The notes under the pieces: generated by a model
Told to the model about the DNA's origin: nothing
Seen by the model: only the letters and a program-made list of their open reading frames with translations
The model's database searches: none
NCBI RefSeq assembly: GCF_003721515.1
Contig: NZ_RJJD01000004.1
Coordinates: 1 to 64,000, forward strand
Origin: Rufibacter latericius
GTDB lineage: Bacteria > Bacteroidota > Bacteroidia > Cytophagales > Hymenobacteraceae
Direction: 5' to 3'
DNA length: 64,000 nucleotides
Made by a program: the position numbers and the translations under genes
Shown: in pieces, positions 1 through 64,000 of the stretch
How positions within the stretch are numbered: the stretch's first letter is position 1
Layout: every line of letters starts with the position of its first letter

Positions 1-98
1 CTATTATTCATTCGGGTGTTGCCTACCAACCGGATTTTAAAAGATTTTCCGCCTGATTTTATTGACTTTTAACAGAGTTCATGTTAGCGCCTGTTTTT

Positions 99-482
99 TT
101 AAAAGTACTGCCTAACATTATAGTTGCTAATGGTGTTTGCCAACTCTTCAGGACTTATTCCTCTTATGTTTTTCTCGTATCTGTCAGCCCCGTTTTTCAA
201 AAGCAACTTAATGAATTCGCCTCTTCCGTTCGAAGCGAAAGTCGCTCTCCATAAAACGTTATTTCCAAAGTTGTCTTTAGCATTTATGTCGGCGCTTCTT
301 GATATTAGTTCCTGTCCGATTTCAACTGCTAAGTATTGAGCCGCATAATGCAGGAGTGTCCATCCTTTTCCGTCTTTGGAGTTTAAATCGGTTGGGTTCT
401 TCTCCAGTATTTCAGAAAACTCTTGGCTGTCATTTTTCACTATACAGGACACCAGCTTTTCAAATACTGAATTCTTCTTCAT
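99..482 (-). CDS. Small ankyrin-repeat protein
   Basis: A 127-residue soluble protein with no signal peptide or membrane segment. Two ankyrin-type repeats are visible: one at about residues 39-68, carrying the GWTLLHYAAQ signature and ending in SADIN, and one at about 69-106, carrying GNNVLWRAT and LLLKNGAD. Ankyrin repeats bind proteins; the partner cannot be read from sequence. The gene is the first of three short unrelated minus-strand genes in an AT-rich stretch separated by hairpins, the arrangement expected of mobile gene cassettes. The start ATG at 482 lies just inside the hairpin element at 509-565. It may be an accessory or immunity-type protein, but that is a guess from context only. 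Confidence 0.75.
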   Translation of the reverse strand: MKKNSVFEKLVSCIVKNDSQEFSEILEKNPTDLNSKDGKGWTLLHYAAQYLAVEIGQELISRSADINAKDNFGNNVLWRATFASNGRGEFIKLLLKNGADRYEKNIRGISPEELANTISNYNVRQYF

Positions 483-508
483 ATGCGATTCTTCTATTTT
501 TTACTTGG

Positions 509-565
509 TGCTAACGGACTTGGCTATGCGGCGGTATAACTGCCGTATAGCCAAGTCCGTTAGCA
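509..565. repeat. Cassette-boundary hairpin (attC-like), 24-bp arms
   Basis: Near-perfect inverted repeat: the left arm at 509-532 begins TGCTAACGGACTTGG and the right arm at 542-565 ends CCAAGTCCGTTAGCA, with one mismatch and a 9-nt loop. It lies between two unrelated minus-strand genes. The GCTAAC/GTTAGC ends and total length of 57 bp resemble integron attC sites, although attC sites usually have more unpaired bases. The right arm is repeated inverted on the far side of the next gene (about 1198-1212). Confidence 0.6.
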
Positions 566-573
566 GTTAATAT

Positions 574-1182
574 TTAATCACCAGACAGGTAAAACCAACC
601 ATTCCCCAAATCTATGTCCTCATATATTTCATAGGGACTTATTGACTTATATTCCTCAATACCAACTCCCTTTGGGGTCTTTAAGAAACCCTTCAAACCA
701 TCGGGGGAACCTCTAAACGTGTAAAACAAAATTGCTTTACCAGAATCCATATTATCTATAGATACTTCTCCACCTCCAACAGAAAGGTATGTATATTCGG
801 AGGGTAGCTCAAGGGTATTCTGGTTTGGTTTTATCTCAACCTTGCTAGCAAAGTCAGCTGCTTTTTCATAGTCGTTTCTAAACAGAAAGAAGCCCACCCT
901 GTTACGCATGTAATTCAGTGGTAAAATAATTATTATAACCAAGCACGCAATGCCAATCAGCACGGGCATAAACGTGTTACTGTATTTGCTCCTATTCTTT
1001 ACCCAAAAGGTCAAAGATGAAATCAGGGTAATCGTAAAAAATATGACAAGGCTGAATAAAAGAAAGGCAAAGAAAAAATTAAACATACTCCAAAGCATAT
1101 TGCTGAACAAGATAGCTAGGAAAAGAAGCGTTGAGCTTATCAATGACAACTTGAAAACCTCTGTTCTCTTAATGTTATACAT
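574..1182 (-). CDS. Unknown three-span membrane protein
   Basis: A 202-residue protein I do not recognise. Three hydrophobic segments at about residues 13-31, 34-58 and 70-91 are followed by a soluble C-terminal domain of about 110 residues containing the pair NYMRNRVGFFLFR and, near the end, GNGWFYLSGD. No catalytic motif is apparent. The gene is bounded on both sides by inverted copies of a CGTTAGCAG-containing sequence (about 551-566 and 1197-1211), so the gene with its ends looks like one mobile unit. Base composition is AT-richer than the core genes that begin at 1890. Confidence 0.7.
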   Translation of the reverse strand: MYNIKRTEVFKLSLISSTLLFLAILFSNMLWSMFNFFFAFLLFSLVIFFTITLISSLTFWVKNRSKYSNTFMPVLIGIACLVIIIILPLNYMRNRVGFFLFRNDYEKAADFASKVEIKPNQNTLELPSEYTYLSVGGGEVSIDNMDSGKAILFYTFRGSPDGLKGFLKTPKGVGIEEYKSISPYEIYEDIDLGNGWFYLSGD

Positions 1183-1197
1183 AAAAATATAGTTTTC

Positions 1198-1267
1198 TGC
1201 TAACGTACTGGGCTAAACGACGGGCGAGGCCATCGGCCGAGACTGACGTTTAGGTGTTGTTGTAGCA
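1198..1267. repeat. Cassette-boundary hairpin (attC-like), bipartite stem
   Basis: Imperfect inverted repeat of 70 bp between two unrelated minus-strand genes. The outer ends TGCTAAC (1198) and GTTGTAGCA (ending 1267) are partly complementary. An inner pair CTAAACG (1213-1219) and CGTTTAG (1247-1253) is perfect, with a GGCC-ATC-GGCC hairpin at the centre. Two box pairs separated by mismatched bases is the layout of integron attC sites. The right-hand end recurs inverted at 1687-1707 beyond the next gene. Confidence 0.5.
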
Positions 1268-1272
1268 AGTTT

Positions 1273-1680
1273 TTATTTTTTATAATCTACGACATAATCC
1301 TTGACAGATTCTGGGAGCTTGGGGTGACTTAAAAGCGTACCGTAAATTTCCTCTACTTTTCTTCCTGCTATTTCTGTTTGACCAGTGTTTTCGATTCTTC
1401 TAACCATCGCTACTCCCAAAAGGGAAGGCTGTCTAAGTAAAGAATCAATTAACTCCTGTTCGTAGCCATCGAGGTGTTCAAGGCCATGTACTATTGACCA
1501 TAAAACACCTGCTCCATCTTCTTCCGGAAAGCGCTCTAACACATTTAATAAGGTGCGTATTCCGTTTTCTGGATTGTTACTTTCCAGTAGTTCCCCAATC
1601 AAGTCGTCCAACTCCAACCAGTCATCATCAATTGGTTCAAAAGAATTGATATCGGTTAAAATGTCTTCTATTTCTCTCAT
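1273..1680 (-). CDS. Unknown acidic helical protein, cassette gene
   Basis: A 135-residue soluble, strongly acidic protein of predicted all-helical character, with no signal peptide. The N-terminus is rich in Asp and Glu (residues 2-33), and the centre carries WSIVHGLEHLDGYE. I do not recognise the family. The overall look (small, acidic, helical) resembles immunity proteins of polymorphic toxins, but no toxin is adjacent. The gene is flanked by inverted copies of a TTGCTACAAC...TAAACG sequence (1247-1269 and 1687-1707), consistent with a cassette that carries its own recombination ends. Confidence 0.7.
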   Translation of the reverse strand: MREIEDILTDINSFEPIDDDWLELDDLIGELLESNNPENGIRTLLNVLERFPEEDGAGVLWSIVHGLEHLDGYEQELIDSLLRQPSLLGVAMVRRIENTGQTEIAGRKVEEIYGTLLSHPKLPESVKDYVVDYKK

Positions 1681-1688
1681 ATAAATTT

Positions 1689-1729
1689 GCTACAACTACC
1701 GGATAAACGGAACCCCTACGGTTATTAGC
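1689..1729. repeat. Cassette-boundary element at the right edge of the array
   Basis: A short imperfect inverted repeat, GCTACAAC...GTTATTAGC on the outside and ATAAACGG...ACGGTTAT on the inside. Its left end repeats, inverted, the boundary at 1247-1269. It marks the point where AT-rich cassette DNA gives way to core sequence. A further weak repeat (ACGGTTTAT at 1751 and ATAACCGT at 1775) lies beside it. The rest of the gap up to 1890 shows nothing else recognisable. Confidence 0.4.
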
Positions 1730-1889
1730 CATATAGCTATCCTTAAACATACGGTTTATTGTCTCAATCAACAGATAACCGTAACTGGACTGCCGAATAT
1801 ACTATATAGTTTTCTAGTAGTATTCTTCCGTTTCCTGCCTCCTTTCCCAAAATCAGGGACTAAACGCACCCCTTTGTTTTCTCCCCCAG

Positions 1890-2660
1890 ATGGCAGAACT
1901 TTACCGCGTGAAACTTCTCCGCAAATTATTGGTCAAGGCGCTCGGGTTTGAGGGCTACCTCAGGCTGGTCAGCCGGATGTACATCATCATGGTGGGTTCG
2001 GGCCGGGGCCGTGAAAAGTACCCAGAGCTGTTCTTCCTGCGCAAAATCATCCGTCCGGGGGCTACCTGTATAGACATCGGCGCGAATTTGGGCTACTATT
2101 CCACTTTCCTGTCCAGGCTGGCAGGACCGAATGGTAAAGTGCTGGCCGTGGAGCCGGTGCCGCTGTTTGGCCGCATCTGGCGAGACAACGTGCGGGCTAG
2201 CGGGGTAGACAACCTCACGCTCCTGCCTTTTGCGTTGGGCAGCGAGAACACCACCATTGAAATGGGCACCCCTGTACGCGATGGCTTGGTGCACCACGGC
2301 ATGACCAAAATCGCGAGCTCAGCCAAAGAAGACTACGCCCAGACGTACCAGGTAGAAATGCGCGTGCCAGATGAGCTTTTCGCTGATTTGGATCGGCTGG
2401 ATTTCATCAAATGCGACGTGGAGGGCTATGAACACCAGGTGTTTGCGAACCTGCAGGAAACTATAAAGAAGTTTAGGCCGTTGATTCAGACAGAGTTGAA
2501 CGGAGAAGAAAACCGCCGCGCCGTGGTGGAGATTTTAACCCGTTTAGGGTACGGCGTGTACACGCTAACTCATAAACAGACGTTATCTGCCTGTAGCCCG
2601 CAGGAGATAGACCAATACCAGGGCGGCGATTTTTATTTCAAACCAAACCCTAACGCCTAG
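1890..2660 (+). CDS. FkbM family SAM-dependent methyltransferase
   Basis: A 256-residue cytoplasmic methyltransferase. The SAM-binding motif I reads CIDIGANLGYYSTFL at residues 60-74, the acidic end of strand 2 is in VLAVEPVP (about 84-91), and DFIKCDVEGYE at 171-181 is the second FkbM hallmark. FkbM proteins O-methylate sugars, polyketides or other small molecules; the substrate is not readable here. The stop codon overlaps the start of the DUF4834 gene by one base (TAGTG), so the two are probably co-transcribed. The ATG at 1890 follows a pyrimidine-rich stretch with no clear ribosome binding site. It is the first core gene after the cassette-like region. Confidence 0.88.
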   Translation: MAELYRVKLLRKLLVKALGFEGYLRLVSRMYIIMVGSGRGREKYPELFFLRKIIRPGATCIDIGANLGYYSTFLSRLAGPNGKVLAVEPVPLFGRIWRDNVRASGVDNLTLLPFALGSENTTIEMGTPVRDGLVHHGMTKIASSAKEDYAQTYQVEMRVPDELFADLDRLDFIKCDVEGYEHQVFANLQETIKKFRPLIQTELNGEENRRAVVEILTRLGYGVYTLTHKQTLSACSPQEIDQYQGGDFYFKPNPNA

Positions 2661-2962
2661 TGAAATTTTTTTTGATCATACTGGCAGTGATGTTTCTGAT
2701 GCGGTATTTGATGCCGTACATCATCCGCTTTCTTCTTAAAACGTTTGTTCAGAAACAGATGCGCAAGGCCCAGGAGTACGCGGCCTTCCAGGGGCAGCCA
2801 CAACCGCAGCAAGCCTATCACCAGCAATACCAGCAACAGAGCCGGAGCCAGACTTCTTCTGGGGGCGGCAGAGTGAAGGTAGCCTACGTGCCCGATGACA
2901 AGCGGCCGCCCCGCAAAGACTTCCCTGGTGGCGAGTACGTAGATTATGAAGAAGTGAAATAA
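2660..2962 (+). CDS. DUF4834 family membrane-anchored protein
   Basis: A 100-residue protein starting at a GTG that shares its first base with the stop of the upstream methyltransferase. One hydrophobic helix (about residues 2-26) anchors a basic stretch (KTFVQKQMRKAQ), a Gln-rich linker and a conserved C-terminal tail KVAYVPDDKRPPRKDFPGGEYVDYEEVK-like in character, which is the DUF4834 signature seen across Bacteroidota. The function is unknown; topology suggests a short inner-membrane protein with a cytoplasmic tail. A strong intrinsic terminator follows 15 bp downstream, closing a two-gene unit. Confidence 0.85.
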   Translation: MKFFLIILAVMFLMRYLMPYIIRFLLKTFVQKQMRKAQEYAAFQGQPQPQQAYHQQYQQQSRSQTSSGGGRVKVAYVPDDKRPPRKDFPGGEYVDYEEVK

Positions 2963-2976
2963 ACTGAGTATCTTTC

Positions 2977-3006
2977 AAGCCCGATGCCCCGCATCGGGCT
3001 TTTTTA
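2977..3006 (+). terminator. Intrinsic terminator after DUF4834 gene
   Basis: A perfect 11-bp stem, AAGCCCGATGC (2977-2987) against GCATCGGGCTT (2991-3001), with a CCC loop, followed by a T tract to 3005. Confidence 0.9.
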
Positions 3007-3021
3007 TTGCAATTAAACCTC

Positions 3022-5439
3022 ATGGCCTCTTCTAAAATCGATTTCAACCGCCACGTGTTGCCGCACCTGCTGGTGCTTCTGTTTTTTGTGCTGCTCATAG
3101 TAGCCTATTTCTCGCCTATTTTCTTTGACGGCAAAACCCTCATGCAGCACGATGTGGTGCAGTTCCAGGGCGGTGCCAAAGAGATCGCCGATTTCAGGGA
3201 GCGTACCGGTGAGGAAGCCCTCTGGACCAACTCCATGTTCAGCGGCATGCCCGCCTACCTCATCAGCGTGCAGTTCTCCGGAGACCTTTTCCAGTACGTG
3301 CACACGCTTTTCACCGTGGGTTTGCCGTTGGTAGCCTCTAACATTTTCATCACGCTGGTGTGCGCTTACATCATGTTTGTGGTGTTTGGCCTTCGGCCGA
3401 TGTTGGCAGCGGTAGGAGCTGTCGCTTACGCGTTCGTGTCGTACAACTTCGCCATCCTGGAGGCTGGGCACAACACCAAATCATTGGCCATTGCCTATTT
3501 GCCGCTGGTGCTGGCCGGGCTCTGGTACGCTTACCGCAAAAACCTGTGGTTGGGGGCCGCTTTGTTTGCCTTCGGGTTGACCATGCACATTCGCATGAAC
3601 CACTTGCAGATCACCTATTACCTGCTTTTCATCGTGCTCATCTTCGGGCTGGTAGAAATGATCACCTGGGCCAAAGAAGGCCGCATTGCTGATTTCTTCA
3701 AACGGACTCTTATCCTGGCCATCGGCGCAGCCTTAGCTGCCGGCGTTAGTTTCGGAAGAATTTACACCACCGCTGAGTACGGCAAATACTCCATCCGGGG
3801 CGCTTCTGAACTGACCCAGGGCAAAGACGCTTCAGAGCTGGGATCGGGTCTGGACCGCGAATACGCTTTCCAGTGGAGCTACGGCGTAGGGGAGACCATG
3901 ACTTTGTTGGTGCCTAACTTCTACGGCGGGGCCTCACAAGGCCCTCTGGAGAAAGATTCTGAAACTTACAAACAACTAGCCCAGGGCGGTGTGCCTGAAT
4001 CACAGTTACAGAATGCCACCATGCCGTTCTATTGGGGAGACCAGTCCTTCGTGGGTGGGCCGGTGTACATGGGGGCTATCATCTGCTTCTTGTTTGTGCT
4101 GGGCCTACTGGTAACGCCGCGCCGCCTCTGGATCTGGCTTTTAAGCGCTACCATTTTGTCCTTTGTGCTCAGTTGGGGCAAAAACTTTGAGGCCTTCAAC
4201 TACTTCATGTTCGATTACTTCCCGGGGTACAACAAGTTCAGGGCCGTAAGTATGGCGTTGGTCATTGCGCAGGTGACCATGGTGCTGTTGGCTATTCTGG
4301 CTTTGTGCCGCGTGCTTCAGAACGAGCCGGTAGAGAACCTCCAGAAGAAACTGTTCACTGCGCTGGGAATCACTGGCGGACTCTGTCTGCTATTGGTGCT
4401 CTTCAGTGGCATGTTTGATTATGTGGGCGCGGTAGATGAGCAATTGGCCCAGTATCAGTATCCAATCCAGGCCATCCGGGAAGACCGTGAATCAATGCTG
4501 CGGGGCGATGCTTTGCGCTCCCTGATCTTCATTGTGCTGGCTGCCGGAACGCTCTACCTCTACATCAAACGGAAAGTGACTTCGTTCATGGCCACCGCCG
4601 TGATCGGGCTCCTGATCCTGGTGGATCTCTGGACCGTAGACAAGCGCTACCTTAACAACGACGATTTCCAGCAAGATTACAGCAAAACCTACTTCCAGCC
4701 AACCCCCGCTGACCTAGCCATTCTGCAAGACAAGCAACTGCACTACCGGGTGTTCAATGTGCCCAATGCCTTCGGCGATGCCCGTACGTCTTACTTCCAC
4801 AAATCTATTGGCGGGTACCATGGGGCCAAGCTGCGCCGCTACCAGGATGTCATTGAACAGCACATCGCGCAAGGCAACGTGCAGGTTTTGAACATGCTGA
4901 ACGCTAAATACGCCATCACCGGCGATGAGAAACAACCCGTACAGCTGATTCCGGGGTACTTAGGCAATGCCTGGTACGTGGATGAAGTACGCGCCGTGAG
5001 CTCTCCAGATGAAGAAATTGCCGCCCTTAAAGGCATTGACGCCAAGCACGAGGCCATTGTAGACGTCTCTAAATTCCCCGACATCAAACCGCAGACTTAT
5101 ACCACCAGCGGCTCTGTCATTTCTCTGGTAGAATATCAGCCTAACTACCTCAAGTACGTGGCGAATGCGGCCCAGCCTGGCCCGGTAGTCTTCTCTGAGA
5201 TTTACTACAAAGACGGCTGGCAAGCGTACATTGACGGCAAACCGGTAGACCATTTCCGGGTGAACTACATTCTGCGTGCCATGAATGTGCCAGCAGGGAA
5301 CCACGCCATTGAGTTCAAGTTTGAACCGAAGGAATACAGCCTGGGCAACACTGTAGCCTTGATTTCGTCGCTCCTGCTGTTTGCCGGATTGATCGGGGCC
5401 GTGGTGTACGGGGTTCGCCGGAGACCAGTAGCGGTTTAA
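3022..5439 (+). CDS. YfhO family multi-pass membrane protein
   Basis: About 805 residues starting at ATG 3022; an in-frame TTG at 3007 lies inside the upstream terminator and is unlikely. About a dozen hydrophobic segments, the first at residues 12-34, are arranged as in GT-C type membrane glycosyltransferases. The first periplasmic loop carries LMQHDVVQFQGGAKEI, where YfhO and related proteins keep an acidic residue. The last 200 residues form a soluble, beta-rich domain containing SEIYYKDGWQAYIDGKPV, followed by a final helix. In Bacillus, YfhO glycosylates lipoteichoic acid; in Bacteroidota the substrate is unknown but is likely an envelope glycan using a polyprenyl-phosphate sugar donor. 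It stands alone between a terminator and a terminating palindrome. Confidence 0.88.
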   Translation: MASSKIDFNRHVLPHLLVLLFFVLLIVAYFSPIFFDGKTLMQHDVVQFQGGAKEIADFRERTGEEALWTNSMFSGMPAYLISVQFSGDLFQYVHTLFTVGLPLVASNIFITLVCAYIMFVVFGLRPMLAAVGAVAYAFVSYNFAILEAGHNTKSLAIAYLPLVLAGLWYAYRKNLWLGAALFAFGLTMHIRMNHLQITYYLLFIVLIFGLVEMITWAKEGRIADFFKRTLILAIGAALAAGVSFGRIYTTAEYGKYSIRGASELTQGKDASELGSGLDREYAFQWSYGVGETMTLLVPNFYGGASQGPLEKDSETYKQLAQGGVPESQLQNATMPFYWGDQSFVGGPVYMGAIICFLFVLGLLVTPRRLWIWLLSATILSFVLSWGKNFEAFNYFMFDYFPGYNKFRAVSMALVIAQVTMVLLAILALCRVLQNEPVENLQKKLFTALGITGGLCLLLVLFSGMFDYVGAVDEQLAQYQYPIQAIREDRESMLRGDALRSLIFIVLAAGTLYLYIKRKVTSFMATAVIGLLILVDLWTVDKRYLNNDDFQQDYSKTYFQPTPADLAILQDKQLHYRVFNVPNAFGDARTSYFHKSIGGYHGAKLRRYQDVIEQHIAQGNVQVLNMLNAKYAITGDEKQPVQLIPGYLGNAWYVDEVRAVSSPDEEIAALKGIDAKHEAIVDVSKFPDIKPQTYTTSGSVISLVEYQPNYLKYVANAAQPGPVVFSEIYYKDGWQAYIDGKPVDHFRVNYILRAMNVPAGNHAIEFKFEPKEYSLGNTVALISSLLLFAGLIGAVVYGVRRRPVAV

Positions 5440-5455
5440 TCGAGATCATTTTTGC

Positions 5456-5515
5456 AAGCTTCCGCTTAGGGGCTGTTTCTTTGAAAACAGCCCCTAAGCG
5501 GAAGCTTCTTTTTTG
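5456..5515. repeat. Dispersed palindrome, 23-bp perfect arms, with T tract
   Basis: Arms 5456-5478 and 5485-5507 are exactly complementary, with core TTAGGGGCTGTTT. The loop is CTTTGA. The right arm runs into CTTTTTT, so this copy can act as an intrinsic terminator for the YfhO gene. It is one of the most complete members of the window-wide palindrome family. Confidence 0.9.
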
Positions 5516-5559
5516 CCTTCGGCTATATTGCTCCGGCCTCGTAAACCGTTATAAAGCCT

Positions 5560-6363
5560 ATGCAGAAATCAACCTTCTATATCGCGCAAATGGACTGCGC
5601 CTCCGAGGAGCAGATGGTCAGGATGAAGCTAAGAGGACAGCAAACCGTGAAGCAACTGGCCTTTGACCTGGCTGCCCGGCAAGTAGACATCTGGCATAGC
5701 GGTGAGGTACGGCCTATTTCCTCCGCGCTGTCTACCCTAGGCCTGGGTGCCCGCTTGCTCAACACAGAATACCAGGACAAAGCAGCAACGAAGGAGAAAA
5801 CATCCACCGGAAGCGAGCGGAAGCTGTTGCTCCTGGTGCTTGGCATCAACGCGGCTTTCTTCCTGCTTGAGATCACGACGGGTTTTCTGGCCAAGTCCAT
5901 GGGCTTGATCGCTGATTCGCTGGACATGCTCGCCGATGCCCTGGTCTATGGCCTTAGTCTATGGGCCGTAGGCAGTACCCTTTCGCGACAGAAGAACATT
6001 GCAAAACTAAGCGGTTACTTTCAGTTGGGGTTAGCCGTGTTGGGCTTCGCCGAAGTGGTGCGCCGATTTTTAGGAGCCGAGGCTCTGCCCGATTTCTGGA
6101 CCATGATTGGGGTTTCTGCTTTCGCCCTGATAGGCAATTCTGTTTCTTTGTACCTGCTGCAGAAATCGCAAAGCAAAGGAGCCCACATGAAAGCCAGTAT
6201 GATTTTTACCTCCAACGATGTCATCGCTAACCTGGGTGTGATCCTGGCGGGGGTGCTGGTTTATTTCACCCATTCGGCCCTGCCCGATCTGGTAATTGGT
6301 GTTCTGGTCTTTTTGTTGGTAGCCCGCGGTGCCTTCCGGATTCTGAGTCTGGCTAAATCGTAG
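5560..6363 (+). CDS. Cation transporter, CDF family with N-terminal HMA-like domain
   Basis: A 267-residue inner-membrane protein. Residues 1-70 look like a degenerate heavy-metal-associated ferredoxin fold: MDCASEEQM keeps one Cys of the usual CxxC. A linker follows, then about six membrane helices typical of cation diffusion facilitators. The two transport-site helices carry DSLDMLADA (residues 119-127, acidic residues at 119, 122 and 126) and SNDVIANLG (218-226, with D220 and N224). The classical zinc transporters have HxxxD in one or both, so metal preference may differ (manganese or iron is possible; inference). The long cytoplasmic C-terminal domain of ordinary CDF proteins is absent. 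It probably exports a divalent metal. The PLP-enzyme gene begins 9 bp downstream. Confidence 0.82.
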   Translation: MQKSTFYIAQMDCASEEQMVRMKLRGQQTVKQLAFDLAARQVDIWHSGEVRPISSALSTLGLGARLLNTEYQDKAATKEKTSTGSERKLLLLVLGINAAFFLLEITTGFLAKSMGLIADSLDMLADALVYGLSLWAVGSTLSRQKNIAKLSGYFQLGLAVLGFAEVVRRFLGAEALPDFWTMIGVSAFALIGNSVSLYLLQKSQSKGAHMKASMIFTSNDVIANLGVILAGVLVYFTHSALPDLVIGVLVFLLVARGAFRILSLAKS

Positions 6364-6372
6364 TTTCAACCC

Positions 6373-7353
6373 GTGCCCGAAGTCTCTCCCCTGCAACCGC
6401 TCACTGACCCGCTGCTGACCCAAAAAGGAGTGGCATTGTCTATCCTACGGGAGGATTTGCTACACCCCGGCATTCCTGGCAACAAGTGGCGCAAACTCAA
6501 ATACAACCTGCAAGAGGCCCGGGAGAAAGAATGTGAGACGCTGGTCACCTTCGGAGGGGCTTTCTCTAACCACATTGCCGCCGTTGCTGCTGCCGGGCAG
6601 GAGTTTGGCTTCGCTACCATCGGGTACATCAGGGGCGAGGAGACCTTGCCGCTCAACCCCACGCTGGAACTCGCCACCCGCCACGGCATGCAGCTCCGGT
6701 ATCTCTCCCGCACCGATTATCGCCTCCGGCATGAACCGCATTTTCAGGCCGAAATCCTGAAAAAGGCCCCAAAACCATACTTCCTCCCTGAGGGCGGGAC
6801 TAACCTGCTGGCCGTGAAAGGCTGCACCGAAATCGTGTCTGAATTGACGGAGCCCTGGGATGTCCTCTGCGTAGCAGCCGGAACCGGCGGAACCATGGCC
6901 GGCATGGTAGCAGGCGCGGCTGGCCAGGGAAAGGTAATCGGGTTTCCGGCCTTAAAAGGAGGGGCGTTTCTGCAGAAAGAGGTAACAGAACTGGTGCAGG
7001 AATACAGTGGTCAAACCTACCAGAACTGGGCACTCCAGACCGAGTACCATTTCGGCGGCTACGCCAGACACACCCCGGAGCTGCTTTCGTTTATCCAGCA
7101 ATTTTACCAAAGCCATGGTATTCTGCTGGACCCGGTGTACACCGGCAAGATGCTCTATGGCGTGTTTGACCTGATCAGGCAAGACTATTTTCCCAAAGGC
7201 ACTCGGTTGGTGGCGGTGCATACGGGCGGCCAGCAAGGATGGACCGGGTACGCTCAGCGGTATGGGTTGGCTTGGCCATTACCTGAGTTGGTAAAGTCGG
7301 ATGTCGCTTTTGGGTTTACTTTTCTGAAAACATGCCAAAATCGCAGGAGGTAA
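6373..7353 (+). CDS. PLP-dependent 1-aminocyclopropane-1-carboxylate deaminase / D-cysteine desulfhydrase family
   Basis: A 326-residue fold-type II PLP enzyme starting at GTG 6373, 9 bp after the transporter. GNKWRKLKYN (residues 36-45) contains the likely PLP-lysine, TFGGAFSNHIAA (59-70) is the substrate/carboxylate loop, and AAGTGGTMAGMVAG is the glycine-rich phosphate cup. VHTGGQQG near residues 291-298 is the usual end of the catalytic domain. Members deaminate ACC or D-cysteine; which one this does cannot be decided from sequence. The last 20 residues come from a copy of the dispersed palindrome (7305-7344), so the C-terminal tail is probably a recent addition and not catalytic. Confidence 0.85.
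   Translation: MPEVSPLQPLTDPLLTQKGVALSILREDLLHPGIPGNKWRKLKYNLQEAREKECETLVTFGGAFSNHIAAVAAAGQEFGFATIGYIRGEETLPLNPTLELATRHGMQLRYLSRTDYRLRHEPHFQAEILKKAPKPYFLPEGGTNLLAVKGCTEIVSELTEPWDVLCVAAGTGGTMAGMVAGAAGQGKVIGFPALKGGAFLQKEVTELVQEYSGQTYQNWALQTEYHFGGYARHTPELLSFIQQFYQSHGILLDPVYTGKMLYGVFDLIRQDYFPKGTRLVAVHTGGQQGWTGYAQRYGLAWPLPELVKSDVAFGFTFLKTCQNRRR
7305..7344. repeat. Dispersed palindrome overlapping the 3' end of a gene
   Basis: Left arm CGCTTTTGGGTTTACTTTTC, right arm GAAAACATGCCAAAATCGC, imperfectly complementary, with the family core degraded on the left side. It lies inside the coding frame of the PLP enzyme and encodes its last residues. Confidence 0.65.
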
Positions 7354-7401
7354 CTTTCGGTGCGGTTTTCGCATATAGCAACCTACATCAATTCTTCATC
7401 C

Positions 7402-8040
7402 ATGCGATTCCTATTTTTGCTCCGTAAGTTTATCCCGTGGCTCCTGATTTTTGTGGTGGCAGCCTTGGCTTGGCGCTTTTTGCTGATGCCGGTCAAAAAC
7501 TTTCTGAACCCGGAGAAGGAACCGACCGTGGAAGTGACCCACAACACCATTCTCACCAGGATTGAGGAAATAGGCAAACTGGAACTGGTGCGTTACAACT
7601 TCAAAGATGTGGTGGAATACAAAAAGGAGGTTTCGCAGTTCTTGCCCGATTCTAAAGTAGCCTTGATTGTAGGGGGCGAGGCGGTGGGCTGTATTGACCT
7701 GCAGAAACTACAGGAAAGCGATTTGCAGTTCATCGGGGATTCTGTGTTGCACGTGAGTTTGCCCGCGCCGGAAATCTGCTACTACAGAATAGACCACACG
7801 CAGTCCAAGGTTTTCGGGAAGGAGAACACCTATTTCAAGGATGCTGAGTTGGTGGACGAAGGCTACAAGTACGCCGAGGAAAACGTGAAACAGGCGGCGC
7901 TCAACAGCGGGATTCTACAACAGACATCCGTTAACGCAGAAAAGGTGTTGAAACCGATGCTGGAGAACATGACCGGGCGCAAGGTGTACCTGATGCCCCG
8001 TCAAACCATGTCCCCACCGCCGGTGCCGAAAAAACGATAG
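7402..8040 (+). CDS. DUF4230 domain protein, membrane-anchored
   Basis: A 212-residue protein, taking ATG 7402 as start; the upstream in-frame GTG at 7360 would put a poor 14-residue extension before the hydrophobic helix. One N-terminal membrane helix (about residues 5-27) is followed by a soluble domain that begins VEVTHNTILTRIEEIGKLEL, the usual opening of DUF4230, and continues through VALIVGGEAVGCIDL and DSVLHVSLPAPEI. Function is unknown. The anchor suggests the domain sits in the periplasm. A proline-rich tail (MSPPPVPKKR) ends it. No partner is evident: the next gene is on the other strand. Confidence 0.85.
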   Translation: MRFLFLLRKFIPWLLIFVVAALAWRFLLMPVKNFLNPEKEPTVEVTHNTILTRIEEIGKLELVRYNFKDVVEYKKEVSQFLPDSKVALIVGGEAVGCIDLQKLQESDLQFIGDSVLHVSLPAPEICYYRIDHTQSKVFGKENTYFKDAELVDEGYKYAEENVKQAALNSGILQQTSVNAEKVLKPMLENMTGRKVYLMPRQTMSPPPVPKKR

Positions 8041-8139
8041 AAGTAAAAGTCCTGGCAATAAATGCAGTTTCAAGCCAAGGAGCTTTTGGGGCGTTTTTCG
8101 GGAAATAGCTTTGAATCAGGTCCCGGGCGGGCACATCGT

Positions 8140-8625
8140 TTACCCAAGCCCCAATTCCCGCCAGGCATCCTGAATCAGGTCCAGTTCATAGCCTTTGCTT
8201 TGCAGGAAATATTGAATTTTCTGCCGACGGGCCAAAGGGTTGCGCTCGCCTTCGGTTTTGTTTTTCTTCTCCAGCAGGTGCAGCAGGTTTTCCCAGTACA
8301 CATCGGGGTCAATTTCCTGGAGGCCTTTCCTGATGCAAAAGTCAGAGATGCCTTTGGCTTTGAGGCCCATCTGGATTTTGCGGCGGCCCCAGCGTTTTAG
8401 GCCGTACTTGCCCCGCACGAAAGATTGGGCGTAGCGTTCCTCGTCCAGCAGTTTTTCCTGCGTCAAGAGAATCACCAGTTCATCGGCCTCGTCTAAATCC
8501 AGCCCATAGTCCAGCAGCTTGGCACGCACCTCATTCTGGGTGCGTTCCTGGTAGGCGCAGTAGGAGGCAATCTTGGGCAGCGCCTCTTTCTTGGTGTAGA
8601 CTTTCTTTTTCTTGGGCTGGAACAC
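8140..8625 (-). CDS. recX: RecX family regulatory protein
   Basis: A 161-residue protein with three helical RecX repeats. ALPKIASYCAYQERTQNEV opens the first, LLTQEKLLDEERYAQSFVRG marks the second and WGRRKIQMGLKAKGI the start of the third. RecX binds RecA filaments and limits recombination. I place the start at GTG 8625, preceded by an A-rich TAAAAAATAG sequence typical of Bacteroidota ribosome binding. A longer frame reaching upstream to an ATG at 8739 would add 38 hydrophobic residues unlike RecX and overlap the divergent transporter gene. The 3' end is followed at 8085-8117 by a faint copy of the dispersed palindrome. Confidence 0.87.
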   Translation of the reverse strand: MFQPKKKKVYTKKEALPKIASYCAYQERTQNEVRAKLLDYGLDLDEADELVILLTQEKLLDEERYAQSFVRGKYGLKRWGRRKIQMGLKAKGISDFCIRKGLQEIDPDVYWENLLHLLEKKNKTEGERNPLARRQKIQYFLQSKGYELDLIQDAWRELGLG

Positions 8626-8733
8626 TGGTCTATTTTTTAGGTGGAAATACCGCCGAAGGCTTACTCTATAAACCAAAAGTAGGTAAAAACAGTTTGCCGA
8701 AACCGCGTTTAAGGGCCCGAAAATCAAAAAGCG

Positions 8734-9657
8734 ATGCAAAATGCTACCGCTAAAACCCCGACCTTTGCAGCTTCATTTTTACCGCTTCCCGCCATGACCA
8801 AAGGGGTTCAGTACATGCTGCTTTCCACGTTCTTCTTCGCCCTCATGAATGTGTGCGTGAAGTTCCTGTCGCATTTGCCGCCCATGGAGGTGGTGCTGTT
8901 TCGGTCGGTGATTTCGCTGATTCTGAGTTACGGCATGATTCGGCAGGCCGGGGTCTCGCCTTGGGGCAACCGGAAACCTATTCTGGTGATGCGCGGACTG
9001 GCAGGCGGCTTCTCGTTGCTCATGTTCTATACCACGCTGCAGAATATTCCGCTGGCGGGGGCGGTGACCATTCAGTACCTGGCGCCCATTTTCACCGCCT
9101 TGCTGGGCGTGTTCATCGCCAAGGAGAAAGTGGCGCCGTGGCAGTGGGTGTGTTTCCTTATTTCCTTCTCGGGGGTGTTGGTGATTGAGGGTGTGGACAC
9201 GCGTATTTCATTGTACTACCTGCTCATTGGCATCGGGAGTGCATTTCTGTCTGGGGTAGCGTACAATTCCGTCAGGAAACTAAGTGAGACCGAGCATCCG
9301 CTGGTCATTGTCTTTTACTTCCCGCTGGTGTCCTTGCCGCTTTCGCTGGTGTTCTGCCTGTTTGATTGGGTGCCGTTGCGAGGGAATGACTGGCTGTGGC
9401 TTTGCCTCACGGGGGTTCTCACGCAGTTGGGCCAGTATTTCATGACCCGTTCTTACCAGATTGAGAAACTGGCGCGGGTGGCTAACCTCAACTACATAGG
9501 TATTCTGTATGCGCTGGCGCTGGGATTCGTGTTTTTCGGGGAGAGTTTCAATGTGTATGCCTATTTAGGCATTGCATTGGTATTGCTGGGCGTGGTGTTG
9601 AACATGCAGTACAGCAGGAGATTACGGAAACTGGAAGCGGCGCAGGCAACCTCCTGA
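8734..9657 (+). CDS. DMT superfamily transporter, EamA type
   Basis: A 307-residue inner-membrane protein with ten predicted helices made of two EamA repeats (about residues 24-152 and 165-296). Typical elements are FFFALMNVCVKFLSHLPPMEVVLFRS in helices 1-2, the helix-4/5 stretch ASGAVTIQYLAP-like IPLAGAVTIQYLAPIFTA, and FGESFNVYAYLGIALVLLGV at the end. Such proteins export amino acids, nucleosides or other metabolites; the substrate is unknown. The ATG at 8734 follows an A-rich stretch. A second ATG at 8794 would start directly before helix 1 and is equally possible. It is divergent from recX with a short shared promoter region. Confidence 0.87.
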   Translation: MQNATAKTPTFAASFLPLPAMTKGVQYMLLSTFFFALMNVCVKFLSHLPPMEVVLFRSVISLILSYGMIRQAGVSPWGNRKPILVMRGLAGGFSLLMFYTTLQNIPLAGAVTIQYLAPIFTALLGVFIAKEKVAPWQWVCFLISFSGVLVIEGVDTRISLYYLLIGIGSAFLSGVAYNSVRKLSETEHPLVIVFYFPLVSLPLSLVFCLFDWVPLRGNDWLWLCLTGVLTQLGQYFMTRSYQIEKLARVANLNYIGILYALALGFVFFGESFNVYAYLGIALVLLGVVLNMQYSRRLRKLEAAQATS

Positions 9658-9658
9658 T

Positions 9659-9697
9659 CGTTTTAGGTATCTTTTCTGTGAAACAGGCCCGAAACGG
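9659..9697. repeat. Dispersed palindrome at transporter 3' end
   Basis: Left arm CGTTTTAGGTATCTTTTC and right arm GAAACAGGCCCGAAACG form an imperfect stem. The right side matches the family core well. Confidence 0.6.
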
Positions 9698-9852
9698 CCT
9701 GCGGCTTTTGCTTCCATCGGTATCTTCTCGCTACCTTTAACATTGCTTCCTTGCCCTGCCGATAAAGCAGGGAAAGGCGTGATATTAAGCTTCTTGAATA
9801 TACGTATGCGATAGCGGAAACCTCCTTCGTTATACAGTCAAACCTTTTGCTC

Positions 9853-12492
9853 ATGTTTTCCTTGTTCCCGCGTCTGTTTTCCCTAAGGGTCAGAACCCTT
9901 GCCTTGGTACTTTGCCTTTGTCTTCTAAGTGCGTGGGCCGAGGCGGGCATCCTGAAGGGGAAAGTGACTGATGAGAAAGGAGCAGGACTGGCTTTCGCGA
10001 CGGTGTATCTACAGGGCTCCACGGTGGGTTCCACCACCAACGAGCAGGGAGATTACCAGTTCAACGTGGAGCCAGGCAAACATACGGTGGTGTTTCAATA
10101 CGTGGGCTACAAAAGCCAGACCAGGGTTTTGGAAGTGCCGGAAGAAGAAAAGCCCACGCCCATTGTGCTCAATGTGCAACTCCTGCCCGATGTTTATAAC
10201 CTGAACGAGGTGCGGGTGAGCCTCAGTGGTAAAAATCCGGCGTACGGCATCATGGAGCAGGTCATCGCCCGGCGGGATTACCACCTGAAGGAAGTGCAGG
10301 CCTACACCGCGCAGGTGTATGTGAAAGGGTTGCAGCGCCTCCTGAACGTGCCCAAGCGCGTACTGGGCATTATAAAGGTACCGGCCGGGTTGAAACCGGG
10401 AATCCTGTACCTTTCTGAGTCTGTCTCGGAGATGAGTTTCATGCAACCGGGCAAGTACCGCGAGCGGATGATTTCCTCCAAAGTAAGCGGCAATAGCCGG
10501 GCCTTCAGTTACAACCAAGCCTCAGAGTTCAACGTCAATTTCTACCAGAACTTGGTGAAAGCCAAAGGGGTGAACGAGCGTGGTTTCGTCTCGCCGCTGG
10601 CCAATAACGCCATGTTCTTCTATAAATATGAGCTGGTAGGCAGCAGTCAGAACAACGGCCACCTCATCCACCGCATCAAGGTCATTCCCAAACGGAAGAG
10701 CGACCCAGTGGTCACCGGTTACCTGTACATCGTAGACGGCTCCTGGCGGCTGCAGAGCCTGAACCTGTACGTGACCAAAGACCAGCAGATTGAGTTCGTG
10801 GACACCCTACGCATCACGCAGCAATTCACGCCCGCGCCCGGCAATGTGTGGGTTCTGCAATCGCAGAAATTCACCTTCGACCTGGAGGGGTACGGCTTTA
10901 AGGGCAACGGCTATTTTACGGCCGTTTACAGTAAATACCGCGTAAAACCCGCCCCCTTTGTAAAACAAGCCCCGGCTCCAGTTCCGGTTGCCCCTGAGAT
11001 TGCGGCACCTGTCCTACCTCAGCCCGTGGCGGCGGCCAAACCCGTTGCCAAACTTACCCGAAAAGAGCGCCGGGCCCAGCGCGATGCTCCCCCGGTGAAC
11101 GGCGTGCCCGAGGCCGATTACTTCAAGAAAAAGGAGGTGCTGCTCATTGAGAAAGAAGCCAACACCCGCGACAGTTCCTACTGGGCCGAGATGCGGCCCG
11201 TGCCCCTAACTGAGGAAGAGGTAGTGGATTACCACACCAAAGACAGCCTGCAGGTCATCAAGGAATCGAAGCCCTATAAAGATTCGCTGGACCGGAAGAA
11301 CAACAAATTCAGTGTGTCAGCCCTGCTGCTGTCGGGCTACTCTTACCGGAATTCGTTTGAGCGCACCGAGTTCAGCCTGGAGCCCGTCACCCGCATCTGG
11401 CAGTACAACACTGTGGAGGGTCTGGTGGCTAACCTGCGCCTGGAATACACCAAACGGTTCGAGGACCGCCGTCGCTACACCATCGCCCCCACCCTTCGGT
11501 ACGGGTTCAGCAACGAGAAAGCCCAAGCCAAGATCATGGGTTCTTATAACTATGACCCGGTGAGGCGCCGTTCCGTAGGGTTTGAAGGCGGAAAGTTCGT
11601 GAGCCAGTTCAATGCGGCAGAGCCGATTACACCTTTTGTAAACACGGTGTACACCCTGCTGCTGAAGGAAAATTACCAAAAGCTGTACCAACGAGACTTC
11701 CTGCGCCTGTGGCATAACCGCGAGCTGGTGAACGGGCTGGCGGCCACGTTTCTGGTAGACTATGCCCAGCGCGAGATGCTCTTCAACACCACCGATTACG
11801 TGGTGCGTGACCGCACTTCCCGGGTGTTTACGCCAAACGAGCCCCAAAACGCCGAAGTCGTTTTTACCGCTTTCCCGCGTAACCAGGCGCTCACCGCGGC
11901 CGTCACGCTGGCTTACCGGCCCGGTTCTGAGTACATCTCGCACCCAGACCGTAAAATCAACCTCGGCTCCAAGTGGCCTACCTTTGATTTGTATTACCGA
12001 AAAGGAATATCCAGCGTGCTGGGTAGTGACGTGGATTATGATTTCGTGTCGTTGGGCGTGAGCGATGACCTGGAAATGGGGCTGGTGGGAACCAGTAGCT
12101 ACTCGGCGAGCATCGGGACGTTTTGGCGGAAGAAGCAGCTGTACTTCATGGATTTCCGGCATTTCTCCGGCAACCGCACCATTCTATCCGGTGATTTCAG
12201 CGGCTTCCAGTTGTTGGATTACTACCGCTTCAGTACCCAGAAAACCTACGTGGAGGCCCATTACAGCCATCATTTCAACGGCTTCATCCTGAACAAGCTT
12301 CCGCTTATCCGCAAACTGAAGTGGCAGGAAGTGGGCAGCGTGAACTATCTCCACACCGATGCCGCTGGCCATTACCTGGAACTGGGCGTGGGGCTGGAGC
12401 ATCTGTTCAAGGTTTTCAGGGTAGATTTTGTGACTGGCTTTCAGGAGCGCCAGAAAGTAAGCTCCGGCATCCGGATTGGGTACGGTTTCTAG
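9853..12492 (+). CDS. DUF5686 outer membrane protein with carboxypeptidase-regulatory-like domain
   Basis: About 879 residues starting at ATG 9853 (an in-frame TTG lies two codons earlier). An N-terminal signal peptide ends near AWAEAG. Residues about 33-115 form a CarboxypepD_reg-like beta sandwich, with KGKVTDEKGAGLAFATVYLQG, STTNEQGDYQF and VFQYVGYKSQ. The remainder is the DUF5686 region, with a Pro/Ala-rich insert and basic patch near residues 370-415 and a beta-strand-rich C-terminal half ending in SSGIRIGYGF, a terminal aromatic residue as in outer membrane barrels. It is thus probably a TonB-dependent-receptor-like or barrel protein of unknown ligand. No SusD partner is next to it. Confidence 0.85.
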   Translation: MFSLFPRLFSLRVRTLALVLCLCLLSAWAEAGILKGKVTDEKGAGLAFATVYLQGSTVGSTTNEQGDYQFNVEPGKHTVVFQYVGYKSQTRVLEVPEEEKPTPIVLNVQLLPDVYNLNEVRVSLSGKNPAYGIMEQVIARRDYHLKEVQAYTAQVYVKGLQRLLNVPKRVLGIIKVPAGLKPGILYLSESVSEMSFMQPGKYRERMISSKVSGNSRAFSYNQASEFNVNFYQNLVKAKGVNERGFVSPLANNAMFFYKYELVGSSQNNGHLIHRIKVIPKRKSDPVVTGYLYIVDGSWRLQSLNLYVTKDQQIEFVDTLRITQQFTPAPGNVWVLQSQKFTFDLEGYGFKGNGYFTAVYSKYRVKPAPFVKQAPAPVPVAPEIAAPVLPQPVAAAKPVAKLTRKERRAQRDAPPVNGVPEADYFKKKEVLLIEKEANTRDSSYWAEMRPVPLTEEEVVDYHTKDSLQVIKESKPYKDSLDRKNNKFSVSALLLSGYSYRNSFERTEFSLEPVTRIWQYNTVEGLVANLRLEYTKRFEDRRRYTIAPTLRYGFSNEKAQAKIMGSYNYDPVRRRSVGFEGGKFVSQFNAAEPITPFVNTVYTLLLKENYQKLYQRDFLRLWHNRELVNGLAATFLVDYAQREMLFNTTDYVVRDRTSRVFTPNEPQNAEVVFTAFPRNQALTAAVTLAYRPGSEYISHPDRKINLGSKWPTFDLYYRKGISSVLGSDVDYDFVSLGVSDDLEMGLVGTSSYSASIGTFWRKKQLYFMDFRHFSGNRTILSGDFSGFQLLDYYRFSTQKTYVEAHYSHHFNGFILNKLPLIRKLKWQEVGSVNYLHTDAAGHYLELGVGLEHLFKVFRVDFVTGFQERQKVSSGIRIGYGF

Positions 12493-12561
12493 AAAATGGC
12501 CTGATTTCCGCTACCTGGAGGCCGCATGTTTCACCACAAGCACAATGCGTACCTTTGCTAC

Positions 12562-12951
12562 ATGATTCAACTGAAAAGCATTCACCACATAGCCGTCATC
12601 TGCACCAATTACCCCGTTTCCAAAGCTTTTTACACCCAGGTGCTGGGCCTTACCCTGCAGCAGGAAATCTACCGGGCCGAGCGCAATTCCTACAAGGCAG
12701 ACCTTGCTTTGAACGGACACTACGTGCTGGAGCTGTTCTCTTTCCCCGATGTGCCTGCCCGCCTGTCTTTCCCCGAGGCTGCCGGACTGCGCCACCTGGC
12801 TTTTGCTGTGGAAAACGTAGAGACTTCCCGCCAGGAATTGTTGCAGCAGGGAGTGGAGGTACAGGAAATAAGGGTAGATGAGCCCACCGGCAAACGCTTC
12901 TGCTTCTTCTCTGACCCAGACGGATTGCCGCTGGAGTTGTATGAGGGGTAA
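12562..12951 (+). CDS. gloA2: VOC family protein, YaeR/GloA2-like
   Basis: A 129-residue single-domain vicinal-oxygen-chelate protein. I place the start at ATG 12562, because the reading frame upstream (to 12526) does not resemble the family. It matches E. coli YaeR closely along its length: IHHIAVICTNYPVSKAFYTQ, NSYKADLALNGHYVLELFSFP, GLRHLAFAVENV and FFSDPDGLPLELYEG. Metal ligands expected in the family are present (His in the HHIAV strand, Glu in VLELFSF, His in LRHLAF, Glu in LELYEG). The activity of YaeR is poorly defined; a glyoxalase I-like or related isomerase role is assumed. A palindrome copy follows 5 bp after the stop. Confidence 0.87.
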   Translation: MIQLKSIHHIAVICTNYPVSKAFYTQVLGLTLQQEIYRAERNSYKADLALNGHYVLELFSFPDVPARLSFPEAAGLRHLAFAVENVETSRQELLQQGVEVQEIRVDEPTGKRFCFFSDPDGLPLELYEG

Positions 12952-12956
12952 GTTTT

Positions 12957-12995
12957 CCGTTTAGGGCTCATTTTCTGAAAGCAGGGCTAAATCGG
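12957..12995. repeat. Dispersed palindrome after VOC gene
   Basis: CCGTTTAGGGCTCATTTTC pairs imperfectly with GAAAGCAGGGCTAAATCGG. The left arm matches the family core TTTAGGGC. Confidence 0.65.
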
Positions 12996-13057
12996 GCGTT
13001 AAAAACAATCCTGCAACTACAACTGCAGGTTCTTTTCCTTTACAGGTTCTTCAAAAG

Positions 13058-13476
13058 CTATAATGTGGAAATGGAAATCAGGGCTTCTTTCTGGGCTGGG
13101 TTCAGATCTGAGATTCTAGGATAAGGAGTTACTTCTCTCAAAGTCAGTTGGTAGGTTTTGGTCCCTAGTGAGATCTTTGCCATTTCGCCTAAAGATAAGG
13201 TTTGAGAGACACTTTCCCCCGTGGAATCCTGCAACTGCACTTGCGCCACGGCAACTCCGGCCCAGATGCATAAGACATCTTTCGGGCAGCGGCTATCCTC
13301 TATTTTCTGGAGTGTTAAGGTAAGATTCTGGATAGAGACAGGTTGCTGCCAGGAAAGCGCATAAGAAGGGCAGGGTTGCAAAGGAGTAAACGGCGGGATA
13401 GAGGCCTCCTGTTGGGGCGCACGCATCCTCCTAGAAGGAGAATAATCAGAAAAACAAACCTGCTTTTGCGTTTCAT
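13058..13476 (-). pseudogene. Frameshifted DSRCP-motif lipoprotein, paralogue of the 20697 gene
   Basis: The C-terminal part, read in one frame, carries TLTLQKIEDSRCPKDVLCIW and LREVTPYPRISDLNPAQKEA, clearly paralogous to the lipoprotein at 20697-21161. In that frame there is no believable start: the only long extension begins inside a terminator stem at 13585. In the next frame, however, an ATG at 13476 opens a perfect lipoprotein signal, MKRKSRFVFLIILLLGGC followed by VRP, matching the paralogue (GCARP). The frames meet at a run of four C on the coding strand (13414-13417 on the plus strand); one extra C there would give an intact 139-residue lipoprotein. This is a frameshift mutation, a phase-variable tract or a sequencing error. 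Family function is unknown. Confidence 0.75.
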
Positions 13477-13570
13477 GGCTACTTTTTAAAGGGGAGGCGA
13501 TTCTACCAGGTCTATTGATAAGAGTCTGTAACCCGGGCAAAGGTTGCTTAGGGCTTGCGAAGGAAGAATA

Positions 13571-13611
13571 AAAGAAAAGGCCCACCAGATTCCTGGTAGG
13601 CCTTTTCTTTT
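13571..13611 (-). terminator. Terminator after susD
   Basis: Stem AAAGAAAAGGCCCACCAG (13571-13588) against CTGGTAGGCCTTTTCTTT (13593-13610), one mismatch. The T-rich flank on the minus strand fits termination of the susCD transcript. It also works in the opposite direction. Confidence 0.85.
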
Positions 13612-13632
13612 AAGTAAAAACCGGTTTGTTGC

Positions 13633-15150
13633 TTAGTACCCTCCTGGATTTTGGGTTAAGCCGGCCGTTCTTACGTCTTCCCCTGGGATAGGCAGCAAAT
13701 TGTGTTTGCCTTCTTTGTACCCCAATGGACCGAGTTCCTGCGCAGCTAGTCCCCAGCGTACCAGGTCTACGTAGCGGAAGCCTTCAAACGCGAGCTCCAG
13801 TTGACGCTCTTTCACAATGGCATCAAACAAGGCAGTGCCGCTGGCGGTGACTGGAGTTAGTTCAGACCGTTGTCTTACCATGTTCAGGTACTCACGGGAC
13901 TTAACTTCGTTGCCGGCCCGGTAATAGGCTTCTGCCGCCATCAGGAGCACGTCTGCATACCTAATCATGCGCCAGTTAGTACCGTAGTTCAACTCAGACA
14001 CCGGTCCGCCGGTCTGAGTGCTGAACGTGCCGTATCTTCTCTGGAAATATCCCTCATAGTCATAAGCGGTGGGGTTGGTCCATTTGCCGCCCATGGCTTT
14101 CAGTTCTGCTTCAGACATGACGGTGGCGTTCTTGCGCTCTACATCTCCGGCGGCCTCAAAGGCTTGGTATAGCTTGGCTTTGGGAGAGTTAAAGCCCCAG
14201 CCTCCGATGAGGGAATCTGAAGGTGCCTTGGTGTAGAAGTCACTTCTTGGTCCCATCAACTGAAGGTGGATGTTGCTTTCAGGCTGAGCGCCCCAAGGGA
14301 AGTTCCCCCAGTCGTAGCTTTGGGTTTTGGTGTAGGAAATTTCAAACACAGACTCCTTGCCGAATTCACCGGCCTCAGAAAACGCCTTGCCCACAGAAGA
14401 TTCCAGTTGAAACTGGTTTGAGGAGATCACCGTTTCAAACTGCGTGGCTGCATCTGCCCATTTCTTCTGATAGAGCAGCGCTTTTCCTAGCAGTGCCTGA
14501 GCCGTTCCTTTAGAAACCCTGAATCTGTCACCGCCGGTAAGGGCTGTTTTCAGGGGAAGGTCTGGCATGGCTTCCTGCAAATCTTTTTCAATCTGGGCGT
14601 AAATAACCGTTGTGGCGGCTCTGCCAGTAGTGCTCCACTGTTCAATTGGAATGTCACCGGTTACCAATGGAACATCGCCCCAAAGAGAAACCAGTTCAAA
14701 GTAGTTGAATGCCCTCAGGACCTTAGCCTCGGCAATCAGCCTTTTCCGCAGGTCGGTTTCGGGCTGAACGTTGTTGATGACTTTATTAGCGCGGTAGATG
14801 GCGCTGTAAGTTAGGCGCCAGGCCCACTTTACGGCGTCATTCTCGCTGTCAAAGTTGAAGTCGTCCAGGGTTTGGTAAGCCGGTTGGTCACCAGGCCCGC
14901 TACCAGCGGCGTTGCTTTCATCTGACGGCATTAATTTCACCAAGTAGATACTGCTCCAGGCGGTGTTATAATGGGCCTGCATGATGTCATAAATGGCAGT
15001 AGTTGCCTGGAGGGCATCGGCATCGGTTTTGTAGAACTCCTGCTCAGAAAGCTTTCCAGGAACCTCCTGGTCTAAGAAGTCCTTACAGCCCGAACTCATG
15101 GCCATTAAGGCTAAGCTGAATGCTGCAATCTTTATATAATTCTTCTTCAT
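13633..15150 (-). CDS. SusD/RagB family glycan-binding outer membrane lipoprotein
   Basis: A 505-residue lipoprotein. The signal peptide ends in SSGC with the lipidated Cys at 22, followed by KDFLDQEVPGKLSEQEFYKT, the typical SusD opening. The helical TPR-like core includes AIYRANKVINNVQ and KVLRAFNYFELVSLWGDVPLV. The C-terminal RagB/SusD signature lies around RYADVLLMAAEAYYRAG and ends with NLLPIPGEDVRTAGLTQNPGGY. SusD lids the SusC channel at the cell surface and binds the glycan before import. It starts 12 bp after susC on the same strand, so they are co-transcribed. A terminator follows. The substrate is not certain. Confidence 0.95.
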   Translation of the reverse strand: MKKNYIKIAAFSLALMAMSSGCKDFLDQEVPGKLSEQEFYKTDADALQATTAIYDIMQAHYNTAWSSIYLVKLMPSDESNAAGSGPGDQPAYQTLDDFNFDSENDAVKWAWRLTYSAIYRANKVINNVQPETDLRKRLIAEAKVLRAFNYFELVSLWGDVPLVTGDIPIEQWSTTGRAATTVIYAQIEKDLQEAMPDLPLKTALTGGDRFRVSKGTAQALLGKALLYQKKWADAATQFETVISSNQFQLESSVGKAFSEAGEFGKESVFEISYTKTQSYDWGNFPWGAQPESNIHLQLMGPRSDFYTKAPSDSLIGGWGFNSPKAKLYQAFEAAGDVERKNATVMSEAELKAMGGKWTNPTAYDYEGYFQRRYGTFSTQTGGPVSELNYGTNWRMIRYADVLLMAAEAYYRAGNEVKSREYLNMVRQRSELTPVTASGTALFDAIVKERQLELAFEGFRYVDLVRWGLAAQELGPLGYKEGKHNLLPIPGEDVRTAGLTQNPGGY

Positions 15151-15162
15151 GGATTGAGTTGC

Positions 15163-18100
15163 TTAAAAGTTAAAGTTTAAACCAAACATGGCTAATCTTG
15201 GAACTGGGTAAGTTCCGCGGTCAATGCCTAAGCTGTTGGCGTTGTTGCTTCCTGCTTCTGGGTCAAGACCTGGGTAGTCAGTGAAGGTGAAATAGTTGTC
15301 AAGAGATACATACACCCGGGCGTTCTTCACTCTGAACTTGCTTGTAAGGGCATTTGGCAGAGTATAACCCAACTGCAACTGACGAACGCGGGCATAAGAA
15401 CCGTCAAATACCATCAGGTCACTGTTGTACACATAGGCGTTGGTGGTGCTGGCAGCGAAACCGGTGTTGGTGCTACCGGCTCCGGTCCAACGGTCTTCAT
15501 AGAAGAAAGCTGGTTTGTTGGCAGTAGGGCGGTCTGTGCGGCTAAAGCCCAGAATTACATCGTTTCCTAACTGACCCTGTACGAAGGCTAATAAATCAAA
15601 TCCTTTGTAGGCCAGGTTCACACGAGCCCCGAAGATTACGTCTGGGTGCGGGTTCCCGATCATGTCATAATCTGCGGGAGAAATCTGCTTGTCACCATTG
15701 GTGTCTACCACGATAGGGTCGCCTGGTTTAGGGTTGTAGCCGGTGATACCGGTAGAAGTCAGGTAAGCGCTGATTTCCTCTGGCGTCTGGAAGATACCCG
15801 CGGTTTTATAGCCTCTCAGGAACCAGATAGGATAGCCTTCTTTGAAAACGGTAGCAGACCAACCAGTACCCACACTTGCTCCTGGGATTTCGTTCACGTT
15901 AGGATCAAGGAAAGTTACCTTATTTTTGATGGTGGTGATGTTTCCAGAAACTTCGTATTGGAAAGCTTCAGCGGCGTCATTACGATAGCCTAATTCAAAC
16001 TCCCAGCCTTTGTTTTGCACGTTTCCACCGTTCACGAACGGGAGCGAGGCACCTACGAAGCCTGGAGCTACACCTGGGGTGATAAGGTCAATAGTTTTCT
16101 TGTCGAAATAGTCGGCGGTGAAGGTCAGGCGGTTGTTGAACATGCCAACGTCTACCCCAAAGTCTAACTGCTCACTGGTTTCCCAGGTAAGATCAGGGTT
16201 TGCCAGGGTAGTAGGGGCGGCACCCACCAGGTATTCACCGGAAGCATCTGGATAACGGCCGGTAACTGCTACCGCCGCTAGCCAATCCCCGATGCGGGAA
16301 CTTGAAAGAGAGCCGTTCTGGCCCCAGCTAGCCCGCAACTTCAATTGGTTTACCTTGGTCTCAGGGAAGAAGTCTTCGTTAGACACAACCCAGCCCAAAG
16401 ACAAAGAAGGGAAAGTACCCCAAGCCTTGTCAGGCGCAAACAGAGAAGAGCCGTCTCTTCTTACGGTGGCGTTTAACAGGTATTTTCCGGCAAAGTCATA
16501 AGAAAGTCTGCCGTAGTAAGAGGCCAGGGTGCTCACATTGGAGTTACTGCCAATTCTGTCCAGGGCATCTGGGGTAGTGTCTGCGTAAGAGAACTTATCT
16601 TCCTCTTTGAAGAGGCCAGAGTAGCTACCGCCAATGTAGTTCCACATCCGTTTCACGGCAGAAGTACCGGCCAATAACGTGAAGCCATGGTCTCCTACTT
16701 GTTTCTGGAAAGTAGCGAAATTTTCCCACTGCAGGTTAAACCAGTTGTTCTGAGAGTCTGAACCGTTCGCCACGGTGTTCAAGCTTTCGCTGGAGAACCA
16801 GAACGTAGGCGTCCAGCCGTGCTGGCGTTGGAAGGCTCCGTCAATCCCGAAACGTGACGTGAACTTAAGGCCTTTGATTGGCTCGATGTCGGCGTACACG
16901 TTACCCACTACTTTGTTTTGGGTAGTCTGGCCTCTGGCCAAAGCAATTCTGGCCAATGGGTTGCCGTACTCACCTCTGATAAAGTTAGAGATACCATAAT
17001 AGTTGCCGTTTTCGTCACGCACCAACGGATGACCTGCATTGATGGCGCTTGTCACGTGGGCGGGAAGGGCACCGGTATAGATAACCGGGGTCAAAGGATC
17101 CAGCGAAAGGGCGCTGCTGATTAATCCACCAAATTCATCGTTTTCGGCTAGGCCTCTCCGCTTGAAGTGGGAGTAAGAGAATCTTTCGCCAATGTTCAGC
17201 CATTCCTTGATCTTGTGGTCTGAGTTGATGCGCACGGTGTAACGGTCAAATCTGGCTTTGTCGCCACCCAGAATACCTGCCTGGGTGAAGTAGTTGCCGC
17301 TCACCAGGAAGCTTGATTTTTCAGAGCCACCGCTAAAGCTGATAGAGTGGTGTTGTTGCGGAGCCGATTGGAAGGCTTCCTCGAACCAGTTGGTGCCTGC
17401 ACCTGCTGCTGCGGCCTCGGCAGCAGTTGGTCTTCCTGGGCTGTTAGATTCCTCCAGGTACTGCTGGTACTGCTGCGGGTTCATCATTGGCATCAATTCC
17501 CCAACAGATTGTCTGCCATATTGGAAGCTGTAGGCAACTTCTGAGGTGTTCACTTTACCGGTTTTGGTAGTGATGATCACAACTCCGTTGGCACCTTCTG
17601 CTCCGTAAATGGCCGCTGAAGCTGCATCTTTCAGCACTTCAATAGAGGCGATTTCTGACGGATCCAGGAACTCAATTCCACCGGCTCTAACTCCGTCTAC
17701 AATGTAAAGAGGTTCTGAAGAGGCGTTTGATCCCGTCCCTCTCACGCGTACCCGCATACCGCTGCCCGGCGAGCCGGAAGCTGGCAATACCGTTACGCCC
17801 GCCGTGCGGCCCTGAAGCGCCTGTTCAACGCGGCTGGAAGATACCGTGGCTATTTCAGCGGCTTTCACTGAGGAGATGGCGCCTGTTACCAAGCTCTTCT
17901 GCTGTGTGCCGTACCCTACTACCACAACTTCTTCCAGTGCTTGTTGGTCTTCCTGCAAACCTACGTCAATGGTGGTGCGTCCATTGATAGAGATTTCCTG
18001 GTTCACGAACCCGATGTAGCTGATCACTAAAGTGGAGGCATTGGCAGGAGCCTGAAGCTGGTATCTGCCGTCTACGTCAGTGGTGGTACCGGCTGTAGTA

Positions 18101-18234
18101 CCTTTTACTACCACGCTCACGCCTGGTAGGGCTTCACCACTTCGGCCGGAGGTAACCCGACCGGTGATTGTGGTTTGAGCAAACGCCACGCTACTTATAA
18201 GTAGTAGCAGAAAAGTGAGTAGTTTGTTCTTCAT
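15163..18234 (-). CDS. SusC/RagA family TonB-dependent outer membrane transporter
   Basis: 1023 residues. The signal peptide ends at AFAQ (about residue 20). A CarboxypepD_reg-like domain follows (about 22-100; ITGRVTSGRSGEALPGVSVVVKG). Then come the TonB-box region EEVVVVGYGTQQKSLVTGAI (about 105-124) and the plug, with VRVRGTGSNASSEPLYIVDG and the conserved SIEVLKDAASAAIYGAEGANGV. A 22-strand-type barrel ends in MFGLNFNF, with the terminal Phe. It imports oligosaccharide with the SusD partner using energy from TonB-ExbBD; TonB and ExbD genes lie at 62-64 kb. No FecI/FecR or SusR-type regulator gene is adjacent. Phased TACATCA repeats lie 80-130 bp upstream of the start. Confidence 0.95.
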   Translation of the reverse strand: MKNKLLTFLLLLISSVAFAQTTITGRVTSGRSGEALPGVSVVVKGTTAGTTTDVDGRYQLQAPANASTLVISYIGFVNQEISINGRTTIDVGLQEDQQALEEVVVVGYGTQQKSLVTGAISSVKAAEIATVSSSRVEQALQGRTAGVTVLPASGSPGSGMRVRVRGTGSNASSEPLYIVDGVRAGGIEFLDPSEIASIEVLKDAASAAIYGAEGANGVVIITTKTGKVNTSEVAYSFQYGRQSVGELMPMMNPQQYQQYLEESNSPGRPTAAEAAAAGAGTNWFEEAFQSAPQQHHSISFSGGSEKSSFLVSGNYFTQAGILGGDKARFDRYTVRINSDHKIKEWLNIGERFSYSHFKRRGLAENDEFGGLISSALSLDPLTPVIYTGALPAHVTSAINAGHPLVRDENGNYYGISNFIRGEYGNPLARIALARGQTTQNKVVGNVYADIEPIKGLKFTSRFGIDGAFQRQHGWTPTFWFSSESLNTVANGSDSQNNWFNLQWENFATFQKQVGDHGFTLLAGTSAVKRMWNYIGGSYSGLFKEEDKFSYADTTPDALDRIGSNSNVSTLASYYGRLSYDFAGKYLLNATVRRDGSSLFAPDKAWGTFPSLSLGWVVSNEDFFPETKVNQLKLRASWGQNGSLSSSRIGDWLAAVAVTGRYPDASGEYLVGAAPTTLANPDLTWETSEQLDFGVDVGMFNNRLTFTADYFDKKTIDLITPGVAPGFVGASLPFVNGGNVQNKGWEFELGYRNDAAEAFQYEVSGNITTIKNKVTFLDPNVNEIPGASVGTGWSATVFKEGYPIWFLRGYKTAGIFQTPEEISAYLTSTGITGYNPKPGDPIVVDTNGDKQISPADYDMIGNPHPDVIFGARVNLAYKGFDLLAFVQGQLGNDVILGFSRTDRPTANKPAFFYEDRWTGAGSTNTGFAASTTNAYVYNSDLMVFDGSYARVRQLQLGYTLPNALTSKFRVKNARVYVSLDNYFTFTDYPGLDPEAGSNNANSLGIDRGTYPVPRLAMFGLNFNF

Positions 18235-18313
18235 AAAATGCGGTTTTGTTAAAAAGAATCTGGTTTTAGAGTTCGAATATAGAGATTTGTTAAATATTGA
18301 GCTTGAAACCTAC

Positions 18314-18364
18314 TACATCACAACTACATCAGGAAGCCTACAGGAGTACATCAGGATTACATCA
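18314..18364. promoter_or_regulatory. Helically phased TACATCA repeats upstream of susC
   Basis: The heptamer TACATCA begins at 18314, 18325, 18347 and 18358, giving spacings of 11, 22 and 11 bp, so all copies face the same side of the helix. They sit 80-130 bp upstream of the susC start in a non-coding region, which suits a multimeric activator or repressor. The regulator is unknown. Confidence 0.5.
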
Positions 18365-18942
18365 AACAGGTAAAAAGAAGCTTCTAGGGCTTTTTTATGG
18401 GGTTTTGCTAAGTTTTGATGCTTTAAAATATTTTTTTGTCAACCTCTGCGACTTTTGTAAGTGTAATGTTGACATTTTTATATTTTTATAAAGTGAAGAA
18501 TAGGTTTTTGCCCACCAATGCTGTAATGAATTTGCTTTGTTCCAGTATATCAGCCTTAGGGTAGAAATACATCAAAGGCAATCTTTACACTGGTGGATAA
18601 GTATAGGAAAATGGTGGTCAAGCTGAGTTTAAGAGAGGAGAAAGGAGCGGGTTTGATTGGTAAGTAATTGAAAGTAAGTTAATTTGTTTAAAGGTGCTTT
18701 GTGGATGAGGGTGCAAATCCTATGCTTTCTCCAAAAGGAAAGAAGGAGGGGTATGCATAAAAGAGCCTTCCAATTGCTACTTCTTCTATTTAGAAAGGAG
18801 GGCTGAAGAGAACTAGTATCTTACCCGGAACAGCCTTTCTCCCTAGAGCTGGAGTCTAGAGATAGAGTGGTTTCTAGATAAAATTGGCAAACGAAGGGTT
18901 GTATAAGGTGATTTAACAAATGAACCCCTACTTCAAATCAAA

Positions 18943-19000
18943 AAGTCCCTTGGGTATTTGGCCTGTTTCCATTAAAACACGCCAAATACCCAGAGGACTT
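18943..19000. repeat. Dispersed palindrome, 26-bp arms
   Basis: The left arm starts AAGTCCCTTGGGTATTTGG and the right arm ends CCAAATACCCAGAGGACTT. Three mismatches, two of them C/T pairs that RNA would tolerate. Core TTTGGCCTGTTT. Confidence 0.85.
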
Positions 19001-19035
19001 CAGGTTGATGCAAAAAAAACTTGGCTATAAATCCT

Positions 19036-19072
19036 CGTTTTCAGCCTTTAATTCAGAAAACAGGCTGAAAGC
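19036..19072. repeat. Dispersed palindrome beside hydrolase stop
   Basis: CGTTTTCAGCCTTTAATTC pairs with GAAAACAGGCTGAAAGC. It lies 9 bp beyond the stop codon of the minus-strand glycoside hydrolase. Confidence 0.75.
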
Positions 19073-19081
19073 AGCTAGTCT

Positions 19082-20407
19082 CTACTTCTTTACAAAGAAA
19101 GGAGCGTTGGCAGTGGCTACGTTGTTCTTGCCATCATATGCATAGACAAACAACCGGTAAGCGCCTTCTTTTTCCGGAGCTTTAATTGTTGCCTGACCTT
19201 TGCCGCCATCTTGTACAAGCCCTGAAATGGCTCCGGGTCTTGCTTCAGCGTCACCGCCTTCCTTGAGGTCGGTGCTTTCTGGGAGTAACTCCCACCGGTA
19301 GGTGAGGGCGTCCTGGTCTGGGTCAGTGACCTGGGTCTGAATAGGGTAGCTTTGGTTGGGTTTCAGGTAGATGTTGTCGGTGGCTTTCTTGCCATCCAGG
19401 TGAAGGTAACTCAGATGCGGGGCACGGTTCTGGGGCCACTTTCCTGACCACAGGTAGTGCATCACGTCTACTACTTCAGACTCCTCGCCCTGTTCGGTGA
19501 ACAGGCCGTACCAGGTGGGCGTTCTTTCCTGTTTCTGTCCCCACAGGAACACGTAAGAACCCAGGCAACGCTCGCTGTCTTTTTTCATGGTAGCCTCATA
19601 GCGGCTGCGGTACACAGCGGCTTTCTCAGAACTGGTTTCTTCTACCGAAGCTTTCCAAGGCGTTTGCGGACCTTCCCAATGGCCAGTTGGACCCCATTCC
19701 GTAATCATGTAAGCGCCTTCCCAACCAAACTCCCTAACCCTATCCGGAATAGAGGGTAAATCGCCGTATGCATTGATGGACAACAGGTCTATTGCCGGTG
19801 CCTGCGCTTTGATGTAGTCCACCTCTTTTTTGTTCAGCCCCGCCAGCATGGTACTGGCCGGATGGTTAGGGTCCACTTTATGAATCATCTTGGCGATGTC
19901 ATTCACGGCATCCCACACTTTGGGGTTGGAGTAACTCAGGTTCAGTTCATTCCCGATGCCCCACACCAGCAAGGCCGGATGGTCTTTGTACTTCATCACC
20001 TCTTCGCGAAGCTTGGCTAGTTGTTTGGCTACAGCTTCGGTGTTGTTGTAGTCAAAGCCATGCCGCTCGCGGGCCACGTCCAAACCCAAAGTCACGGTTA
20101 AGCCCCGCTTGTGCGCCTCGTCCAGGGTTTGCTGGGCATTGTGGGTACTCCAGGTTCTGATGGAATTGCCGCCGTACGCTGCCAGTTGATCGAGATATCG
20201 GTTTCCGCCGGCTCCTTTGATGAAGTAAGGCTTTCCGCCTCGGTATAACTGAAAACGGCCGTTCTCTTTTCGCAGCTCAACTTTTACGGTCTTCACCGAA
20301 GCTTCAGGAGTCTGGGTAGCGGTAGCTTGAAAATTGTCCTGGGCGCAGGATACAGGGAGGGCAGCAACAGAAAGGAAAAGCAGGCTTCTAAGCAGAGGCT
20401 TCTTCAT
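19082..20407 (-). CDS. Glycoside hydrolase, GH2-type TIM barrel, secreted or lipoprotein
   Basis: 441 residues with an N-terminal signal ending in LPVSC; Cys21 may be lipidated although the lipobox is imperfect. The TIM barrel spans about residues 45-330: FIKGAGGNRYLDQLAAYGGN at the start, the acid/base Glu154 in LLVWGIGNELNL and the probable nucleophile Glu237 in YMITEWGPTGHW. The C-terminal 100 residues form a beta-sandwich of the PKD/Ig kind (DPDQDALTYRWEL). Such clan-A enzymes act on beta-linked glycans; beta-1,3-glucan is a possible substrate but is not proven here. It lies about 850 bp upstream of susC on the same strand, and with SusCD it forms a minimal utilisation locus. Confidence 0.85.
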   Translation of the reverse strand: MKKPLLRSLLFLSVAALPVSCAQDNFQATATQTPEASVKTVKVELRKENGRFQLYRGGKPYFIKGAGGNRYLDQLAAYGGNSIRTWSTHNAQQTLDEAHKRGLTVTLGLDVARERHGFDYNNTEAVAKQLAKLREEVMKYKDHPALLVWGIGNELNLSYSNPKVWDAVNDIAKMIHKVDPNHPASTMLAGLNKKEVDYIKAQAPAIDLLSINAYGDLPSIPDRVREFGWEGAYMITEWGPTGHWEGPQTPWKASVEETSSEKAAVYRSRYEATMKKDSERCLGSYVFLWGQKQERTPTWYGLFTEQGEESEVVDVMHYLWSGKWPQNRAPHLSYLHLDGKKATDNIYLKPNQSYPIQTQVTDPDQDALTYRWELLPESTDLKEGGDAEARPGAISGLVQDGGKGQATIKAPEKEGAYRLFVYAYDGKNNVATANAPFFVKK

Positions 20408-20640
20408 TAAATGAAAGGTTTTGGGTGGCAGGTATAGGTGGGTTTGTGGGTGCTGAAATTATCAATTTTTGCTTTACAGTAAAGAGGTGAGAAATAAAAT
20501 ACTTCTGAAAAAGGGAAAAGGCATTCTCCAGCTTTAGCTTGTTCTTTTTAGGGCCTAAGGTATGCTTTCTGATTTGGGATTGTTTTTGGGAAAGGAGCAG
20601 GAAAGCAGAACTCCTGGTTTTATGGATAGGAAATCTCTTC

Positions 20641-20680
20641 AAAAAAGAAAACCCGCAGTATGTGCGGGTTTTCTTTTTTG
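20641..20680 (-). terminator. Terminator after DSRCP lipoprotein gene
   Basis: A perfect 17-bp stem, AAAAAAGAAAACCCGCA against TGCGGGTTTTCTTTTTT, with loop GTATG. On the minus strand the 3' arm ends in a T tract. Confidence 0.9.
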
Positions 20681-20696
20681 AAGAACAGACGTGAAC

Positions 20697-21161
20697 TTAC
20701 AACGCCTGCACCGAGACCATGGCTTTCTTCTCACTGGGAGAAGGGTTTTTAAGATCAGGGTACGGTTGTACGTCGCTCAAAATTAGTTGATAAGGCTTGT
20801 TGCCGAGTTGTACCACCACCGTGTCGGCTTCCCGGAAACCACGATTATCAGGAGCAGGCAATGGGCCTCCCAAATAAAGACGTTGGTTCGTTTTTAGCCC
20901 ATTCGCATCTTGTACCTCAAGCGTGGCCGTTGCTACCCCATACCAGAAACAGGTCGCCTCTTTGGGGCATCGGCTGTCTTCTATTTTCTGCAGGTTCACC
21001 AACAAGCCTCCAATGGGCGTGGGTTTGTTCACCGTCAGGATGGTGGCGCCTTTGGTGCGGGCTTGCACTATGGCTTCCTCTTCCTCCGGCGAGATCAGGT
21101 CTGGACGGGCGCAGCCAAAAGCCAGTGCCAAAAGGAACAGAGGGAAGAGTTTACTTTTCAT
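20697..21161 (-). CDS. Small lipoprotein with DSRCP motif, unknown function
   Basis: 154 residues. The signal peptide ends LALAFGC with the lipidated Cys at 17, followed by ARPDLISPEEEEA. The domain carries GLLVNLQKIEDSRCPKEATC followed by FWYGVATATLEV, then KPYQLILSDVQPYPDL near the end. Two Cys, one in DSRCP and one before the Trp, probably form a disulfide in a small beta-sandwich. The family is common in Bacteroidota without an assigned function. It lies downstream of rarD, is closed by a strong terminator, and has a frameshifted paralogue at 13058-13476 on the other side of the SusCD locus. Confidence 0.85.
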   Translation of the reverse strand: MKSKLFPLFLLALAFGCARPDLISPEEEEAIVQARTKGATILTVNKPTPIGGLLVNLQKIEDSRCPKEATCFWYGVATATLEVQDANGLKTNQRLYLGGPLPAPDNRGFREADTVVVQLGNKPYQLILSDVQPYPDLKNPSPSEKKAMVSVQAL

Positions 21162-21239
21162 CTTGATGCTGATTTTGGTTTGGTCTTGCTTTTATAAGAA
21201 GAGCCCCAAAGCCACCCAAACGTTGCACACGCGCGAAAA

Positions 21240-22166
21240 TTAAGCGGTGACCGGAGTTTCCTTTTTCTTCCCGATGGGCAGGTTGTACAGCACCACCGAG
21301 GCAAAGATAACCGCATACGCAATCACCTTCTGCTGGCTGGCCACTTCCCCGAAGTACAGGAATGCCATGGTGAAGTTTATAATCGGGTTCAGGTACATGA
21401 GTACGCCTACCGTGGCAGATTTCAGTTCTTTGAGCGCATACAGGTTCAGAAACAGAGGAATCACCGTGAACAGCCAGCTCAGCAGCACAATCTGTCCCAC
21501 AAAATGGCCCGTGATAGGCTGCGCGTCTTCGCCCACAAACCACGGGTAGCTCGGCCCTATGAAGGTGAACGCCAACAGCAACTGCAAGGTGAGCAGCACA
21601 ATCTTGTCATAGTCCTTGAGCAGCCGCTGGGTGATGAGGTAAAATGCGTAGGAAGCGGCAATAAGTAAACTGAACAGTAGGTTGTAGACAGAATCAGTAC
21701 CCACCAGAAGGCAGCTCATCAAGCTCAGGCCCACCGATACCCATTGGTTCACCCGCAGGTGCTCATGCAAAATCAGGAACCCGAGCGCTGCCGTCAAGAT
21801 AGGGCACAACAGGTAAGAAAAAGAGCCCGTCTGGATGTCTACGTGGTTCACCACATAAATAAAGGCCAGCCAGTTGATAGTAAGTAAAGCACCGCCCATG
21901 AGCGTGAACAAAATGAACCGACGCTTAAGGATTGGGCTCTGTCCTTTGTACGTGGCAAACGTTTGGCGCCACTGCTCCCGGCGGGTGGTGCCAGAAACAA
22001 CCAGCAGCGTCAGGACAGAAATCAGGATTCTGAAATACAAAATCTGGCTACTTGGGGATGCGGTTAAAGCTTTAAGCGGAAACGGAATAAATCCCCAGAT
22101 GAGAAAGGCGCTGATGGCAGCAATATGGTAACGACTAAATTTCACAACAATTTTTTTAAGGGACAC
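21240..22166 (-). CDS. rarD: EamA family transporter, RarD-like
   Basis: A 308-residue inner-membrane protein with about ten helices. It opens IAAISAFLIWGFIPFPLKAL, continues with SSQILYFRILISVLTLLVV, and has GGALLTINWLAFIYVVNH and SFSYLLCPILTAALGFLILHEHL, all characteristic of RarD (chloramphenicol-sensitive protein) rather than general EamA transporters. The substrate is unknown. The start is GTG 22166; no alternative ATG precedes the first helix. It is divergent from murF-alr, with 226 bp between them that include a partial palindrome. Confidence 0.85.
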   Translation of the reverse strand: MSLKKIVVKFSRYHIAAISAFLIWGFIPFPLKALTASPSSQILYFRILISVLTLLVVSGTTRREQWRQTFATYKGQSPILKRRFILFTLMGGALLTINWLAFIYVVNHVDIQTGSFSYLLCPILTAALGFLILHEHLRVNQWVSVGLSLMSCLLVGTDSVYNLLFSLLIAASYAFYLITQRLLKDYDKIVLLTLQLLLAFTFIGPSYPWFVGEDAQPITGHFVGQIVLLSWLFTVIPLFLNLYALKELKSATVGVLMYLNPIINFTMAFLYFGEVASQQKVIAYAVIFASVVLYNLPIGKKKETPVTA

Positions 22167-22307
22167 AAAGGTAGAAGTTGCCGCGCGTACTGCCTAATTA
22201 GCAGCTGTTTCTGCCTTTAATCGTGTGTCGTGCCCAGGAAAACCGCTCCTCTGATTCACGTGCAGGCTATTTTTGACCGCCTTTTCCGAAAACAATGTTA
22301 AAAATGC

Positions 22308-22343
22308 TTCTTACGGCTTAGGGCCTGCTTTCTTAGGGCAAGG
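22308..22343. repeat. Degraded dispersed palindrome between rarD and murF
   Basis: GGCTTAGGGCCTGCTTTC matches the family left arm; the right side is mostly lost. A second fragment (CCTTTTCCGAAAACAATG) lies just upstream, near 22280. Confidence 0.45.
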
Positions 22344-22365
22344 TGTGGTAGTATTTCTTCTGTTG

Positions 22366-22373
22366 TATATTTG
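22366..22373 (+). promoter_or_regulatory. Probable -7 promoter element for murF-alr
   Basis: TATATTTG matches the Bacteroidota -7 consensus TAnnTTTG and lies 20 bp before the start codon. No convincing TTTG -33 element is seen at the right distance. Confidence 0.4.
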
Positions 22374-22392
22374 ATTAACAGATAACCGCATC

Positions 22393-24864
22393 ATGTTTAC
22401 TTTTAAAGAGATTGCCCAGGTGACGGGAGGCATGTTGGTACAATGCAACGCAACCTACCCCGTACAGCACCTGCTCACCGATAGCCGTAAAATTGCCAAT
22501 GCCGTTTCCTCGGTGTTTTTCGCCATTCGGGGCGAATTCCATGACGGGCACCAATACATTCCGGAGCTCTACGCGGCCGGTGTGCGGCAGTTTGTGGTGG
22601 AAGACGCCTCTGGAGTCATGGACTTGTCCGCCCTACCTGAAGCCAATGTGCTGCTGGTAAGTGACAGCATTCAGGCCATGCAGCGGCTGGCCGCTTATCA
22701 CCGCCGCAAGTTCTCTATTCCGGTCATCGGTGTCACGGGCAGCAACGGCAAAACCATTGTGAAAGAGTGGCTGGCGCAGTTATTAAGCGTTTCTGAGCGG
22801 GTAGTGAAAAGCCCCCGAAGCTATAATTCCCAGATTGGCGTGCCGCTCTCGGTGTGGCAAATCAATGAAAGCCATACCATCGGCGTTTTCGAGGCCGGAA
22901 TCTCCAAACCAGGTGAAATGGAGCATCTGGCCAGCGTGCTGCAACCTACCATCGGTGTGTTCACCAACCTTGGTCCGGCGCATGACGAAGGTTTCTCTTC
23001 GTCCGCCCAAAAGCTGGAAGAAAAGCTGAAGCTCTTTGACCACGTCACCCAGCTTATTTACTGTGCCGACCAGAAAACCGTGGCCGAGGCAACCCAAGCC
23101 ACAGGCTTGCCCGGTTTTGCCTGGAGCACCCATGAACATCCCTCGGCGCAGGTGCAGCTCAAAGTGCTGGAAATGCACCACGGCAAAACCAAAATCCGGT
23201 TCCGGTTCGATGGCAAAGGCCAGGACTTCACCCTGCCTTTCGCCGATGAGGCGTCGCTGGAAAATGCGCTGCATTGCCTGGCCGTCTTGCTGTACTTGGG
23301 CGTAAAACCCGAAGAATTACCTAGTCGCTTCGAGCGCCTGCATCCCGTGGCCATGCGTCTGGAGCGCAAAGAAGCTATCAACGGCTGCTACGTCATTGAC
23401 GATACCTACAATAATGATCTGGCTGGTCTACGCATCGCGCTGGACGTGCTGGGACAGCAAGCCCGCCGGGGCCGGAAAACCCTGATTGTCTCTGATCTGC
23501 TGGAAGCTGGGGTGGAAGAAACCACCCTCTACCAACAGGTGGCGCAGGAAATCACCTCCCGGGGCGTGGACCGCGTCATCGGGATTGGCGACATCATCAC
23601 CCGACACCAGGACCTGTTCCCCGCCGGCAGCGAGTTCTACCTCGGCACCGATTCTTTTCTGGGGCAACTCCGCTCCGAGACGTTCCGGCAGGAAACCATC
23701 CTGGTGAAAGGCGCGCGGGTGTTCCAGTTCGAGAAGATTGTGGCCGCCCTGCAGCAGCAAATACACGGCACCAAATTGGAAGTGAACCTGGATGCCTTGG
23801 TGCACAACCTCAACTACTACCGCACCAAAGTACCGGCTCAGGTCAAGATCATGGTCATGGTGAAAGCCTTTGCCTATGGGGCAGGTGCCTACGAGATTGC
23901 CAACCTGCTCCAGTTCCACCGGGTAGATTACCTGGCCGTGGCGTACGCCGATGAAGGCATTGCCCTGCGGGAGCACGGCATCACGTTGCCCATCATGGTC
24001 ATGAACCCCAGCCCAGACAGCTTCCTGAAAATGCGGCAGTACAGCCTGGAACCCGAAATTTATTCCCCAGACCTGCTGCATCGGTTTTTAGACTACTTTC
24101 CTAAAAAGAGCTCCAAAACGCCCCGCATTCACCTCAAGCTGGATACCGGCATGCACCGCCTCGGCTTTAGCCCTTCTGAACTGGATGAAGCTTTGGAGGT
24201 GCTGGACCATGTGCCCCACGTGCGGGTGCAAAGCGTTTTCAGTCACCTGGCTGGCGCCGATGAAGCGGTATACAATGATTTTTCCCACGCCCAGATTGCA
24301 CAGTTCAAACAAATGGCCACGCGGGTAGAGCAGGCGCTGGGCTATGCTGTGACAAAACACATTCTCAACTCAGCGGGCATCGTGCGCTTTGGCGAAGAAG
24401 CTGCCTTTGACATGGTACGCTTAGGTATTGGTTTGTACGGCGTAGAATCTTCGGGGCAGGAGCAGGGCAATCTGCAGACCGTGGGCCAGTTGAAAACCAC
24501 CGTTTCGCAGGTGAAATCTATAAAAGCGGGCGAAACCGTAGGCTACAGTCGCCGTGGCATCGCTGATACTGATAAACAAACCGCTACCATCGCCATTGGC
24601 TATGCTGATGGCTATGACCGCCGGTTCGGGAACGGGGTAGGTGAGGTGCTCATCAACGGGCAACGAGCTCCCATCATCGGGAACGTGTGCATGGACATGT
24701 GCATGGTAGACGTGACGGGTCTTGACGTACAGGCCGGCGATGAAGTGCTGGTATTTGGCGAAGGGCTGCCGCTGACTGAACTGGCTTCCCGCATCGGTAC
24801 CATTCCGTATGAACTGCTCACCAACGTCAGCACGCGGGTGAAGCGGGTATTCTTTAATGAATAG
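22393..24864 (+). CDS. Bifunctional UDP-MurNAc-tripeptide:D-Ala-D-Ala ligase / alanine racemase
   Basis: 823 residues, a fusion of MurF and Alr typical of Bacteroidota. Residues 1 to about 450 are MurF, with the ATP-binding loop GVTGSNGKT at 113-121 and the later ligase motif YVIDDTYNNDLAGL. Residues about 456-823 are alanine racemase, with the PLP-lysine near residue 491 (MVMVKAFAYGAG), the second catalytic Tyr in VGYSRRGI (about 718), GNVCMDMCMVDVTGLD and the terminal YELLTNVSTRVKRVF. It makes D-alanine from L-alanine and adds D-Ala-D-Ala to the peptidoglycan precursor in the cytoplasm. In the P-loop the residue after GKT is Ile rather than the usual Thr. It is transcribed alone. Confidence 0.95.
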   Translation: MFTFKEIAQVTGGMLVQCNATYPVQHLLTDSRKIANAVSSVFFAIRGEFHDGHQYIPELYAAGVRQFVVEDASGVMDLSALPEANVLLVSDSIQAMQRLAAYHRRKFSIPVIGVTGSNGKTIVKEWLAQLLSVSERVVKSPRSYNSQIGVPLSVWQINESHTIGVFEAGISKPGEMEHLASVLQPTIGVFTNLGPAHDEGFSSSAQKLEEKLKLFDHVTQLIYCADQKTVAEATQATGLPGFAWSTHEHPSAQVQLKVLEMHHGKTKIRFRFDGKGQDFTLPFADEASLENALHCLAVLLYLGVKPEELPSRFERLHPVAMRLERKEAINGCYVIDDTYNNDLAGLRIALDVLGQQARRGRKTLIVSDLLEAGVEETTLYQQVAQEITSRGVDRVIGIGDIITRHQDLFPAGSEFYLGTDSFLGQLRSETFRQETILVKGARVFQFEKIVAALQQQIHGTKLEVNLDALVHNLNYYRTKVPAQVKIMVMVKAFAYGAGAYEIANLLQFHRVDYLAVAYADEGIALREHGITLPIMVMNPSPDSFLKMRQYSLEPEIYSPDLLHRFLDYFPKKSSKTPRIHLKLDTGMHRLGFSPSELDEALEVLDHVPHVRVQSVFSHLAGADEAVYNDFSHAQIAQFKQMATRVEQALGYAVTKHILNSAGIVRFGEEAAFDMVRLGIGLYGVESSGQEQGNLQTVGQLKTTVSQVKSIKAGETVGYSRRGIADTDKQTATIAIGYADGYDRRFGNGVGEVLINGQRAPIIGNVCMDMCMVDVTGLDVQAGDEVLVFGEGLPLTELASRIGTIPYELLTNVSTRVKRVFFNE

Positions 24865-24865
24865 C

Positions 24866-24900
24866 GTTTAGGGGCTGTTTTTATAAAAACGGACCTAAAC
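24866..24900. repeat. Dispersed palindrome after murF-alr
   Basis: GTTTAGGGGCTGTTTT against AAAAACGGACCTAAAC, starting 2 bp after the stop codon. Confidence 0.8.
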
Positions 24901-24971
24901 TACTTTGTCGGCTTTGATCCGAAGTTGATAAAAGAACTCACAGGTGAAGGCTAGGTTGGTAACCAGAAACA

Positions 24972-25000
24972 AAAACGCCACTGAAGTTCAGTGGCGTTTT
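24972..25000. terminator. Bidirectional terminator
   Basis: A perfect 13-bp stem, AAAACGCCACTGA against TCAGTGGCGTTTT, with loop AGT. It sits between the convergent murF-alr and the 39-residue minus-strand gene and can serve both. Confidence 0.85.
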
Positions 25001-25013
25001 CTATGATAAAGGG

Positions 25014-25133
25014 TTAGTCTTTCTTCTTGACACAATTAGGCACTTTCTTGCCATCCTTGTCTTTCATGCCGGCCTGTTCATAGCCATTCCAGCATGGGTC
25101 TTCTTTCTTCTGGTCTTTTTTCGTCTTCGGCAT
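25014..25133 (-). CDS. 39-residue Lys-rich protein with PCWNGYEQAGMK motif
   Basis: A short frame read by hand: ATG at 25133, TAA at 25014. The product starts MPKTKKDQKKEDPCWNGYEQ and ends in KKVPNCVKKKD. The middle has the pattern PCWxGYxxxGMKxKxGxxVPNCV, which I recall from small bacterial and phage proteins; the two Cys and the aromatic residues make chance coding unlikely. It is followed 14 bp downstream by a strong terminator and preceded by the stop of the Bax-inhibitor gene 53 bp upstream on the same strand. Function is unknown; the Lys content suggests nucleic-acid or membrane contact, which is inference. Confidence 0.7.
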   Translation of the reverse strand: MPKTKKDQKKEDPCWNGYEQAGMKDKDGKKVPNCVKKKD

Positions 25134-25186
25134 ACGCGTACAAGATTGATATAGAGGTTTGTACGGGCGTAGAAGACGCAAGTTGT

Positions 25187-25936
25187 TTAGTTGCGGCTAT
25201 TCAACTTAGAGAGCAGGCGCAGTATTTCAATATACAGCCAGATCAAGGTGACAGCTAGACCGAAGGCAGCGTACCACTCCATGTTTTTAGGAGCGCCGTA
25301 TGCCACGCCTTGTTCAATGGTGTCAAAATCCATAATCAGGTTCATGGCCGCAATGATCACCACCAGCACACTGAAGATAATGCCCGCTGTGCCGCTGCTA
25401 TGGATCAAAGCCATCTCAACGCCAAAGAACTGCAGAATGAAGCCCAGCATGTAGTAGCAGAAAATCCCGAACGTGGCCGTCATGACAATGGACTTGAACC
25501 GTTCTGTGGCTCTGATCACGCGGGTGCTGTACAAAAGCAACATGCCGCCGAACACCGTAAAGGTCAACAGCATGGCCTGCGTGGCAATACCTGGGAACTT
25601 CGTCTCCAGAATACCTGAGATTCCGCCCAGGAACAGACCTTGCAACGCGCAGTAAAGAGGCGCAATGTAGGCGGCCCATTCTTTTTTGAAAACAAGCAGG
25701 AACGCCAGGCCCACGCCTACCAACGGAATAGAAACCAGGAACGGCAGCGGCACGCCCATCAGGGCGAACAGGTCCCAGGAGAAAACCGCAAAGACCAGTA
25801 CTATTCCCAGCAGCAAAGCCGACTTGGCCATGGTGCCGTTCAGGGTCATGGTAGGTCCATCAAGGGTCTGAGGAGTCGCTGATTGAAGAAAAGCCTCCTC
25901 TTTAAGAGCAGGGTTGTTAGAACTGAAAAGTGACAT
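25187..25936 (-). CDS. Bax inhibitor-1/YccA family membrane protein
   Basis: 249 residues from ATG 25936. A longer frame to 26053 exists, but its extra 39 residues overlap the upstream promoter zone and do not resemble the family. A soluble N-terminus (SNNPALKEEAFLQSA) is followed by seven hydrophobic segments. Characteristic BI-1 elements are GLFLGGISGILETKFPGI, FGIFCYYMLGFILQFFG and the terminal MDFDTIEQGVAYGAPKNMEWYAAFGLAVTL, with conserved acidic residues of the calcium/proton-gated pore. It may act as a pH-sensitive calcium leak channel like YetJ; the physiological role in bacteria is unclear. It is divergent from feoA. Confidence 0.87.
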   Translation of the reverse strand: MSLFSSNNPALKEEAFLQSATPQTLDGPTMTLNGTMAKSALLLGIVLVFAVFSWDLFALMGVPLPFLVSIPLVGVGLAFLLVFKKEWAAYIAPLYCALQGLFLGGISGILETKFPGIATQAMLLTFTVFGGMLLLYSTRVIRATERFKSIVMTATFGIFCYYMLGFILQFFGVEMALIHSSGTAGIIFSVLVVIIAAMNLIMDFDTIEQGVAYGAPKNMEWYAAFGLAVTLIWLYIEILRLLSKLNSRN

Positions 25937-26069
25937 GTTTTTAGTTGGTTTCACGAAAATTAGGCAAAAATCAGTAGAAATACAAGCAAAAACAATGCAA
26001 GTAATTGATGGTGATGCGAAACTTCGGGTTCTTTTTGGATTCATTAGGAACACCTTGTACCTTGCAACT

Positions 26070-26088
26070 GTTTATAACAAGTCTAAAT
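26070..26088. promoter_or_regulatory. Possible Fur-like operator upstream of feoA
   Basis: GTTTATAACAAGTCTAAAT resembles an inverted pair of ATTTAGA half-sites, one good and one with two mismatches, with a 5-bp spacer. It lies 13 bp before the feoA start, where iron control would be expected. Weak evidence. Confidence 0.25.
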
Positions 26089-26101
26089 AAGGAAACGAAA
26101 G

Positions 26102-26335
26102 GTGCAAGAAGAGCAGAAGAGTGTGCGGGATCTGAAGATAGGGGAGAAGGGCGTCATCTGTTGCCTGACTGATCCCGAAATGTCTTTGAAACTGCTGGAG
26201 ATGGGCTGTATTCCCGGCGAAGAAGTGAAACTGAACAGCCGCGCCCCTTTAGGCGACCCCATTACCATTATTGTGAACGATTACACCCTTTCCTTGCGTT
26301 TAGACGAAGCTGCTACCATCAAGTTAAAGGCTTAG
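26102..26335 (+). CDS. feoA: FeoA family protein, ferrous iron transport
   Basis: A 77-residue SH3-like cytoplasmic protein starting at GTG 26102, 2 bp after an AACGAAAG sequence. It carries the FeoA pattern: LKIGEKGVICCL, MSLKLLEMGCIPGEEVKLNS, APLGDPITIIVNDYTLSLRLDEAATI. It assists FeoB in Fe2+ uptake. FeoB begins 3 bp after its stop, so they form one operon. Confidence 0.93.
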   Translation: MQEEQKSVRDLKIGEKGVICCLTDPEMSLKLLEMGCIPGEEVKLNSRAPLGDPITIIVNDYTLSLRLDEAATIKLKA

Positions 26336-26338
26336 TCT

Positions 26339-28498
26339 ATGTCCGAAGTTCTTGCGCCGGCCCCCGCCTCCGTTCCCCATACGCTTACCACTCCGTCCCG
26401 CAAGGTGGCTAAGATTGCCCTCATCGGGAATCCTAACTCCGGTAAATCCTCTTTGTTCAACCATTTAACCGGTCTGAACCAAAAGGTAGGAAACTTCCCC
26501 GGGGTAACCGTTGACAAGAAAACCGGCATCAGCCAACTCACGCCTAACCTGAAGGCACAAGTCATTGACTTGCCAGGCACCTACAGCCTGTATCCCAAGT
26601 CGCTGGATGAAAAGGTGATCATTGACCTGCTCCACGACAAAAAATCCGCCTCTTACCCAGACGTTCTCATTATCACCGCCGATGCTTCTAACCTGAAGCG
26701 CAACCTCCTGTTGTTCACCCAGCTCGCGGACCTGAAAATTCCGGCGGTACTGGCTCTGAACATGATAGACGTCGCCGAGAAGCATGGGGTGAAAATTGAC
26801 GTAGCTGAACTGCAGAAAGAGTTGGGGGTACCGGTCATTCCGGTGAATGCCCGTAACGGGAGTGGACTGGCGGCGCTTAAGATTCTTCTTTCCCAGGAGA
26901 TAGAGGCCCCTGAAACCACCTTCTTCCCCATCCCCGAAAACCTGTTGGTGATGGTGCGGCAGATCAGGTACTACTTTGAACTGAGCAACGATTACCTGGC
27001 GTGGCATTACGCGCACCAATACCACAAACTGTCTTTCCTCTCTGAGGATGACAAAGAGTACATCGGGGAGTTGGTGAAAAAATACGGCTTCCATTCCAAT
27101 GCCCTGCAGGCCGCAGAAACGGTAGAGCGCTACACCCGCATCAACGGGCTGCTCCTGGATGCCATGCGCGTGACCAAGGCCGAGAACAACGAGCAGTTCA
27201 GCAACAAGCTGGATCAGATTCTCACGCATAAGATCTTCGGGTACCTGATTTTCTTCCTGATCCTGTTCATGATCTTCCAGGCAATCTTTGCGTGGGCCGC
27301 TTACCCCATGGATCTGATAGATACCGGAATTGCCACGCTCAACGCCTGGATTCACACCCAGGCCGATGGACCCTTGGTGGACCTGCTCACTGAAGGAGTG
27401 CTAGCCGGATTAGGCGGCGTGTTGATGTTTGTGCCCCAGATTGCCATTCTGTTTGCGTTTATCGCCATTCTGGAAGAAACCGGCTACATGGCCCGCGTGA
27501 CCTTCCTGATGGATAAAATCATGCGCAAGTTCGGGTTGAACGGTAAAAGCGTGGTGCCGCTTATTTCAGGCGTGGCCTGCGCCGTGCCCGCCATCATGGC
27601 TACCCGCACCATTGACTCCTGGAAAGACCGGATGATCACCATCTTCGTGACGCCGCTCATGAGCTGCTCGGCCCGTCTGCCTATCTACACCGTCATGATT
27701 GCCTTGGTAGTGCCAGAGACCTTTTACTTCGGGTTCCTGAGTCTGCAGAGTTTGGTGCTGATGGGCTTGTATTTGATCGGGTTTGTGGCGGCCATCGTTT
27801 CGGCGGCTTTGTTGAAATGGGTGCTCAAAACGAAAGAGCGGAGTTACTTCATCATGGAGTTTCCTACCTATAAAATGCCGCGCTGGAAAAACGTGGGCCT
27901 AACTATTATTGAGAAAGTAAAGGCCTTCGTATTCCAAGCGGGTAAAGTGATTCTGGCCATCTCCGTTATTCTGTGGGTACTGTCTTCCTATGGTCCGGGT
28001 AACGCCATACAACAAGCCGAGGAACGCGCCACAACAGAGTTGACTTCCCTGCAACTGAACGAAGCTGATGCTGAAGCGCACATTGCCGGGCAGAAACTGG
28101 AAGCGTCTTACGCCGGGCAGTTCGGGAAGTTCATTGAGCCTGCCATCCGTCCGTTGGGCTATGACTGGAAAGTAGGTATTGCCCTACTGACTTCCTTTGC
28201 CGCCCGCGAGGTGTTTGTGGGTACTATTTCCACCATCTACAGCGTAGGCGATTCTGAAAACATCTCCACTGTCAAAGAAAAGCTGATGGCCGAGAAAGAC
28301 GAATTCGGGCAGCCGTTCTTCACTCCGGCGCGCGCCTTCTCACTGCTTATTTTCTACGTGTTCGCCATGCAGTGCATGAGTACCATAGCCGTGGTGTATC
28401 GTGAAACCAAAGGCTGGAAATGGCCCATTCTGCAGATGCTTTACATGACCGGTCTGGCGTATGCCTCGGCCTTTGTGGTATTCAAATTATTCTCTTAA
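26339..28498 (+). CDS. feoB: Ferrous iron transporter FeoB
   Basis: 719 residues. The N-terminal G domain has G1 GNPNSGKSS (30-38), G2 in FPGVTVDKK, G3 DLPGTYSLYP and G4 ALNMID. A helical GDI-like domain with NGLLLDAMRV follows to about residue 285. The membrane part has two Gate motifs: VACAVPAIMATRTI followed by SCSARLPIY, and the later RPLGYDWKVGIALLTSFAAREVFVG. The Cys residues of both Gate 1 stretches expected for FeoB are present. It sits in the inner membrane and imports Fe2+. A perfect palindrome and then an intrinsic terminator end the feoAB transcript. Confidence 0.96.
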   Translation: MSEVLAPAPASVPHTLTTPSRKVAKIALIGNPNSGKSSLFNHLTGLNQKVGNFPGVTVDKKTGISQLTPNLKAQVIDLPGTYSLYPKSLDEKVIIDLLHDKKSASYPDVLIITADASNLKRNLLLFTQLADLKIPAVLALNMIDVAEKHGVKIDVAELQKELGVPVIPVNARNGSGLAALKILLSQEIEAPETTFFPIPENLLVMVRQIRYYFELSNDYLAWHYAHQYHKLSFLSEDDKEYIGELVKKYGFHSNALQAAETVERYTRINGLLLDAMRVTKAENNEQFSNKLDQILTHKIFGYLIFFLILFMIFQAIFAWAAYPMDLIDTGIATLNAWIHTQADGPLVDLLTEGVLAGLGGVLMFVPQIAILFAFIAILEETGYMARVTFLMDKIMRKFGLNGKSVVPLISGVACAVPAIMATRTIDSWKDRMITIFVTPLMSCSARLPIYTVMIALVVPETFYFGFLSLQSLVLMGLYLIGFVAAIVSAALLKWVLKTKERSYFIMEFPTYKMPRWKNVGLTIIEKVKAFVFQAGKVILAISVILWVLSSYGPGNAIQQAEERATTELTSLQLNEADAEAHIAGQKLEASYAGQFGKFIEPAIRPLGYDWKVGIALLTSFAAREVFVGTISTIYSVGDSENISTVKEKLMAEKDEFGQPFFTPARAFSLLIFYVFAMQCMSTIAVVYRETKGWKWPILQMLYMTGLAYASAFVVFKLFS

Positions 28499-28505
28499 TG
28501 CTTTT

Positions 28506-28545
28506 CTGTTTTGGGCATGTTTTTAGAAAAACATGCCCAAAACAG
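28506..28545. repeat. Dispersed palindrome, perfect 19-bp arms
   Basis: CTGTTTTGGGCATGTTTTT (28506-28524) and its exact complement (28527-28545), with 2 nt between. The first position is 7 bp after the feoB stop. Core GGGCATGTTTTT is a variant of the common GGGCCTGTTTTC, with matching change on both arms. Confidence 0.9.
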
Positions 28546-28558
28546 TTGATATTTTTCA

Positions 28559-28588
28559 AAGGCAGCCTACAAATGGCTGCCTTTTTTT
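28559..28588 (+). terminator. Intrinsic terminator after feoB
   Basis: Stem AGGCAGCC against GGCTGCCT with loop TACAAAT, followed by seven T. It stands directly behind the palindrome at 28506-28545, so the palindrome is not the terminator here. Confidence 0.85.
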
Positions 28589-28666
28589 GGCAGTTCTGCT
28601 GCCGGTATTGTTCATGACTCGCCACTATACTGCAGGTAGTGATTATACAAATTGGATAACGCTTGC

Positions 28667-28702
28667 GGTTTGGGCCTATTTCGCAAAAATGGCCCTGAAA
28701 CC
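28667..28702. repeat. Dispersed palindrome in feoB-rimP gap
   Basis: GGTTTGGGCCTATTT against AAAATGGCCCTGAAACC. The rest of the 28589-28850 interval shows no gene or other structure. Confidence 0.6.
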
Positions 28703-28856
28703 AACTTTGCCTGCTTGAACTATTTAGACATCTGCTTGGTTAATTCCTAGACTAGCGGTCTCGACTTTCTGACAATTTGGAAGCGGGAGAAAGGCTGCTC
28801 TTCCCAGTGCTAATTTCCTTTTACATTATCTAAAAGCGTACATAATGCCCTGTTGC

Positions 28857-28887
28857 TTGTGTTTCAGTGGATTTGTTTGTACATTTG
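28857..28887 (+). promoter_or_regulatory. Promoter of rimP-nusA-infB
   Basis: TTG at 28857 and TACATTTG at 28880-28887, separated by 20 bp, fit the Bacteroidota -33/-7 arrangement. The transcript would begin near 28894, about 58 nt before rimP. Confidence 0.5.
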
Positions 28888-28905
28888 TGCGATTGAAGTG
28901 AATTA

Positions 28906-28932
28906 GAGGGGACGAGAGAGTCCCCCTTTTTA
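28906..28932 (+). promoter_or_regulatory. Terminator-like hairpin in the rimP leader
   Basis: GGGGAC (28908-28913) pairs with GTCCCC (28920-28925), loop GAGAGA, followed by C and five T. It has the form of an intrinsic terminator but lies in the short leader between the predicted promoter and rimP. That suggests attenuation of the operon, perhaps through NusA itself (inference). Confidence 0.5.
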
Positions 28933-28951
28933 TTTGTTATCCAGATTGCGA

Positions 28952-29425
28952 ATGGCCTTAGAGGAAATAATAATACAAGGATACGCCCAGGCAGCCCTGC
29001 CAGAACCAGACCTGTTCATTGTAAGTGTGAAGGTGTCTGATACGCCAGTGCGGCCCAAGATCACAATCCTTGCCGACGGTGACCAAGGCATTAGCATTGA
29101 CCAGTGCGCTAAGATCAGTCGCCGCATAGCCAAGCAGATTGAAGAGGCCTACGGAGAAGAAATTTCCTACGTGTTAGAAGTGTCTTCGCCGGGTGTTGAT
29201 TTTCCGCTGACCTCGCCGCGGCAGTACGCCAAAAACCTGGGCCGATTCGTAAAAATAACGCTGGCCGAAGGTGTAGAGAAAATCGGTGAAATCAGAGAAG
29301 TCCTGGAAAACGGAATCCTGTTTGCCGAGGAAGTAAAACAGAAACATAAGAAAGCGTTGCTGGAGCCCGTTCACGTGGCCTTCAGTGATATTGTGAAAGC
29401 GCAGATTGTAATCTCTTTTAAATAA
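28952..29425 (+). CDS. rimP: Ribosome maturation factor RimP
   Basis: 157 residues from ATG 28952; an upstream in-frame TTG at 28934 is close to the leader hairpin and less likely. The N-terminal alpha/beta domain includes KITILADGDQGISIDQCAKISRRIAKQIE and SYVLEVSSPGVDFPLTSPRQYAKNLGR-like sequence, the RimP signature of SPG plus RxF. The C-terminal SH3-like domain spans about 88-157. RimP helps 30S subunit assembly. NusA follows after 7 bp, the classical order rimP-nusA-infB. Confidence 0.93.
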   Translation: MALEEIIIQGYAQAALPEPDLFIVSVKVSDTPVRPKITILADGDQGISIDQCAKISRRIAKQIEEAYGEEISYVLEVSSPGVDFPLTSPRQYAKNLGRFVKITLAEGVEKIGEIREVLENGILFAEEVKQKHKKALLEPVHVAFSDIVKAQIVISFK

Positions 29426-29432
29426 GAAAGAC

Positions 29433-30692
29433 ATGGATAGTTCAGTATTGATCGAGTCGTTTGCGGAGTTCGCTAAATTCAAGAACATTGACCGCCCTAC
29501 CATGATGCGGATCTTGGAGGATGTGTTCCGTACAATGATCCGGAAGAAATGGTCTACTGATGAGAATTTTGACATCATCCTGAACGTAGAGAAAGGCGAT
29601 CTTGAAATTTGGCGTAACCGCGAAATCGTGGATGATAACTCAGAGGACATCTGGGACGATGATAAAATTGCCCTTTCAGATGCCCGCAAGATTGAGCCCG
29701 ATTTTGAAGTAGGCGAAGAAGTATCTGAGCTGGTGAAACTGGAAGACTTTGGCCGCAGAGCCGTGTTGACCGCCCGCCAGACGCTTATTCAGCGCGTAAA
29801 AGATTTAGAGAAAGACCTGCTGTACCAAAAGTACAAAGACCAGGTTGGGGAGATCATCTCCGGCGAAGTCTATCAGGTGTGGAACCGCGAGGTATTGATT
29901 CTTGACAATGAGGATAATGAGTTGCTGATTCCTAAATCTGAGCAGATCCCCAAAGACCGTTACCGCAAAGGTGACGTGGTACGGGCGGTGGTGCAGCGCG
30001 TGGAGATCATTAACGGTAACCCAAAGATCATCCTTTCCCGTACTTCTCCCCAGTTTTTGGAGCGTCTCTTTGAAGGCGAGGTGCCCGAGATCTTTGACGG
30101 TTTAATTACCATCAAGAAGATTGTGCGTGAGCCAGGTGAGCGTGCCAAAGTTGCCGTGGAGTCTTACGATGACCGTATTGATCCGGTAGGAGCTTGCGTG
30201 GGTATGAAAGGCTCGCGTATCCATACCATCGTTCGGGAGTTGGAGAACGAGAACATTGACGTGATCAACTACACAGACAACATGGAGCTGTACATCCAGC
30301 GGGCGCTGAGCCCTGCCAAGATCAGCAGCATCAAGATAAACGAAGAAACCGGCCGTGCCTCTGTGTTCCTGAAGCCAGACCAAGTGTCATTGGCGATTGG
30401 TAAAGGCGGTCAGAACATCAAACTCGCCAGTAAGTTGGTGGGCTTAGAAATTGACGTGTTCCGTGAAACGGAAGAGTTTGATGAGGACATCAACCTGGAA
30501 GAATTCTCTGACGAGATTGAAAGCTGGGTAATTGACGAACTGAAGCGCATAGGTCTGGACACAGCCCGCAGTGTAATGGCCGTCAGCAAGGAGGATTTGG
30601 TGCGCAGAACGGAGCTTGAAGAAGAAACCGTAGAAGACCTGCTCAACATCATCCGCCAGGAGTTTGATTCAGAAGAAAGCAATAACAACTAG
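29433..30692 (+). CDS. nusA: Transcription termination/antitermination factor NusA
   Basis: 419 residues. The N-terminal RNA-polymerase-binding domain (about 1-130) includes NVEKGDLEIWRNREIV. The S1 domain (about 135-200) has GEIISGEVYQVWNREVLI. KH1/KH2 (about 205-345) include REPGERAKVAVESYD, GACVGMKGSRI and LAIGKGGQNIKLASKLVG. A short acidic C-terminal helix-hairpin region (VIDELKRIGLDTARS) ends it; the AR repeats of E. coli NusA are absent, as usual in this phylum. It controls pausing, termination and antitermination. It is co-transcribed with rimP; an unusual hairpin follows before infB. Confidence 0.95.
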   Translation: MDSSVLIESFAEFAKFKNIDRPTMMRILEDVFRTMIRKKWSTDENFDIILNVEKGDLEIWRNREIVDDNSEDIWDDDKIALSDARKIEPDFEVGEEVSELVKLEDFGRRAVLTARQTLIQRVKDLEKDLLYQKYKDQVGEIISGEVYQVWNREVLILDNEDNELLIPKSEQIPKDRYRKGDVVRAVVQRVEIINGNPKIILSRTSPQFLERLFEGEVPEIFDGLITIKKIVREPGERAKVAVESYDDRIDPVGACVGMKGSRIHTIVRELENENIDVINYTDNMELYIQRALSPAKISSIKINEETGRASVFLKPDQVSLAIGKGGQNIKLASKLVGLEIDVFRETEEFDEDINLEEFSDEIESWVIDELKRIGLDTARSVMAVSKEDLVRRTELEEETVEDLLNIIRQEFDSEESNNN

Positions 30693-30730
30693 TGGTGCGC
30701 TTAATGTGCCGGGTTATTTGATCTGACCGG

Positions 30731-30806
30731 AAGGATGGGAGCCGTTTAGGGCCTGTTTTCCGGGAATATGGTCAAAAACGCGTAGTCGCCAAGGCCGCCC
30801 ATCCTT
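30731..30806. repeat. Nested inverted repeat between nusA and infB
   Basis: Outer arms AAGGATGGGAGCC (30731-30743) and GGCCGCCCATCCTT (30793-30806) enclose a dispersed-palindrome half (GTTTAGGGCCTGTTTTCC, 30744-30761) whose partner has decayed to GGTCAAAAACG. No long T tract follows, so read-through into infB is likely. Confidence 0.6.
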
Positions 30807-30862
30807 TTAATGAGTAAGAAACAAGTAACTACTAAAAGTAAATCATAACAGCATATTTGAAC

Positions 30863-33800
30863 ATGTCAGAAGAAAGAACGATGAGGCTTAAACAGGTAGC
30901 AACCACCTTGAACATCAGCGTCTCCACTGTGGTGGATACCTTGAAGGCCAAAGGGGTTGATATCGAAAATAAACCTACTTCAAAAATTACCCCGGAGCAG
31001 TTCAATATGCTGTCGAAAGAGTTTGCTTCCTCTATGCAGGCCAAGGCCGAGGCGGCAGATTTGAACCTTCCTGGGAAAAAGCCCGCTGAGCAAGAGCACC
31101 GACCCGAGCCTAAGAAGCAGGCTGAACCTGAAGCGGAGATGTTTATCAAATCCAACCAGGTAAGAACGCAGGCCTCAGAGCAGCCAAAACCAGCCGCCGC
31201 CCCAGCGCCGCAAGTTTCTGCCCCTGTTTCTGCGCCAGCCGCTGCTACAGCCACTTCTTCTTTGCCCGGTATCAAAATTTTGGGTAAGATTGAATTGGAT
31301 GCAAAAGGAAGGCCAGTACCTAAACCAGCGCCTGCGCCGGTGGCAACTCCGGCACCAGCTGCTCCAGCAGCAGCTCCAGTAGTCGAGGCACCTGCATCTT
31401 CTCCAGCCGCGGCGGCTCCTAGCAGACCGGCAGAAACCCCGGTAGCAGCAGAAAAGCCCGTTGAAACTGTTGCAGCCCCCGCGGCATCTGCTCCTGCCCC
31501 AGTAGTAGCAAAAACCCCAAAACCTGCCACCCCTGAACCCGTGAGCGCACCAGCTGCTCCGGCGCCACAAGCGCCGGTAGAAGCCAAGGCACCTGCTGCA
31601 CCTGCTGCTTCAGAAAAGCCTGCAGAAGTTTCGGCTCCCGCGCCTGCACCTGCTCCTGTGGCAGAGGCACCAAAGCCGGCTGCTCCAGTCGCTCCTGCCC
31701 CAGATACAACCCCTGCGGCTGCTCCAGCCCCAGCACCAAGTGCTCCGGTTGTTCCGGCCGCTGCAACTCCTGCTGCGCAAGAGAAACCAGCAGAGCCTGC
31801 GGCACCAGAAGTACCACAGACCACTATCAAAGCCCAGGCCGACCAGCTGAAAGGCTTAACCGTTCTTGGTAAGATTGAACTACCGGTAAGCGGTGGCCGT
31901 GGGAAAGGCGGAAAACCAGTGGCGTCTTCAGATGAGCGCCGCAGAGGAAACCAACCCGGAGGCCAAGGTCAACCAGGTCAGGGACAAGGTCAAGGCGGAG
32001 GAGACAAAAAGAAACGTAAACGCATTGAAGTGCCTAAAACCGGTGCTCAGGGTGGAGCCGGCGGCAATGCAACGGCAGCTCCGCAAGGACACCGCGCAGG
32101 CGATAGAGCCACCAGCACCCGTCCTTTAGGAACAGGTCAGGCTGCCAACCGCCAAGGCGGTGCCGGCGGACCAGGCCAAGGCCAACGTCCAGGTGGCGGA
32201 GGCGGAGGTTACCAGGGCAACCGTCCAGCGGGCGGAGGTCCGGGTCAGCGTCCGGGCGGCCCAGGACAACGTACGGGAGCACCTAATGCCCCACGTGCCG
32301 AATTAACAGACAAGGAAATCCAGGATCAGATTAAGGCTACCTTGGCCCGTCTGAGCGGTGGTAAAGGCGGTAACCAAGGAAACCGTGCCAAATATCGCCG
32401 TGAGAAACGTTCTGCCGTGGCAGACGCCGCCGATGAGCGCAGAATGCAGGAGCAGCTGGAATCTAAGATTCTACGCGTAACCGAGTTCGTTTCTGCGAAT
32501 GACCTGGCAGCTCTGATGGATGTGAGCGTGAACGACGTGATCAAGACCTGTATGAACCTGGGCATGTTCGTGTCTATCAACCAGCGTCTTGATGCCGAGG
32601 CGATCACTATCATCGCCGATGAATTCGGGTATGAAATCCAATTTGCTACCACTGAGGACGATGAAAACCGCGGCGTAGAGGAAGAAGATGCCGAAGAGGA
32701 TCTGCAACCGCGTGCGCCAATTGTGACTATCATGGGTCACGTTGACCACGGTAAAACCTCTTTGCTGGATTATATCAGAAGAACCAAAGTAACCGCCGGT
32801 GAGGCCGGGGGTATCACCCAGCACATTGGTGCCTACCAAGTAACCACCGAAGCCGGGAAAGACATCACCTTCCTGGATACTCCGGGTCACGAGGCTTTTA
32901 CCGCCATGCGTGCCCGTGGTGCCAAAGTAACCGACGTGGTTATCATTGTGGTAGCCGCTGACGACAGCGTGATGCCGCAAACCAAAGAGGCTTTGAACCA
33001 CGCCCAAGCAGCCGGTTCACCTATTGTGATTGCCATTAACAAAGTGGATAAGCCAACCGCTAACCCAGACAAGATTCGTGAGGAACTTGCCCAGTTGAAC
33101 GTACTGGTGGAAGAGTGGGGTGGTAAATACCAAAGCCAGGAGATCTCGGCCAAAACCGGACAAGGAATTGACGAGCTGTTGGAGAAAGTATTGCTGGAAG
33201 CAGAATTACTGGAGCTGAAAGCAAACCCAGACCGTCGTGCTGTGGGTACCGTGATTGAAGCCGCCCTGGACAAAGGCCGTGGTTACGTGGCTACCGTACT
33301 GGTGCAAACCGGAACGTTAGAAATCGGGGATATTCTGGTAGCAGGCTCGCATTATGGTCGCGTGAAAGCGATGACCGATGTGTTAGGCAAGCGCCACAAG
33401 AAAGCCGGGCCGTCAATGCCGATCCAGGTGTTGGGTATTGATGGAGCACCCCAAGCCGGAGACAAGTTCGTGGTGATGGAGACGGAGCGTGAAGCCCGTG
33501 AGATTGCCGTGAGCCGTCAGCAGTTGCAGCGTGAGCAGAGCATGCGTACCAAGAAACACATCACCCTGGATGAGATCGGTCGTCGTTTGGCCATCGGTAC
33601 CTTCAAGGAACTGAATGTGATTGTACGTGGTGACGTGGATGGTTCCGTAGAGGCCCTTTCTGACTCATTACTGAAACTGTCTACCGAAGAGGTACAGGTG
33701 AACATCCTGTCTAAAGGCGTAGGACAGATCTCTGAGTCAGACGTTCTTTTGGCTTCGGCCTCAGATGCGATCATCATTGGTTTCCAGGTTCGTCCGTCTT

Positions 33801-34216
33801 CCAATGCCCGCAAACTGGCCGAGAACGAGCAAATCGACATCCGTCTGTACTCTATCATCTACAACGCCATCAACGAGGTGAAAGACGCCATGGAAGGTAT
33901 GTTGGCGCCAACTGTACAAGAAGTGGTAGTTGCCAACGTAGAGGTACGCGAGGTGTTCAAGATCACCAAAGTGGGAACAATTGCTGGTTGTATGGTGACC
34001 GATGGTACCATTACCCGGAACTCCAAGATTCGTCTGGTGCGCGATGGTATCGTGGTTCACTCCGGCGAGATCCTGGCCCTGAAACGCTTCAAAGACGATG
34101 CGGCGGAGGTTCGCCAAGGTTACGAGTGCGGTATCAGCATCAAGAACTTCAATGACCTCAACCAAGGGGATATCATTGAAGCGTACGAAGAGCGCGAGAT
34201 CAAACGGACGCTTTAG
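30863..34216 (+). CDS. infB: Translation initiation factor IF-2
   Basis: About 1117 residues from ATG 30863. An N-terminal IF2N helix domain ([25 protein letters not shown], about 8-60) is followed by a long Ala/Pro/Val-rich linker (about 95-315) and a Gly/Gln/Pro-rich basic stretch (about 345-490). A second IF2N (about 530-590) follows. The G domain starts near residue 615: GHVDHGKTS (G1), DTPGHEAF (G3) and NKVDKP (G4). Domains II-IV follow, ending [12 protein letters not shown]. It positions initiator tRNA on the 30S subunit. The linkers are longer than in E. coli and strongly biased in composition, which also creates false open frames on the opposite strand. A strong terminator closes the operon. 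Confidence 0.96.
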
Positions 34217-34244
34217 TCTTCAGTTGAACAACAGTTTAGTTTAA

Positions 34245-34290
34245 AATAAAGAAAGCCCCACCTTCTCAGGTGGGGCTTTCTTTATTTTAG
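34245..34290 (+). terminator. Strong terminator after infB
   Basis: A perfect 19-bp stem, AATAAAGAAAGCCCCACCT against AGGTGGGGCTTTCTTTATT, loop TCTC, T-rich 3' flank. It can act in both directions. Confidence 0.92.
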
Positions 34291-34359
34291 GTTTCCGGCT
34301 TGTTTTTGTGGAAACATAGAGAATTCGGTATGAAGGGAATTTATGTGGACAACACCATC

Positions 34360-34572
34360 GGCAGAGACACTCGCAGGACTTCCGGACGCTACGGGGCTTG
34401 GAAGAAGCAGGAATATGTTTGGGGAAGCAATTCACCTGGTTAAAAAGTGCACATTCTGTTTTAAGGTTATTTTCAAGAAAAGAGGCAATAAAGGGTTTGT
34501 TATTCAATTCTGAAGGAAAGGGTAGTATCCCAAAGACCTCGTGGTGTCCATAGGTCTACGGGTGTCTCTGCC
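34360..34572. repeat. Non-coding gap with a spaced GGCAGAGACAC inverted repeat
   Basis: GGCAGAGACACTCGCAGGA at 34360-34378 recurs, inverted and slightly changed, as TACGGGTGTCTCTGCC at 34557-34572. The second copy is joined to a local AGACCT...AGGTCT hairpin (34534-34556). About 180 bp lie between them without a believable gene. It could be the remnant of a small mobile element with inverted ends; no transposase is visible. Confidence 0.4.
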
Positions 34573-34618
34573 ATTCATAACAGACTTCATTTTAGGCTTA
34601 GATTCCGCAAAACGGGCT

Positions 34619-34666
34619 GTAAACAGGAACGCCTCTCCTAAAAGTAGAAGAGGCGTTCCTGTTTAC
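34619..34666. terminator. Long hairpin downstream of basic secreted protein gene
   Basis: Perfect 18-bp arms GTAAACAGGAACGCCTCT and AGAGGCGTTCCTGTTTAC with a 12-nt loop. It lies 22 bp beyond the stop of the minus-strand gene and ends that transcript or stabilises its 3' end. No clear T tract is present on either side. Confidence 0.65.
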
Positions 34667-34687
34667 ATTTGAAGCTATATCTCTGAT

Positions 34688-35116
34688 CTAGAAGATCAGG
34701 AACTTGCGGTTGCGCTTGTTCAGGCTTTGCTGGTACATCTTTCCGTTGGGGTTATCCTGGTCAATGAGGCGCTTTGATTTACGGGTTCTGGTGGCTCTTT
34801 TTGGAGCTGTCTTGTTCTTGTAAGACCCAATGGAGAAAGCACCTTTGCCGGTGTCATATTTGTTGTCAGGCATGGAATAGCGCGGACCCGAGTACATGCC
34901 GCCACTGGTCTTGGCCGAGGCAACGGCTTTCTGGCGGTCCAGCAGCATCTCGCGGTCAACGTTACCAGAAGAGACCTGGCCTTTCCTGATGCCGTCAGGT
35001 CCCCGGCGGGCAGCCTCGCGCTTCGATTTTCTTGGCTTTTGCGCCGATGCCTCAGACGCGTTTGCTCCTAAAAGGATAAGCGCCATGGCAAATGCAACAT
35101 ATCTGAAAAAACTCAT
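34688..35116 (-). CDS. Small basic secreted protein, unknown
   Basis: 142 residues. A cleavable signal peptide (about 1-26) ends ASEASAQ. The mature part is strongly basic and low in complexity (KPRKSKREAARRGPDGIRKG, KRATRTRKSKRLIDQDNPNG) with a central Gly/Tyr/Ser stretch (GGMYSGPRYSMPDNKYDTGKG). It ends LNKRNRKFLIF. I recognise no domain. Similar short basic exported proteins occur in this family of bacteria without assigned function. The charge suggests binding to the acidic cell surface, to polysaccharide or to DNA outside the inner membrane; this is inference. Confidence 0.8.
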   Translation of the reverse strand: MSFFRYVAFAMALILLGANASEASAQKPRKSKREAARRGPDGIRKGQVSSGNVDREMLLDRQKAVASAKTSGGMYSGPRYSMPDNKYDTGKGAFSIGSYKNKTAPKRATRTRKSKRLIDQDNPNGKMYQQSLNKRNRKFLIF

Positions 35117-35307
35117 CTTATAGGTTTGATTGCGAAGAGAAAAGGAAATATGCCGTGTAACGCGAAACGTGGGGGATCTGTTCCAGAGATTAGAACTTAA
35201 ATTTGCGAAAAATTTTATACTTTCCTAAGCTTTTCGGCTAAAAAAGTAGCCATGAAGAGTATTTTTAAAGGGTAGGGGGCAAGCAGAGTAATCTGTGTGG
35301 ATTTCTT

Positions 35308-35315
35308 TATATTTG
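35308..35315 (+). promoter_or_regulatory. -7 promoter element upstream of crotonase gene
   Basis: TATATTTG matches TAnnTTTG exactly and lies 43 bp before the start codon. A second TAAATTTG at 35198-35205 is also on the plus strand. Confidence 0.45.
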
Positions 35316-35357
35316 CGCCTCTTATTTTAAGGGAAACTCACGTTTAGAAGATAGAAC

Positions 35358-36140
35358 ATGGTCCATTACAACAACCTTCTGCTGGAAAACAAAGGCGGCA
35401 TTTTGTTTATAACGGTCAACAGGCCAAACAAAATGAATGCCCTCAACATTGAGACGGTAAAGGAGATAAACACCGCCATGCAGGAAGTGTATGATGACCC
35501 GCAGGTGCGGGGCGTTATCCTGACGGGAAGTGGCGAGAAGGCGTTTGTAGCCGGGGCCGATATCGCTGAGATCGCGGAGCTGAACGAGGTGAACGGGCGC
35601 CGCTTCGCTGAGCGTGGGCAGGAGGTCTTTTCCATGATCGAGGAAAGCCCTAAACCCGTGATTGCGGCCGTAAACGGATTTGCGTTGGGCGGCGGGTGTG
35701 AGTTGGCCATGGCTTGCCACATACGGGTAGCCAGTGAAAACGCCCGCTTCGGCCAGCCTGAGGTGAACCTTGGCATCATCCCCGGTTATGGCGGCACGCA
35801 GCGCCTGACTCAGTTGGTAGGCAAAGGCAAGGCCATGGAACTCATGATGACTGGAGATATGATCACAGCAGCCGAGGCTAAAGAGATTGGTCTGGTCAAC
35901 CACGTGACCTCTCCCGAAGGCCTAATGGACAAATGCCTGGAGATCATGCAGAAGATTGTGGCCAAGGCGCCACTGGCGGTAGGTATGATTGTAGACTGCG
36001 TGAACGCCTGGTATGATAAAGAGGAAAACGGCTACCAGACCGAAGCCAATTCGTTCAGCCGTTGCTGCGGGTCAGAGGACTTCAAAGAAGGAACTTCGGC
36101 GTTTCTGGAGAAACGCAAACCTGCGTTTAAGGGAGAATAG
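35358..36140 (+). CDS. Enoyl-CoA hydratase/isomerase (crotonase) family protein
   Basis: 260 residues, the usual length. The oxyanion-hole elements are KAFVAGADIAEI (61-72) and the turn NGFALGGGCELAMAC (106-120). Both catalytic Glu residues of a hydratase are present, Glu115 in GGGCEL and Glu135 in FGQPEVNLG, followed by IIPGYGGTQRLTQLVG. It probably hydrates short-chain trans-2-enoyl-CoA in beta-oxidation or a related pathway (crotonyl-CoA). It stands alone. The closing sequence SAFLEKRKPAFKGE is family-typical. A long palindrome follows 43 bp after the stop. Confidence 0.92.
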   Translation: MVHYNNLLLENKGGILFITVNRPNKMNALNIETVKEINTAMQEVYDDPQVRGVILTGSGEKAFVAGADIAEIAELNEVNGRRFAERGQEVFSMIEESPKPVIAAVNGFALGGGCELAMACHIRVASENARFGQPEVNLGIIPGYGGTQRLTQLVGKGKAMELMMTGDMITAAEAKEIGLVNHVTSPEGLMDKCLEIMQKIVAKAPLAVGMIVDCVNAWYDKEENGYQTEANSFSRCCGSEDFKEGTSAFLEKRKPAFKGE

Positions 36141-36183
36141 GTCTTAGATCCTGATCCAAGCCAAATAGATACGTAAACATTTG

Positions 36184-36236
36184 CCTGCTCCCGTTTTGGG
36201 TCTGTTTTCACCAAACAGGCCCGAAACGGGAGCAGG
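36184..36236. repeat. Dispersed palindrome, 24-bp arms
   Basis: The left arm starts CCTGCTCCCGTTTTGGG, loop TCACC; the right arm ends CCCGAAACGGGAGCAGG. Two mismatches are both T/C changes that allow G-U pairs in RNA. It lies between the crotonase and flippase genes. Confidence 0.88.
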
Positions 36237-36290
36237 TGTAAATAGGAAAAGGAAGTTTTTCATCACCTCCTTTCCTGCCATTTCCCTGAT

Positions 36291-37796
36291 ATGAGTATTG
36301 CAAAGAAACTGGTGGGGCAGACGGCAGCGTACGGGCTCAGCAGCATTGTAGGCCGGGCCCTGAACTACTTGTTGGTGCCTCTGTACACGGGGGTATTTGC
36401 GCCTGCTGAGTATGGGGTTGTCACCAAACTGTATGCCATTGTTGCTTTCCTCAACATTGTGTATACCTATGGAATGGAAACAGCTTTTTTCCGTTACGCC
36501 AATAAACCGGGGGTAGATAGAAGAGCGCTGTACCACAAAGTTCAGACGCTTCTGCTTACTTCCAGCCTTTTGTTTACGGCTGTTATTTTCCTGTTCTCTT
36601 CTCCTATAGCAACACAACTGGGATACCCGGGACGGGAAAAGTATATCGTTTGGTTGGCCATCACCATGGCGGTAGACGCTATCTCCGCCATCCCGTTTGC
36701 CCGTTTGCGGCTAGAGAACAAAGCGGTTCGCTTCGCCATTATTCGGTTAACCAACATTTTCCTGGTAATCGCCGGAAACCTATTCTTTCTGCTTTTCTGC
36801 CGCCACGTGTACGAGGGCAAGTATTTGGCTGAGTTAAGGCCCTTCATTGAGACCATCTATGATCCCGAGTTGGGCGTAGGGTACATTTTCCTGGTGAACA
36901 TGATAGCCAACCTGCTGTTTATTCCCATGCTGTGGAAAGAGTTCTCAGATTTCCGTTTTAAGCTTAGTTTGGGAGAAATGCAGCCAATGCTAGTGTATGC
37001 TTTCCCGATTCTGGTGATGGGCTTAGCCGGAGCCACCAACGAAATGCTCTCGCGGCTCATGCTGGAAGACTGGCTCCCAGAGGGCTTCTATTCCGGGGTG
37101 AGCAACGAAGACGCCCTCGGGATTTTCGGGGCCAACTACAAACTGGCCATCATGATGAGCCTCATGATTCAGGCCTTCCGGTATTCAGCGGAGCCCTTCT
37201 TCTTCTCGCAGTCGCAAGACAAGAACTCGCCGGCGACCTTTGCGGTGGTCATGCGCTGGTTTGTGATTGTTTGCGCCCTGGCGTACCTGGGAATAAGCGC
37301 CAACCTGGATCTTTTCCAGTATTTCCTGGGGCAGAAAGCGTATCGCACGGGCATGGAAGTAGTGCCCGTGCTTTTGCTAGCCTATCTATTTAACGGGGTT
37401 TACTATAACCTGACCGTCTGGTTCAAACTCACTGATAAAACGCAGTACGGTACCTATATCACCATCTTCGGGGCGATTGTGACGGTGGTGGCGAATTTCC
37501 TGTTGATTCCGGTCCTGGGCTACATGGGCAGCGCTATTGCGGCCTTCCTGTGCTATTTTACCATGTCGGTGGTGTGTTATGTGATTGGGCAGAAATATTT
37601 CCCGGTGCCGTATCCCATTAAAGCTATTTTTGGGTACCTGCTTTTGGCATCGGCTTTGATTTGGCTGGCCAACGCGTGGGAGATGGAGAATTTCTGGCTA
37701 CGGCAGGCGTACCATTTCGCGCTATGCGGGATCTTTATAGCGGTAGTTTGGGTGGTGGAAAAGCCCCTTCAGCGGCAGGTTAAGGCCGTTAAATAG
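36291..37796 (+). CDS. Oligosaccharide flippase family protein (Wzx-like)
   Basis: 501 residues with about 12-14 membrane helices. It opens KKLVGQTAAYGLSSIVGRAL followed by NYLLVPLYTGVF, the hallmark of polysaccharide-export flippases of the MOP superfamily; GMETAFFRYANKPG in helix 2-3 and the mid-protein FPILVMGLAGATNEMLSRLM are also typical. It would translocate a lipid-linked oligosaccharide across the inner membrane. No glycosyltransferase cluster surrounds it, but a sugar nucleotidyltransferase gene lies two genes downstream. dut follows after 23 bp on the same strand. Confidence 0.88.
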   Translation: MSIAKKLVGQTAAYGLSSIVGRALNYLLVPLYTGVFAPAEYGVVTKLYAIVAFLNIVYTYGMETAFFRYANKPGVDRRALYHKVQTLLLTSSLLFTAVIFLFSSPIATQLGYPGREKYIVWLAITMAVDAISAIPFARLRLENKAVRFAIIRLTNIFLVIAGNLFFLLFCRHVYEGKYLAELRPFIETIYDPELGVGYIFLVNMIANLLFIPMLWKEFSDFRFKLSLGEMQPMLVYAFPILVMGLAGATNEMLSRLMLEDWLPEGFYSGVSNEDALGIFGANYKLAIMMSLMIQAFRYSAEPFFFSQSQDKNSPATFAVVMRWFVIVCALAYLGISANLDLFQYFLGQKAYRTGMEVVPVLLLAYLFNGVYYNLTVWFKLTDKTQYGTYITIFGAIVTVVANFLLIPVLGYMGSAIAAFLCYFTMSVVCYVIGQKYFPVPYPIKAIFGYLLLASALIWLANAWEMENFWLRQAYHFALCGIFIAVVWVVEKPLQRQVKAVK

Positions 37797-37819
37797 ATAA
37801 ATTCGTATATTAGCTGTCT

Positions 37820-38266
37820 ATGACTACTACACTTCCAGTTAAAGTTATCAATCTGGGCAAGCACCCTCTGCCCGCTTACGCCACAGAACATTCTTCCGGG
37901 TTAGACTTACGGGCTAACCTGGATGCTCCTGTGACGCTTAAACCTTTGCAACGCACGCTCATCCCCACGGGGCTTTCCATTGAATTGCCTGAGGGTCACG
38001 AGGCGCAGATCAGGCCCCGCAGTGGCTTGGCGTTCAAACACGGCATTTCCATTGTAAACAGCCCCGGTACCATTGACGCCGATTACCGCGGCGAGATCAA
38101 GGTTTTGCTGGTAAACCTATCCGATGCTGATTTCGTGGTAGAAGACGGCGAGCGCATCGCGCAGATGGTGGTGGCCCGCTACGAACGGGTAGCCTGGGAA
38201 GCCGTGGATGAACTCACCGAGACAGAGCGCGGTGCTGGCGGGTATGGCAGTACCGGCAAACTTTAA
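37820..38266 (+). CDS. dut: dUTP diphosphatase
   Basis: 148 residues with all five trimeric dUTPase motifs: [10 protein letters not shown] (1), [11 protein letters not shown] (2), [11 protein letters not shown] (3), DGERIAQMV (4) and the C-terminal [10 protein letters not shown] (5). It hydrolyses dUTP to dUMP and pyrophosphate, keeping uracil out of DNA and supplying dTMP synthesis. It lies 23 bp after the flippase. Confidence 0.97.
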
Positions 38267-38389
38267 ATTGATTATCTTCGGTTTTTACTATATTTTCGGA
38301 GAAATAGCCTGAAAACGGAAAGTTTTATATCCAAAATACGAAATCTCCGTAGGTAGGCCTTACTATAAGCAACCTTTTTAAGACACACT

Positions 38390-39397
38390 ATGAGAATCAT
38401 TGTACCAATGGCCGGCATGGGCAAACGTATGCGCCCGCACACCCTTACTGTTCCTAAACCCCTTATTCCTATCGCAGGGAAACCAATTGTGCAGCGGTTG
38501 GTGGAAGATATTGCCAAGGTGTGCCAGGAGCCCATTGAAGAAGTAGCCTTCATTATTGGTAGGTTTGGGGCTGAGGTAGAGGCGAAACTATTGAAGATAG
38601 CCGAGTCTGTTGGAGCCGTAGGTACAATCCATTACCAGGATCAGCCGCTGGGTACTGCCCACGCCATCCTTTGCGCCCAAAGCGCCCTGAAAGGCAACGT
38701 AGTAGTGGCGTTCGCCGATACCCTCTTCAAAGCCGATTTCAAGCTAGATACCTCCGCCGAGGGCACCATCTGGGTACAGAAAGTAGAAGACCCGCGTCCG
38801 TTTGGCGTGGTGAAATTGAACGATCAGGGACATATCACCGAGTTCGTGGAGAAACCACAGGAATTCGTGTCTGACCTGGCCATCATAGGCATCTACTATT
38901 TCAAGGACGGCGAGTACCTGCGTAGCGAGTTGCAGTACCTGCTGGACAATGACATCAAAGACAAAGGCGAGTACCAGATCACCAACGCTCTGGAGAACAT
39001 GAAGAGCAAAGGATCGGTGTTCATCCCCGGCCAGATCTCTGAGTGGCTTGACTGCGGAAACAAAGACTCTACCGTGTTCACCAATCAGCGCTACCTGGAG
39101 TACATCAAAGACGAAGAAGGTCTTGTATCGGGAACCGCACAGGTGAACAACAGTGTTATTATACCGCCGGTATATTTAGGGGAAAATGTAGTATTAAACA
39201 ATTCTGTGGTGGGTCCGCACGTTTCCATTGGAAACAACACGCAGGTAAGCGGGTCTGTGATCAGCAACAGCATTGTACAGGAAAGCAGTAAGGTAAACCA
39301 CGCCCACATAGCTAACTCAATGGTAGGCAATTACGTTGTATACGAAGGGGTGCCCGCTGACCTGAGCTTAGGCGACTACAACACCCTGCGTGGCTAG
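38390..39397 (+). CDS. Sugar-phosphate nucleotidyltransferase with left-handed beta-helix tail
   Basis: 335 residues. The nucleotide-binding opening is MRIIVPMAGMGKRMRPHTLTVPKPLIPIAGKP-like, with the G-x-G-x-R-x-R-P signature near residues 9-16 and the catalytic PKP Lys after it. HYQDQPLGTAHAILCAQSAL and VVVAFADTLFKADF are the other active-site loops. The C-terminal 80 residues have hexapeptide-type repeats (NNSVIIPPVYLGENVVLNNSVVGPHVSIG in character). It resembles bacterial glucose-1-phosphate thymidylyl/uridylyl-transferases, so it activates a sugar for glycan synthesis; the exact substrate is uncertain. It starts an apparent operon with the TPR gene 17 bp downstream. Confidence 0.88.
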   Translation: MRIIVPMAGMGKRMRPHTLTVPKPLIPIAGKPIVQRLVEDIAKVCQEPIEEVAFIIGRFGAEVEAKLLKIAESVGAVGTIHYQDQPLGTAHAILCAQSALKGNVVVAFADTLFKADFKLDTSAEGTIWVQKVEDPRPFGVVKLNDQGHITEFVEKPQEFVSDLAIIGIYYFKDGEYLRSELQYLLDNDIKDKGEYQITNALENMKSKGSVFIPGQISEWLDCGNKDSTVFTNQRYLEYIKDEEGLVSGTAQVNNSVIIPPVYLGENVVLNNSVVGPHVSIGNNTQVSGSVISNSIVQESSKVNHAHIANSMVGNYVVYEGVPADLSLGDYNTLRG

Positions 39398-39414
39398 ACA
39401 GGAGATCTAATTTT

Positions 39415-41172
39415 ATGTTGAAGAGAGGACTCACGATAGTGGCTGTTTTGTGCGGAATGGTGGTAGCGGGTGAGAAAAGCTATGCCCAGTCTGAGCGCAA
39501 AAAAGAGAAGGGTTCGCCCATCGGTACAACCGGTACTCCCCCTCTTACCCTTAGCCCGCAAGAGCAGCAGCTAAGTGAGTCCTATTTTCTGGAAGGCATG
39601 AAGTTCTTCCTCCTGGAAGAGCATAACAAAGCACTGGACCGGTTCCAGCGAGCCTATGCCATCAGTCCTACCAACGCGGCGGTCAATTACAAGCTAGCAG
39701 AAACCAGCTTACTTCTGGGCAATGTGCGTGGCGCCTTGCCCTTTGCAAAAGCTGCGCTGGAGCTAGAGCCTAAAAACCCGTATTACCATCTCTTGCTGGC
39801 CCAGATTTACTCAAATCAGCAGGAGTATGAAAATGCCATCAAAGTCTACGCCCGCCTCACGCAGGAACTACCCAACACAGAACAGTACCTCTTTAACCTG
39901 ACAGACCTGTATCTGGCCAAAAACAGGTTAGACGATGCCCTGCGTACCTTGGGGCAGATTGAAGAGAAATATGGCCTTATTGAGGAAATCTCCTTTAAAA
40001 AGCAGCAGATCTACCTCAAACAGAACAACCTGGCCAAAGCCTTGCAGGAAGGCGAAAACCTGATTTCCTCTAAGCCCGAGGAAGTCCGTTACCTGTTGGC
40101 CCAGGCCGAGATCTTAGCTGCTAACAAGAAGATTGCCGAAGCAGTGAACATGGCCCACAAAGCCTTGGCCGTAGCCCCGGATAACGCCTACGGCCGTCTG
40201 ATGCTAGCCGATCTTCTGCAACAACAAGGCAAAACAGCAGAGGCCGATGCCCAACTGGAAAAAGCCTTCGGGAATCCATCGCTGGACATTGACTCCAAAG
40301 TGAAGATTCTGGTAGATTACATCAAGCGCTTACCAGATGAGAAAGTGGCAGCCCAAGCCATGAAACTGGCGGAACTGACCACCAGTGCCCACCCGCGGGA
40401 GGCCAAAGCCTTTGCCGTAGCCGGCGATATTTATGTGAATGCGGGCAAGAAATTACCCGCCCGTGACAGTTACGTGAAAGCGGTGGCTCTGGACCCTGGC
40501 CATTACAAAATCTGGCAGCAGATTGTGCTCCTTGATGGGGAAATGAACCAGAACGATTCCCTGATTGTGCACTCAGAACGGGCTCTTGAGTTTTTTCCGA
40601 ACCAGCCCATGTTTTGGTTCTACAACGGAACAGCTCACCTCATTAATAAAAACTATCCCAAAGCCACCAAATCCTTGGAGTACGGCAGACGGTTAGCTGG
40701 GAATAACCGTGATTTACAGTTACAGTTCAACCTGCAATTGGGTGATGCCTACCATTCAATGGAACAGTTCGCGCTCTCAGACCAGGCGTTTGAAGCCGTG
40801 TTAGCGGTAGAGCCTTCTAATCCGCATGCGTTGAACAACTACAGCTACTTTTTGTCCATCAGAGGGCAGAACCTGGCAAAAGCGAAAGCCTTGGCCAGTA
40901 CACTGGTGGCGCAATATCCAGACAATCCTACGTACTTAGATACGTACGCGTGGGTGCTGTACAAACTCAAAGATTACCAGGAAGCCAAAAAGTTGCTTGA
41001 AAAAGCCGTGGCCAACTCTTCAGATGCCACCATCATTGAACACTACGGCGATGTACTCTACCAACTGGGGCAACGAGACCTAGCTTTGAAGCAGTGGGTA
41101 CGCGCAAACCAGGTGGGCGGTGCCTCCGTGGGCATCAGCAAGAAGATTAAAGACAAGAAACTTTATGAATAG
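39415..41172 (+). CDS. Secreted TPR-repeat protein
   Basis: 585 residues with a signal peptide ending KSYAQ (about residue 25). From about residue 55 to the end it is a solenoid of some twelve or more TPR units; clear ones include NKALDRFQRAYAISPTNAAV, NAYGRLMLADLLQQQGKTAEA, NPHALNNYSYFLSIRG and NPTYLDTYAWVLYKLKDYQEA. It is likely periplasmic and scaffolds envelope proteins. A good AGGAG-type ribosome binding site precedes the ATG. The 3' end overlaps the DUF4292 gene by 8 bp. The trio TPR-DUF4292-EnvC is conserved in the phylum, which links it to peptidoglycan or outer membrane work. Confidence 0.9.
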   Translation: MLKRGLTIVAVLCGMVVAGEKSYAQSERKKEKGSPIGTTGTPPLTLSPQEQQLSESYFLEGMKFFLLEEHNKALDRFQRAYAISPTNAAVNYKLAETSLLLGNVRGALPFAKAALELEPKNPYYHLLLAQIYSNQQEYENAIKVYARLTQELPNTEQYLFNLTDLYLAKNRLDDALRTLGQIEEKYGLIEEISFKKQQIYLKQNNLAKALQEGENLISSKPEEVRYLLAQAEILAANKKIAEAVNMAHKALAVAPDNAYGRLMLADLLQQQGKTAEADAQLEKAFGNPSLDIDSKVKILVDYIKRLPDEKVAAQAMKLAELTTSAHPREAKAFAVAGDIYVNAGKKLPARDSYVKAVALDPGHYKIWQQIVLLDGEMNQNDSLIVHSERALEFFPNQPMFWFYNGTAHLINKNYPKATKSLEYGRRLAGNNRDLQLQFNLQLGDAYHSMEQFALSDQAFEAVLAVEPSNPHALNNYSYFLSIRGQNLAKAKALASTLVAQYPDNPTYLDTYAWVLYKLKDYQEAKKLLEKAVANSSDATIIEHYGDVLYQLGQRDLALKQWVRANQVGGASVGISKKIKDKKLYE

Positions 41173-41926
41173 TAAAAGTTATATATACGCGTTAGGATTG
41201 AGTTTGCTGGTATTGGTAGGATGTGGTAAAAAGGAAGTGCCTGGCGCCTCAGGAGCAGTAGCCCCGGAAAGCATTAACAGAGTAAACGTAGTAAACACAG
41301 ATTATACCTTCTTCTCGGCCAAAGGCAAGGTGCAGAGCGAAAGCACCAAGATCAACGCCAACCTCACGCTGCGCATGAAGAAAAACGAGGTCATCTGGGC
41401 CTCTGTGCAGGCATTGGGTTTTGAGGCCGCCCGCCTGAAAGTTACCCCAGACTCGGTGTATGTCGTGAATCGGCTTAAAGACGAGTATTTTGTGGGTTCT
41501 TACAACATGCTGCAGGAACGCTACAACGTAGACGTAGACTTCAAAACGCTGCAGGACATCCTGATCGGGAATTTTGTGGCCGGGGATAACGGACGGGAAA
41601 AGCTGGAGCAGGAAGGACCCGTGCAGCACCTGCGTAGCTTACGCACCAACCTGCAAATAGACCAGTTCGTGGATACCACCAAGTTCAAGCTGAAACGCAC
41701 CGAGGTGCGCAATCTGCAGACCAAGGATTTCATGACCGTAGATTACCAGGATTTCGAGGATCTGAACGGGAAACCATTCGCCATGGCCATGCTGCTTTCC
41801 ATCCAGCAGCCCGAGGGGAATACGGCAAAAACCACCGTGGTGGCCGTGAAGCACAGACAGGTTTCTACGTCTGAAACTTCTCTCGATTTCCCTTTTTCAG
41901 TACCTTCGAACTATGAACGTAAATAG
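41165..41926 (+). CDS. DUF4292 lipoprotein
   Basis: 253 residues from ATG 41165, which lies inside the last codons of the TPR gene. The lipoprotein signal LSLLVLVGC puts the lipidated Cys at 20. The mature domain has VNTDYTFFSAKGKVQSESTK, VIWASVQALGFEAARLKVTPDSVYVVNRL and LEQEGPVQHLRS, typical DUF4292, whose fold is LolA/LppX-like and suits lipid or lipoprotein handling (family knowledge; not shown here). A frame starting at 41120 would remove the lipoprotein signal from the N-terminus and is rejected. Its stop overlaps the EnvC start by 14 bp: translational coupling. Confidence 0.9.
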   Translation: MNSKSYIYALGLSLLVLVGCGKKEVPGASGAVAPESINRVNVVNTDYTFFSAKGKVQSESTKINANLTLRMKKNEVIWASVQALGFEAARLKVTPDSVYVVNRLKDEYFVGSYNMLQERYNVDVDFKTLQDILIGNFVAGDNGREKLEQEGPVQHLRSLRTNLQIDQFVDTTKFKLKRTEVRNLQTKDFMTVDYQDFEDLNGKPFAMAMLLSIQQPEGNTAKTTVVAVKHRQVSTSETSLDFPFSVPSNYERK

Positions 41927-43313
41927 GGCGGGGCTACTTTATCTTTTTTTATTCTTTTTCTTGATTGGGTTCAATTCTGCTGAGGCTCAGCAGAAAAAGA
42001 CCACCCGTACCCCTTCTAAATCAGGAGCAAAGAAAGCTCCGGTGAAAAGTAAAGCCCAGCTGGAGCGCGAAAAAAACGCTAACCTCAAGCGCATTCAGGA
42101 AGCCAACCGCATCTTACAGGAAACCGCCCAGAAAAAGCAAGCTTCTTTGGGACAATTGAACGTGATCAAGGAAAAGATCACCGTGCAAAAAGGCGTCATC
42201 AAGAACATTTCCTCAGAGATCGTTTACCTCAACCGTGACCTGCGCACCACCGAAGAGAAGGTAGCCGATGCCCAGACTGATCTGGAAAAACTCAAAAAAG
42301 AGTATTCCCGCCTGATTTACGCGGCTTCAAAGACGGCTAACAGCTACAACAAGCTCATGTTCCTGTTCGCCTCAGATTCTTTTAACCAGATGATGCGCCG
42401 CATGAGTTACCTACGCCAATACACTGAGGCGCGTAAAAAGCAGGCAGCCGCCATTGAGGAAGTGCAGCAGAACCTGACCCAGCAATTAAATACCCTTACC
42501 TCCCAGAAAAAGCAGAAGAGAAGCCTTCTGCATGTGCAGCTGAATGAAAACAAGAACCTGCTTTCCATGCATGACCAGCAGGACCAGGTTATTCAGCAAC
42601 TCAGCCAACAGGAACAATCCTTGAAGCAGGAGGTAGAACAGCGCCAGAAAGCGGTGCAGCAGTTGAATAGATTGATTGCTAATATCGTGCGCGAAGAGAT
42701 TGCCCGGGCCGCCCGTGCCGCCGAAGCAGCAGCCAGAGCCAAAGCAGCCCGCGAAGCAGCCGCTGCCGCCAGAGCCGCCGCAGCTGCCGGAAAACCTGCC
42801 CCAGATGAACCAGCCACCGGTGCCAGTGCACCTGCCAAGACCAAGGCTACCGTCTCCCGCACCGACCGCGTGACCCTTACCCCAGAGGCCGCCGCCTTGT
42901 CCTCAAACTTCGCCGGGAACAAAGGACGTTTCTCCTGGCCGGTAGAACGAGGCTTTATTTCCCAGCGCTTCGGGCGGCAGGCCCACCCGGTATTGAAAGG
43001 CGTAGTAGTGGAGAACCGCGGTATCGACATCCAGACCGGGGCTAATGAGCGAGTACGGGCTATTTTCGGGGGGAAAGTTCTGGCGGTGCAGACCATTCCG
43101 GGTATGAACAACATTGTGATGGTGCAGCACGGCGAATACTTCACCGTTTATGCCAAGCTCCGGACCGTGAGCGTGACCGAAGGCCAGGAAATCAGTGCCA
43201 AGCAGAACATCGGTACCGTCTACACCGATGCCGAGGGTACTTCTGAACTTCAGTTCCAGATATGGAAAAACCAAACCAACCTGAACCCGCAAGGCTGGCT
43301 TATGCCAAAATAA
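41913..43313 (+). CDS. Murein hydrolase activator, EnvC family
   Basis: 466 residues. The signal peptide ends SAEAQ (about 26). Residues about 45-260 form long coiled coils, followed by an Ala-rich linker with AARAAAAAGKPAP and similar runs. The C-terminal LytM/M23 domain (about 345-466) begins FSWPVERGFISQRFG. The zinc ligands of active M23 peptidases are replaced: the HxxxD motif reads NRGID, and the last motif reads ELQFQIW in place of HLHFEI. It therefore should not cut peptidoglycan itself but activate amidases, as EnvC and NlpD do. It is coupled to DUF4292. A palindrome follows 8 bp after the stop. Confidence 0.9.
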   Translation: MNVNRAGLLYLFLFFFLIGFNSAEAQQKKTTRTPSKSGAKKAPVKSKAQLEREKNANLKRIQEANRILQETAQKKQASLGQLNVIKEKITVQKGVIKNISSEIVYLNRDLRTTEEKVADAQTDLEKLKKEYSRLIYAASKTANSYNKLMFLFASDSFNQMMRRMSYLRQYTEARKKQAAAIEEVQQNLTQQLNTLTSQKKQKRSLLHVQLNENKNLLSMHDQQDQVIQQLSQQEQSLKQEVEQRQKAVQQLNRLIANIVREEIARAARAAEAAARAKAAREAAAAARAAAAAGKPAPDEPATGASAPAKTKATVSRTDRVTLTPEAAALSSNFAGNKGRFSWPVERGFISQRFGRQAHPVLKGVVVENRGIDIQTGANERVRAIFGGKVLAVQTIPGMNNIVMVQHGEYFTVYAKLRTVSVTEGQEISAKQNIGTVYTDAEGTSELQFQIWKNQTNLNPQGWLMPK

Positions 43314-43321
43314 GAAAAAGT

Positions 43322-43356
43322 GTTTAGGGCCCGGTTTCTGAAAACAAGGCCCTAAA
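43322..43356. repeat. Dispersed palindrome after envC-like gene
   Basis: GTTTAGGGCCCGGTTT against AAAACAAGGCCCTAAAT, loop CTG. Very close to the family consensus. Confidence 0.85.
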
Positions 43357-43384
43357 TACCTTTCAATTAGATAAAATGATTTGT

Positions 43385-43414
43385 AAGGGCAATCTCTTGT
43401 GGTTGCCCTTTTGT
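43385..43414 (+). terminator. Weak terminator after envC-like gene
   Basis: Stem AAGGGCAA against TTGCCCTT with a 10-nt loop and a short T-rich tail. The remaining gap to 43564 shows no gene. Confidence 0.5.
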
Positions 43415-43564
43415 TGGCAGCGTAGTCTCAGTTGTTGGTAAGAACACGCACCAACGGCGGCGGCTTTTAGAGAGGCAAACAAATGGAACCGCCAAAGCTT
43501 AGCTTTACGGGAAATACCCTTTACTACCCGCAGAAAACAGCTTCTCCCCAAATGCCTTTACTTA

Positions 43565-43599
43565 TTTTAAGCCTGATTTTCAGAAAACGGCCCTAAAGC
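43565..43599. repeat. Dispersed palindrome before RsmI-like stop
   Basis: TTTTAAGCCTGATTTTC against GAAAACGGCCCTAAAGC. It lies 11 bp beyond the stop of the minus-strand methylase. Confidence 0.7.
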
Positions 43600-43609
43600 A
43601 GCTAAGGTC

Positions 43610-44329
43610 TCAGCGTTTGTAGATCAGGAAGATGGCGGGTTGCTTGTGCAGATCGGGGACTTTTCCTTTCCAGTCGGCGACGCGGAGGGTTTTGATGAAC
43701 TCATTAGAGCCGGTGATGTTGGCCGCGATGCACAGCTTGGTGTCTTTACTCAGGTGCAAAAGCAGATCGTCAATCATCTGTTTGTTGCGGTACGGCGTTT
43801 CCATGAAAATCTGCGTCTGATCCTTTATCGCCATCTCTTTCTCCAACCCTTTCAAAGCTTGAATACGGTCGCGTTTCTCAATAGGCAGATATCCGTGGAA
43901 AGCGAAGGATTGGCCGTTGAACCCCGAAGCCATCAGACCCATAAGAATCGCCGAGGGCCCGACCAGCGGCACTACCTTTACCCCGTGCTGATGCGCCAAT
44001 CGGGCTAATTCCGCTCCTGGATCGGCTACGCCGGGACAGCCCGCCTCTGAGATCACGCCTGCATCTTGGCCTGTTAAAATCGGTTTCAAGGCAGCGGTCA
44101 GTTCAGCATCGGAAGAGTTTTTATCGATGACGGTGATCTGCAGTTCTTCTATGGTTTGGCTGGGCGCGATGGATTTGATGTAGCGGCGCGCAGTGCGGGC
44201 ATTCTCCACCAGAAAGTACTTAAGCTGCGCCGTGACATCGGCTACTTGCCGGCAAATGACCGCTGAGGCGGTGTCCTCGGCCAGAACGGTTGGAATCAGG
44301 AAGAGGGTGCCTTTGGCGGGTGTGCTCAT
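43610..44329 (-). CDS. SAM-dependent methyltransferase, tetrapyrrole methylase / RsmI-like
   Basis: 239 residues. It opens GTLFLIPTVLAEDTASAV, a variant of the RsmI start LxxVPTPIGN, and continues with the family motifs VISEAGCPGVADPGAELARLAHQHG, VVPLVGPSAILMGLMASGFNGQSFAFHGYLP and FMETPYRNKQMIDDLL. RsmI 2'-O-methylates C1402 of 16S rRNA. This shorter Bacteroidota form lacks the RsmI C-terminal extension and differs at the N-terminus, so the rRNA target is probable but not sure. It stands alone between intergenic repeats. Confidence 0.85.
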   Translation of the reverse strand: MSTPAKGTLFLIPTVLAEDTASAVICRQVADVTAQLKYFLVENARTARRYIKSIAPSQTIEELQITVIDKNSSDAELTAALKPILTGQDAGVISEAGCPGVADPGAELARLAHQHGVKVVPLVGPSAILMGLMASGFNGQSFAFHGYLPIEKRDRIQALKGLEKEMAIKDQTQIFMETPYRNKQMIDDLLLHLSKDTKLCIAANITGSNEFIKTLRVADWKGKVPDLHKQPAIFLIYKR

Positions 44330-44556
44330 GTTTCTTCGGTGTTTTATCTAAAAGCGGCTTAAAACAGGTGGCGCAGCTTTTCCCTGTTATCATCTGGGTT
44401 AATCCCCATTTATAATCTGGGTTATTTCCCTTTGTCCTCCTGCTTCTTCCTCTTTGGTCATCCTGGAAGAATCTTGTGGGCGAACTAGGTAGACCTTGGC
44501 TCAGGCACTATTTTCGTTTTGAGTTCAGAATTCTCAAAATGGCCTGAAAGCAGCCT

Positions 44557-45324
44557 CTACTTTTGCAGAAACTCCATTGTCAGGCGGTAAAACTCCTGGG
44601 GCTGCTCGGCGTGGAGCCAGTGGCCGGCGTTCTCAATGGTTTCTATGGTAGCATTGGGGAACAGGCTTTGAATCTGCGCCAGGTCCTGCTCGGGTTTGAT
44701 GTAGCGGGAGTTGCCGCCGCGCAGAAACAGGGTGGGTTTAGTGAAAGGCGTTTCAGAGGCAATATTACTCAAGACCTGATGCAGGTTCTGCTCAATGGCA
44801 TCCAGGTTCAGCCGCCAGCCGAAGGTGTTGTCGTCTTTTCGGTACAGGTTCTTAAGCAGGAACATGCGCGTCCCGAAATCATCCACCTTCAGGGCCAGTT
44901 GGTCATCAGCTTCCTGGCGGTTCTGGATGGTATTCAAATCGATGGACCGGAAACCGGTGATGATGTCGTCATGGTGCGGCGGATAGGCTTTGGGGGCAAT
45001 ATCGGCGATCAGCAGTTTGGAAAGCTTCTCTGGGTGCTGCAGCGCGAAGTTCATGGCCACTTTGCCGCCCATGGAGTGCCCGATGATGAAAGCGTCCTCC
45101 AATTGGTGCTGTTCAAAGAACTCCAGCAGATCATCGGTCATGAGCTGATAACTGAACTCGGGGGTATGGGGCGACCGGCCGTGGTTACGCAGGTCAATCA
45201 GATACACCTTGAAGGTTTTGGAGAACTCCCGGCCAAGCGTCTGCCAGTTATCTAGCGTGCCGAAAAGTCCGTGTAAGATGAGGAGGGGTTGGCCTTCGCC
45301 TAGTACTTTATAATTTAATTCCAT
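44557..45324 (-). CDS. Alpha/beta hydrolase (YbfF-like esterase)
   Basis: 255 residues, cytoplasmic, no signal. Oxyanion strand LLILHGLFGTLDNWQTL (14-30), nucleophile elbow IGHSMGGKVA with Ser84, acid residue in the later FLRGGNSRYIKPE region, and catalytic His in ENAGHWLHAEQP near residue 236. It closely resembles E. coli YbfF, an acyl-CoA thioesterase/esterase. The 227-bp interval to the next plus-end gene (44330-44556) holds a half palindrome at 44517-44554 and a GTCATCCTGGAAGAATCT sequence. The upstream neighbour on the same strand is the unknown membrane protein at 45367. Confidence 0.88.
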   Translation of the reverse strand: MELNYKVLGEGQPLLILHGLFGTLDNWQTLGREFSKTFKVYLIDLRNHGRSPHTPEFSYQLMTDDLLEFFEQHQLEDAFIIGHSMGGKVAMNFALQHPEKLSKLLIADIAPKAYPPHHDDIITGFRSIDLNTIQNRQEADDQLALKVDDFGTRMFLLKNLYRKDDNTFGWRLNLDAIEQNLHQVLSNIASETPFTKPTLFLRGGNSRYIKPEQDLAQIQSLFPNATIETIENAGHWLHAEQPQEFYRLTMEFLQK

Positions 45325-45349
45325 GGTCTGGAGGGATTGAGTGCGAGGT

Positions 45350-45390
45350 TCTGTTTCTGGCTTGTTTTACAGAAAACAGGCCCATTTCGT
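45350..45390. repeat. Dispersed palindrome overlapping a gene end
   Basis: CTGTTTCTGGCTTGTTTT pairs imperfectly with AGAAAACAGGCCCATTTCG. It covers the last codons and stop of the minus-strand membrane protein, which ends KWACFL. Confidence 0.75.
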
Positions 45391-45945
45391 TTTGGTTTGG
45401 TAGGGGACGCGCGGCCAAAGGGCTTTGAGTTGCTCTAAATCTATGAGCAGGGAAGTAATTTTTACCTGTTGTCCATCGGTGAGGGTGAGGGTCAGGTACT
45501 GGTAAGAACTCCAGAAGAAGCGCTTAGAGAGGCAACTAGTCTGCGTAATTTCCCTGATGTGCTGTTGGTCCAGCAAATACCGGCCGCTGGTTTGCAAAAG
45601 CAAAGCAGTGTTGGTTTCCTTTTCCAGTTCCAAAGCATTTTCCCGTTCGTGGCGCCAATACTGGAAATGCACTAGCAACGTAGGCAAGGCAAATAGAAAT
45701 AACATGGTGCCCAGGCTAATGGCGATGCCTCTTTCCAGTGGGGTCACGTTCTGGTCTCTGAGCAGCATTCCCAGCATGGTGCCGCCCAGCCAGAAACTCA
45801 GCAAAGACCAGAACACCATCTTGAACTGGCGCATGGACGAAAGAAAAAACACTCGTTGCTGTTTCCTGAAAAGCCAGGAATAGAACCGCACGCCGTATTG
45901 CGCCGCTATGACCAGGGCCGTTATCTTCAGTAACAGGCCTAACAT
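45367..45945 (-). CDS. Unknown membrane protein with possible PH-like C-terminal domain
   Basis: 192 residues from ATG 45945. Three hydrophobic stretches at about 4-18, 44-62 and 73-93 are followed by a soluble part of about 95 residues. That part has alternating strands around TSGRYLLDQQHIREITQTS, SYQYLTLTLTDGQQVKITSLLIDLEQLKALWP, which looks like a bacterial PH/YcxB-type domain, an inference from pattern only. I do not recognise a named family. The final residues KWACFL are encoded by a dispersed palindrome copy. It lies between pdxJ and the YbfF-like hydrolase, all on the minus strand. Confidence 0.75.
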   Translation of the reverse strand: MLGLLLKITALVIAAQYGVRFYSWLFRKQQRVFFLSSMRQFKMVFWSLLSFWLGGTMLGMLLRDQNVTPLERGIAISLGTMLFLFALPTLLVHFQYWRHERENALELEKETNTALLLQTSGRYLLDQQHIREITQTSCLSKRFFWSSYQYLTLTLTDGQQVKITSLLIDLEQLKALWPRVPYQTKTKWACFL

Positions 45946-45966
45946 AGACAATGCAGCCTGGCGCTG

Positions 45967-46003
45967 GTTTCAGGGCTGGTTTTCAGAAAAGGGGCCGTAA
46001 ACG
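45967..46003. repeat. Dispersed palindrome after pdxJ
   Basis: GTTTCAGGGCTGGTTTTC against GAAAAGGGGCCGTAAACG, 12 bp beyond the pdxJ stop (minus strand). Confidence 0.75.
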
Positions 46004-46015
46004 AAAGACCAGGCA

Positions 46016-46732
46016 TTAGGAATTGAGTTGGCGCAAGTACAACTGAATGGTGTTTTCCAGTCCATAATACAGGGCGTCGCAGATGAGGGCGTGCCCAATG
46101 GAAACCTCGGCCAGGTTAGGCAGTTGTTCTTTCAGGTAGCGCAGGTTGTCCAGATCCAGGTCATGGCCGGCGTTCAACCCCAACCCGCACTGCTGGGCTA
46201 CGCGGGCAGCCTGAGCGTACGGTTTTACGGCAGCCTCGCGGTTCGCTAAATAGTCGTGGGCGTAGGCCTCGGTGTAGAGTTCAATGCGGTCGGTGCCGGT
46301 GTGGGCGGCGCCTTCTACCTGCGCGTTGATGGGATCCACGAAAATGGAGGTCCTGATTCCTTCGGCTTTAAACTGATTGATGACGTCTACCAGAAAGTCT
46401 TTGTGCTTGAGGGTGTCCCAACCGGCATTGGAGGTGATGGCGTCAGGGGCATCGGGTACCAGGGTCACCTGCTCGGGCTTCACGGCCAACACCAGTTTGA
46501 TGAAATCTGGGGTAGGATTGCCTTCTATGTTGAACTCGGTGGTCACTACTTCTTTTAGGTCGTATACATCCTGGAACCGGATGTGACGTTCATCGGGCCG
46601 TGGGTGCACCGTAATGCCCTGTGCCCCGAAACGCTCGCAGTCCAACGCAGTTTGCACTACATTTGGTCGGTTACCGCCGCGCGCGTTCCGTAGCGTGGCT
46701 ATTTTATTTATATTTACGCTCAGTTTCGTCAT
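46016..46732 (-). CDS. pdxJ: Pyridoxine 5'-phosphate synthase
   Basis: 238 residues from ATG 46732; a longer frame to 46831 adds 33 residues that do not belong to the family. TIM-barrel motifs are all present: [65 protein letters not shown] and [15 protein letters not shown]. It condenses 1-deoxy-D-xylulose 5-phosphate with 3-amino-2-oxopropyl phosphate, the last ring-forming step of de novo vitamin B6 synthesis. It is divergent from the YqeY gene. Confidence 0.96.
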
Positions 46733-46849
46733 GTTACTCTTACGTTTGCGTTCCTTGGATTGAATGGAGCAAAGATAAAAGAAACTTGCCGTCACTTTCC
46801 TAAATGATTTCTGACCCGGGTGCCGCAGCACCTTTACCTAAATAAAACT

Positions 46850-47311
46850 ATGAGCCTCAAAGAAAAAGTAGAAGCCGGTATCAAGCAAGCCATGTTGGCG
46901 AAAGACAAAGTGCGTTTGCAAGCCCTACGCGGTATCAAATCGCAGATTCTGTTGGCCGAAACCGAGAAAGGTGGCGTGACCGCCCTCACCCCTGACACCG
47001 AGCTGAAACTACTGACCAAAGCCGCCAAGCAGCGCCGCGAATCTGCGGAAGTGTACCGCACCCAATCCCGCCCTGATCTGGAGGAAGTAGAATTAGCCGA
47101 GCTGGCCATTATTGAGGAGTTCCTGCCGCAGCAGTTAGACGAGGGAGATCTGCGCGAGCGTCTTTTGGAGATCATCCAACGCGTTGGTGCCCTGGGACCC
47201 TCTGACATGGGCAAGGTAATGGGCGTGGCTTCCCGTGAACTGGCGGGCCAAGCCGATGGCCGCGCGATCTCCAACGCCGTGAACGCCCTCCTGAACAACA
47301 CCAACGCCTAA
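46850..47311 (+). CDS. GatB/YqeY domain protein
   Basis: 153 residues from ATG 46850, preceded by the A-rich TAAATAAAAC; an earlier in-frame GTG at 46820 is less likely. The YqeY fold opens SLKEKVEAGIKQAMLAKDKV and RLQALRGIKSQILL, and continues with EEVELAELAIIEEFLPQQLDE and LGPSDMGKVMGVASREL. It resembles the tRNA-binding tail domain of GatB amidotransferase and may act on tRNA. cvpA starts 13 bp downstream. Confidence 0.93.
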   Translation: MSLKEKVEAGIKQAMLAKDKVRLQALRGIKSQILLAETEKGGVTALTPDTELKLLTKAAKQRRESAEVYRTQSRPDLEEVELAELAIIEEFLPQQLDEGDLRERLLEIIQRVGALGPSDMGKVMGVASRELAGQADGRAISNAVNALLNNTNA

Positions 47312-47324
47312 CTCTACTTCTTGC

Positions 47325-47834
47325 GTGAGCACGTTTGATTTGTTTTTGCTGCTGCCCGTGGCTTACGGCGCTTTCAAGGGTTTCTTCAAAGGCTTGGTGC
47401 TGGAGATCGCTTCGTTGGCCTCTTTGATCATCCTAACCGTTTTCGGGATGAAAATAGTGGGCCTGCTCACGCCACCCATCCATGAATGGCTGGGCGACAA
47501 AGCCGGGTTCCTGCCCTTTTTGCCGTATTTGGTGGTGTTCATCGGGATTGGGTTTGCGGTAAGGGCCATTGGCATGGTCATCAAAAAAGCCGTGCACCTC
47601 ACGCCCCTCGGGCTGATGGATAACGTCATCGGGGCTTTGGTAGGGGCAGCCAAATGGGGATTCGCTATTTGTCTGCTTGTTTATTTCGCCAATGCTACCG
47701 GTCTGGATGTAACACTTCAAACCGTGCGCAAGTCAGAAGTGTACCCGTATTACCTGGATGCCGCACCCAACGCGTGGGCATTCGTACAGTGGATCATTCC
47801 CTTCGGGCGGAAAGCCTTGGAATCCTTTGCCTAA
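47325..47834 (+). CDS. cvpA: CvpA family membrane protein
   Basis: 169 residues starting at GTG 47325. Four membrane segments (about 4-30, 33-50, 63-84 and 98-122) begin FDLFLLLPVAYGAFKGFFKG, the usual CvpA N-terminus. The C-terminal 45 residues are soluble. CvpA was named for colicin V production and is tied to envelope integrity. It follows the YqeY gene by 13 bp, so they probably share a transcript. Confidence 0.9.
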   Translation: MSTFDLFLLLPVAYGAFKGFFKGLVLEIASLASLIILTVFGMKIVGLLTPPIHEWLGDKAGFLPFLPYLVVFIGIGFAVRAIGMVIKKAVHLTPLGLMDNVIGALVGAAKWGFAICLLVYFANATGLDVTLQTVRKSEVYPYYLDAAPNAWAFVQWIIPFGRKALESFA

Positions 47835-47837
47835 GAG

Positions 47838-47884
47838 CCGTTTCTGTTTGGAGCTTGTTTTCTCTAAAACAGGGCTGAAACGGA
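47838..47884. repeat. Dispersed palindrome after cvpA
   Basis: Outer ends CCGTTTC and GAAACGG pair, inner GAGCTTGTTTT and AAAACAGGGCT pair, with extra bases on the left side. Confidence 0.75.
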
Positions 47885-47935
47885 AGAAGGCAAGAATGGG
47901 TAAATTCCGCCCCTGTCTGAATATCACTTATTAAG

Positions 47936-47981
47936 TTCCTGCTTTAGGCCTGTTTTGACAAGAACGGGCCTAAAGCAGGAA
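47936..47981. repeat. Dispersed palindrome upstream of pabA/trpG
   Basis: TTCCTGCTTTAGGCCTGTT against AACGGGCCTAAAGCAGGAA, one T/C mismatch. Two family copies lie within 150 bp here, with only 51 bp between them. Confidence 0.87.
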
Positions 47982-48013
47982 TATCTTTTTTCTCTTCGCT
48001 GCGTTTCTCCACT

Positions 48014-48586
48014 GTGCTGTTGCTTTTAGACAATTTCGATTCGTTCACCTATAACCTTTATGATTATTTCCGGCAGCTGGGCGTGGAAGTAGAGGTGCGT
48101 CGGAACGATGTGCCCTTGGAAGAATTGAAAGCGCTGCCGCTGGAAGGCATTGTCTTGTCGCCGGGGCCGGGAACACCAGAGAAAGCCGGAGTGATGCCCG
48201 CTGTCATTGACTTTTACCACGACCGCCTGCCCATGTTGGGAATTTGCCTGGGGCATCAGGCGCTGGGCCAGTTCTTCGGGGCGAAGGTAGAGAAAGGCCT
48301 TCGGCCGATGCACGGCAAGATCTCGGAAATTGACTGTGTGCCAGACCCCATTTTTGCGGGGCTACCCTCCAGGATACCAGTGGTGCGCTACCATTCGCTG
48401 GTGGTGCAGGAGTCTCCGACAGACCTGGTGCCTCTGGCGCAAACAACTGAGGGAGAACTGATGGCTTTCCGGCACGCACACTTGCCTTTGTACGCCTTGC
48501 AGTTCCATCCAGAGGCCGCCCTGACTCAACATGGACTGGAAATGCTCAGAAATTGGGTGAATATTGCTAATATTACAACTCTATAA
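48014..48586 (+). CDS. Aminodeoxychorismate/anthranilate synthase component II (glutamine amidotransferase)
   Basis: 190 residues starting at GTG 48014. The class I amidotransferase triad is complete: Cys78 in LGICLGHQALG, and His/Glu in LQFHPEAALT near residue 167. The opening LLLLDNFDSFTYNLYDYF and VLSPGPGTPEKAGV are diagnostic. It supplies ammonia for folate (PabA) or tryptophan (TrpG) synthesis; without the partner subunit in the window the two cannot be told apart, and the protein may serve both. A hydrolase gene follows 38 bp downstream. Confidence 0.93.
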   Translation: MLLLLDNFDSFTYNLYDYFRQLGVEVEVRRNDVPLEELKALPLEGIVLSPGPGTPEKAGVMPAVIDFYHDRLPMLGICLGHQALGQFFGAKVEKGLRPMHGKISEIDCVPDPIFAGLPSRIPVVRYHSLVVQESPTDLVPLAQTTEGELMAFRHAHLPLYALQFHPEAALTQHGLEMLRNWVNIANITTL

Positions 48587-48624
48587 TTGTTTCTACTTAC
48601 TACCAATACAAGCGATTCTCTCAC

Positions 48625-49395
48625 ATGAACTTGGAAATCAAGAAGGAAGGCGGGTTTGAATACATAGATGAAGGTCAGGGCGAAGTGCTGTTGCTCTTGC
48701 ACGGGCTGTTTGGCGCGCTAAGTAACTGGCAGGGTGTGGTCTCTTATTTCCATAAGAACTACCGCGTGGTTATTCCGCTTATGCCATTGTATGAGATGCC
48801 CTTGCCGCAGGCCAGCGTTCCCGGCTTGGTTGAGTTCGTGGAGGAATTCATTGCTCACAAAAACCTGACTGACCTCACTTTGCTGGGGAATTCCCTTGGT
48901 GGGCACGTGGCTTTGGAGTTTGCCTTGAAGCGTCCTGAGCATGTGAAACGCCTGGTGTTGACCGGCAGCTCTGGCTTGTTTGAAGATTCCATGGGTGGTT
49001 CTTTTCCTAAGCGGGGCAACTACTCCTTTGTGAAAGAACGTATTGAGTACACGTTCTATGACCCTGCCGTGGCTACAAAGGACCTGGTAGATGAAGTGTT
49101 TGACATCACCAACAGCAACCCTAAAGTCCTCCGGATCATTTCCATCGCTAAATCGGCGCAGCGGAATAATCTGGGCAAAGACCTTGGCGGGATTAAGGCT
49201 CCTACCTTGCTTATTTGGGGCCTGAACGATACTATTACGCCACCCGTGGTCGCGCATGAGTTCAATAGATTGATTCAGAATTCAGAGCTCCGCTTCATTG
49301 ATTGCTGCTGTCATGCCCCCATGATGGAACATCCAAACGCTTTTAACAGTATCTTAGAAGAATTCCTGTTAAAGACTGCTGTGTATGATAGCTGA
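48625..49395 (+). CDS. Alpha/beta hydrolase
   Basis: 256 residues. Oxyanion region LLLLHGLFGALSNWQGV (22-38), nucleophile Ser90 in LLGNSLGGHVALEFA, Asp in LIWGLNDTITPP (about 213-224) and His in CCCHAPMMEHP near the end. No signal peptide. The cap region between Ser90 and the Asp is short and contains DSMGGSFPKRGNYSFVKER. Substrate unknown. Its stop overlaps the start of the CBS gene by 11 bp, and the pair continues into nadK, an arrangement that suggests a shared transcript. Confidence 0.88.
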   Translation: MNLEIKKEGGFEYIDEGQGEVLLLLHGLFGALSNWQGVVSYFHKNYRVVIPLMPLYEMPLPQASVPGLVEFVEEFIAHKNLTDLTLLGNSLGGHVALEFALKRPEHVKRLVLTGSSGLFEDSMGGSFPKRGNYSFVKERIEYTFYDPAVATKDLVDEVFDITNSNPKVLRIISIAKSAQRNNLGKDLGGIKAPTLLIWGLNDTITPPVVAHEFNRLIQNSELRFIDCCCHAPMMEHPNAFNSILEEFLLKTAVYDS

Positions 49396-50050
49396 AGAAT
49401 TGATAAACCAGATGGTACCGCCGCTCAAACTCTCTGACACCGGGGAAAAAGCCGTGCGGTGGATGGATGAGTTCCGGCTGAACCAATTGCCCGTGGTGAA
49501 GAACCGGAAATATCTGGGTTTGGTCACCGAGGAAAATGTCTTGGAGGCCAAGAACCCCGAGATGGTTTTAGAGAACATTCCTTTTGATTTTGAGCACGTG
49601 CACGTGCAGCAGAACCAGCACTTTTACAACGTGATGGAACTTGCCATCAAGAACAAGGTGCAGGTAGTGCCCGTGCTAGACGATCTACAGGAATACCTAG
49701 GCGTGATTACGGTCAATGACACTATCTCGGCCTTCGGGCAGATGTCTGCTATTCAAGGCCAGGGTGGAATTCTGGTGCTGTGCATGGCCGAGCGGGACTA
49801 TTCTTTGAGTGAGATCAGTCGTCTGGTAGAGTCTAACAACGCCAAGATTCTCAGTGCCAATGTCTCGCCAGACGAGGTTGATATTTTCAAAATAAAGCTC
49901 ACCCTGAAAATCAATACCATGGACTTAAGCCGGATTGTGGCCACGTTGGAGCGGTTCGGCTACAAAATCACGGCCCAGTTCCAGGACGTCTCCGGAGCCC
50001 CAGAAGATCAGGACAGGCTGGACATGCTTTTGAGATACTTGAATATTTAA
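49385..50050 (+). CDS. CBS domain protein with C-terminal ACT-like region
   Basis: 221 residues starting within the last codons of the hydrolase. Two CBS motifs fill residues 1-135 (LSDTGEKAVRWMDEFRLNQLPVV, LGLVTEENVLEAKNPEM, then VMELAIKNKVQVVPVLDDLQ and LGVITVNDTISAF). The remaining 80 residues (GGILVLCMAERDYSLSEISRLVESNNAKIL...) look like an ACT-type regulatory fold. CBS pairs bind adenosine nucleotides. Its neighbour is NAD kinase, so a nucleotide-sensing role is plausible (inference). Confidence 0.9.
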   Translation: MIAEELINQMVPPLKLSDTGEKAVRWMDEFRLNQLPVVKNRKYLGLVTEENVLEAKNPEMVLENIPFDFEHVHVQQNQHFYNVMELAIKNKVQVVPVLDDLQEYLGVITVNDTISAFGQMSAIQGQGGILVLCMAERDYSLSEISRLVESNNAKILSANVSPDEVDIFKIKLTLKINTMDLSRIVATLERFGYKITAQFQDVSGAPEDQDRLDMLLRYLNI

Positions 50051-50085
50051 ATTTCCTATATAGGCGAACGCCTGCTACCTTTGTC

Positions 50086-50114
50086 TTGATATTGAATTAA
50101 TTGCAATATCTTTG
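50086..50114 (+). promoter_or_regulatory. Possible promoter of nadK
   Basis: TTG at 50086 and TATCTTTG at 50107-50114, 18 bp apart. A second -7-like TACCTTTG lies at 50076-50083. Confidence 0.4.
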
Positions 50115-50127
50115 AGCAGCCCTGGTC

Positions 50128-51006
50128 ATGAAAATAGCAATAGTCGGTAAGCCTGTAAAAGAGGAAGTAATTCCTTTTGTGCGTCGGCTATTTGATATCT
50201 TAATCCGGCAGGGAATTCCGGTTACAGTCGCAGATCATTTCGAAGAGTCGCTGGCTCCCTTTACGGGTATACCTCCGCAGGCCGAGGTTTTCACCCGCGA
50301 CACTAACCTGCAGGATGTCACCTACATGCTGAGTTTAGGTGGCGACGGTACTCTGCTGGATGCGGTGACTTACGTGGGAGCTTTGCAAATTCCTATTATG
50401 GGTATAAATATGGGAAGGCTAGGTTTCTTAGCTTCAGTACCTTATGCTCATTTGGAAGTAGCCATTGATTCCCTGTTGAAAGGACATTTTACCCTGGAAG
50501 ATCGGTCTTTAATCCACCTGGACAGCGACCAGGATGTGTTTGAGGGGAAAAACTTCGGGTTAAATGAATTTTCTATATTAAAGCGCGATACTTCCTCCAT
50601 GATTGCGGTTCATACGTACATCGACGGGGAATATTTAAATTCTTATTGGGCAGACGGCCTGATAGTGGCAACCCCCACGGGTTCTACCGGATACTCGCTT
50701 TCCTGCGGAGGACCGGTGATGATGCCACAAACAAACAATTTTGTAATCTCTCCCGTATGCCCTCATAACTTGAACGTACGGCCTCTGGTGGTTTCTGATA
50801 AAAGTGTAATTTCTTTCGAAATTGAAGGCCGGAGTACCAGATATTTGGTTTCTTTAGATTCTAGGTCTAAACCGGTAGATGCCTCTATTCAACTGGCAGT
50901 GAGGAGGGAGGACTTTAATGCAAGGCTGGTTAAATTGAATCAAGTGAATTTTTTAACGACGCTTAGAACAAAGATGCATTGGGGACTTGACCAGCGAAAC
51001 AATTAA
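50128..51006 (+). CDS. nadK: NAD kinase
   Basis: 292 residues. The GGDGT signature is at 71-75 (LGGDGTLLDAVTYVG), followed by MGINMGRLGFLASV, LNEFSILKRDTSSMI and the second nucleotide motif ATPTGSTGYSLSCGGP. NadK phosphorylates NAD to NADP, the only source of NADP. It lies downstream of the CBS protein gene. Confidence 0.96.
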   Translation: MKIAIVGKPVKEEVIPFVRRLFDILIRQGIPVTVADHFEESLAPFTGIPPQAEVFTRDTNLQDVTYMLSLGGDGTLLDAVTYVGALQIPIMGINMGRLGFLASVPYAHLEVAIDSLLKGHFTLEDRSLIHLDSDQDVFEGKNFGLNEFSILKRDTSSMIAVHTYIDGEYLNSYWADGLIVATPTGSTGYSLSCGGPVMMPQTNNFVISPVCPHNLNVRPLVVSDKSVISFEIEGRSTRYLVSLDSRSKPVDASIQLAVRREDFNARLVKLNQVNFLTTLRTKMHWGLDQRNN

Positions 51007-51041
51007 ATAGAACTTAAATATAAAAAAGTCCTATATACTTC

Positions 51042-51071
51042 TTTGTTGTAATAAAAAAAGGTATAATTTTG
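51042..51071 (+). promoter_or_regulatory. Promoter of the DUF6089-uppS-bamA-skp operon
   Basis: TTTG at 51042-51045 and TAATTTTG at 51064-51071, 18 bp apart, match both parts of the Bacteroidota promoter consensus. The first gene begins about 60 bp downstream. It is the clearest promoter in the window. Confidence 0.65.
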
Positions 51072-51130
51072 TCCACCGCAGAGCAAGCGTGCTTTGCAAA
51101 TTGAAAGTAAATACAGTAACAGTTGATGGC

Positions 51131-52081
51131 ATGAAAAAATTTTTCTCTACTTCTTTAATTTTGTTTGTTCTCTTTATGGCGGCTCTTCCGGAAGCGGAAG
51201 CCCAGCGTTTTAGTAGGAGAAATCTTTACAACAGTGTAGGGATCAGTTTAAACGCCATGAATTATTTTGGCGATGTAACCCCTGAGTCTGACTTTACCAG
51301 CTTACGTCTTAGCTCTACCCGTCCAAGCGTATCGGTACATTTTACCCGCAAATTCACTCCCAGAATATATGGTCGTGCTGCCCTGTCTTGGGGAAGAATA
51401 ACAGGAGATGATAGCAAAAGCGCCGATTTCTCTGAACCAGAGAACGAGCCAAGATTCAAGCGTAACCTTAGCTTCAGAAATGACATCAAGGAGTTAAGCG
51501 TGCAAGGAGTGGTAGATTTGTTTGAGAACCGCAGAACCTTCATGCGTCGCCCAGACTTCACACCTTACGCTTTCGCCGGGGTAGCTGTACTGCACCACAA
51601 CCCTAAAGCCTATTATGACGGAACTGATGCTCGTCTGGCAGCAGGCTGGTATGAACTGCAGCCATTAGGAACAGAAGGGCAACATGCTAACGGAGAAGGT
51701 TATCCTGAACCATACAAAAAAATCCAGTTCGCTATTCCGTTTGGTTTTGGTGTAAAATACAAGTTGGCTAGATACTGGGATTTAGGCTTTGAGATCACCT
51801 GGCGTAAAACCTTCACTGACTACTTAGACGATGTAAGTACTACGTATGCAGATAAGAGCGATTTGAGCACAGCTGCCGCAATTCTTTCTGATAGAAGTGC
51901 TCAGAACTCACGTGCTAGCCAGTATCCAATTATCACAGAAAACGGTTACAGCAGATTAGCAGGATACGGTGCCAAAGGAGACCAAAGAGGTGACGTGTCT
52001 GATGATGACTGGTACATCACTACAGGTTTTTCTTTAAATTATATCTTGACTCCTGCACGAAGAGGACCTAAATTCCGTTAA
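51131..52081 (+). CDS. DUF6089 family outer membrane beta-barrel protein
   Basis: 316 residues from ATG 51131; an upstream in-frame TTG at 51089 would add a non-signal extension. The signal peptide ends PEAEAQ (about 25). The mature protein is rich in alternating beta strands: NSVGISLNAMNYFGDVTP at the start, TPYAFAGVAVLHHNPKAY, FAIPFGFGVKYKLARYWDLGFEI and TTGFSLNYIL at the end. The pattern is that of a small outer membrane barrel. Function unknown. It is first in a run that leads into uppS and bamA, and a shorter paralogue follows 28 bp later. Confidence 0.9.
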   Translation: MKKFFSTSLILFVLFMAALPEAEAQRFSRRNLYNSVGISLNAMNYFGDVTPESDFTSLRLSSTRPSVSVHFTRKFTPRIYGRAALSWGRITGDDSKSADFSEPENEPRFKRNLSFRNDIKELSVQGVVDLFENRRTFMRRPDFTPYAFAGVAVLHHNPKAYYDGTDARLAAGWYELQPLGTEGQHANGEGYPEPYKKIQFAIPFGFGVKYKLARYWDLGFEITWRKTFTDYLDDVSTTYADKSDLSTAAAILSDRSAQNSRASQYPIITENGYSRLAGYGAKGDQRGDVSDDDWYITTGFSLNYILTPARRGPKFR

Positions 52082-52109
52082 TACGGAAACACCTTCTGAT
52101 TTTGAGTAA

Positions 52110-52907
52110 ATGATTTTACAAACAGTACGCACACTCCTTATTTGCACCTTGGTACAAATAGGGAGTGTTTTTTTTGTGTTACCTGCGCATGCGCAGCAGC
52201 AAACAGGGCAGCCAAGAACCACCAGTGAACTAGGTATTGGCATTGGCGGAGTAGTATATAAAGGTGACATTGCCCCCCGTTACCGTTTAAGAAGTAACAG
52301 ACCTGCGCTTAACCTTTTTTACAAGAAAGACATTTCCAATGCCCTTGCCTGGAAAGCAGGCTTGCTCATTGGCCGAATCAAGGCAGAAGATGAAGATTTA
52401 ACAGATAATCCGTCCTTTCTGGCCAGGGAGTTACCACTGTCTATGTATAGACAGGCTACTGTCATTACTAGTTTTCTTGAGCTAAGCGCAGGGATTGACT
52501 ATAACTTCATGGATTACTATGATTTCAGGCGCGACGTACGCTGGACTCCTTATTTCACAGTAGGTGTGGCCGGCTTAGTGTTCAATAATAAGACTACCGC
52601 TATTGAGCCAAGTAGAATCTACCCAGAGAACGCAGACAAAGAGCAAGCCTACAGAACTGCCTTTGCTTTGGCTGTTCCAGTTGGGGTAGGAGCCAAATAT
52701 GCCCTCTCTGAGCATTGGAACTTAGGCTTTGAAGCCGGAGTAAGAGTCCTGTTTACCGACGACTTTGACAATCTCACTGATCAGAACGAGCAGGTCATGA
52801 ATCCGAACAGCAGAGACCTATACTTCTACAACGGAGTAAGCCTTTCCTACACCTTCTATAAGATCAACTGTCCAATTGGGCCTGGTAAAAACAGTAAGGG
52901 TAAGTAG
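52110..52907 (+). CDS. DUF6089 family beta-barrel protein (second copy)
   Basis: 265 residues. The signal peptide ends PAHAQ (about 29). The mature part mirrors the upstream gene: ELGIGIGGVVYKGDIAPRYR, TPYFTVGVAGLVFNN, FALAVPVGVGAKYALSEHWN followed by LGFEAGVRVLFTDDFD, then YNGVSLSYTFYK. It is shorter by about 50 residues, mainly in the middle loops. Tandem arrangement with the first copy indicates duplication. The location ahead of bamA suggests a role in outer membrane assembly (inference). Confidence 0.9.
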   Translation: MILQTVRTLLICTLVQIGSVFFVLPAHAQQQTGQPRTTSELGIGIGGVVYKGDIAPRYRLRSNRPALNLFYKKDISNALAWKAGLLIGRIKAEDEDLTDNPSFLARELPLSMYRQATVITSFLELSAGIDYNFMDYYDFRRDVRWTPYFTVGVAGLVFNNKTTAIEPSRIYPENADKEQAYRTAFALAVPVGVGAKYALSEHWNLGFEAGVRVLFTDDFDNLTDQNEQVMNPNSRDLYFYNGVSLSYTFYKINCPIGPGKNSKGK

Positions 52908-52959
52908 AATAGGCATAATGTGCAAAGCTTTTCCTAAATTGCATTGAAATTTCTTTTTA

Positions 52960-53712
52960 ATGAGCGTTAAGGAAAAGATAGACACAGGCAATTTGCCCCA
53001 ACATATTGCCGTTATCATGGATGGAAACGGTAGATGGGCAAAGAAAAAGGGGAACCTTCGGATTTTTGGTCACCAAAATGCCATTACCGCTGTGCGCGAA
53101 ACCGTTGAGGCTGCGGCAGAAATCGGGATTAAGTACCTAACACTCTACGCTTTTTCCACCGAGAATTGGTCAAGGCCAAAATATGAAGTGGAAGCCCTGA
53201 TGCAGCTTTTGGTAAGTACCATCCGCAAGGAAACGGAGACTCTGAACAAAAACAATATCCGGTTGCAGTCTATTGGAGATCTGTCGGCTTTACCCCAGGC
53301 TTGCAGAAAGCAATTGGAAGAAGCCATTCAGATTACTAGCCAAAATACCCGAATGACCTTAGTGCTAGCCTTGAGCTATAGTGGTCGTTGGGAGTTGGTT
53401 AATGCTATTCAAAAGCTGGCGGCCCAGGTAAAAGCAGGAGAGTTACAGCCAGAGGCTATTAATGAGGGCACGGTGCAGAGCTATTTGAATACCGCAGGCA
53501 TGCCTGACCCAGAGCTTTTAATCAGAACCAGCGGAGAGCAACGGATCAGTAACTTTCTGCTTTGGCAATTGGCTTATACAGAGTTGTATATCACAGACCT
53601 GCTATGGCCCGATTTCAGGAAAGAACATCTTTATGAAGCCATACTTGCTTTCCAGCAACGAGAACGTCGTTTCGGGAAAACAAGCGAACAATTACAAAAA
53701 GCACATTCTTAA
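52960..53712 (+). CDS. uppS: Isoprenyl transferase (undecaprenyl diphosphate synthase)
   Basis: 250 residues. The cis-prenyltransferase motif HIAVIMDGNGRWAKKKG holds the catalytic Asp21. Further motifs are YLTLYAFSTENWSRP, the LVLALSYSGRWELVNA region, and PDPELLIRTSGEQRISNFLLW-type motif near residue 185-205. It makes the C55 carrier for peptidoglycan and other glycans. Its stop overlaps the bamA start by one base (TAATG). Confidence 0.96.
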   Translation: MSVKEKIDTGNLPQHIAVIMDGNGRWAKKKGNLRIFGHQNAITAVRETVEAAAEIGIKYLTLYAFSTENWSRPKYEVEALMQLLVSTIRKETETLNKNNIRLQSIGDLSALPQACRKQLEEAIQITSQNTRMTLVLALSYSGRWELVNAIQKLAAQVKAGELQPEAINEGTVQSYLNTAGMPDPELLIRTSGEQRISNFLLWQLAYTELYITDLLWPDFRKEHLYEAILAFQQRERRFGKTSEQLQKAHS

Positions 53713-56294
53713 TGAGTAAGTACTTTTGGCTGTTATGCCTTTTAGTGATGTCTGGTATAACTGCCACTGCGCAGATCAGACTGGGAGTTGGCGGCAGCAA
53801 TGCAACCACCTCCGTTGACTACGCTAATCCCAAGAAATATAAGATTGGGGGCATCACAGTAAGTGGTGCCAAGTTCCTAGATCCTACTACGTTGATTTCC
53901 CTTACGGGGTTAAAGATCGGGGATGAAATAGATGTGCCAGGAGATGCCATCAGCCGGGCTATCCAGAAACTTTGGGACCAAGGAATCCTGGGTGGGGTAG
54001 ATGTGCGTGCCACTAAGATTGAGGGAGATGTGATTTACCTTGATTTCTTTTTGACGGAACGCCCTAGATTATCCCGATTCGATTTCTCCGGAGCTTCCAA
54101 GGCTCAGATTGAGGATATCCAGAAATCAATTGCCTTGAACAAGGGAAGAGTGGTAACAGACGCCCTGTTGAACTCTACCCGTACCACTGTTCAGAAATTT
54201 TACCAGGATAAAGGGTATCTGAATGCCCAGGTAGTCATTCGCCAAATACCAGATTCAGTAATCGCCAACAGTGTTGCCCTTGAAATCAGGGTAGACAAAG
54301 GAGAGAAAGTGCGTATTGGCCAACTGGACATCGAGCGGATCAACGCAGCCACCGGTGAAGACCAGAAGAGTGGGGTAGCCGGTTTTCTGGCTGGAATCTG
54401 GAGCGATGATGATAAAATGGTCTTTAGTGAAAGCCAGTTGAAGCGGAAGCTGAAGAAGACAAAAGAAAAGAAATTCTATAAAGTCTTCACTGGAGCCAAA
54501 TTCAATAAAACTGAGTTTGAGGCAGACAAGAAGCTTCTTCTTGATTTTTATAATTCAGAAGGTTTCCGTGATGCCACCATCGTTTCTGATTCTATCTACA
54601 AGATCAGCGATGATCGCATAGGAGTAAAGCTTGTGGTAGATGAAGGCCGGCGCTATTACTACCGCAACATTTCCTGGAGCGGAAATTACCTTTATGATGA
54701 TGCCATGTTGGCCAGAGTGTTAGGCCTCAACAAAGGTGATATCTATAACCGTGAGGAACTGGATAAACGCCTTAATTATAACCCAAGCGGCAATGATATC
54801 ACCTCTTTATACATGGATGACGGTTATCTGTTCTTCCAGATTGAGCCGGTTGAAGTAGCTGTAGAGGGTGATTCTATAGACATTGAGATGCGCTTGAGCG
54901 AAGGCTCACAGGCAACTATCAACTCCATCTCTGTTTCCGGAAATACCAAGACAAGTGACCACGTGGTTCTTAGAGAACTGCGCACATTGCCTGGGCAGAA
55001 CTTCAGTAGAGCCGCTCTGATCCGTTCGCAGCGGGAGCTTTCCAACTTGGGCTATTTTGACCCTGAGAAAATCGGGATGAACCCTATTCCGAATCCTGAG
55101 AATGGAACGGTTGATATTCAGTACACGGTAGAAGAGCGTCCGAATGACCAAATCACGTTATCTGGTGGTTGGGGTGGTGGCCTTGGTGCGGTTGGTACCG
55201 TAGGTTTGGTCCTGAATAACTTCTCTTTGCGCAAAGCTACTGACTGGAAACAATGGAGACCGGTCCCATCCGGTGACGGTCAACGGTTAGCCTTGAACAT
55301 TCAGGCCAACGGGAAACGCTACCAGTCTTACTCACTTTCGTTCACAGAGCCTTGGTTAGGCGGACGTCGGCCAAATTCCTTAACCGTAAGTTTGAGTAAG
55401 TCTATCCAGAGATTTAATCAGCGGGATGAGTTTGGCCAGTTACAGGATGCGTTCATTGATATTTCTGGAGCCAGTGTAAACCTGGGTAGAAGACTACGGT
55501 GGCCAGATGACTATTTTACCTTAAGTAATTCAATCTCTTACTTCAGGTATAATATGAGCAATGGCTCTACCATCTTCCAAAACTACGCTGAAGCAGACCA
55601 AATAAGAGATGCGAACAATATTTCGTTCATCACCTCTTTTGCCCGCTCCAGCATTGACAACCCAACCTACACCCGTTCCGGTTCCTCTATCGGATTGAAC
55701 GTGACCTTTACCCCGCCTTACTCTTTGTTCAAGAGCGGAGTGAATTCTTTCCAGTGGATAGAATTCCATAAATGGATGTTTGATGCGTCCTGGTTCCATT
55801 CTTTGAGCGGCAATGGCAAACTGGTGTTGAACACCCGAGCTCACTTTGGTTTCATTGGAACCTATGGATCCAACAAAACAATTGGACCTTTTGAGCGATT
55901 CAAATTGGGCGGTTCCGGTTTAGGAGGTGGTTCCTTCATTGTGGCCACAGACTACGTTGGCTTGAGAGGTTATGAAGATGAAAGTATATCACCAAACGGA
56001 GCAGGTGGTATAGCCTTCAACAAATACGTGGCTGAGCTGCGTTACCCGGTATCGTTGAACCCAGCGGCTACGGTGTTTGTTCTGGGCTTTGCTGAAGCTG
56101 GTAACAACTTTGGAAGCTACCGTGAATACGATCCGTTTAAATTATATCGTTCTGTAGGGGTAGGAGCCAGAGTGTTCATGGCCGCCTTCGGTTTGCTAGG
56201 CTTTGATTATGGATGGGGACTTGACACTGTGCCTGGTCGCCCCGGCGCAAATGGCGGACAGTTCCACTTCATCATTGGACAGCAAATCAGATAA
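53712..56294 (+). CDS. bamA: Outer membrane protein assembly factor BamA
   Basis: 860 residues. Signal peptide about 1-20 (ITATAQ). Five POTRA domains occupy about 30-430 (KYKIGGITVSGAKFLDPTTL at the start, NSISVSGNTKTSDHVVLRELRT near 400). The C-terminal Omp85 barrel of about 400 residues includes GSGLGGGSFIVATDYVGLRGYEDES, where the conserved VRGY-type motif reads LRGY, and ends GQFHFIIGQQIR. BamA folds outer membrane proteins into the membrane. It is coupled to uppS and followed by two Skp-family chaperone genes. Confidence 0.96.
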   Translation: MSKYFWLLCLLVMSGITATAQIRLGVGGSNATTSVDYANPKKYKIGGITVSGAKFLDPTTLISLTGLKIGDEIDVPGDAISRAIQKLWDQGILGGVDVRATKIEGDVIYLDFFLTERPRLSRFDFSGASKAQIEDIQKSIALNKGRVVTDALLNSTRTTVQKFYQDKGYLNAQVVIRQIPDSVIANSVALEIRVDKGEKVRIGQLDIERINAATGEDQKSGVAGFLAGIWSDDDKMVFSESQLKRKLKKTKEKKFYKVFTGAKFNKTEFEADKKLLLDFYNSEGFRDATIVSDSIYKISDDRIGVKLVVDEGRRYYYRNISWSGNYLYDDAMLARVLGLNKGDIYNREELDKRLNYNPSGNDITSLYMDDGYLFFQIEPVEVAVEGDSIDIEMRLSEGSQATINSISVSGNTKTSDHVVLRELRTLPGQNFSRAALIRSQRELSNLGYFDPEKIGMNPIPNPENGTVDIQYTVEERPNDQITLSGGWGGGLGAVGTVGLVLNNFSLRKATDWKQWRPVPSGDGQRLALNIQANGKRYQSYSLSFTEPWLGGRRPNSLTVSLSKSIQRFNQRDEFGQLQDAFIDISGASVNLGRRLRWPDDYFTLSNSISYFRYNMSNGSTIFQNYAEADQIRDANNISFITSFARSSIDNPTYTRSGSSIGLNVTFTPPYSLFKSGVNSFQWIEFHKWMFDASWFHSLSGNGKLVLNTRAHFGFIGTYGSNKTIGPFERFKLGGSGLGGGSFIVATDYVGLRGYEDESISPNGAGGIAFNKYVAELRYPVSLNPAATVFVLGFAEAGNNFGSYREYDPFKLYRSVGVGARVFMAAFGLLGFDYGWGLDTVPGRPGANGGQFHFIIGQQIR

Positions 56295-56324
56295 TTGGAA
56301 CAGAATTTGATAAAGATAAAAGCG

Positions 56325-57011
56325 ATGAAGAAGGTAGGGTGCTTTTTAATAATGAGCTTGTTCTTTCTCTTAGGGAGAGAAGCAAGTGCCCAGCGCTTTG
56401 GCTATATTGATTCTGGCTTTATCTTGCAAAAAATGCCCGCTTACACCAATGCACAGGAAGAGGTAGAAAAGCTATCTCAGGCTTGGCAAAAGGAAATTGA
56501 GGGCATGCGGGCGGAACTAGAGAAGCTCCAAAAGAGTTATCAGGCTGAGGAAATACTGTTGACTCCTGACATGAAAGTGAAGCGTCAGGAAGAGTTAAAC
56601 CGCAAGGAAACTGAACTTCGGGATTTTCAGCGCAAGATGTTCGGGTTTGAGGGCTCTTTATTCAAAAGGAGGCAAGAACTAATCAGACCGGCGCAGGATC
56701 AGTTGTTTGAGGCCGTGGAGAAGATTGTGCGCCAACGCGGGTTAAATTTTATGTTTGACAAGTCAGGTGATGTGGTGATGCTGTATACAGATCCGCGGCA
56801 TGATTACACTGAGTTTGTGTTAGAAGAGTTAGGCTTGGCCTCTAAAGAGCAGAATACAGCAGGTGCCCGTCCCGCCAATGCTTTGGTAGACGACCCTGCC
56901 GATGTTCCACCACTACCAGAAGGGGCAGTTACTTCTGAGAACCCTACCAGCCCAGGCAAGAAAGCAACGCCCGCCCGTAAAGCACCCCCGGTTAAAAAGA
57001 AAAACAATTAA
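56325..57011 (+). CDS. OmpH/Skp family periplasmic chaperone (first copy)
   Basis: 228 residues from ATG 56325; the earlier in-frame TTG at 56295 gives a poor N-terminus. The signal peptide ends REASAQ (about 23). The Skp pattern follows: RFGYIDSGFILQKMPAYTNA, a long charged coiled coil (about 45-125) and LNFMFDKSGDVVMLYTDPRH. The tail of about 50 residues is Pro/Ala/Lys-rich (KKATPARKAPPVKKKNN). Skp carries unfolded outer membrane proteins to BamA, consistent with position. Confidence 0.92.
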   Translation: MKKVGCFLIMSLFFLLGREASAQRFGYIDSGFILQKMPAYTNAQEEVEKLSQAWQKEIEGMRAELEKLQKSYQAEEILLTPDMKVKRQEELNRKETELRDFQRKMFGFEGSLFKRRQELIRPAQDQLFEAVEKIVRQRGLNFMFDKSGDVVMLYTDPRHDYTEFVLEELGLASKEQNTAGARPANALVDDPADVPPLPEGAVTSENPTSPGKKATPARKAPPVKKKNN

Positions 57012-57030
57012 ACAAACTAAGTAACTTACA

Positions 57031-57642
57031 ATGAACAAACTGAAATCTCTGTTAGTAGCCGCTTTTTTACTCGTAAGTGTGGCTTCTTTTGCACAGACAG
57101 GAACCGTTAAAATTGGTTATACCAACGCCAATTACATCATCAGCCAATTGCCTGAAAGCCGCCAGATTGAGTCAGATCTGAAAGCCCACAGCAGCCAATT
57201 GGAGAAAGAGCTTCAGAACAAATACAAAACCTATCAGGAAAAAGTAGAGGTCTACAAAAAAGGCGCCCCTACCATGACCGATGTGGTGAGAGCTGACAGA
57301 GAGAAAGAGTTGACTACTCTGCAAGCCTCTATTGAAGAGTTTCAGCGTAACGCCGATGCTTCTTTGCAGAAAAAAGAGCAAGCTGCCCTTGAGCCAGTAA
57401 TGAACAAAATCCAGAAGTCTATTGACAAAGTGGCTAAAGAGAACGGATTCACCCACATCTTTACCGCCGAAGCTTTGTTGTATGGCCCAGAAGATGGAAA
57501 TGGTTTTACTGACCTGGTTCTGAAAGATCTTGGTGTAACTCCAGCTCCTAAAGGCTCACCAGCTGCTTCAGCTGCTAGCCCAGGTGCCACTGCTCCTAAG
57601 CCAGCCGTACAAAACGCTGCCCCTGTTAAAAAGAAGAAATAA
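57031..57642 (+). CDS. OmpH/Skp family periplasmic chaperone (second copy)
   Basis: 203 residues. The signal peptide ends ASFAQ (about 22). KIGYTNANYIISQLPESRQI opens the Skp domain; the coiled coil (about 45-120) contains KAHSSQLEKELQNKYKTYQE. The end of the fold is GFTHIFTAEALLYGPEDGN. The tail APKPAVQNAAPVKKKK resembles that of the first copy. The gene starts 19 bp after the first copy. A terminator follows. Confidence 0.93.
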   Translation: MNKLKSLLVAAFLLVSVASFAQTGTVKIGYTNANYIISQLPESRQIESDLKAHSSQLEKELQNKYKTYQEKVEVYKKGAPTMTDVVRADREKELTTLQASIEEFQRNADASLQKKEQAALEPVMNKIQKSIDKVAKENGFTHIFTAEALLYGPEDGNGFTDLVLKDLGVTPAPKGSPAASAASPGATAPKPAVQNAAPVKKKK

Positions 57643-57663
57643 GGAGTATCCCTTAGAATATAT

Positions 57664-57702
57664 AAGAGCCGGTGACGATAATCGTTACCGGCTCTTTATT
57701 TT
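57664..57702 (+). terminator. Terminator of the bamA-skp operon
   Basis: A 16-bp stem, AAGAGCCGGTGACGAT against ATCGTTACCGGCTCTT with one G-U pair, followed by TATTTTTG. A half copy of the dispersed palindrome (GAAAACAGGCCTAAAGC) follows at 57716-57733. Confidence 0.9.
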
Positions 57703-57735
57703 TGTGCTATATTTTAGAAAACAGGCCTAAAGCGC

Positions 57736-58809
57736 ATGCAATTACCAGACGGCAGAGAAGACGACTTTGATGAAATAGCCAACCCTGACTCTGATGAGGA
57801 GTTGTATGAACACCACCGCATTCAGGTAGACAAAGGACAGGCGCTTCTCCGGTTAGATAAGTTCCTGATGGATCGCCTGCCTAACGTGACCCGGAACAAA
57901 TTGCAGGAAGCCATCAAAGCTGAATCTGTTAGGATTAACGGCAAACCTACCAAGGCCAGCTACAAAGTAAAGCCTCTTGATGTGATTACCGTCACGCTGG
58001 CTAATCCGCCCAGAGACACTGATATCATTCCTGAGGATATTCCTCTTAACATCGTGTATGAAGATGAGGAATTGATGATGATCAATAAACCAGCAGGTAT
58101 GGTGGTGCACCCAGCCTATAACAACTGGTCTGGTACGCTGGTGAACGGATTGGTGTATTACTTGCAGAACCTCCCTACCTCCAGAAATGGAGAGATACGA
58201 CCTGGACTCGTGCACCGCATTGACAAAGATACCTCGGGGCTGTTGGTGATTGCTAAAACCGACCTAGCCATGGCGCATCTTGCCAGGCAATTCTATGATC
58301 ACTCCATTGAACGTACCTATTATGCTATTGTATGGGGAGTACCAGCGCAGGCCAAAGGAACTATCGTAGGTCATATAGGACGAAGTGCGAAAGACCGGAA
58401 AGTCATGGCAGTTTATCCCGATGGTGAATTCGGGAAACATGCCATCACCCATTATGAGGTGTTGGAGAGTTTCACTTACTGTAGCTTGATCAAGTGCAAC
58501 CTGGAGACCGGACGCACACACCAGATCAGGGCGCATATGAAGTACCTGGGGCATCCGCTGTTCAATGATGCTACCTACGGAGGGGATAAGATCCTGAAAG
58601 GCCAACAGACCGGTTCTTACAAGGCCTTTGTCCAGAATACATTTGACGTGCTGCCCCGGCAAGCTTTACATGCCAAATCCTTGGGGTTTCAGCATCCCAC
58701 CTCCCAAAAGTTTGTTTTCTTTGAATCAGAACTTCCCGCTGATTTTTCGGCTGCTTTGGAAAAATGGCGTCAATACGGTCAAGTACTGCAGAATAGAATT
58801 CAAGCCTAA
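57736..58809 (+). CDS. RluA/RluD family pseudouridine synthase
   Basis: 357 residues. An S4 RNA-binding domain (about 33-95: LLRLDKFLMDRLPNVTRNKL, VRINGKPTKASYKVKPLDVI) precedes the catalytic domain. The active-site Asp is in LVHRIDKDTSGLLVIAKT (Asp163). ETGRTHQIRAHMKYLGHPLFNDATYGGD is family-typical but shown here only in part (GRTHQIRAHMKYLGHP). It isomerises uridines in 23S rRNA, most probably as RluD. It starts just behind a half palindrome. Confidence 0.94.
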   Translation: MQLPDGREDDFDEIANPDSDEELYEHHRIQVDKGQALLRLDKFLMDRLPNVTRNKLQEAIKAESVRINGKPTKASYKVKPLDVITVTLANPPRDTDIIPEDIPLNIVYEDEELMMINKPAGMVVHPAYNNWSGTLVNGLVYYLQNLPTSRNGEIRPGLVHRIDKDTSGLLVIAKTDLAMAHLARQFYDHSIERTYYAIVWGVPAQAKGTIVGHIGRSAKDRKVMAVYPDGEFGKHAITHYEVLESFTYCSLIKCNLETGRTHQIRAHMKYLGHPLFNDATYGGDKILKGQQTGSYKAFVQNTFDVLPRQALHAKSLGFQHPTSQKFVFFESELPADFSAALEKWRQYGQVLQNRIQA

Positions 58810-59220
58810 ACTTGTATGACAGCTAATAGCATTGGAGGGATTACTTCATAATTACTTCTACTTGTTTGTTTCTGATTATTGGTAGGGTTAATTCAGTTGG
58901 AATACCTTAATGTTGAAGTATTTGGAATAGGTTCATTTTAGGCCTACTTTCCGAAAACCTTGCCGAAAGCAAATGGAAGCTTTGCTCAAGTGCATGAACA
59001 GCTTACTTGAACTAAGTTCTTAAGTCAAACGAAAGAAGTGAGGGTGATTATAGAGAAATAATTTGGTTAGGGATAAAAGCTTAATTGCCGGGTTTGATGC
59101 TTTTAGTGGAATGGAAATCCTGGTGGAATGGGATTACATGAGTTTCCTTTCCGGTCTATATCCTGTTCTCTTGGATAAAGCTTTCGATATAACCTGCATT
59201 TTAATTCCTTCCTTGAACAT
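58810..59220. other. Non-coding gap between convergent genes, with a palindrome
   Basis: 411 bp with no believable gene; the one open frame near 59063 runs into the terminator and has no family features. A degraded dispersed palindrome lies at 58935-58970 (CATTTTAGGCCTACTTTC against GAAAACCTTGCCGAAAGC). Confidence 0.6.
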
Positions 59221-59259
59221 AAAAAAAGCGCCTCTTAAATTTTAAGAGGCGCTTTTTTT
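59221..59259 (-). terminator. Strong terminator after TPR gene
   Basis: A perfect 18-bp stem, AAAAAAAGCGCCTCTTAA against TTAAGAGGCGCTTTTTTT, with a 3-nt loop; functional in either direction. Confidence 0.92.
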
Positions 59260-59274
59260 ATGTTCTTAAAGAGA

Positions 59275-60768
59275 CTACTTCATTGCTTTCAGTCCGTTCA
59301 AACCATTGGCGGCATCTACGTTGGTAGGATCCAAGGCTTTCACTTCTTGCCAGTGTTTAGTAGCATTCGCTTTGTCTTTTTTCAGGTAGTAGTAGTAGCC
59401 AAGGTAATTGTTGGCCGTGATTAAGTCTTTTTTGTACTTCTCTTTATCACCTGAAGTAAGCTTAATGAACTCTTCATAGTGAGGTTTTGCTAAGCCTGCT
59501 TTTGTTTCAGGGTCAAGGCTATAGTTGACACGCGCTCTCCAGAAGTGACCATACGCATAGGTAGGGTTCTTCGTTGTGATGATGGTGTACACGCTATCTG
59601 CCGTTTTGAAATCATCATTCAACTCATGGGCATAGCCATAGTAGAACAGATCGGTGTTGTTTGGAGGAGTAGTAGCGAATTTCGCTTTGTACGACTCAAT
59701 GGCTTTAGGGTAATTCTTAAGGCTTAAATACTGTTTTGCCAGAAGATCATCGTAAAGAGGATTCTTAGGGTCTAATTTTTTTCCTTGTTCAATTACCGCA
59801 ATAGCTTCCTGTGGTTTCTTGTTCTCTACCAAGATATTGGCATAGTACTCGTAGTCAGAAGGAATGCGCTTGGTCTCATCATACTTATTGAAGTATGCAG
59901 TGATCGCCTCAAGTGCCTTGTCGTACTGTTTGGTGTCAAAGTAAGTATAAGCCAACAAGCGGTTCATGGCAATGTTGTTAGGATCGCTCTTCAGAACAGA
60001 TTGGATTTCTGTCATGGCGTTGGCGTAATCCTTGGTCAAGTAGAGGATAGAGGCATATTTAGCACGAGTTTCCGGCGTGTTTTCTGCCAATGATACATAC
60101 TTTTTGATGTACTCAGAACTCTTAGGGTACTGTTCTGCACGGTAGTACAATTCTGCCAACTCAAGGTAGGTAGGAGCGTAGTTTGGATCAGCGGCTGCTG
60201 CAGCATCCAATGCTTCTTTGGCTTGGGTGAAGTTACGCGACTGTACGTACAACTGACCTTTGCGTAAATGGGCTTTCGCGAACTTACTATCTGCGGCTAA
60301 GGCTTTGTCGTAGTTGGCCATGGCTTTGCCACCATCTACCGTCTTGTTATGCAGGTAGGCATCACCCAGCAGAACAAAGGCATTAGCGTTCTTGGTATCC
60401 TTACTGGTAGCTTCCTCCAGTACTTTGATGGCCGGAGTCAAGTCTTTCACGCCAGAAGTCACGTAGGCTTCGCCAATTGCAATCTTAATGTTGTTGTCTT
60501 TGTTTTTGGTCATAGACAACGCTTTGTCAAACAACTGCTGCGCTTCTGCTAATTTATTTTGTTCAAGAGCTGCCTTCCCTTGTTTCACCAAGCCTGCGGC
60601 AGAGTTATCTTGTACAGCATTAGAAGCGAATGCAAGCAGCTCCTGAGGGGACTGTACCTCTGTTTGTTCCATCTTACCAGGACGCAGCCCATTGTTATGT
60701 GCTGAGGCTCCAGCGGCGGTAAAGAATGCGGCCGCTAAAACTCCATACGTCTTCCAGTTCTTAATCAT
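59275..60768 (-). CDS. Secreted TPR-repeat protein
   Basis: 497 residues with a signal peptide ending GASAH (about 24). About eleven TPR units fill the rest; clear ones are GKAALEQNKLAEAQQLFDKA, KAMANYDKALAADSKFAKAH, PTYLELAELYYRAEQYPKSS, NIAMNRLLAYTYFDTKQYDK and the last NNYLGYYYYLKKDKANATKH. It is probably periplasmic. It lies 38 bp downstream of the PstS-like gene and is the last gene of a group that begins at 61998. In Bacteroidota such a TPR gene commonly accompanies the TonB/ExbD cluster (from memory). Confidence 0.9.
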   Translation of the reverse strand: MIKNWKTYGVLAAAFFTAAGASAHNNGLRPGKMEQTEVQSPQELLAFASNAVQDNSAAGLVKQGKAALEQNKLAEAQQLFDKALSMTKNKDNNIKIAIGEAYVTSGVKDLTPAIKVLEEATSKDTKNANAFVLLGDAYLHNKTVDGGKAMANYDKALAADSKFAKAHLRKGQLYVQSRNFTQAKEALDAAAAADPNYAPTYLELAELYYRAEQYPKSSEYIKKYVSLAENTPETRAKYASILYLTKDYANAMTEIQSVLKSDPNNIAMNRLLAYTYFDTKQYDKALEAITAYFNKYDETKRIPSDYEYYANILVENKKPQEAIAVIEQGKKLDPKNPLYDDLLAKQYLSLKNYPKAIESYKAKFATTPPNNTDLFYYGYAHELNDDFKTADSVYTIITTKNPTYAYGHFWRARVNYSLDPETKAGLAKPHYEEFIKLTSGDKEKYKKDLITANNYLGYYYYLKKDKANATKHWQEVKALDPTNVDAANGLNGLKAMK

Positions 60769-60806
60769 TTGGTTGTTTGTTAGTGTTAGTGAAACTCTGG
60801 TTAATT

Positions 60807-61754
60807 TTATTGTCTGAACCCTACTATCCGAACGGGCATTGTAGCCGGCACCAAGCCTGATTTCAATATGATTCTCTGGCCTTTATCACCGGTAATGAAG
60901 GATGCAAAACCTGTGCCAAGTCCGGCCCGTGCCTCTTTGCTTACTATAAAAACTTCTCTCCGTAGCGGATAAGTTCCCTGCGCCAAGTAACCTTGGTAGG
61001 GTTGTATAAAATCGTTTTCAGATGTTGGGTTCTCCTTTGCGCTAATACCTACCACATTCACCCTTTTCAGGAAACTGATGGCGGTACTGTCGTGCCGGTC
61101 ACTGATCCAGTTAACTCCAATTACTCCAATCGCATTCCTATTTTGTGCTACGTAATCTACCAGATTAGAGTTTGAGGTAGAGGCATAGGTGTTGGGCGGC
61201 AATGGTTTCTTCAGGTTGATTGAATCAATAATAAACCGGGCCGTACTTGAGTTACTGTTATCAAAGACAATAGTAATCTTGCCATCTTTAGCCGTAGGAT
61301 CTAACTGACGCCAGGAAGTTGTCTTACCTGTGAAGACATCTCTCACCTGTTGAAGAGTAAGCGTTGTATCTGTATTCTCTTTGTTTAAGATGAGGGCAAT
61401 CCCATCAACGGCGATCTTATTGATCCTTGGGGTGATTTTAAACTTTTCAAATTCGGCTTTCTCCCGGTCATTCAGTTGTCGGGCCATGATGGCGAAACGA
61501 ACCGTGTCATTTAACAGGTCTTGTACCACCTGGACCTCGGGTTTATACACTGCCTGAATGTTCGCATACTTGTATATCCCCTGGAAAGTCTGAATCTGGG
61601 CTTCTATAATGGGGGCGTAAGACTCGTCAACCGTAATCTTGATCTTTCCCGAAGTTGCGGTGTCTGTATTCTTATTGCCAGACTGCCCGCATGAGAAAGC
61701 CGCAAAGGCCAAACCTGCAGAGAACAGGAAAGGTAAGAGGTTAGTCTTCTTCAT
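60807..61754 (-). CDS. PstS-like substrate-binding lipoprotein
   Basis: 315 residues. The lipoprotein signal ends AAFSC (Cys22). The mature protein follows the PstS/SBP type II fold: KIKITVDESYAPIIEAQIQTF, FAIMARQLNDREKAEFEKFKI, IAVDGIALILNKEN, LQQVRDVFTGKTTSWRQL, SNSSTARFIIDSI, NAIGVIGVNWISDRHDS. PstS proteins bind phosphate for PstCAB, but no pstCAB genes are next to it. It sits between a TonB operon and a TPR gene, so it may serve as a surface or periplasmic binder for another purpose. Its first codons overlap the upstream small gene by 14 bp. Confidence 0.88.
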   Translation of the reverse strand: MKKTNLLPFLFSAGLAFAAFSCGQSGNKNTDTATSGKIKITVDESYAPIIEAQIQTFQGIYKYANIQAVYKPEVQVVQDLLNDTVRFAIMARQLNDREKAEFEKFKITPRINKIAVDGIALILNKENTDTTLTLQQVRDVFTGKTTSWRQLDPTAKDGKITIVFDNSNSSTARFIIDSINLKKPLPPNTYASTSNSNLVDYVAQNRNAIGVIGVNWISDRHDSTAISFLKRVNVVGISAKENPTSENDFIQPYQGYLAQGTYPLRREVFIVSKEARAGLGTGFASFITGDKGQRIILKSGLVPATMPVRIVGFRQ

Positions 61755-61998
61755 TTCGTCTGGTTTTTTTAAAATACTGTTGGTACGCTCTCACAAATCT
61801 AATCAAACCGTAGAAAAGGAGGAGCCCTCCAAATATATATTTATAATCTCTTGGGAAAGGGATTTGCTTCTCGCTAGAGAAAAGAACGTATAAACCAAAT
61901 CCAAAGTATAAAAGCACCATTAGCAATGACACATATTTCATGACATTCTCATAGGTGCTTTTCTGCTGGGAATGCTGGGGTCTTCTAGAGTAATTCAT
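61741..61998 (-). CDS. Small membrane protein, two helices
   Basis: 85 residues with two hydrophobic segments (about 19-41 and 51-68) joined by a short polar loop (SSEKQIPFPRDYKYI) and a basic C-terminus (YFKKTRRNEED). I do not recognise a named family, but small proteins of this form are seen beside TonB/ExbD genes in the phylum. It overlaps the PstS-like start by 14 bp, so translation is probably coupled. A terminator separates it from tonB. Confidence 0.8.
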   Translation of the reverse strand: MNYSRRPQHSQQKSTYENVMKYVSLLMVLLYFGFGLYVLFSSEKQIPFPRDYKYIFGGLLLFYGLIRFVRAYQQYFKKTRRNEED

Positions 61999-62053
61999 GA
62001 TTCTGCTTCTGGTTTAGCTTCAACTAATCATACGTGAATGCAAGACTGTTTGG

Positions 62054-62111
62054 TAAAAAAGAACTCCGAAGACAATCCATTCTTAATTGAATGTCTGTCT
62101 CCGGAGCTCTT
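62054..62111 (-). terminator. Terminator after tonB
   Basis: On the minus strand AAGAGCTCCGGAGACA pairs with TGTCTTCGGAGTTCTT (two G-U pairs), followed by a T run. It ends the exbD-exbD-tonB transcript before the small membrane protein gene. Confidence 0.85.
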
Positions 62112-62137
62112 ATATAAAGAACCAATACAGGTGTTGG

Positions 62138-62962
62138 TTATTTGATCACGATGCGGTAAGGAACTGTATATTTTACAGAAACTTTACGACCGTTCTGCTC
62201 ACCTGGGCTCCATTTTGGCATACCCTTGATTACACGTACGGCTTCTTCGTCCAGACCATAACCAAGACCTTTTAGTACTTCAATGTTCGTGATTTCACCG
62301 GTTGGGCCTACTACGAAAGAGAGTACCACGTTACCTTCAGCACCAGCCCGCTGAGCGGCCGATGGGATACGGAATTTCTCACCCATGTATTTCATCATGG
62401 CTGCCATCCCGCCTGGGAACTCAGGCATTTTCTCTACCGCAATGTAAACTTTGTCTTCGAAAACCTCCTGTACCGGACCGGCAGGGCCTGTACCGCTTTC
62501 AATCCCTTCAAGGGTTGGCGGTGCGGTTGGGTCACCTTTCACGGTTTCAGTACCGGCGTCTGTTTTCTGAAGTTCTTTTACATCCGGAATCTCCTCTTTC
62601 TGTACTTCTTCGTCCTTCTTCACTACCGGAGGCGTGAATTTAACGGTAGAACGTACGGGTGGTGGGGGCGGTGGTGCATCTGGTGGTGGGGGCGGTGGTG
62701 GCACAACCTTCTCAACGGAAGGCGGCGCGGCTAAGTCCACTACTTTCACTACCGGTGCGGCAGTCACTGCATCCTCGTCTTTGAACATTGACTGTATCAA
62801 AGGAATACTTAAAAAGAGAACGAAGAGAATGATTGCAATGACAATTGCCCGGTTAACGTGCTTCGTGTATAGTTTACGAAGCATGTAGGCTCCATACTCT
62901 TTGTTACGGCCTTCAAAGACCATATCATCAAGAGTTGCGGTTGCTAAACGTTGATTATCCAT
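62138..62962 (-). CDS. tonB: Energy transducer TonB
   Basis: 274 residues. A cytoplasmic start with DDMVFEGRNKEYGAYMLRKL is followed by one membrane helix (about 37-57). The periplasmic linker has proline runs (VPPPPPPPDAPPPPPPV) and Glu/Lys-rich stretches. The TonB C-terminal domain (about 185-274) includes MPEFPGGMAAMMKYMGEKFR, VVLSFVVGPTGEITNIEV, LDEEAVRVIKGMPKWSPGEQ and ends VPYRIVIK. It passes proton-motive energy to SusC-type transporters. It overlaps the exbD stop by one base. Confidence 0.95.
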   Translation of the reverse strand: MDNQRLATATLDDMVFEGRNKEYGAYMLRKLYTKHVNRAIVIAIILFVLFLSIPLIQSMFKDEDAVTAAPVVKVVDLAAPPSVEKVVPPPPPPPDAPPPPPPVRSTVKFTPPVVKKDEEVQKEEIPDVKELQKTDAGTETVKGDPTAPPTLEGIESGTGPAGPVQEVFEDKVYIAVEKMPEFPGGMAAMMKYMGEKFRIPSAAQRAGAEGNVVLSFVVGPTGEITNIEVLKGLGYGLDEEAVRVIKGMPKWSPGEQNGRKVSVKYTVPYRIVIK

Positions 62963-63501
62963 TATTGCGCTCCTCCTCCTTTCTCTGCGTTTCTAAGTAA
63001 AGCGGCATCTGCGTTATCCAACTCTACCACGGCGTACTTCTGCGTGTTGGTGATACTCATCTCGTCTAAGATATCCACAAGGTTCTTGTAAGAAGAGGTC
63101 TCATCAGCTTTGATCAGCACTACCAGGTTTGGATTGGCGCGAGTGGCTTCCAGAACTGTTTTTCTGATTCCGGTTCCAGACCAGTTGCTTTCTTCCACTT
63201 GCGGGATGATGTTCATGTTTGGCTGGTGCAAACCACGGTAAAAGAAGATTCTGTTATCGGCGCCAAGCAGAACAGTGAAAGCGTTAGAGGCCTTCAATTC
63301 ATTTTGCTCTTGTCTGTCCTTTGGCTTCACCGGCATGTTGATCTCCATGATCTGCGGCTTGGCCAGCGTGGTGGTCATTACGAAGAAGGTAAGCAACAGG
63401 AAGCCTAAGTCTACCATGGGGGTCATGTCCACCTTGGTAGAGCCTTTCTTGGCCCGCTTTTTACCGCCTTCGTCGCCGCCTTGCTGTTGTATTTCTGCCA
63501 T
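62962..63501 (-). CDS. exbD: Biopolymer transporter ExbD
   Basis: 179 residues. A basic N-terminus (GGKKRAKKGSTKVDMTPMVD) is followed by one membrane helix with the essential Asp in MTPMVDLGFLLLTFFVMTTT (about residues 26-45) and a periplasmic domain with VVLIKADETSSYKNLVDILDEM. Forms the TonB motor with ExbB. A second exbD gene lies 15 bp upstream. Confidence 0.95.
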   Translation of the reverse strand: MAEIQQQGGDEGGKKRAKKGSTKVDMTPMVDLGFLLLTFFVMTTTLAKPQIMEINMPVKPKDRQEQNELKASNAFTVLLGADNRIFFYRGLHQPNMNIIPQVEESNWSGTGIRKTVLEATRANPNLVVLIKADETSSYKNLVDILDEMSITNTQKYAVVELDNADAALLRNAEKGGGAQ

Positions 63502-63516
63502 GTCGTTTCCCTTTCG

Positions 63517-64000
63517 TTATTTAATAACAGGTTTAACTTCCATATCCGTCACAAGATTGAAACGGTTTACGTTTTTCTCCTGCAAGATCTCAATCACACG
63601 ACCAGCAATTGGGTAACGGGCCTTTTGGTCTCCTTTGATGGCTACAATAGACTGTGGGTTGGAGTAACGGGCTAATTGCACCCAGTCACCTAACTCGTTT
63701 CTAGTAGAATCAATTGGAATACCAGGTTGGTTCACCTTTTTCTGATCTTCGGGTTTCAGAGCCAGATAGGACTTAAGTTGGGAAATTGGAACTCCAAACG
63801 AAGCCAAAGAAGCAAAAACCTCTTTCTCTGGCTGCGTGAAGCCCACTCCATATTTCTCACTTATTTTATCTATCAGTCTCAGTTTAGTGTTTTTGTCGTC
63901 TACCCCAAAGAAAACGCGCTCATCGTTACCAATACTGATCGTGATCACGTTGGCATCTGGGGCTTTGATTTCTGTTGTTGCAGACGGCGTATCCACCACC
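63517..64000 (-). CDS. exbD: Biopolymer transporter ExbD, second copy (truncated by window end)
   Basis: The last 160 residues of a second ExbD protein; the N-terminus and the membrane helix lie beyond 64000. The visible periplasmic domain has ANVITISIGNDERVFFGVDD, SIVAIKGDQKARYPIAGRVI and NVNRFNLVTDMEVKPVIK. It carries an insert of about 50 residues (YLALKPEDQKKVNQPGIPID) not present in the downstream exbD. Two different ExbD proteins in one operon is common in Bacteroidota. exbB should lie just outside the window. Confidence 0.9.
   Translation of the reverse strand, partial: VVDTPSATTEIKAPDANVITISIGNDERVFFGVDDKNTKLRLIDKISEKYGVGFTQPEKEVFASLASFGVPISQLKSYLALKPEDQKKVNQPGIPIDSTRNELGDWVQLARYSNPQSIVAIKGDQKARYPIAGRVIEILQEKNVNRFNLVTDMEVKPVIK

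What the first reader, a model, noticed from the sequence alone, without database searches (positions are those of the whole stretch)
5456..58970. A window-wide family of intergenic palindromes with shared core and copy-specific, self-complementary outer arms
About 25 sites share a core close to TTTAGGGCCTGTTTTC, a 2-6 nt turn, then its complement. Clear members: 5456-5507, 18943-19000, 24866-24900, 28506-28545, 36184-36236, 43322-43356, 47936-47981; degraded or half members: 8085, 9659, 12957, 19036, 22308, 28667, 30744, 38290, 43565, 44517, 45350, 45967, 47838, 57716, 58935. The outer arms are different in every complete copy yet still pair (for example CTTCCGC, CTGCTCCCG, CCTGCTTT, CCCTTGGGTATTT), and several mismatches are T/C changes that keep G-U pairs. 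Covariation of this kind indicates selection on, or repeated regeneration of, the hairpin. Copies sit at gene 3' ends and avoid long operons and the cassette region. Most have no T tract, and at feoB a true terminator follows one, so they are not simply terminators. A REP-like element, mRNA 3' stabiliser or protein binding site are all possible.
Basis: partly seen in the sequence, partly recalled or inferred. Interest (0 to 1): 0.8.

Follow-up and report, generated by a model that had tools for sequence, protein, structure and literature searches.

The report
Genus-wide 38-base mirrored DNA signal
Rufibacter bacteria carry roughly three thousand copies of a 38-base mirrored DNA motif, mostly between genes and sometimes inside them, that largely keeps its places from species to species while many species spell it in their own dialect; the pattern fits a protein recognition mark better than a jumping repeat or a simple RNA hairpin.

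Summary
The repeat family is real, but it is not mainly a hairpin with copy-specific arms. Density extrapolates to about 3,000 copies per genome. It is present in 16 of 16 genomes of the genus and at background in 188 others of the family. The unit is a rigid 38-bp dyad, GTTTT-N6-GTTTT-N4-AAAAC-N6-AAAAC; its arms almost never occur alone (1 of 208). Orthologous gaps are occupied in 211 of 247 cells where the window has a copy, but in 5 of 232 where it has none. Copies evolve in concert within species (z=10.5). Copies inside two conserved genes arose without a 12-13-residue insertion, which argues against transposition. Density around RAYT genes is only background. Compensatory pairing and paired outer arms are real but confined to a minority, mostly at gene 3' ends. 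Best reading: a genus-specific duplex-DNA recognition site that some transcripts re-use as a hairpin. The binding protein was not identified.

The parts
5456..5507 (.). Perfect dyad (5463-5500) with outer arms and T tract, 23 nt after a stop codon: copy used as a terminator-like hairpin
   Evidence: score 42.2, 16 of 16 pairs; hairpin and T tract kept in the 5 genomes readable at this locus, window included
36184..36236 (.). Dyad with about 10-bp outer arms; the inner outer-arm bases are conserved while the core differs by species
   Evidence: covariation 0.313 vs 0.157 shuffled, 0 of 500
28506..28545 (.). Perfect dyad just after feoB; a separate terminator-like hairpin follows
47936..47981 (.). 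Near-perfect dyad with short outer arms and T tract
18943..19000 (.). Dyad (18953-18990) with 10-nt outer arms
43321..43358 (.). Dyad in a convergent gap
   Evidence: score 31.9
24865..24902 (.). Dyad starting at the stop codon of the murF-alr gene
   Evidence: score 34.7; gene named by Pfam; orthologues
24083..24120 (.).
   Evidence: score 29.9; peptide present in the 15 genus proteins aligned, DNA motif above 16 in 14 of 15; outgroups without a long insertion
22268..22306 (.). Degraded dyad in a divergent gap; other species keep the words without hairpin pairing
   Evidence: score 13.4
9659..9696 (.). Dyad 1 nt after a stop codon
   Evidence: score 37.9
12958..12994 (.). Dyad in a convergent gap
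   Evidence: score 29.9
19036..19073 (.). Dyad
   Evidence: score 24.7
8081..8118 (.). Weakly paired dyad in a convergent gap
   Evidence: score 28.1
28666..28702 (.). Second dyad downstream of feoB
   Evidence: score 34.3
30743..30780 (.). Dyad between nusA and infB
   Evidence: score 34.0; present in 13 of 13 other genomes with a readable orthologous gap
38280..38317 (.). Dyad 13 nt after a stop codon, positionally conserved
   Evidence: score 28.3
43563..43600 (.). Dyad in a convergent gap
   Evidence: score 40.6
45352..45389 (.). Dyad overlapping the end of a minus-strand gene; the stop codon lies in the centre
   Evidence: score 27.1
45966..46003 (.). Dyad between two minus-strand genes, 12 nt after a stop codon
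   Evidence: score 33.6; conserved position
47845..47882 (.). Dyad 10 nt after a stop codon
   Evidence: score 37.1
57697..57734 (.). Dyad ending 1 nt before the start codon of the next gene
   Evidence: score 28.4; conserved position
58934..58971 (.). Dyad in a convergent gap
   Evidence: score 24.2
1829..1866 (.). Further dyad, 23 nt before a gene
   Evidence: score 25.3
25936..25973 (.). Further dyad in a divergent gap
   Evidence: score 24.6
34457..34494 (.). Further dyad in a convergent gap
   Evidence: score 28.1
34588..34625 (.). Further dyad in a convergent gap
   Evidence: score 25.1
44329..44366. Further dyad between two minus-strand genes (ten more sites, scores 13-25, are not listed)
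   Evidence: score 27.2

Best explanation
Each copy is a recognition site in double-stranded DNA for a sequence-specific protein of the genus Rufibacter (with Sabulibacter). The site is a rigid 38-bp dyad of four GTTTT/AAAAC quarter-sites whose centres lie 11, 9 and 11 bp apart (about three helical turns), so a dimer of two-headed subunits or a tetramer could read them from one face of the helix. The sites were established around the root of the genus; in the coding genes examined this happened without insertion, by substitution in place. They have largely been kept at the same places, mostly between genes, and they co-evolve into species dialects, presumably following the changing specificity of the bound protein. 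Where a site lies just behind a gene, RNA-level selection has in a minority of copies completed the palindrome and extended it outwards, giving a transcription-terminating or 3'-protecting hairpin; this use is secondary. The most likely job is an architectural or boundary mark bound between transcription units. Shown: anatomy, number, genus restriction, positional conservation, concerted evolution, and in-place origin of the coding copies in two genes. Inferred: the time of origin, the protein, its binding and the job.
For: Spaced-dyad counts in 400 kb: GTTTT-N15-AAAAC 52 vs 2.6 background, GTTTT-N26-AAAAC 31 vs 2.6. Rigid centre: 6 bp in 136 of 145 G142 sites, 139 of 145 R. immobilis sites, 208 of 242 own sites. 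Arms not alone: in G142 1 of 208 arm matches with 3 or fewer mismatches lies outside a dyad (at 4 or fewer, 8 of 257, control 9); in R. immobilis 0-4 of 68-204, control 0-2. Genus restriction: 200-1598 pattern hits in 16 of 16 genus genomes, reversed-pattern control 0-4; 0-5 in the 188 other family genomes. Positional conservation 211/247 vs 5/232. Concerted evolution: same-species identity 0.650 vs 0.632 after permuting species within loci, z=10.5. Own-species matrix fits coding copies better than chance, mean rank 4.9 of 15, expected 8, n=42. Coding copies in all three frames: 3, 4, 3 of 10. No long insertion in two genes. A divergent locus keeps the words without pairing.
Against: No binding protein was identified and no binding was measured. 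About 3,000 sites drifting together is unusual for a binding protein, because selection per site must be weak. A few copies sit in the middle of genes, which a boundary role does not predict. Perfect hairpins with paired outer arms are a real subset, so RNA has a role somewhere. In several genomes, the own one included, copies are degenerate (mean pairwise identity 0.59 in the window). The dialect test in coding copies is not corrected for relatedness, left out 2 of the 16 genomes, and ranks the own genome's matrix 15th, 6th and 4th for its three copies. At the nusA-infB gap Rufibacter and Sabulibacter are longer (161-167 nt) than Pontibacter (109-122 nt) and Adhaeribacter (131-152 nt), so insertion at non-coding sites is not excluded.
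Confidence: 0.52

Rival explanations
1. DNA uptake (self-recognition) signal: the dyad is what a competence receptor of the genus prefers, and copies accumulate by biased uptake and recombination, as uptake sequences do in Neisseriaceae and Pasteurellaceae.
For: Thousands of copies, species dialects, hairpin use at gene ends, copies in all coding frames and without insertion. Passages of PMC3630211 report thousands of copies, dialects, intragenic copies, inverted pairs linked to terminators and 1294 dyad-symmetric pairs in Simonsiella muelleri. A low-GC stretch with a VapE-like domain (L042) lacks the motif. Molecular drive would explain concerted change of thousands of sites more easily than site-by-site selection (inference).
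Against: Single arms hardly occur alone. Some long gaps stay empty in every genome read (divergent 35086-35357 gap, 0 of 13 others) and gains are rare (5 of 232). I did not look for competence genes; none of the titles or abstract starts listed reports competence in Rufibacter.
Confidence: 0.22
2. Mobile repeat (REP- or MITE-like) spread by a transposase, with species-specific bursts.
For: High copy number, palindrome, mainly intergenic, near-identical copies in R. immobilis, species-specific consensus. The genus has Y1/RAYT-like genes, and 8 of 15 such loci have copies on both sides of the gene. Gap lengths at nusA-infB would allow an insertion.
Against: Coding copies without insertion; near-fixed positions across the genus; density at RAYT loci is about background, 31 copies in 48.8 kb against 48-57 per 100 kb elsewhere; no correlation with RAYT number; no Y1_Tnp hit in G142; RAYT loci read here are bordered by other palindromes.
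Confidence: 0.1
3. RNA element: a terminator or 3'-end stabilising hairpin is the primary function.
For: Near-perfect copies in R. immobilis are 33 codirectional, 18 convergent, 2 divergent, 1 inside; 45 of the 55 perfect middle stems lie at 3' ends or in convergent gaps; T tract kept at the 5463 locus; covariation at 36184.
Against: No extra middle-stem pairing in divergent gaps; coding copies; 405 of 720 intergenic copies have 4 or fewer of 8 middle pairs; separate terminator-like hairpins follow at feoB and murF-alr.
Confidence: 0.1
4. Neutral concerted evolution by conversion or template switching between copies, without function.
For: One-arm homogenisation in R. immobilis (left arm GTTTAGCGGCTCTTTTT, right arm general consensus); species dialects.
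Against: Conservation of position and of the T and A words; presence in constrained proteins; 38 bp is short for homologous conversion (general knowledge).
Confidence: 0.06

Closest known systems
DNA uptake sequences (DUS) of Neisseriaceae / USS of Pasteurellaceae
   Same: Thousands of copies, species dialects, inverted arrangement linked to terminators, copies inside genes (PMC3630211, passages only; USS recalled)
   Different: Rigid 38-bp dyad instead of a short word; arms hardly ever single; no receptor or competence shown; mostly outside coding DNA
Repetitive extragenic palindromes (REP) with RAYT transposases
   Same: Short palindrome, high copy number, mostly intergenic, species-specific (PMC2817692, abstract and outline)
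   Different: No association with RAYT genes beyond background density; in-place origin in coding genes; near-fixed positions
Highly iterated palindrome HIP1 of cyanobacteria
   Same: Genome-wide iterated palindrome (start of the abstract of PMC4390886 in a search listing)
   Different: HIP1 is 8 bp and discussed with methyltransferases; here 38 bp with a six-base centre; methyltransferases not examined
Intrinsic (Rho-independent) terminators
   Same: A minority of copies form long stems, some with a T tract
   Different: Most copies lack perfect stems and many lie in divergent gaps or inside genes

Membership tests
REP / RAYT system | RAYT gene flanked by two copies of its own REP | tested here: not met
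   Of 15 RAYT-like loci, 2 have no copy within about 1.5 kb and 8 have copies on both sides, but the density (31 in 48.8 kb) is about background; the own gene and L129 and L134 are bordered by other, closer palindromes
REP / RAYT system | Copy number goes with the RAYT | tested here: not met
   Spearman 0.25, p=0.36 over 16 genomes; G142 has 617 pattern hits and no Y1_Tnp hit
REP / RAYT system | Copies arise by insertion | tested here: not met
   Coding copies in a BatA-domain protein and in murF-alr align with outgroup proteins without a 12-13-residue insertion; non-coding sites not settled, gap lengths differ
DNA uptake sequence | Thousands of copies in the genome | tested here: met
   57 per 100 kb in a 400-kb own-genome sample that contains the 82 training sites, 48 per 100 kb in 14 other genus genomes; about 3,000 per genome by extrapolation
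DNA uptake sequence | Species dialects | tested here: met
   z=10.5; examples
DNA uptake sequence | Short word that also occurs singly | tested here: not met
   1 of 208 arm matches outside dyads
DNA uptake sequence | Promotes uptake through a receptor | not testable with these tools
   Needs transformation assays
Intrinsic terminator | GC-rich stem followed by a T tract | tested here: not met
   True for single copies such as 5456-5507, not for the family: 405 of 720 intergenic copies have at most 4 of 8 middle pairs
Known structured RNA family (Rfam) | Match above gathering score | tested here: not met
   0 matches in the window
HIP1-like iterated palindrome | Octamer with a cognate methyltransferase | not tested
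   Length differs; methyltransferases were not searched
Protein-bound dyad site | Rigid spacing and two-fold symmetry with invariant words | tested here: met
Protein-bound dyad site | Specific binding protein | not testable with these tools
   No candidate was identified

The most novel reading that the evidence does not exclude
A bacterial genus installed a long dyadic DNA mark at roughly three thousand places, including by rewriting codons inside conserved genes, and then evolved it in concert into species dialects. This would be a new class of chromosome-marking or self-recognition system in Bacteroidota, with an unknown reader protein.
Probability: 0.45. Interest if true: 0.88.

Novelty: new variant of a known kind. 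Interest (0 to 1): 0.76.

Why it matters
It is a natural experiment in how thousands of dispersed DNA sites change together. Sixteen genomes share most of the positions but not the spelling, so the reader protein and the cause of concerted change (co-evolution, uptake drive or conversion) can be tested directly. It also warns that palindrome families which look like REPs or terminators can be duplex-DNA signals that some transcripts merely re-use as hairpins.

Tried and rejected
RAYT/REP: one Y1_Tnp hit in the own genome, interrupted by an in-frame stop and bordered by a different repeat. 0-6 hits per genus genome, 15 of 16 with at least one. A first look with a loose pattern found copies in 9 of 15 RAYT loci; the more sensitive matrix found them in 13 of 15, at about background density. 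Terminator or RNA element as primary function: rejected for most copies. Known RNA family: none. Single short word: arms hardly occur alone. Same motif elsewhere in the order: 0-14 hits in 236 of the 237 genomes outside the genus, mostly at or below the control; the exception, G709, has 54 vs 10 with sequences that look unrelated. A stricter pattern over 395 phylum genomes was useless, because it also gave 0 in the own genome. Two exact consensus patterns in viral contigs: 0 hits, a weak negative. K-mer over-representation showed no strict word. Dyad counts in pooled Pontibacter and Hymenobacter loci only counted orthologous copies and say nothing; small samples of five other family genomes gave weak dyads only, the largest AAAAC-N6-GTTTT 9 vs 2.1 in G010, and the G127 sample was partly masked. 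One search's protein alignment mixed strands and was replaced, where the second motif place aligns loosely. One search found no outgroup murF-alr in the loci held, so fetched it. In one search three of the 42 rows labelled Alr are other sites that passed my filter; relatedness was not corrected. Gene calls come from a simple caller of my own, so 'inside' counts and gap lengths are approximate. Literature: listings of 6-15 papers each; of 34 papers naming Rufibacter the 15 listed show no repeat study in title or abstract start.


Full report
What was checked. The window lies on contig C19 of a 5.67-Mb genome. The nearest named NusA proteins are eight Rufibacter records and Sabulibacter ruber at 96-99% identity. 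Seventeen window copies were aligned and a covariance model was built. It found the window copies, which it contains by construction, and filled its 150-match limit in the own genome. To avoid circularity I took twenty 20-kb stretches of the own genome, kept 90 distinct sites at E<0.01, and trained a weight matrix on the 82 of 38 nt. At threshold 12 it gives 57 sites per 100 kb in that own sample (training sites included), 48 per 100 kb in regions of about 72 kb from 14 other genus genomes (one only 37 kb), and 1.36 per 100 kb in 587 kb of Pontibacter DNA from 28 orthologous loci. Samples of 40-100 kb from five other family genomes gave 1-4 hits each. Extrapolation gives about 3,000 copies per genome.

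Anatomy. Gapped-dyad counts show GTTTT-N15-AAAAC and GTTTT-N26-AAAAC far above background, so each arm is two GTTTT words 11 bp apart. The sharpest genome sampled (G142) has the consensus CGTTTTTGGCCTGTTTTCyrGAAAACAGGCCAAAAACG. The centre is nearly always 6 bp, and arms practically never occur without their partner.

Distribution. The pattern GTTT-N9-TTT-N(4-6)-AAA-N9-AAAC, which catches only part of the copies, hits 200-1598 times in each of 16 genus genomes (control 0-4) and 0-5 times in 188 other family genomes. In the order, 236 of 237 genomes outside the genus have 0-14 hits with mostly similar or higher controls. The covariance model matched all nine Rufibacter/Sabulibacter loci and none of 71 loci from other genera at E of 0.02 or less.

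Position. In G142, gaps of 60 nt or more carry a site in 22 of 31 convergent, 66 of 121 codirectional and 16 of 35 divergent cases. For window gaps with a readable orthologue, other genomes carry a site in 211 of 247 cells where the window has one and in 5 of 232 where it has none. Short codirectional gaps stay empty in nearly every genome. Among the longest motif-free stretches is the cytochrome oxidase operon in both R. immobilis and the own genome.

Coding copies. A BatA-domain protein (Pfam) is found in 16 of 16 genus genomes. The motif scores at its first place in 16 of 16 and at its second in 15 of 16, SYSU D00344 being the exception. Seven outgroup proteins of full length align across the first place without an insertion of the motif's length; an Adhaeribacter and a Hymenobacter protein match in length there, the Pontibacter ones differ by about one residue. 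The second place aligns loosely. In murF-alr the motif codes for RFLDYFP... (QFLDYFP... in two) in all 15 genus proteins aligned. Two Adhaeribacter proteins have the same length there, a third is one residue shorter, Pontibacter and Hymenobacter two. In G144 the murF-alr copy falls below the search threshold.

Dialects. R. immobilis uses GTTTAGGGGCTG and GTTTAGCGGCTC arms, G144 GGCTTCATTTC..GAAATGAGCC, G138 and G142 TTTTTGGCCTG..GAGGCCAAAAA. Over 194 elements at 28 loci in 15 genomes, copies of one species at different loci are more alike than after permuting species within loci (0.650 vs 0.632, z=10.5). The mean effect is small because several species have degenerate copies; within-species identity runs from 0.55 (G145) to 0.84 (G138). 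Coding copies fit their own species' matrix better than expected (mean rank 4.9 of 15, n=42), without correction for relatedness and with exceptions such as the own genome.

Hairpins. Among 720 intergenic copies chosen by sequence alone, perfect middle stems number 55 against 17.9 expected from mismatched partners. Outer runs of 4 or more pairs occur in 51% vs 7% of copies with nearly perfect middles, 24% vs 5.5% of intermediate ones and 6% vs 4% of the rest. Divergent gaps show no middle-stem excess, though their outer arms pair somewhat more than expected (9.7% vs 3.1%, n=93). At the 36184 locus 14 genomes show strong covariation. At the divergent 22268 locus there is none, while the T and A words are invariant. 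Across eight single-copy loci, full-length pairing exceeds shuffled partners clearly at 36140-36290 (z=6.9), moderately at three (z=2.6-3.1) and not at the other four. In R. immobilis the near-perfect copies cluster behind genes and in convergent gaps.

RAYT genes. Around 15 RAYT-like loci the motif is present in 13 and on both sides in 8, but at about background density (31 copies in 48.8 kb), and its number does not follow the RAYT count (Spearman 0.25, p=0.36).

Interpretation. Rigid dyad, indivisible unit, in-place origin in two coding genes, fixed positions and dialects together point to recognition of duplex DNA by a protein, with hairpin use as a later addition at gene ends. An uptake signal shares most of these traits (PMC3630211, passages) and is the main rival. 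A mobile REP is disfavoured. The protein, the binding and the job are inferences. The placing of the words on one face of the helix is my reading of the consensus, not a measurement.

Noticed in passing
L002:1321-2018; L129, L134: RAYT-like genes of the genus are bordered by other palindromic repeats (for example CAAGTTACCGCTTCGCTCAAACTTG in the own genome and GCTGGCGCGAGCTTGCAGCTCGTGTCCGCACGC in L129 and L134); the own-genome copy is interrupted by an in-frame stop.
   Followed up: partly
L042:5462-20000: A 14.5-kb stretch of GC 0.42 without any copy of the motif, with a VapE-like-domain protein: probably an acquired island.
   Followed up: partly
L139 (R. immobilis C1 27.4-44.6 kb) and L024:4343-13719: The cytochrome c oxidase operon is among the longest motif-free stretches in both genomes sampled.
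   Followed up: partly
window 45352-45389: The stop codon of a minus-strand gene lies in the centre of the dyad in the 12 genomes shown; the coding left arm varies less than the right arm.
   Followed up: no
R. immobilis L138-L152: Two sub-forms: a near-perfect palindrome with GTTTAGGGGCT arms mostly behind genes (54), and an asymmetric form (78) with left arm GTTTAGCGGCTCTTTTT and a general right arm, oriented with the gene more often than against it (27 vs 11 in codirectional gaps).
   Followed up: partly
L053 and L062, nusA-infB gap: Adhaeribacter has TTATTTCCGGAAAATTACCGAA-like sequence where Rufibacter has the dyad; it may be a forerunner or chance.
   Followed up: no
G709 (same order): 54 hits of the loose pattern against 10 in the control, with a different TTTTGGGC-type repeat; possibly an unrelated family.
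   Followed up: no
window 20636-20684, 24972-25000, 34242-34289, 34618-34667, 59215-59265: Long hairpins without the core, by eye ordinary A/T-flanked bidirectional terminators.
   Followed up: no
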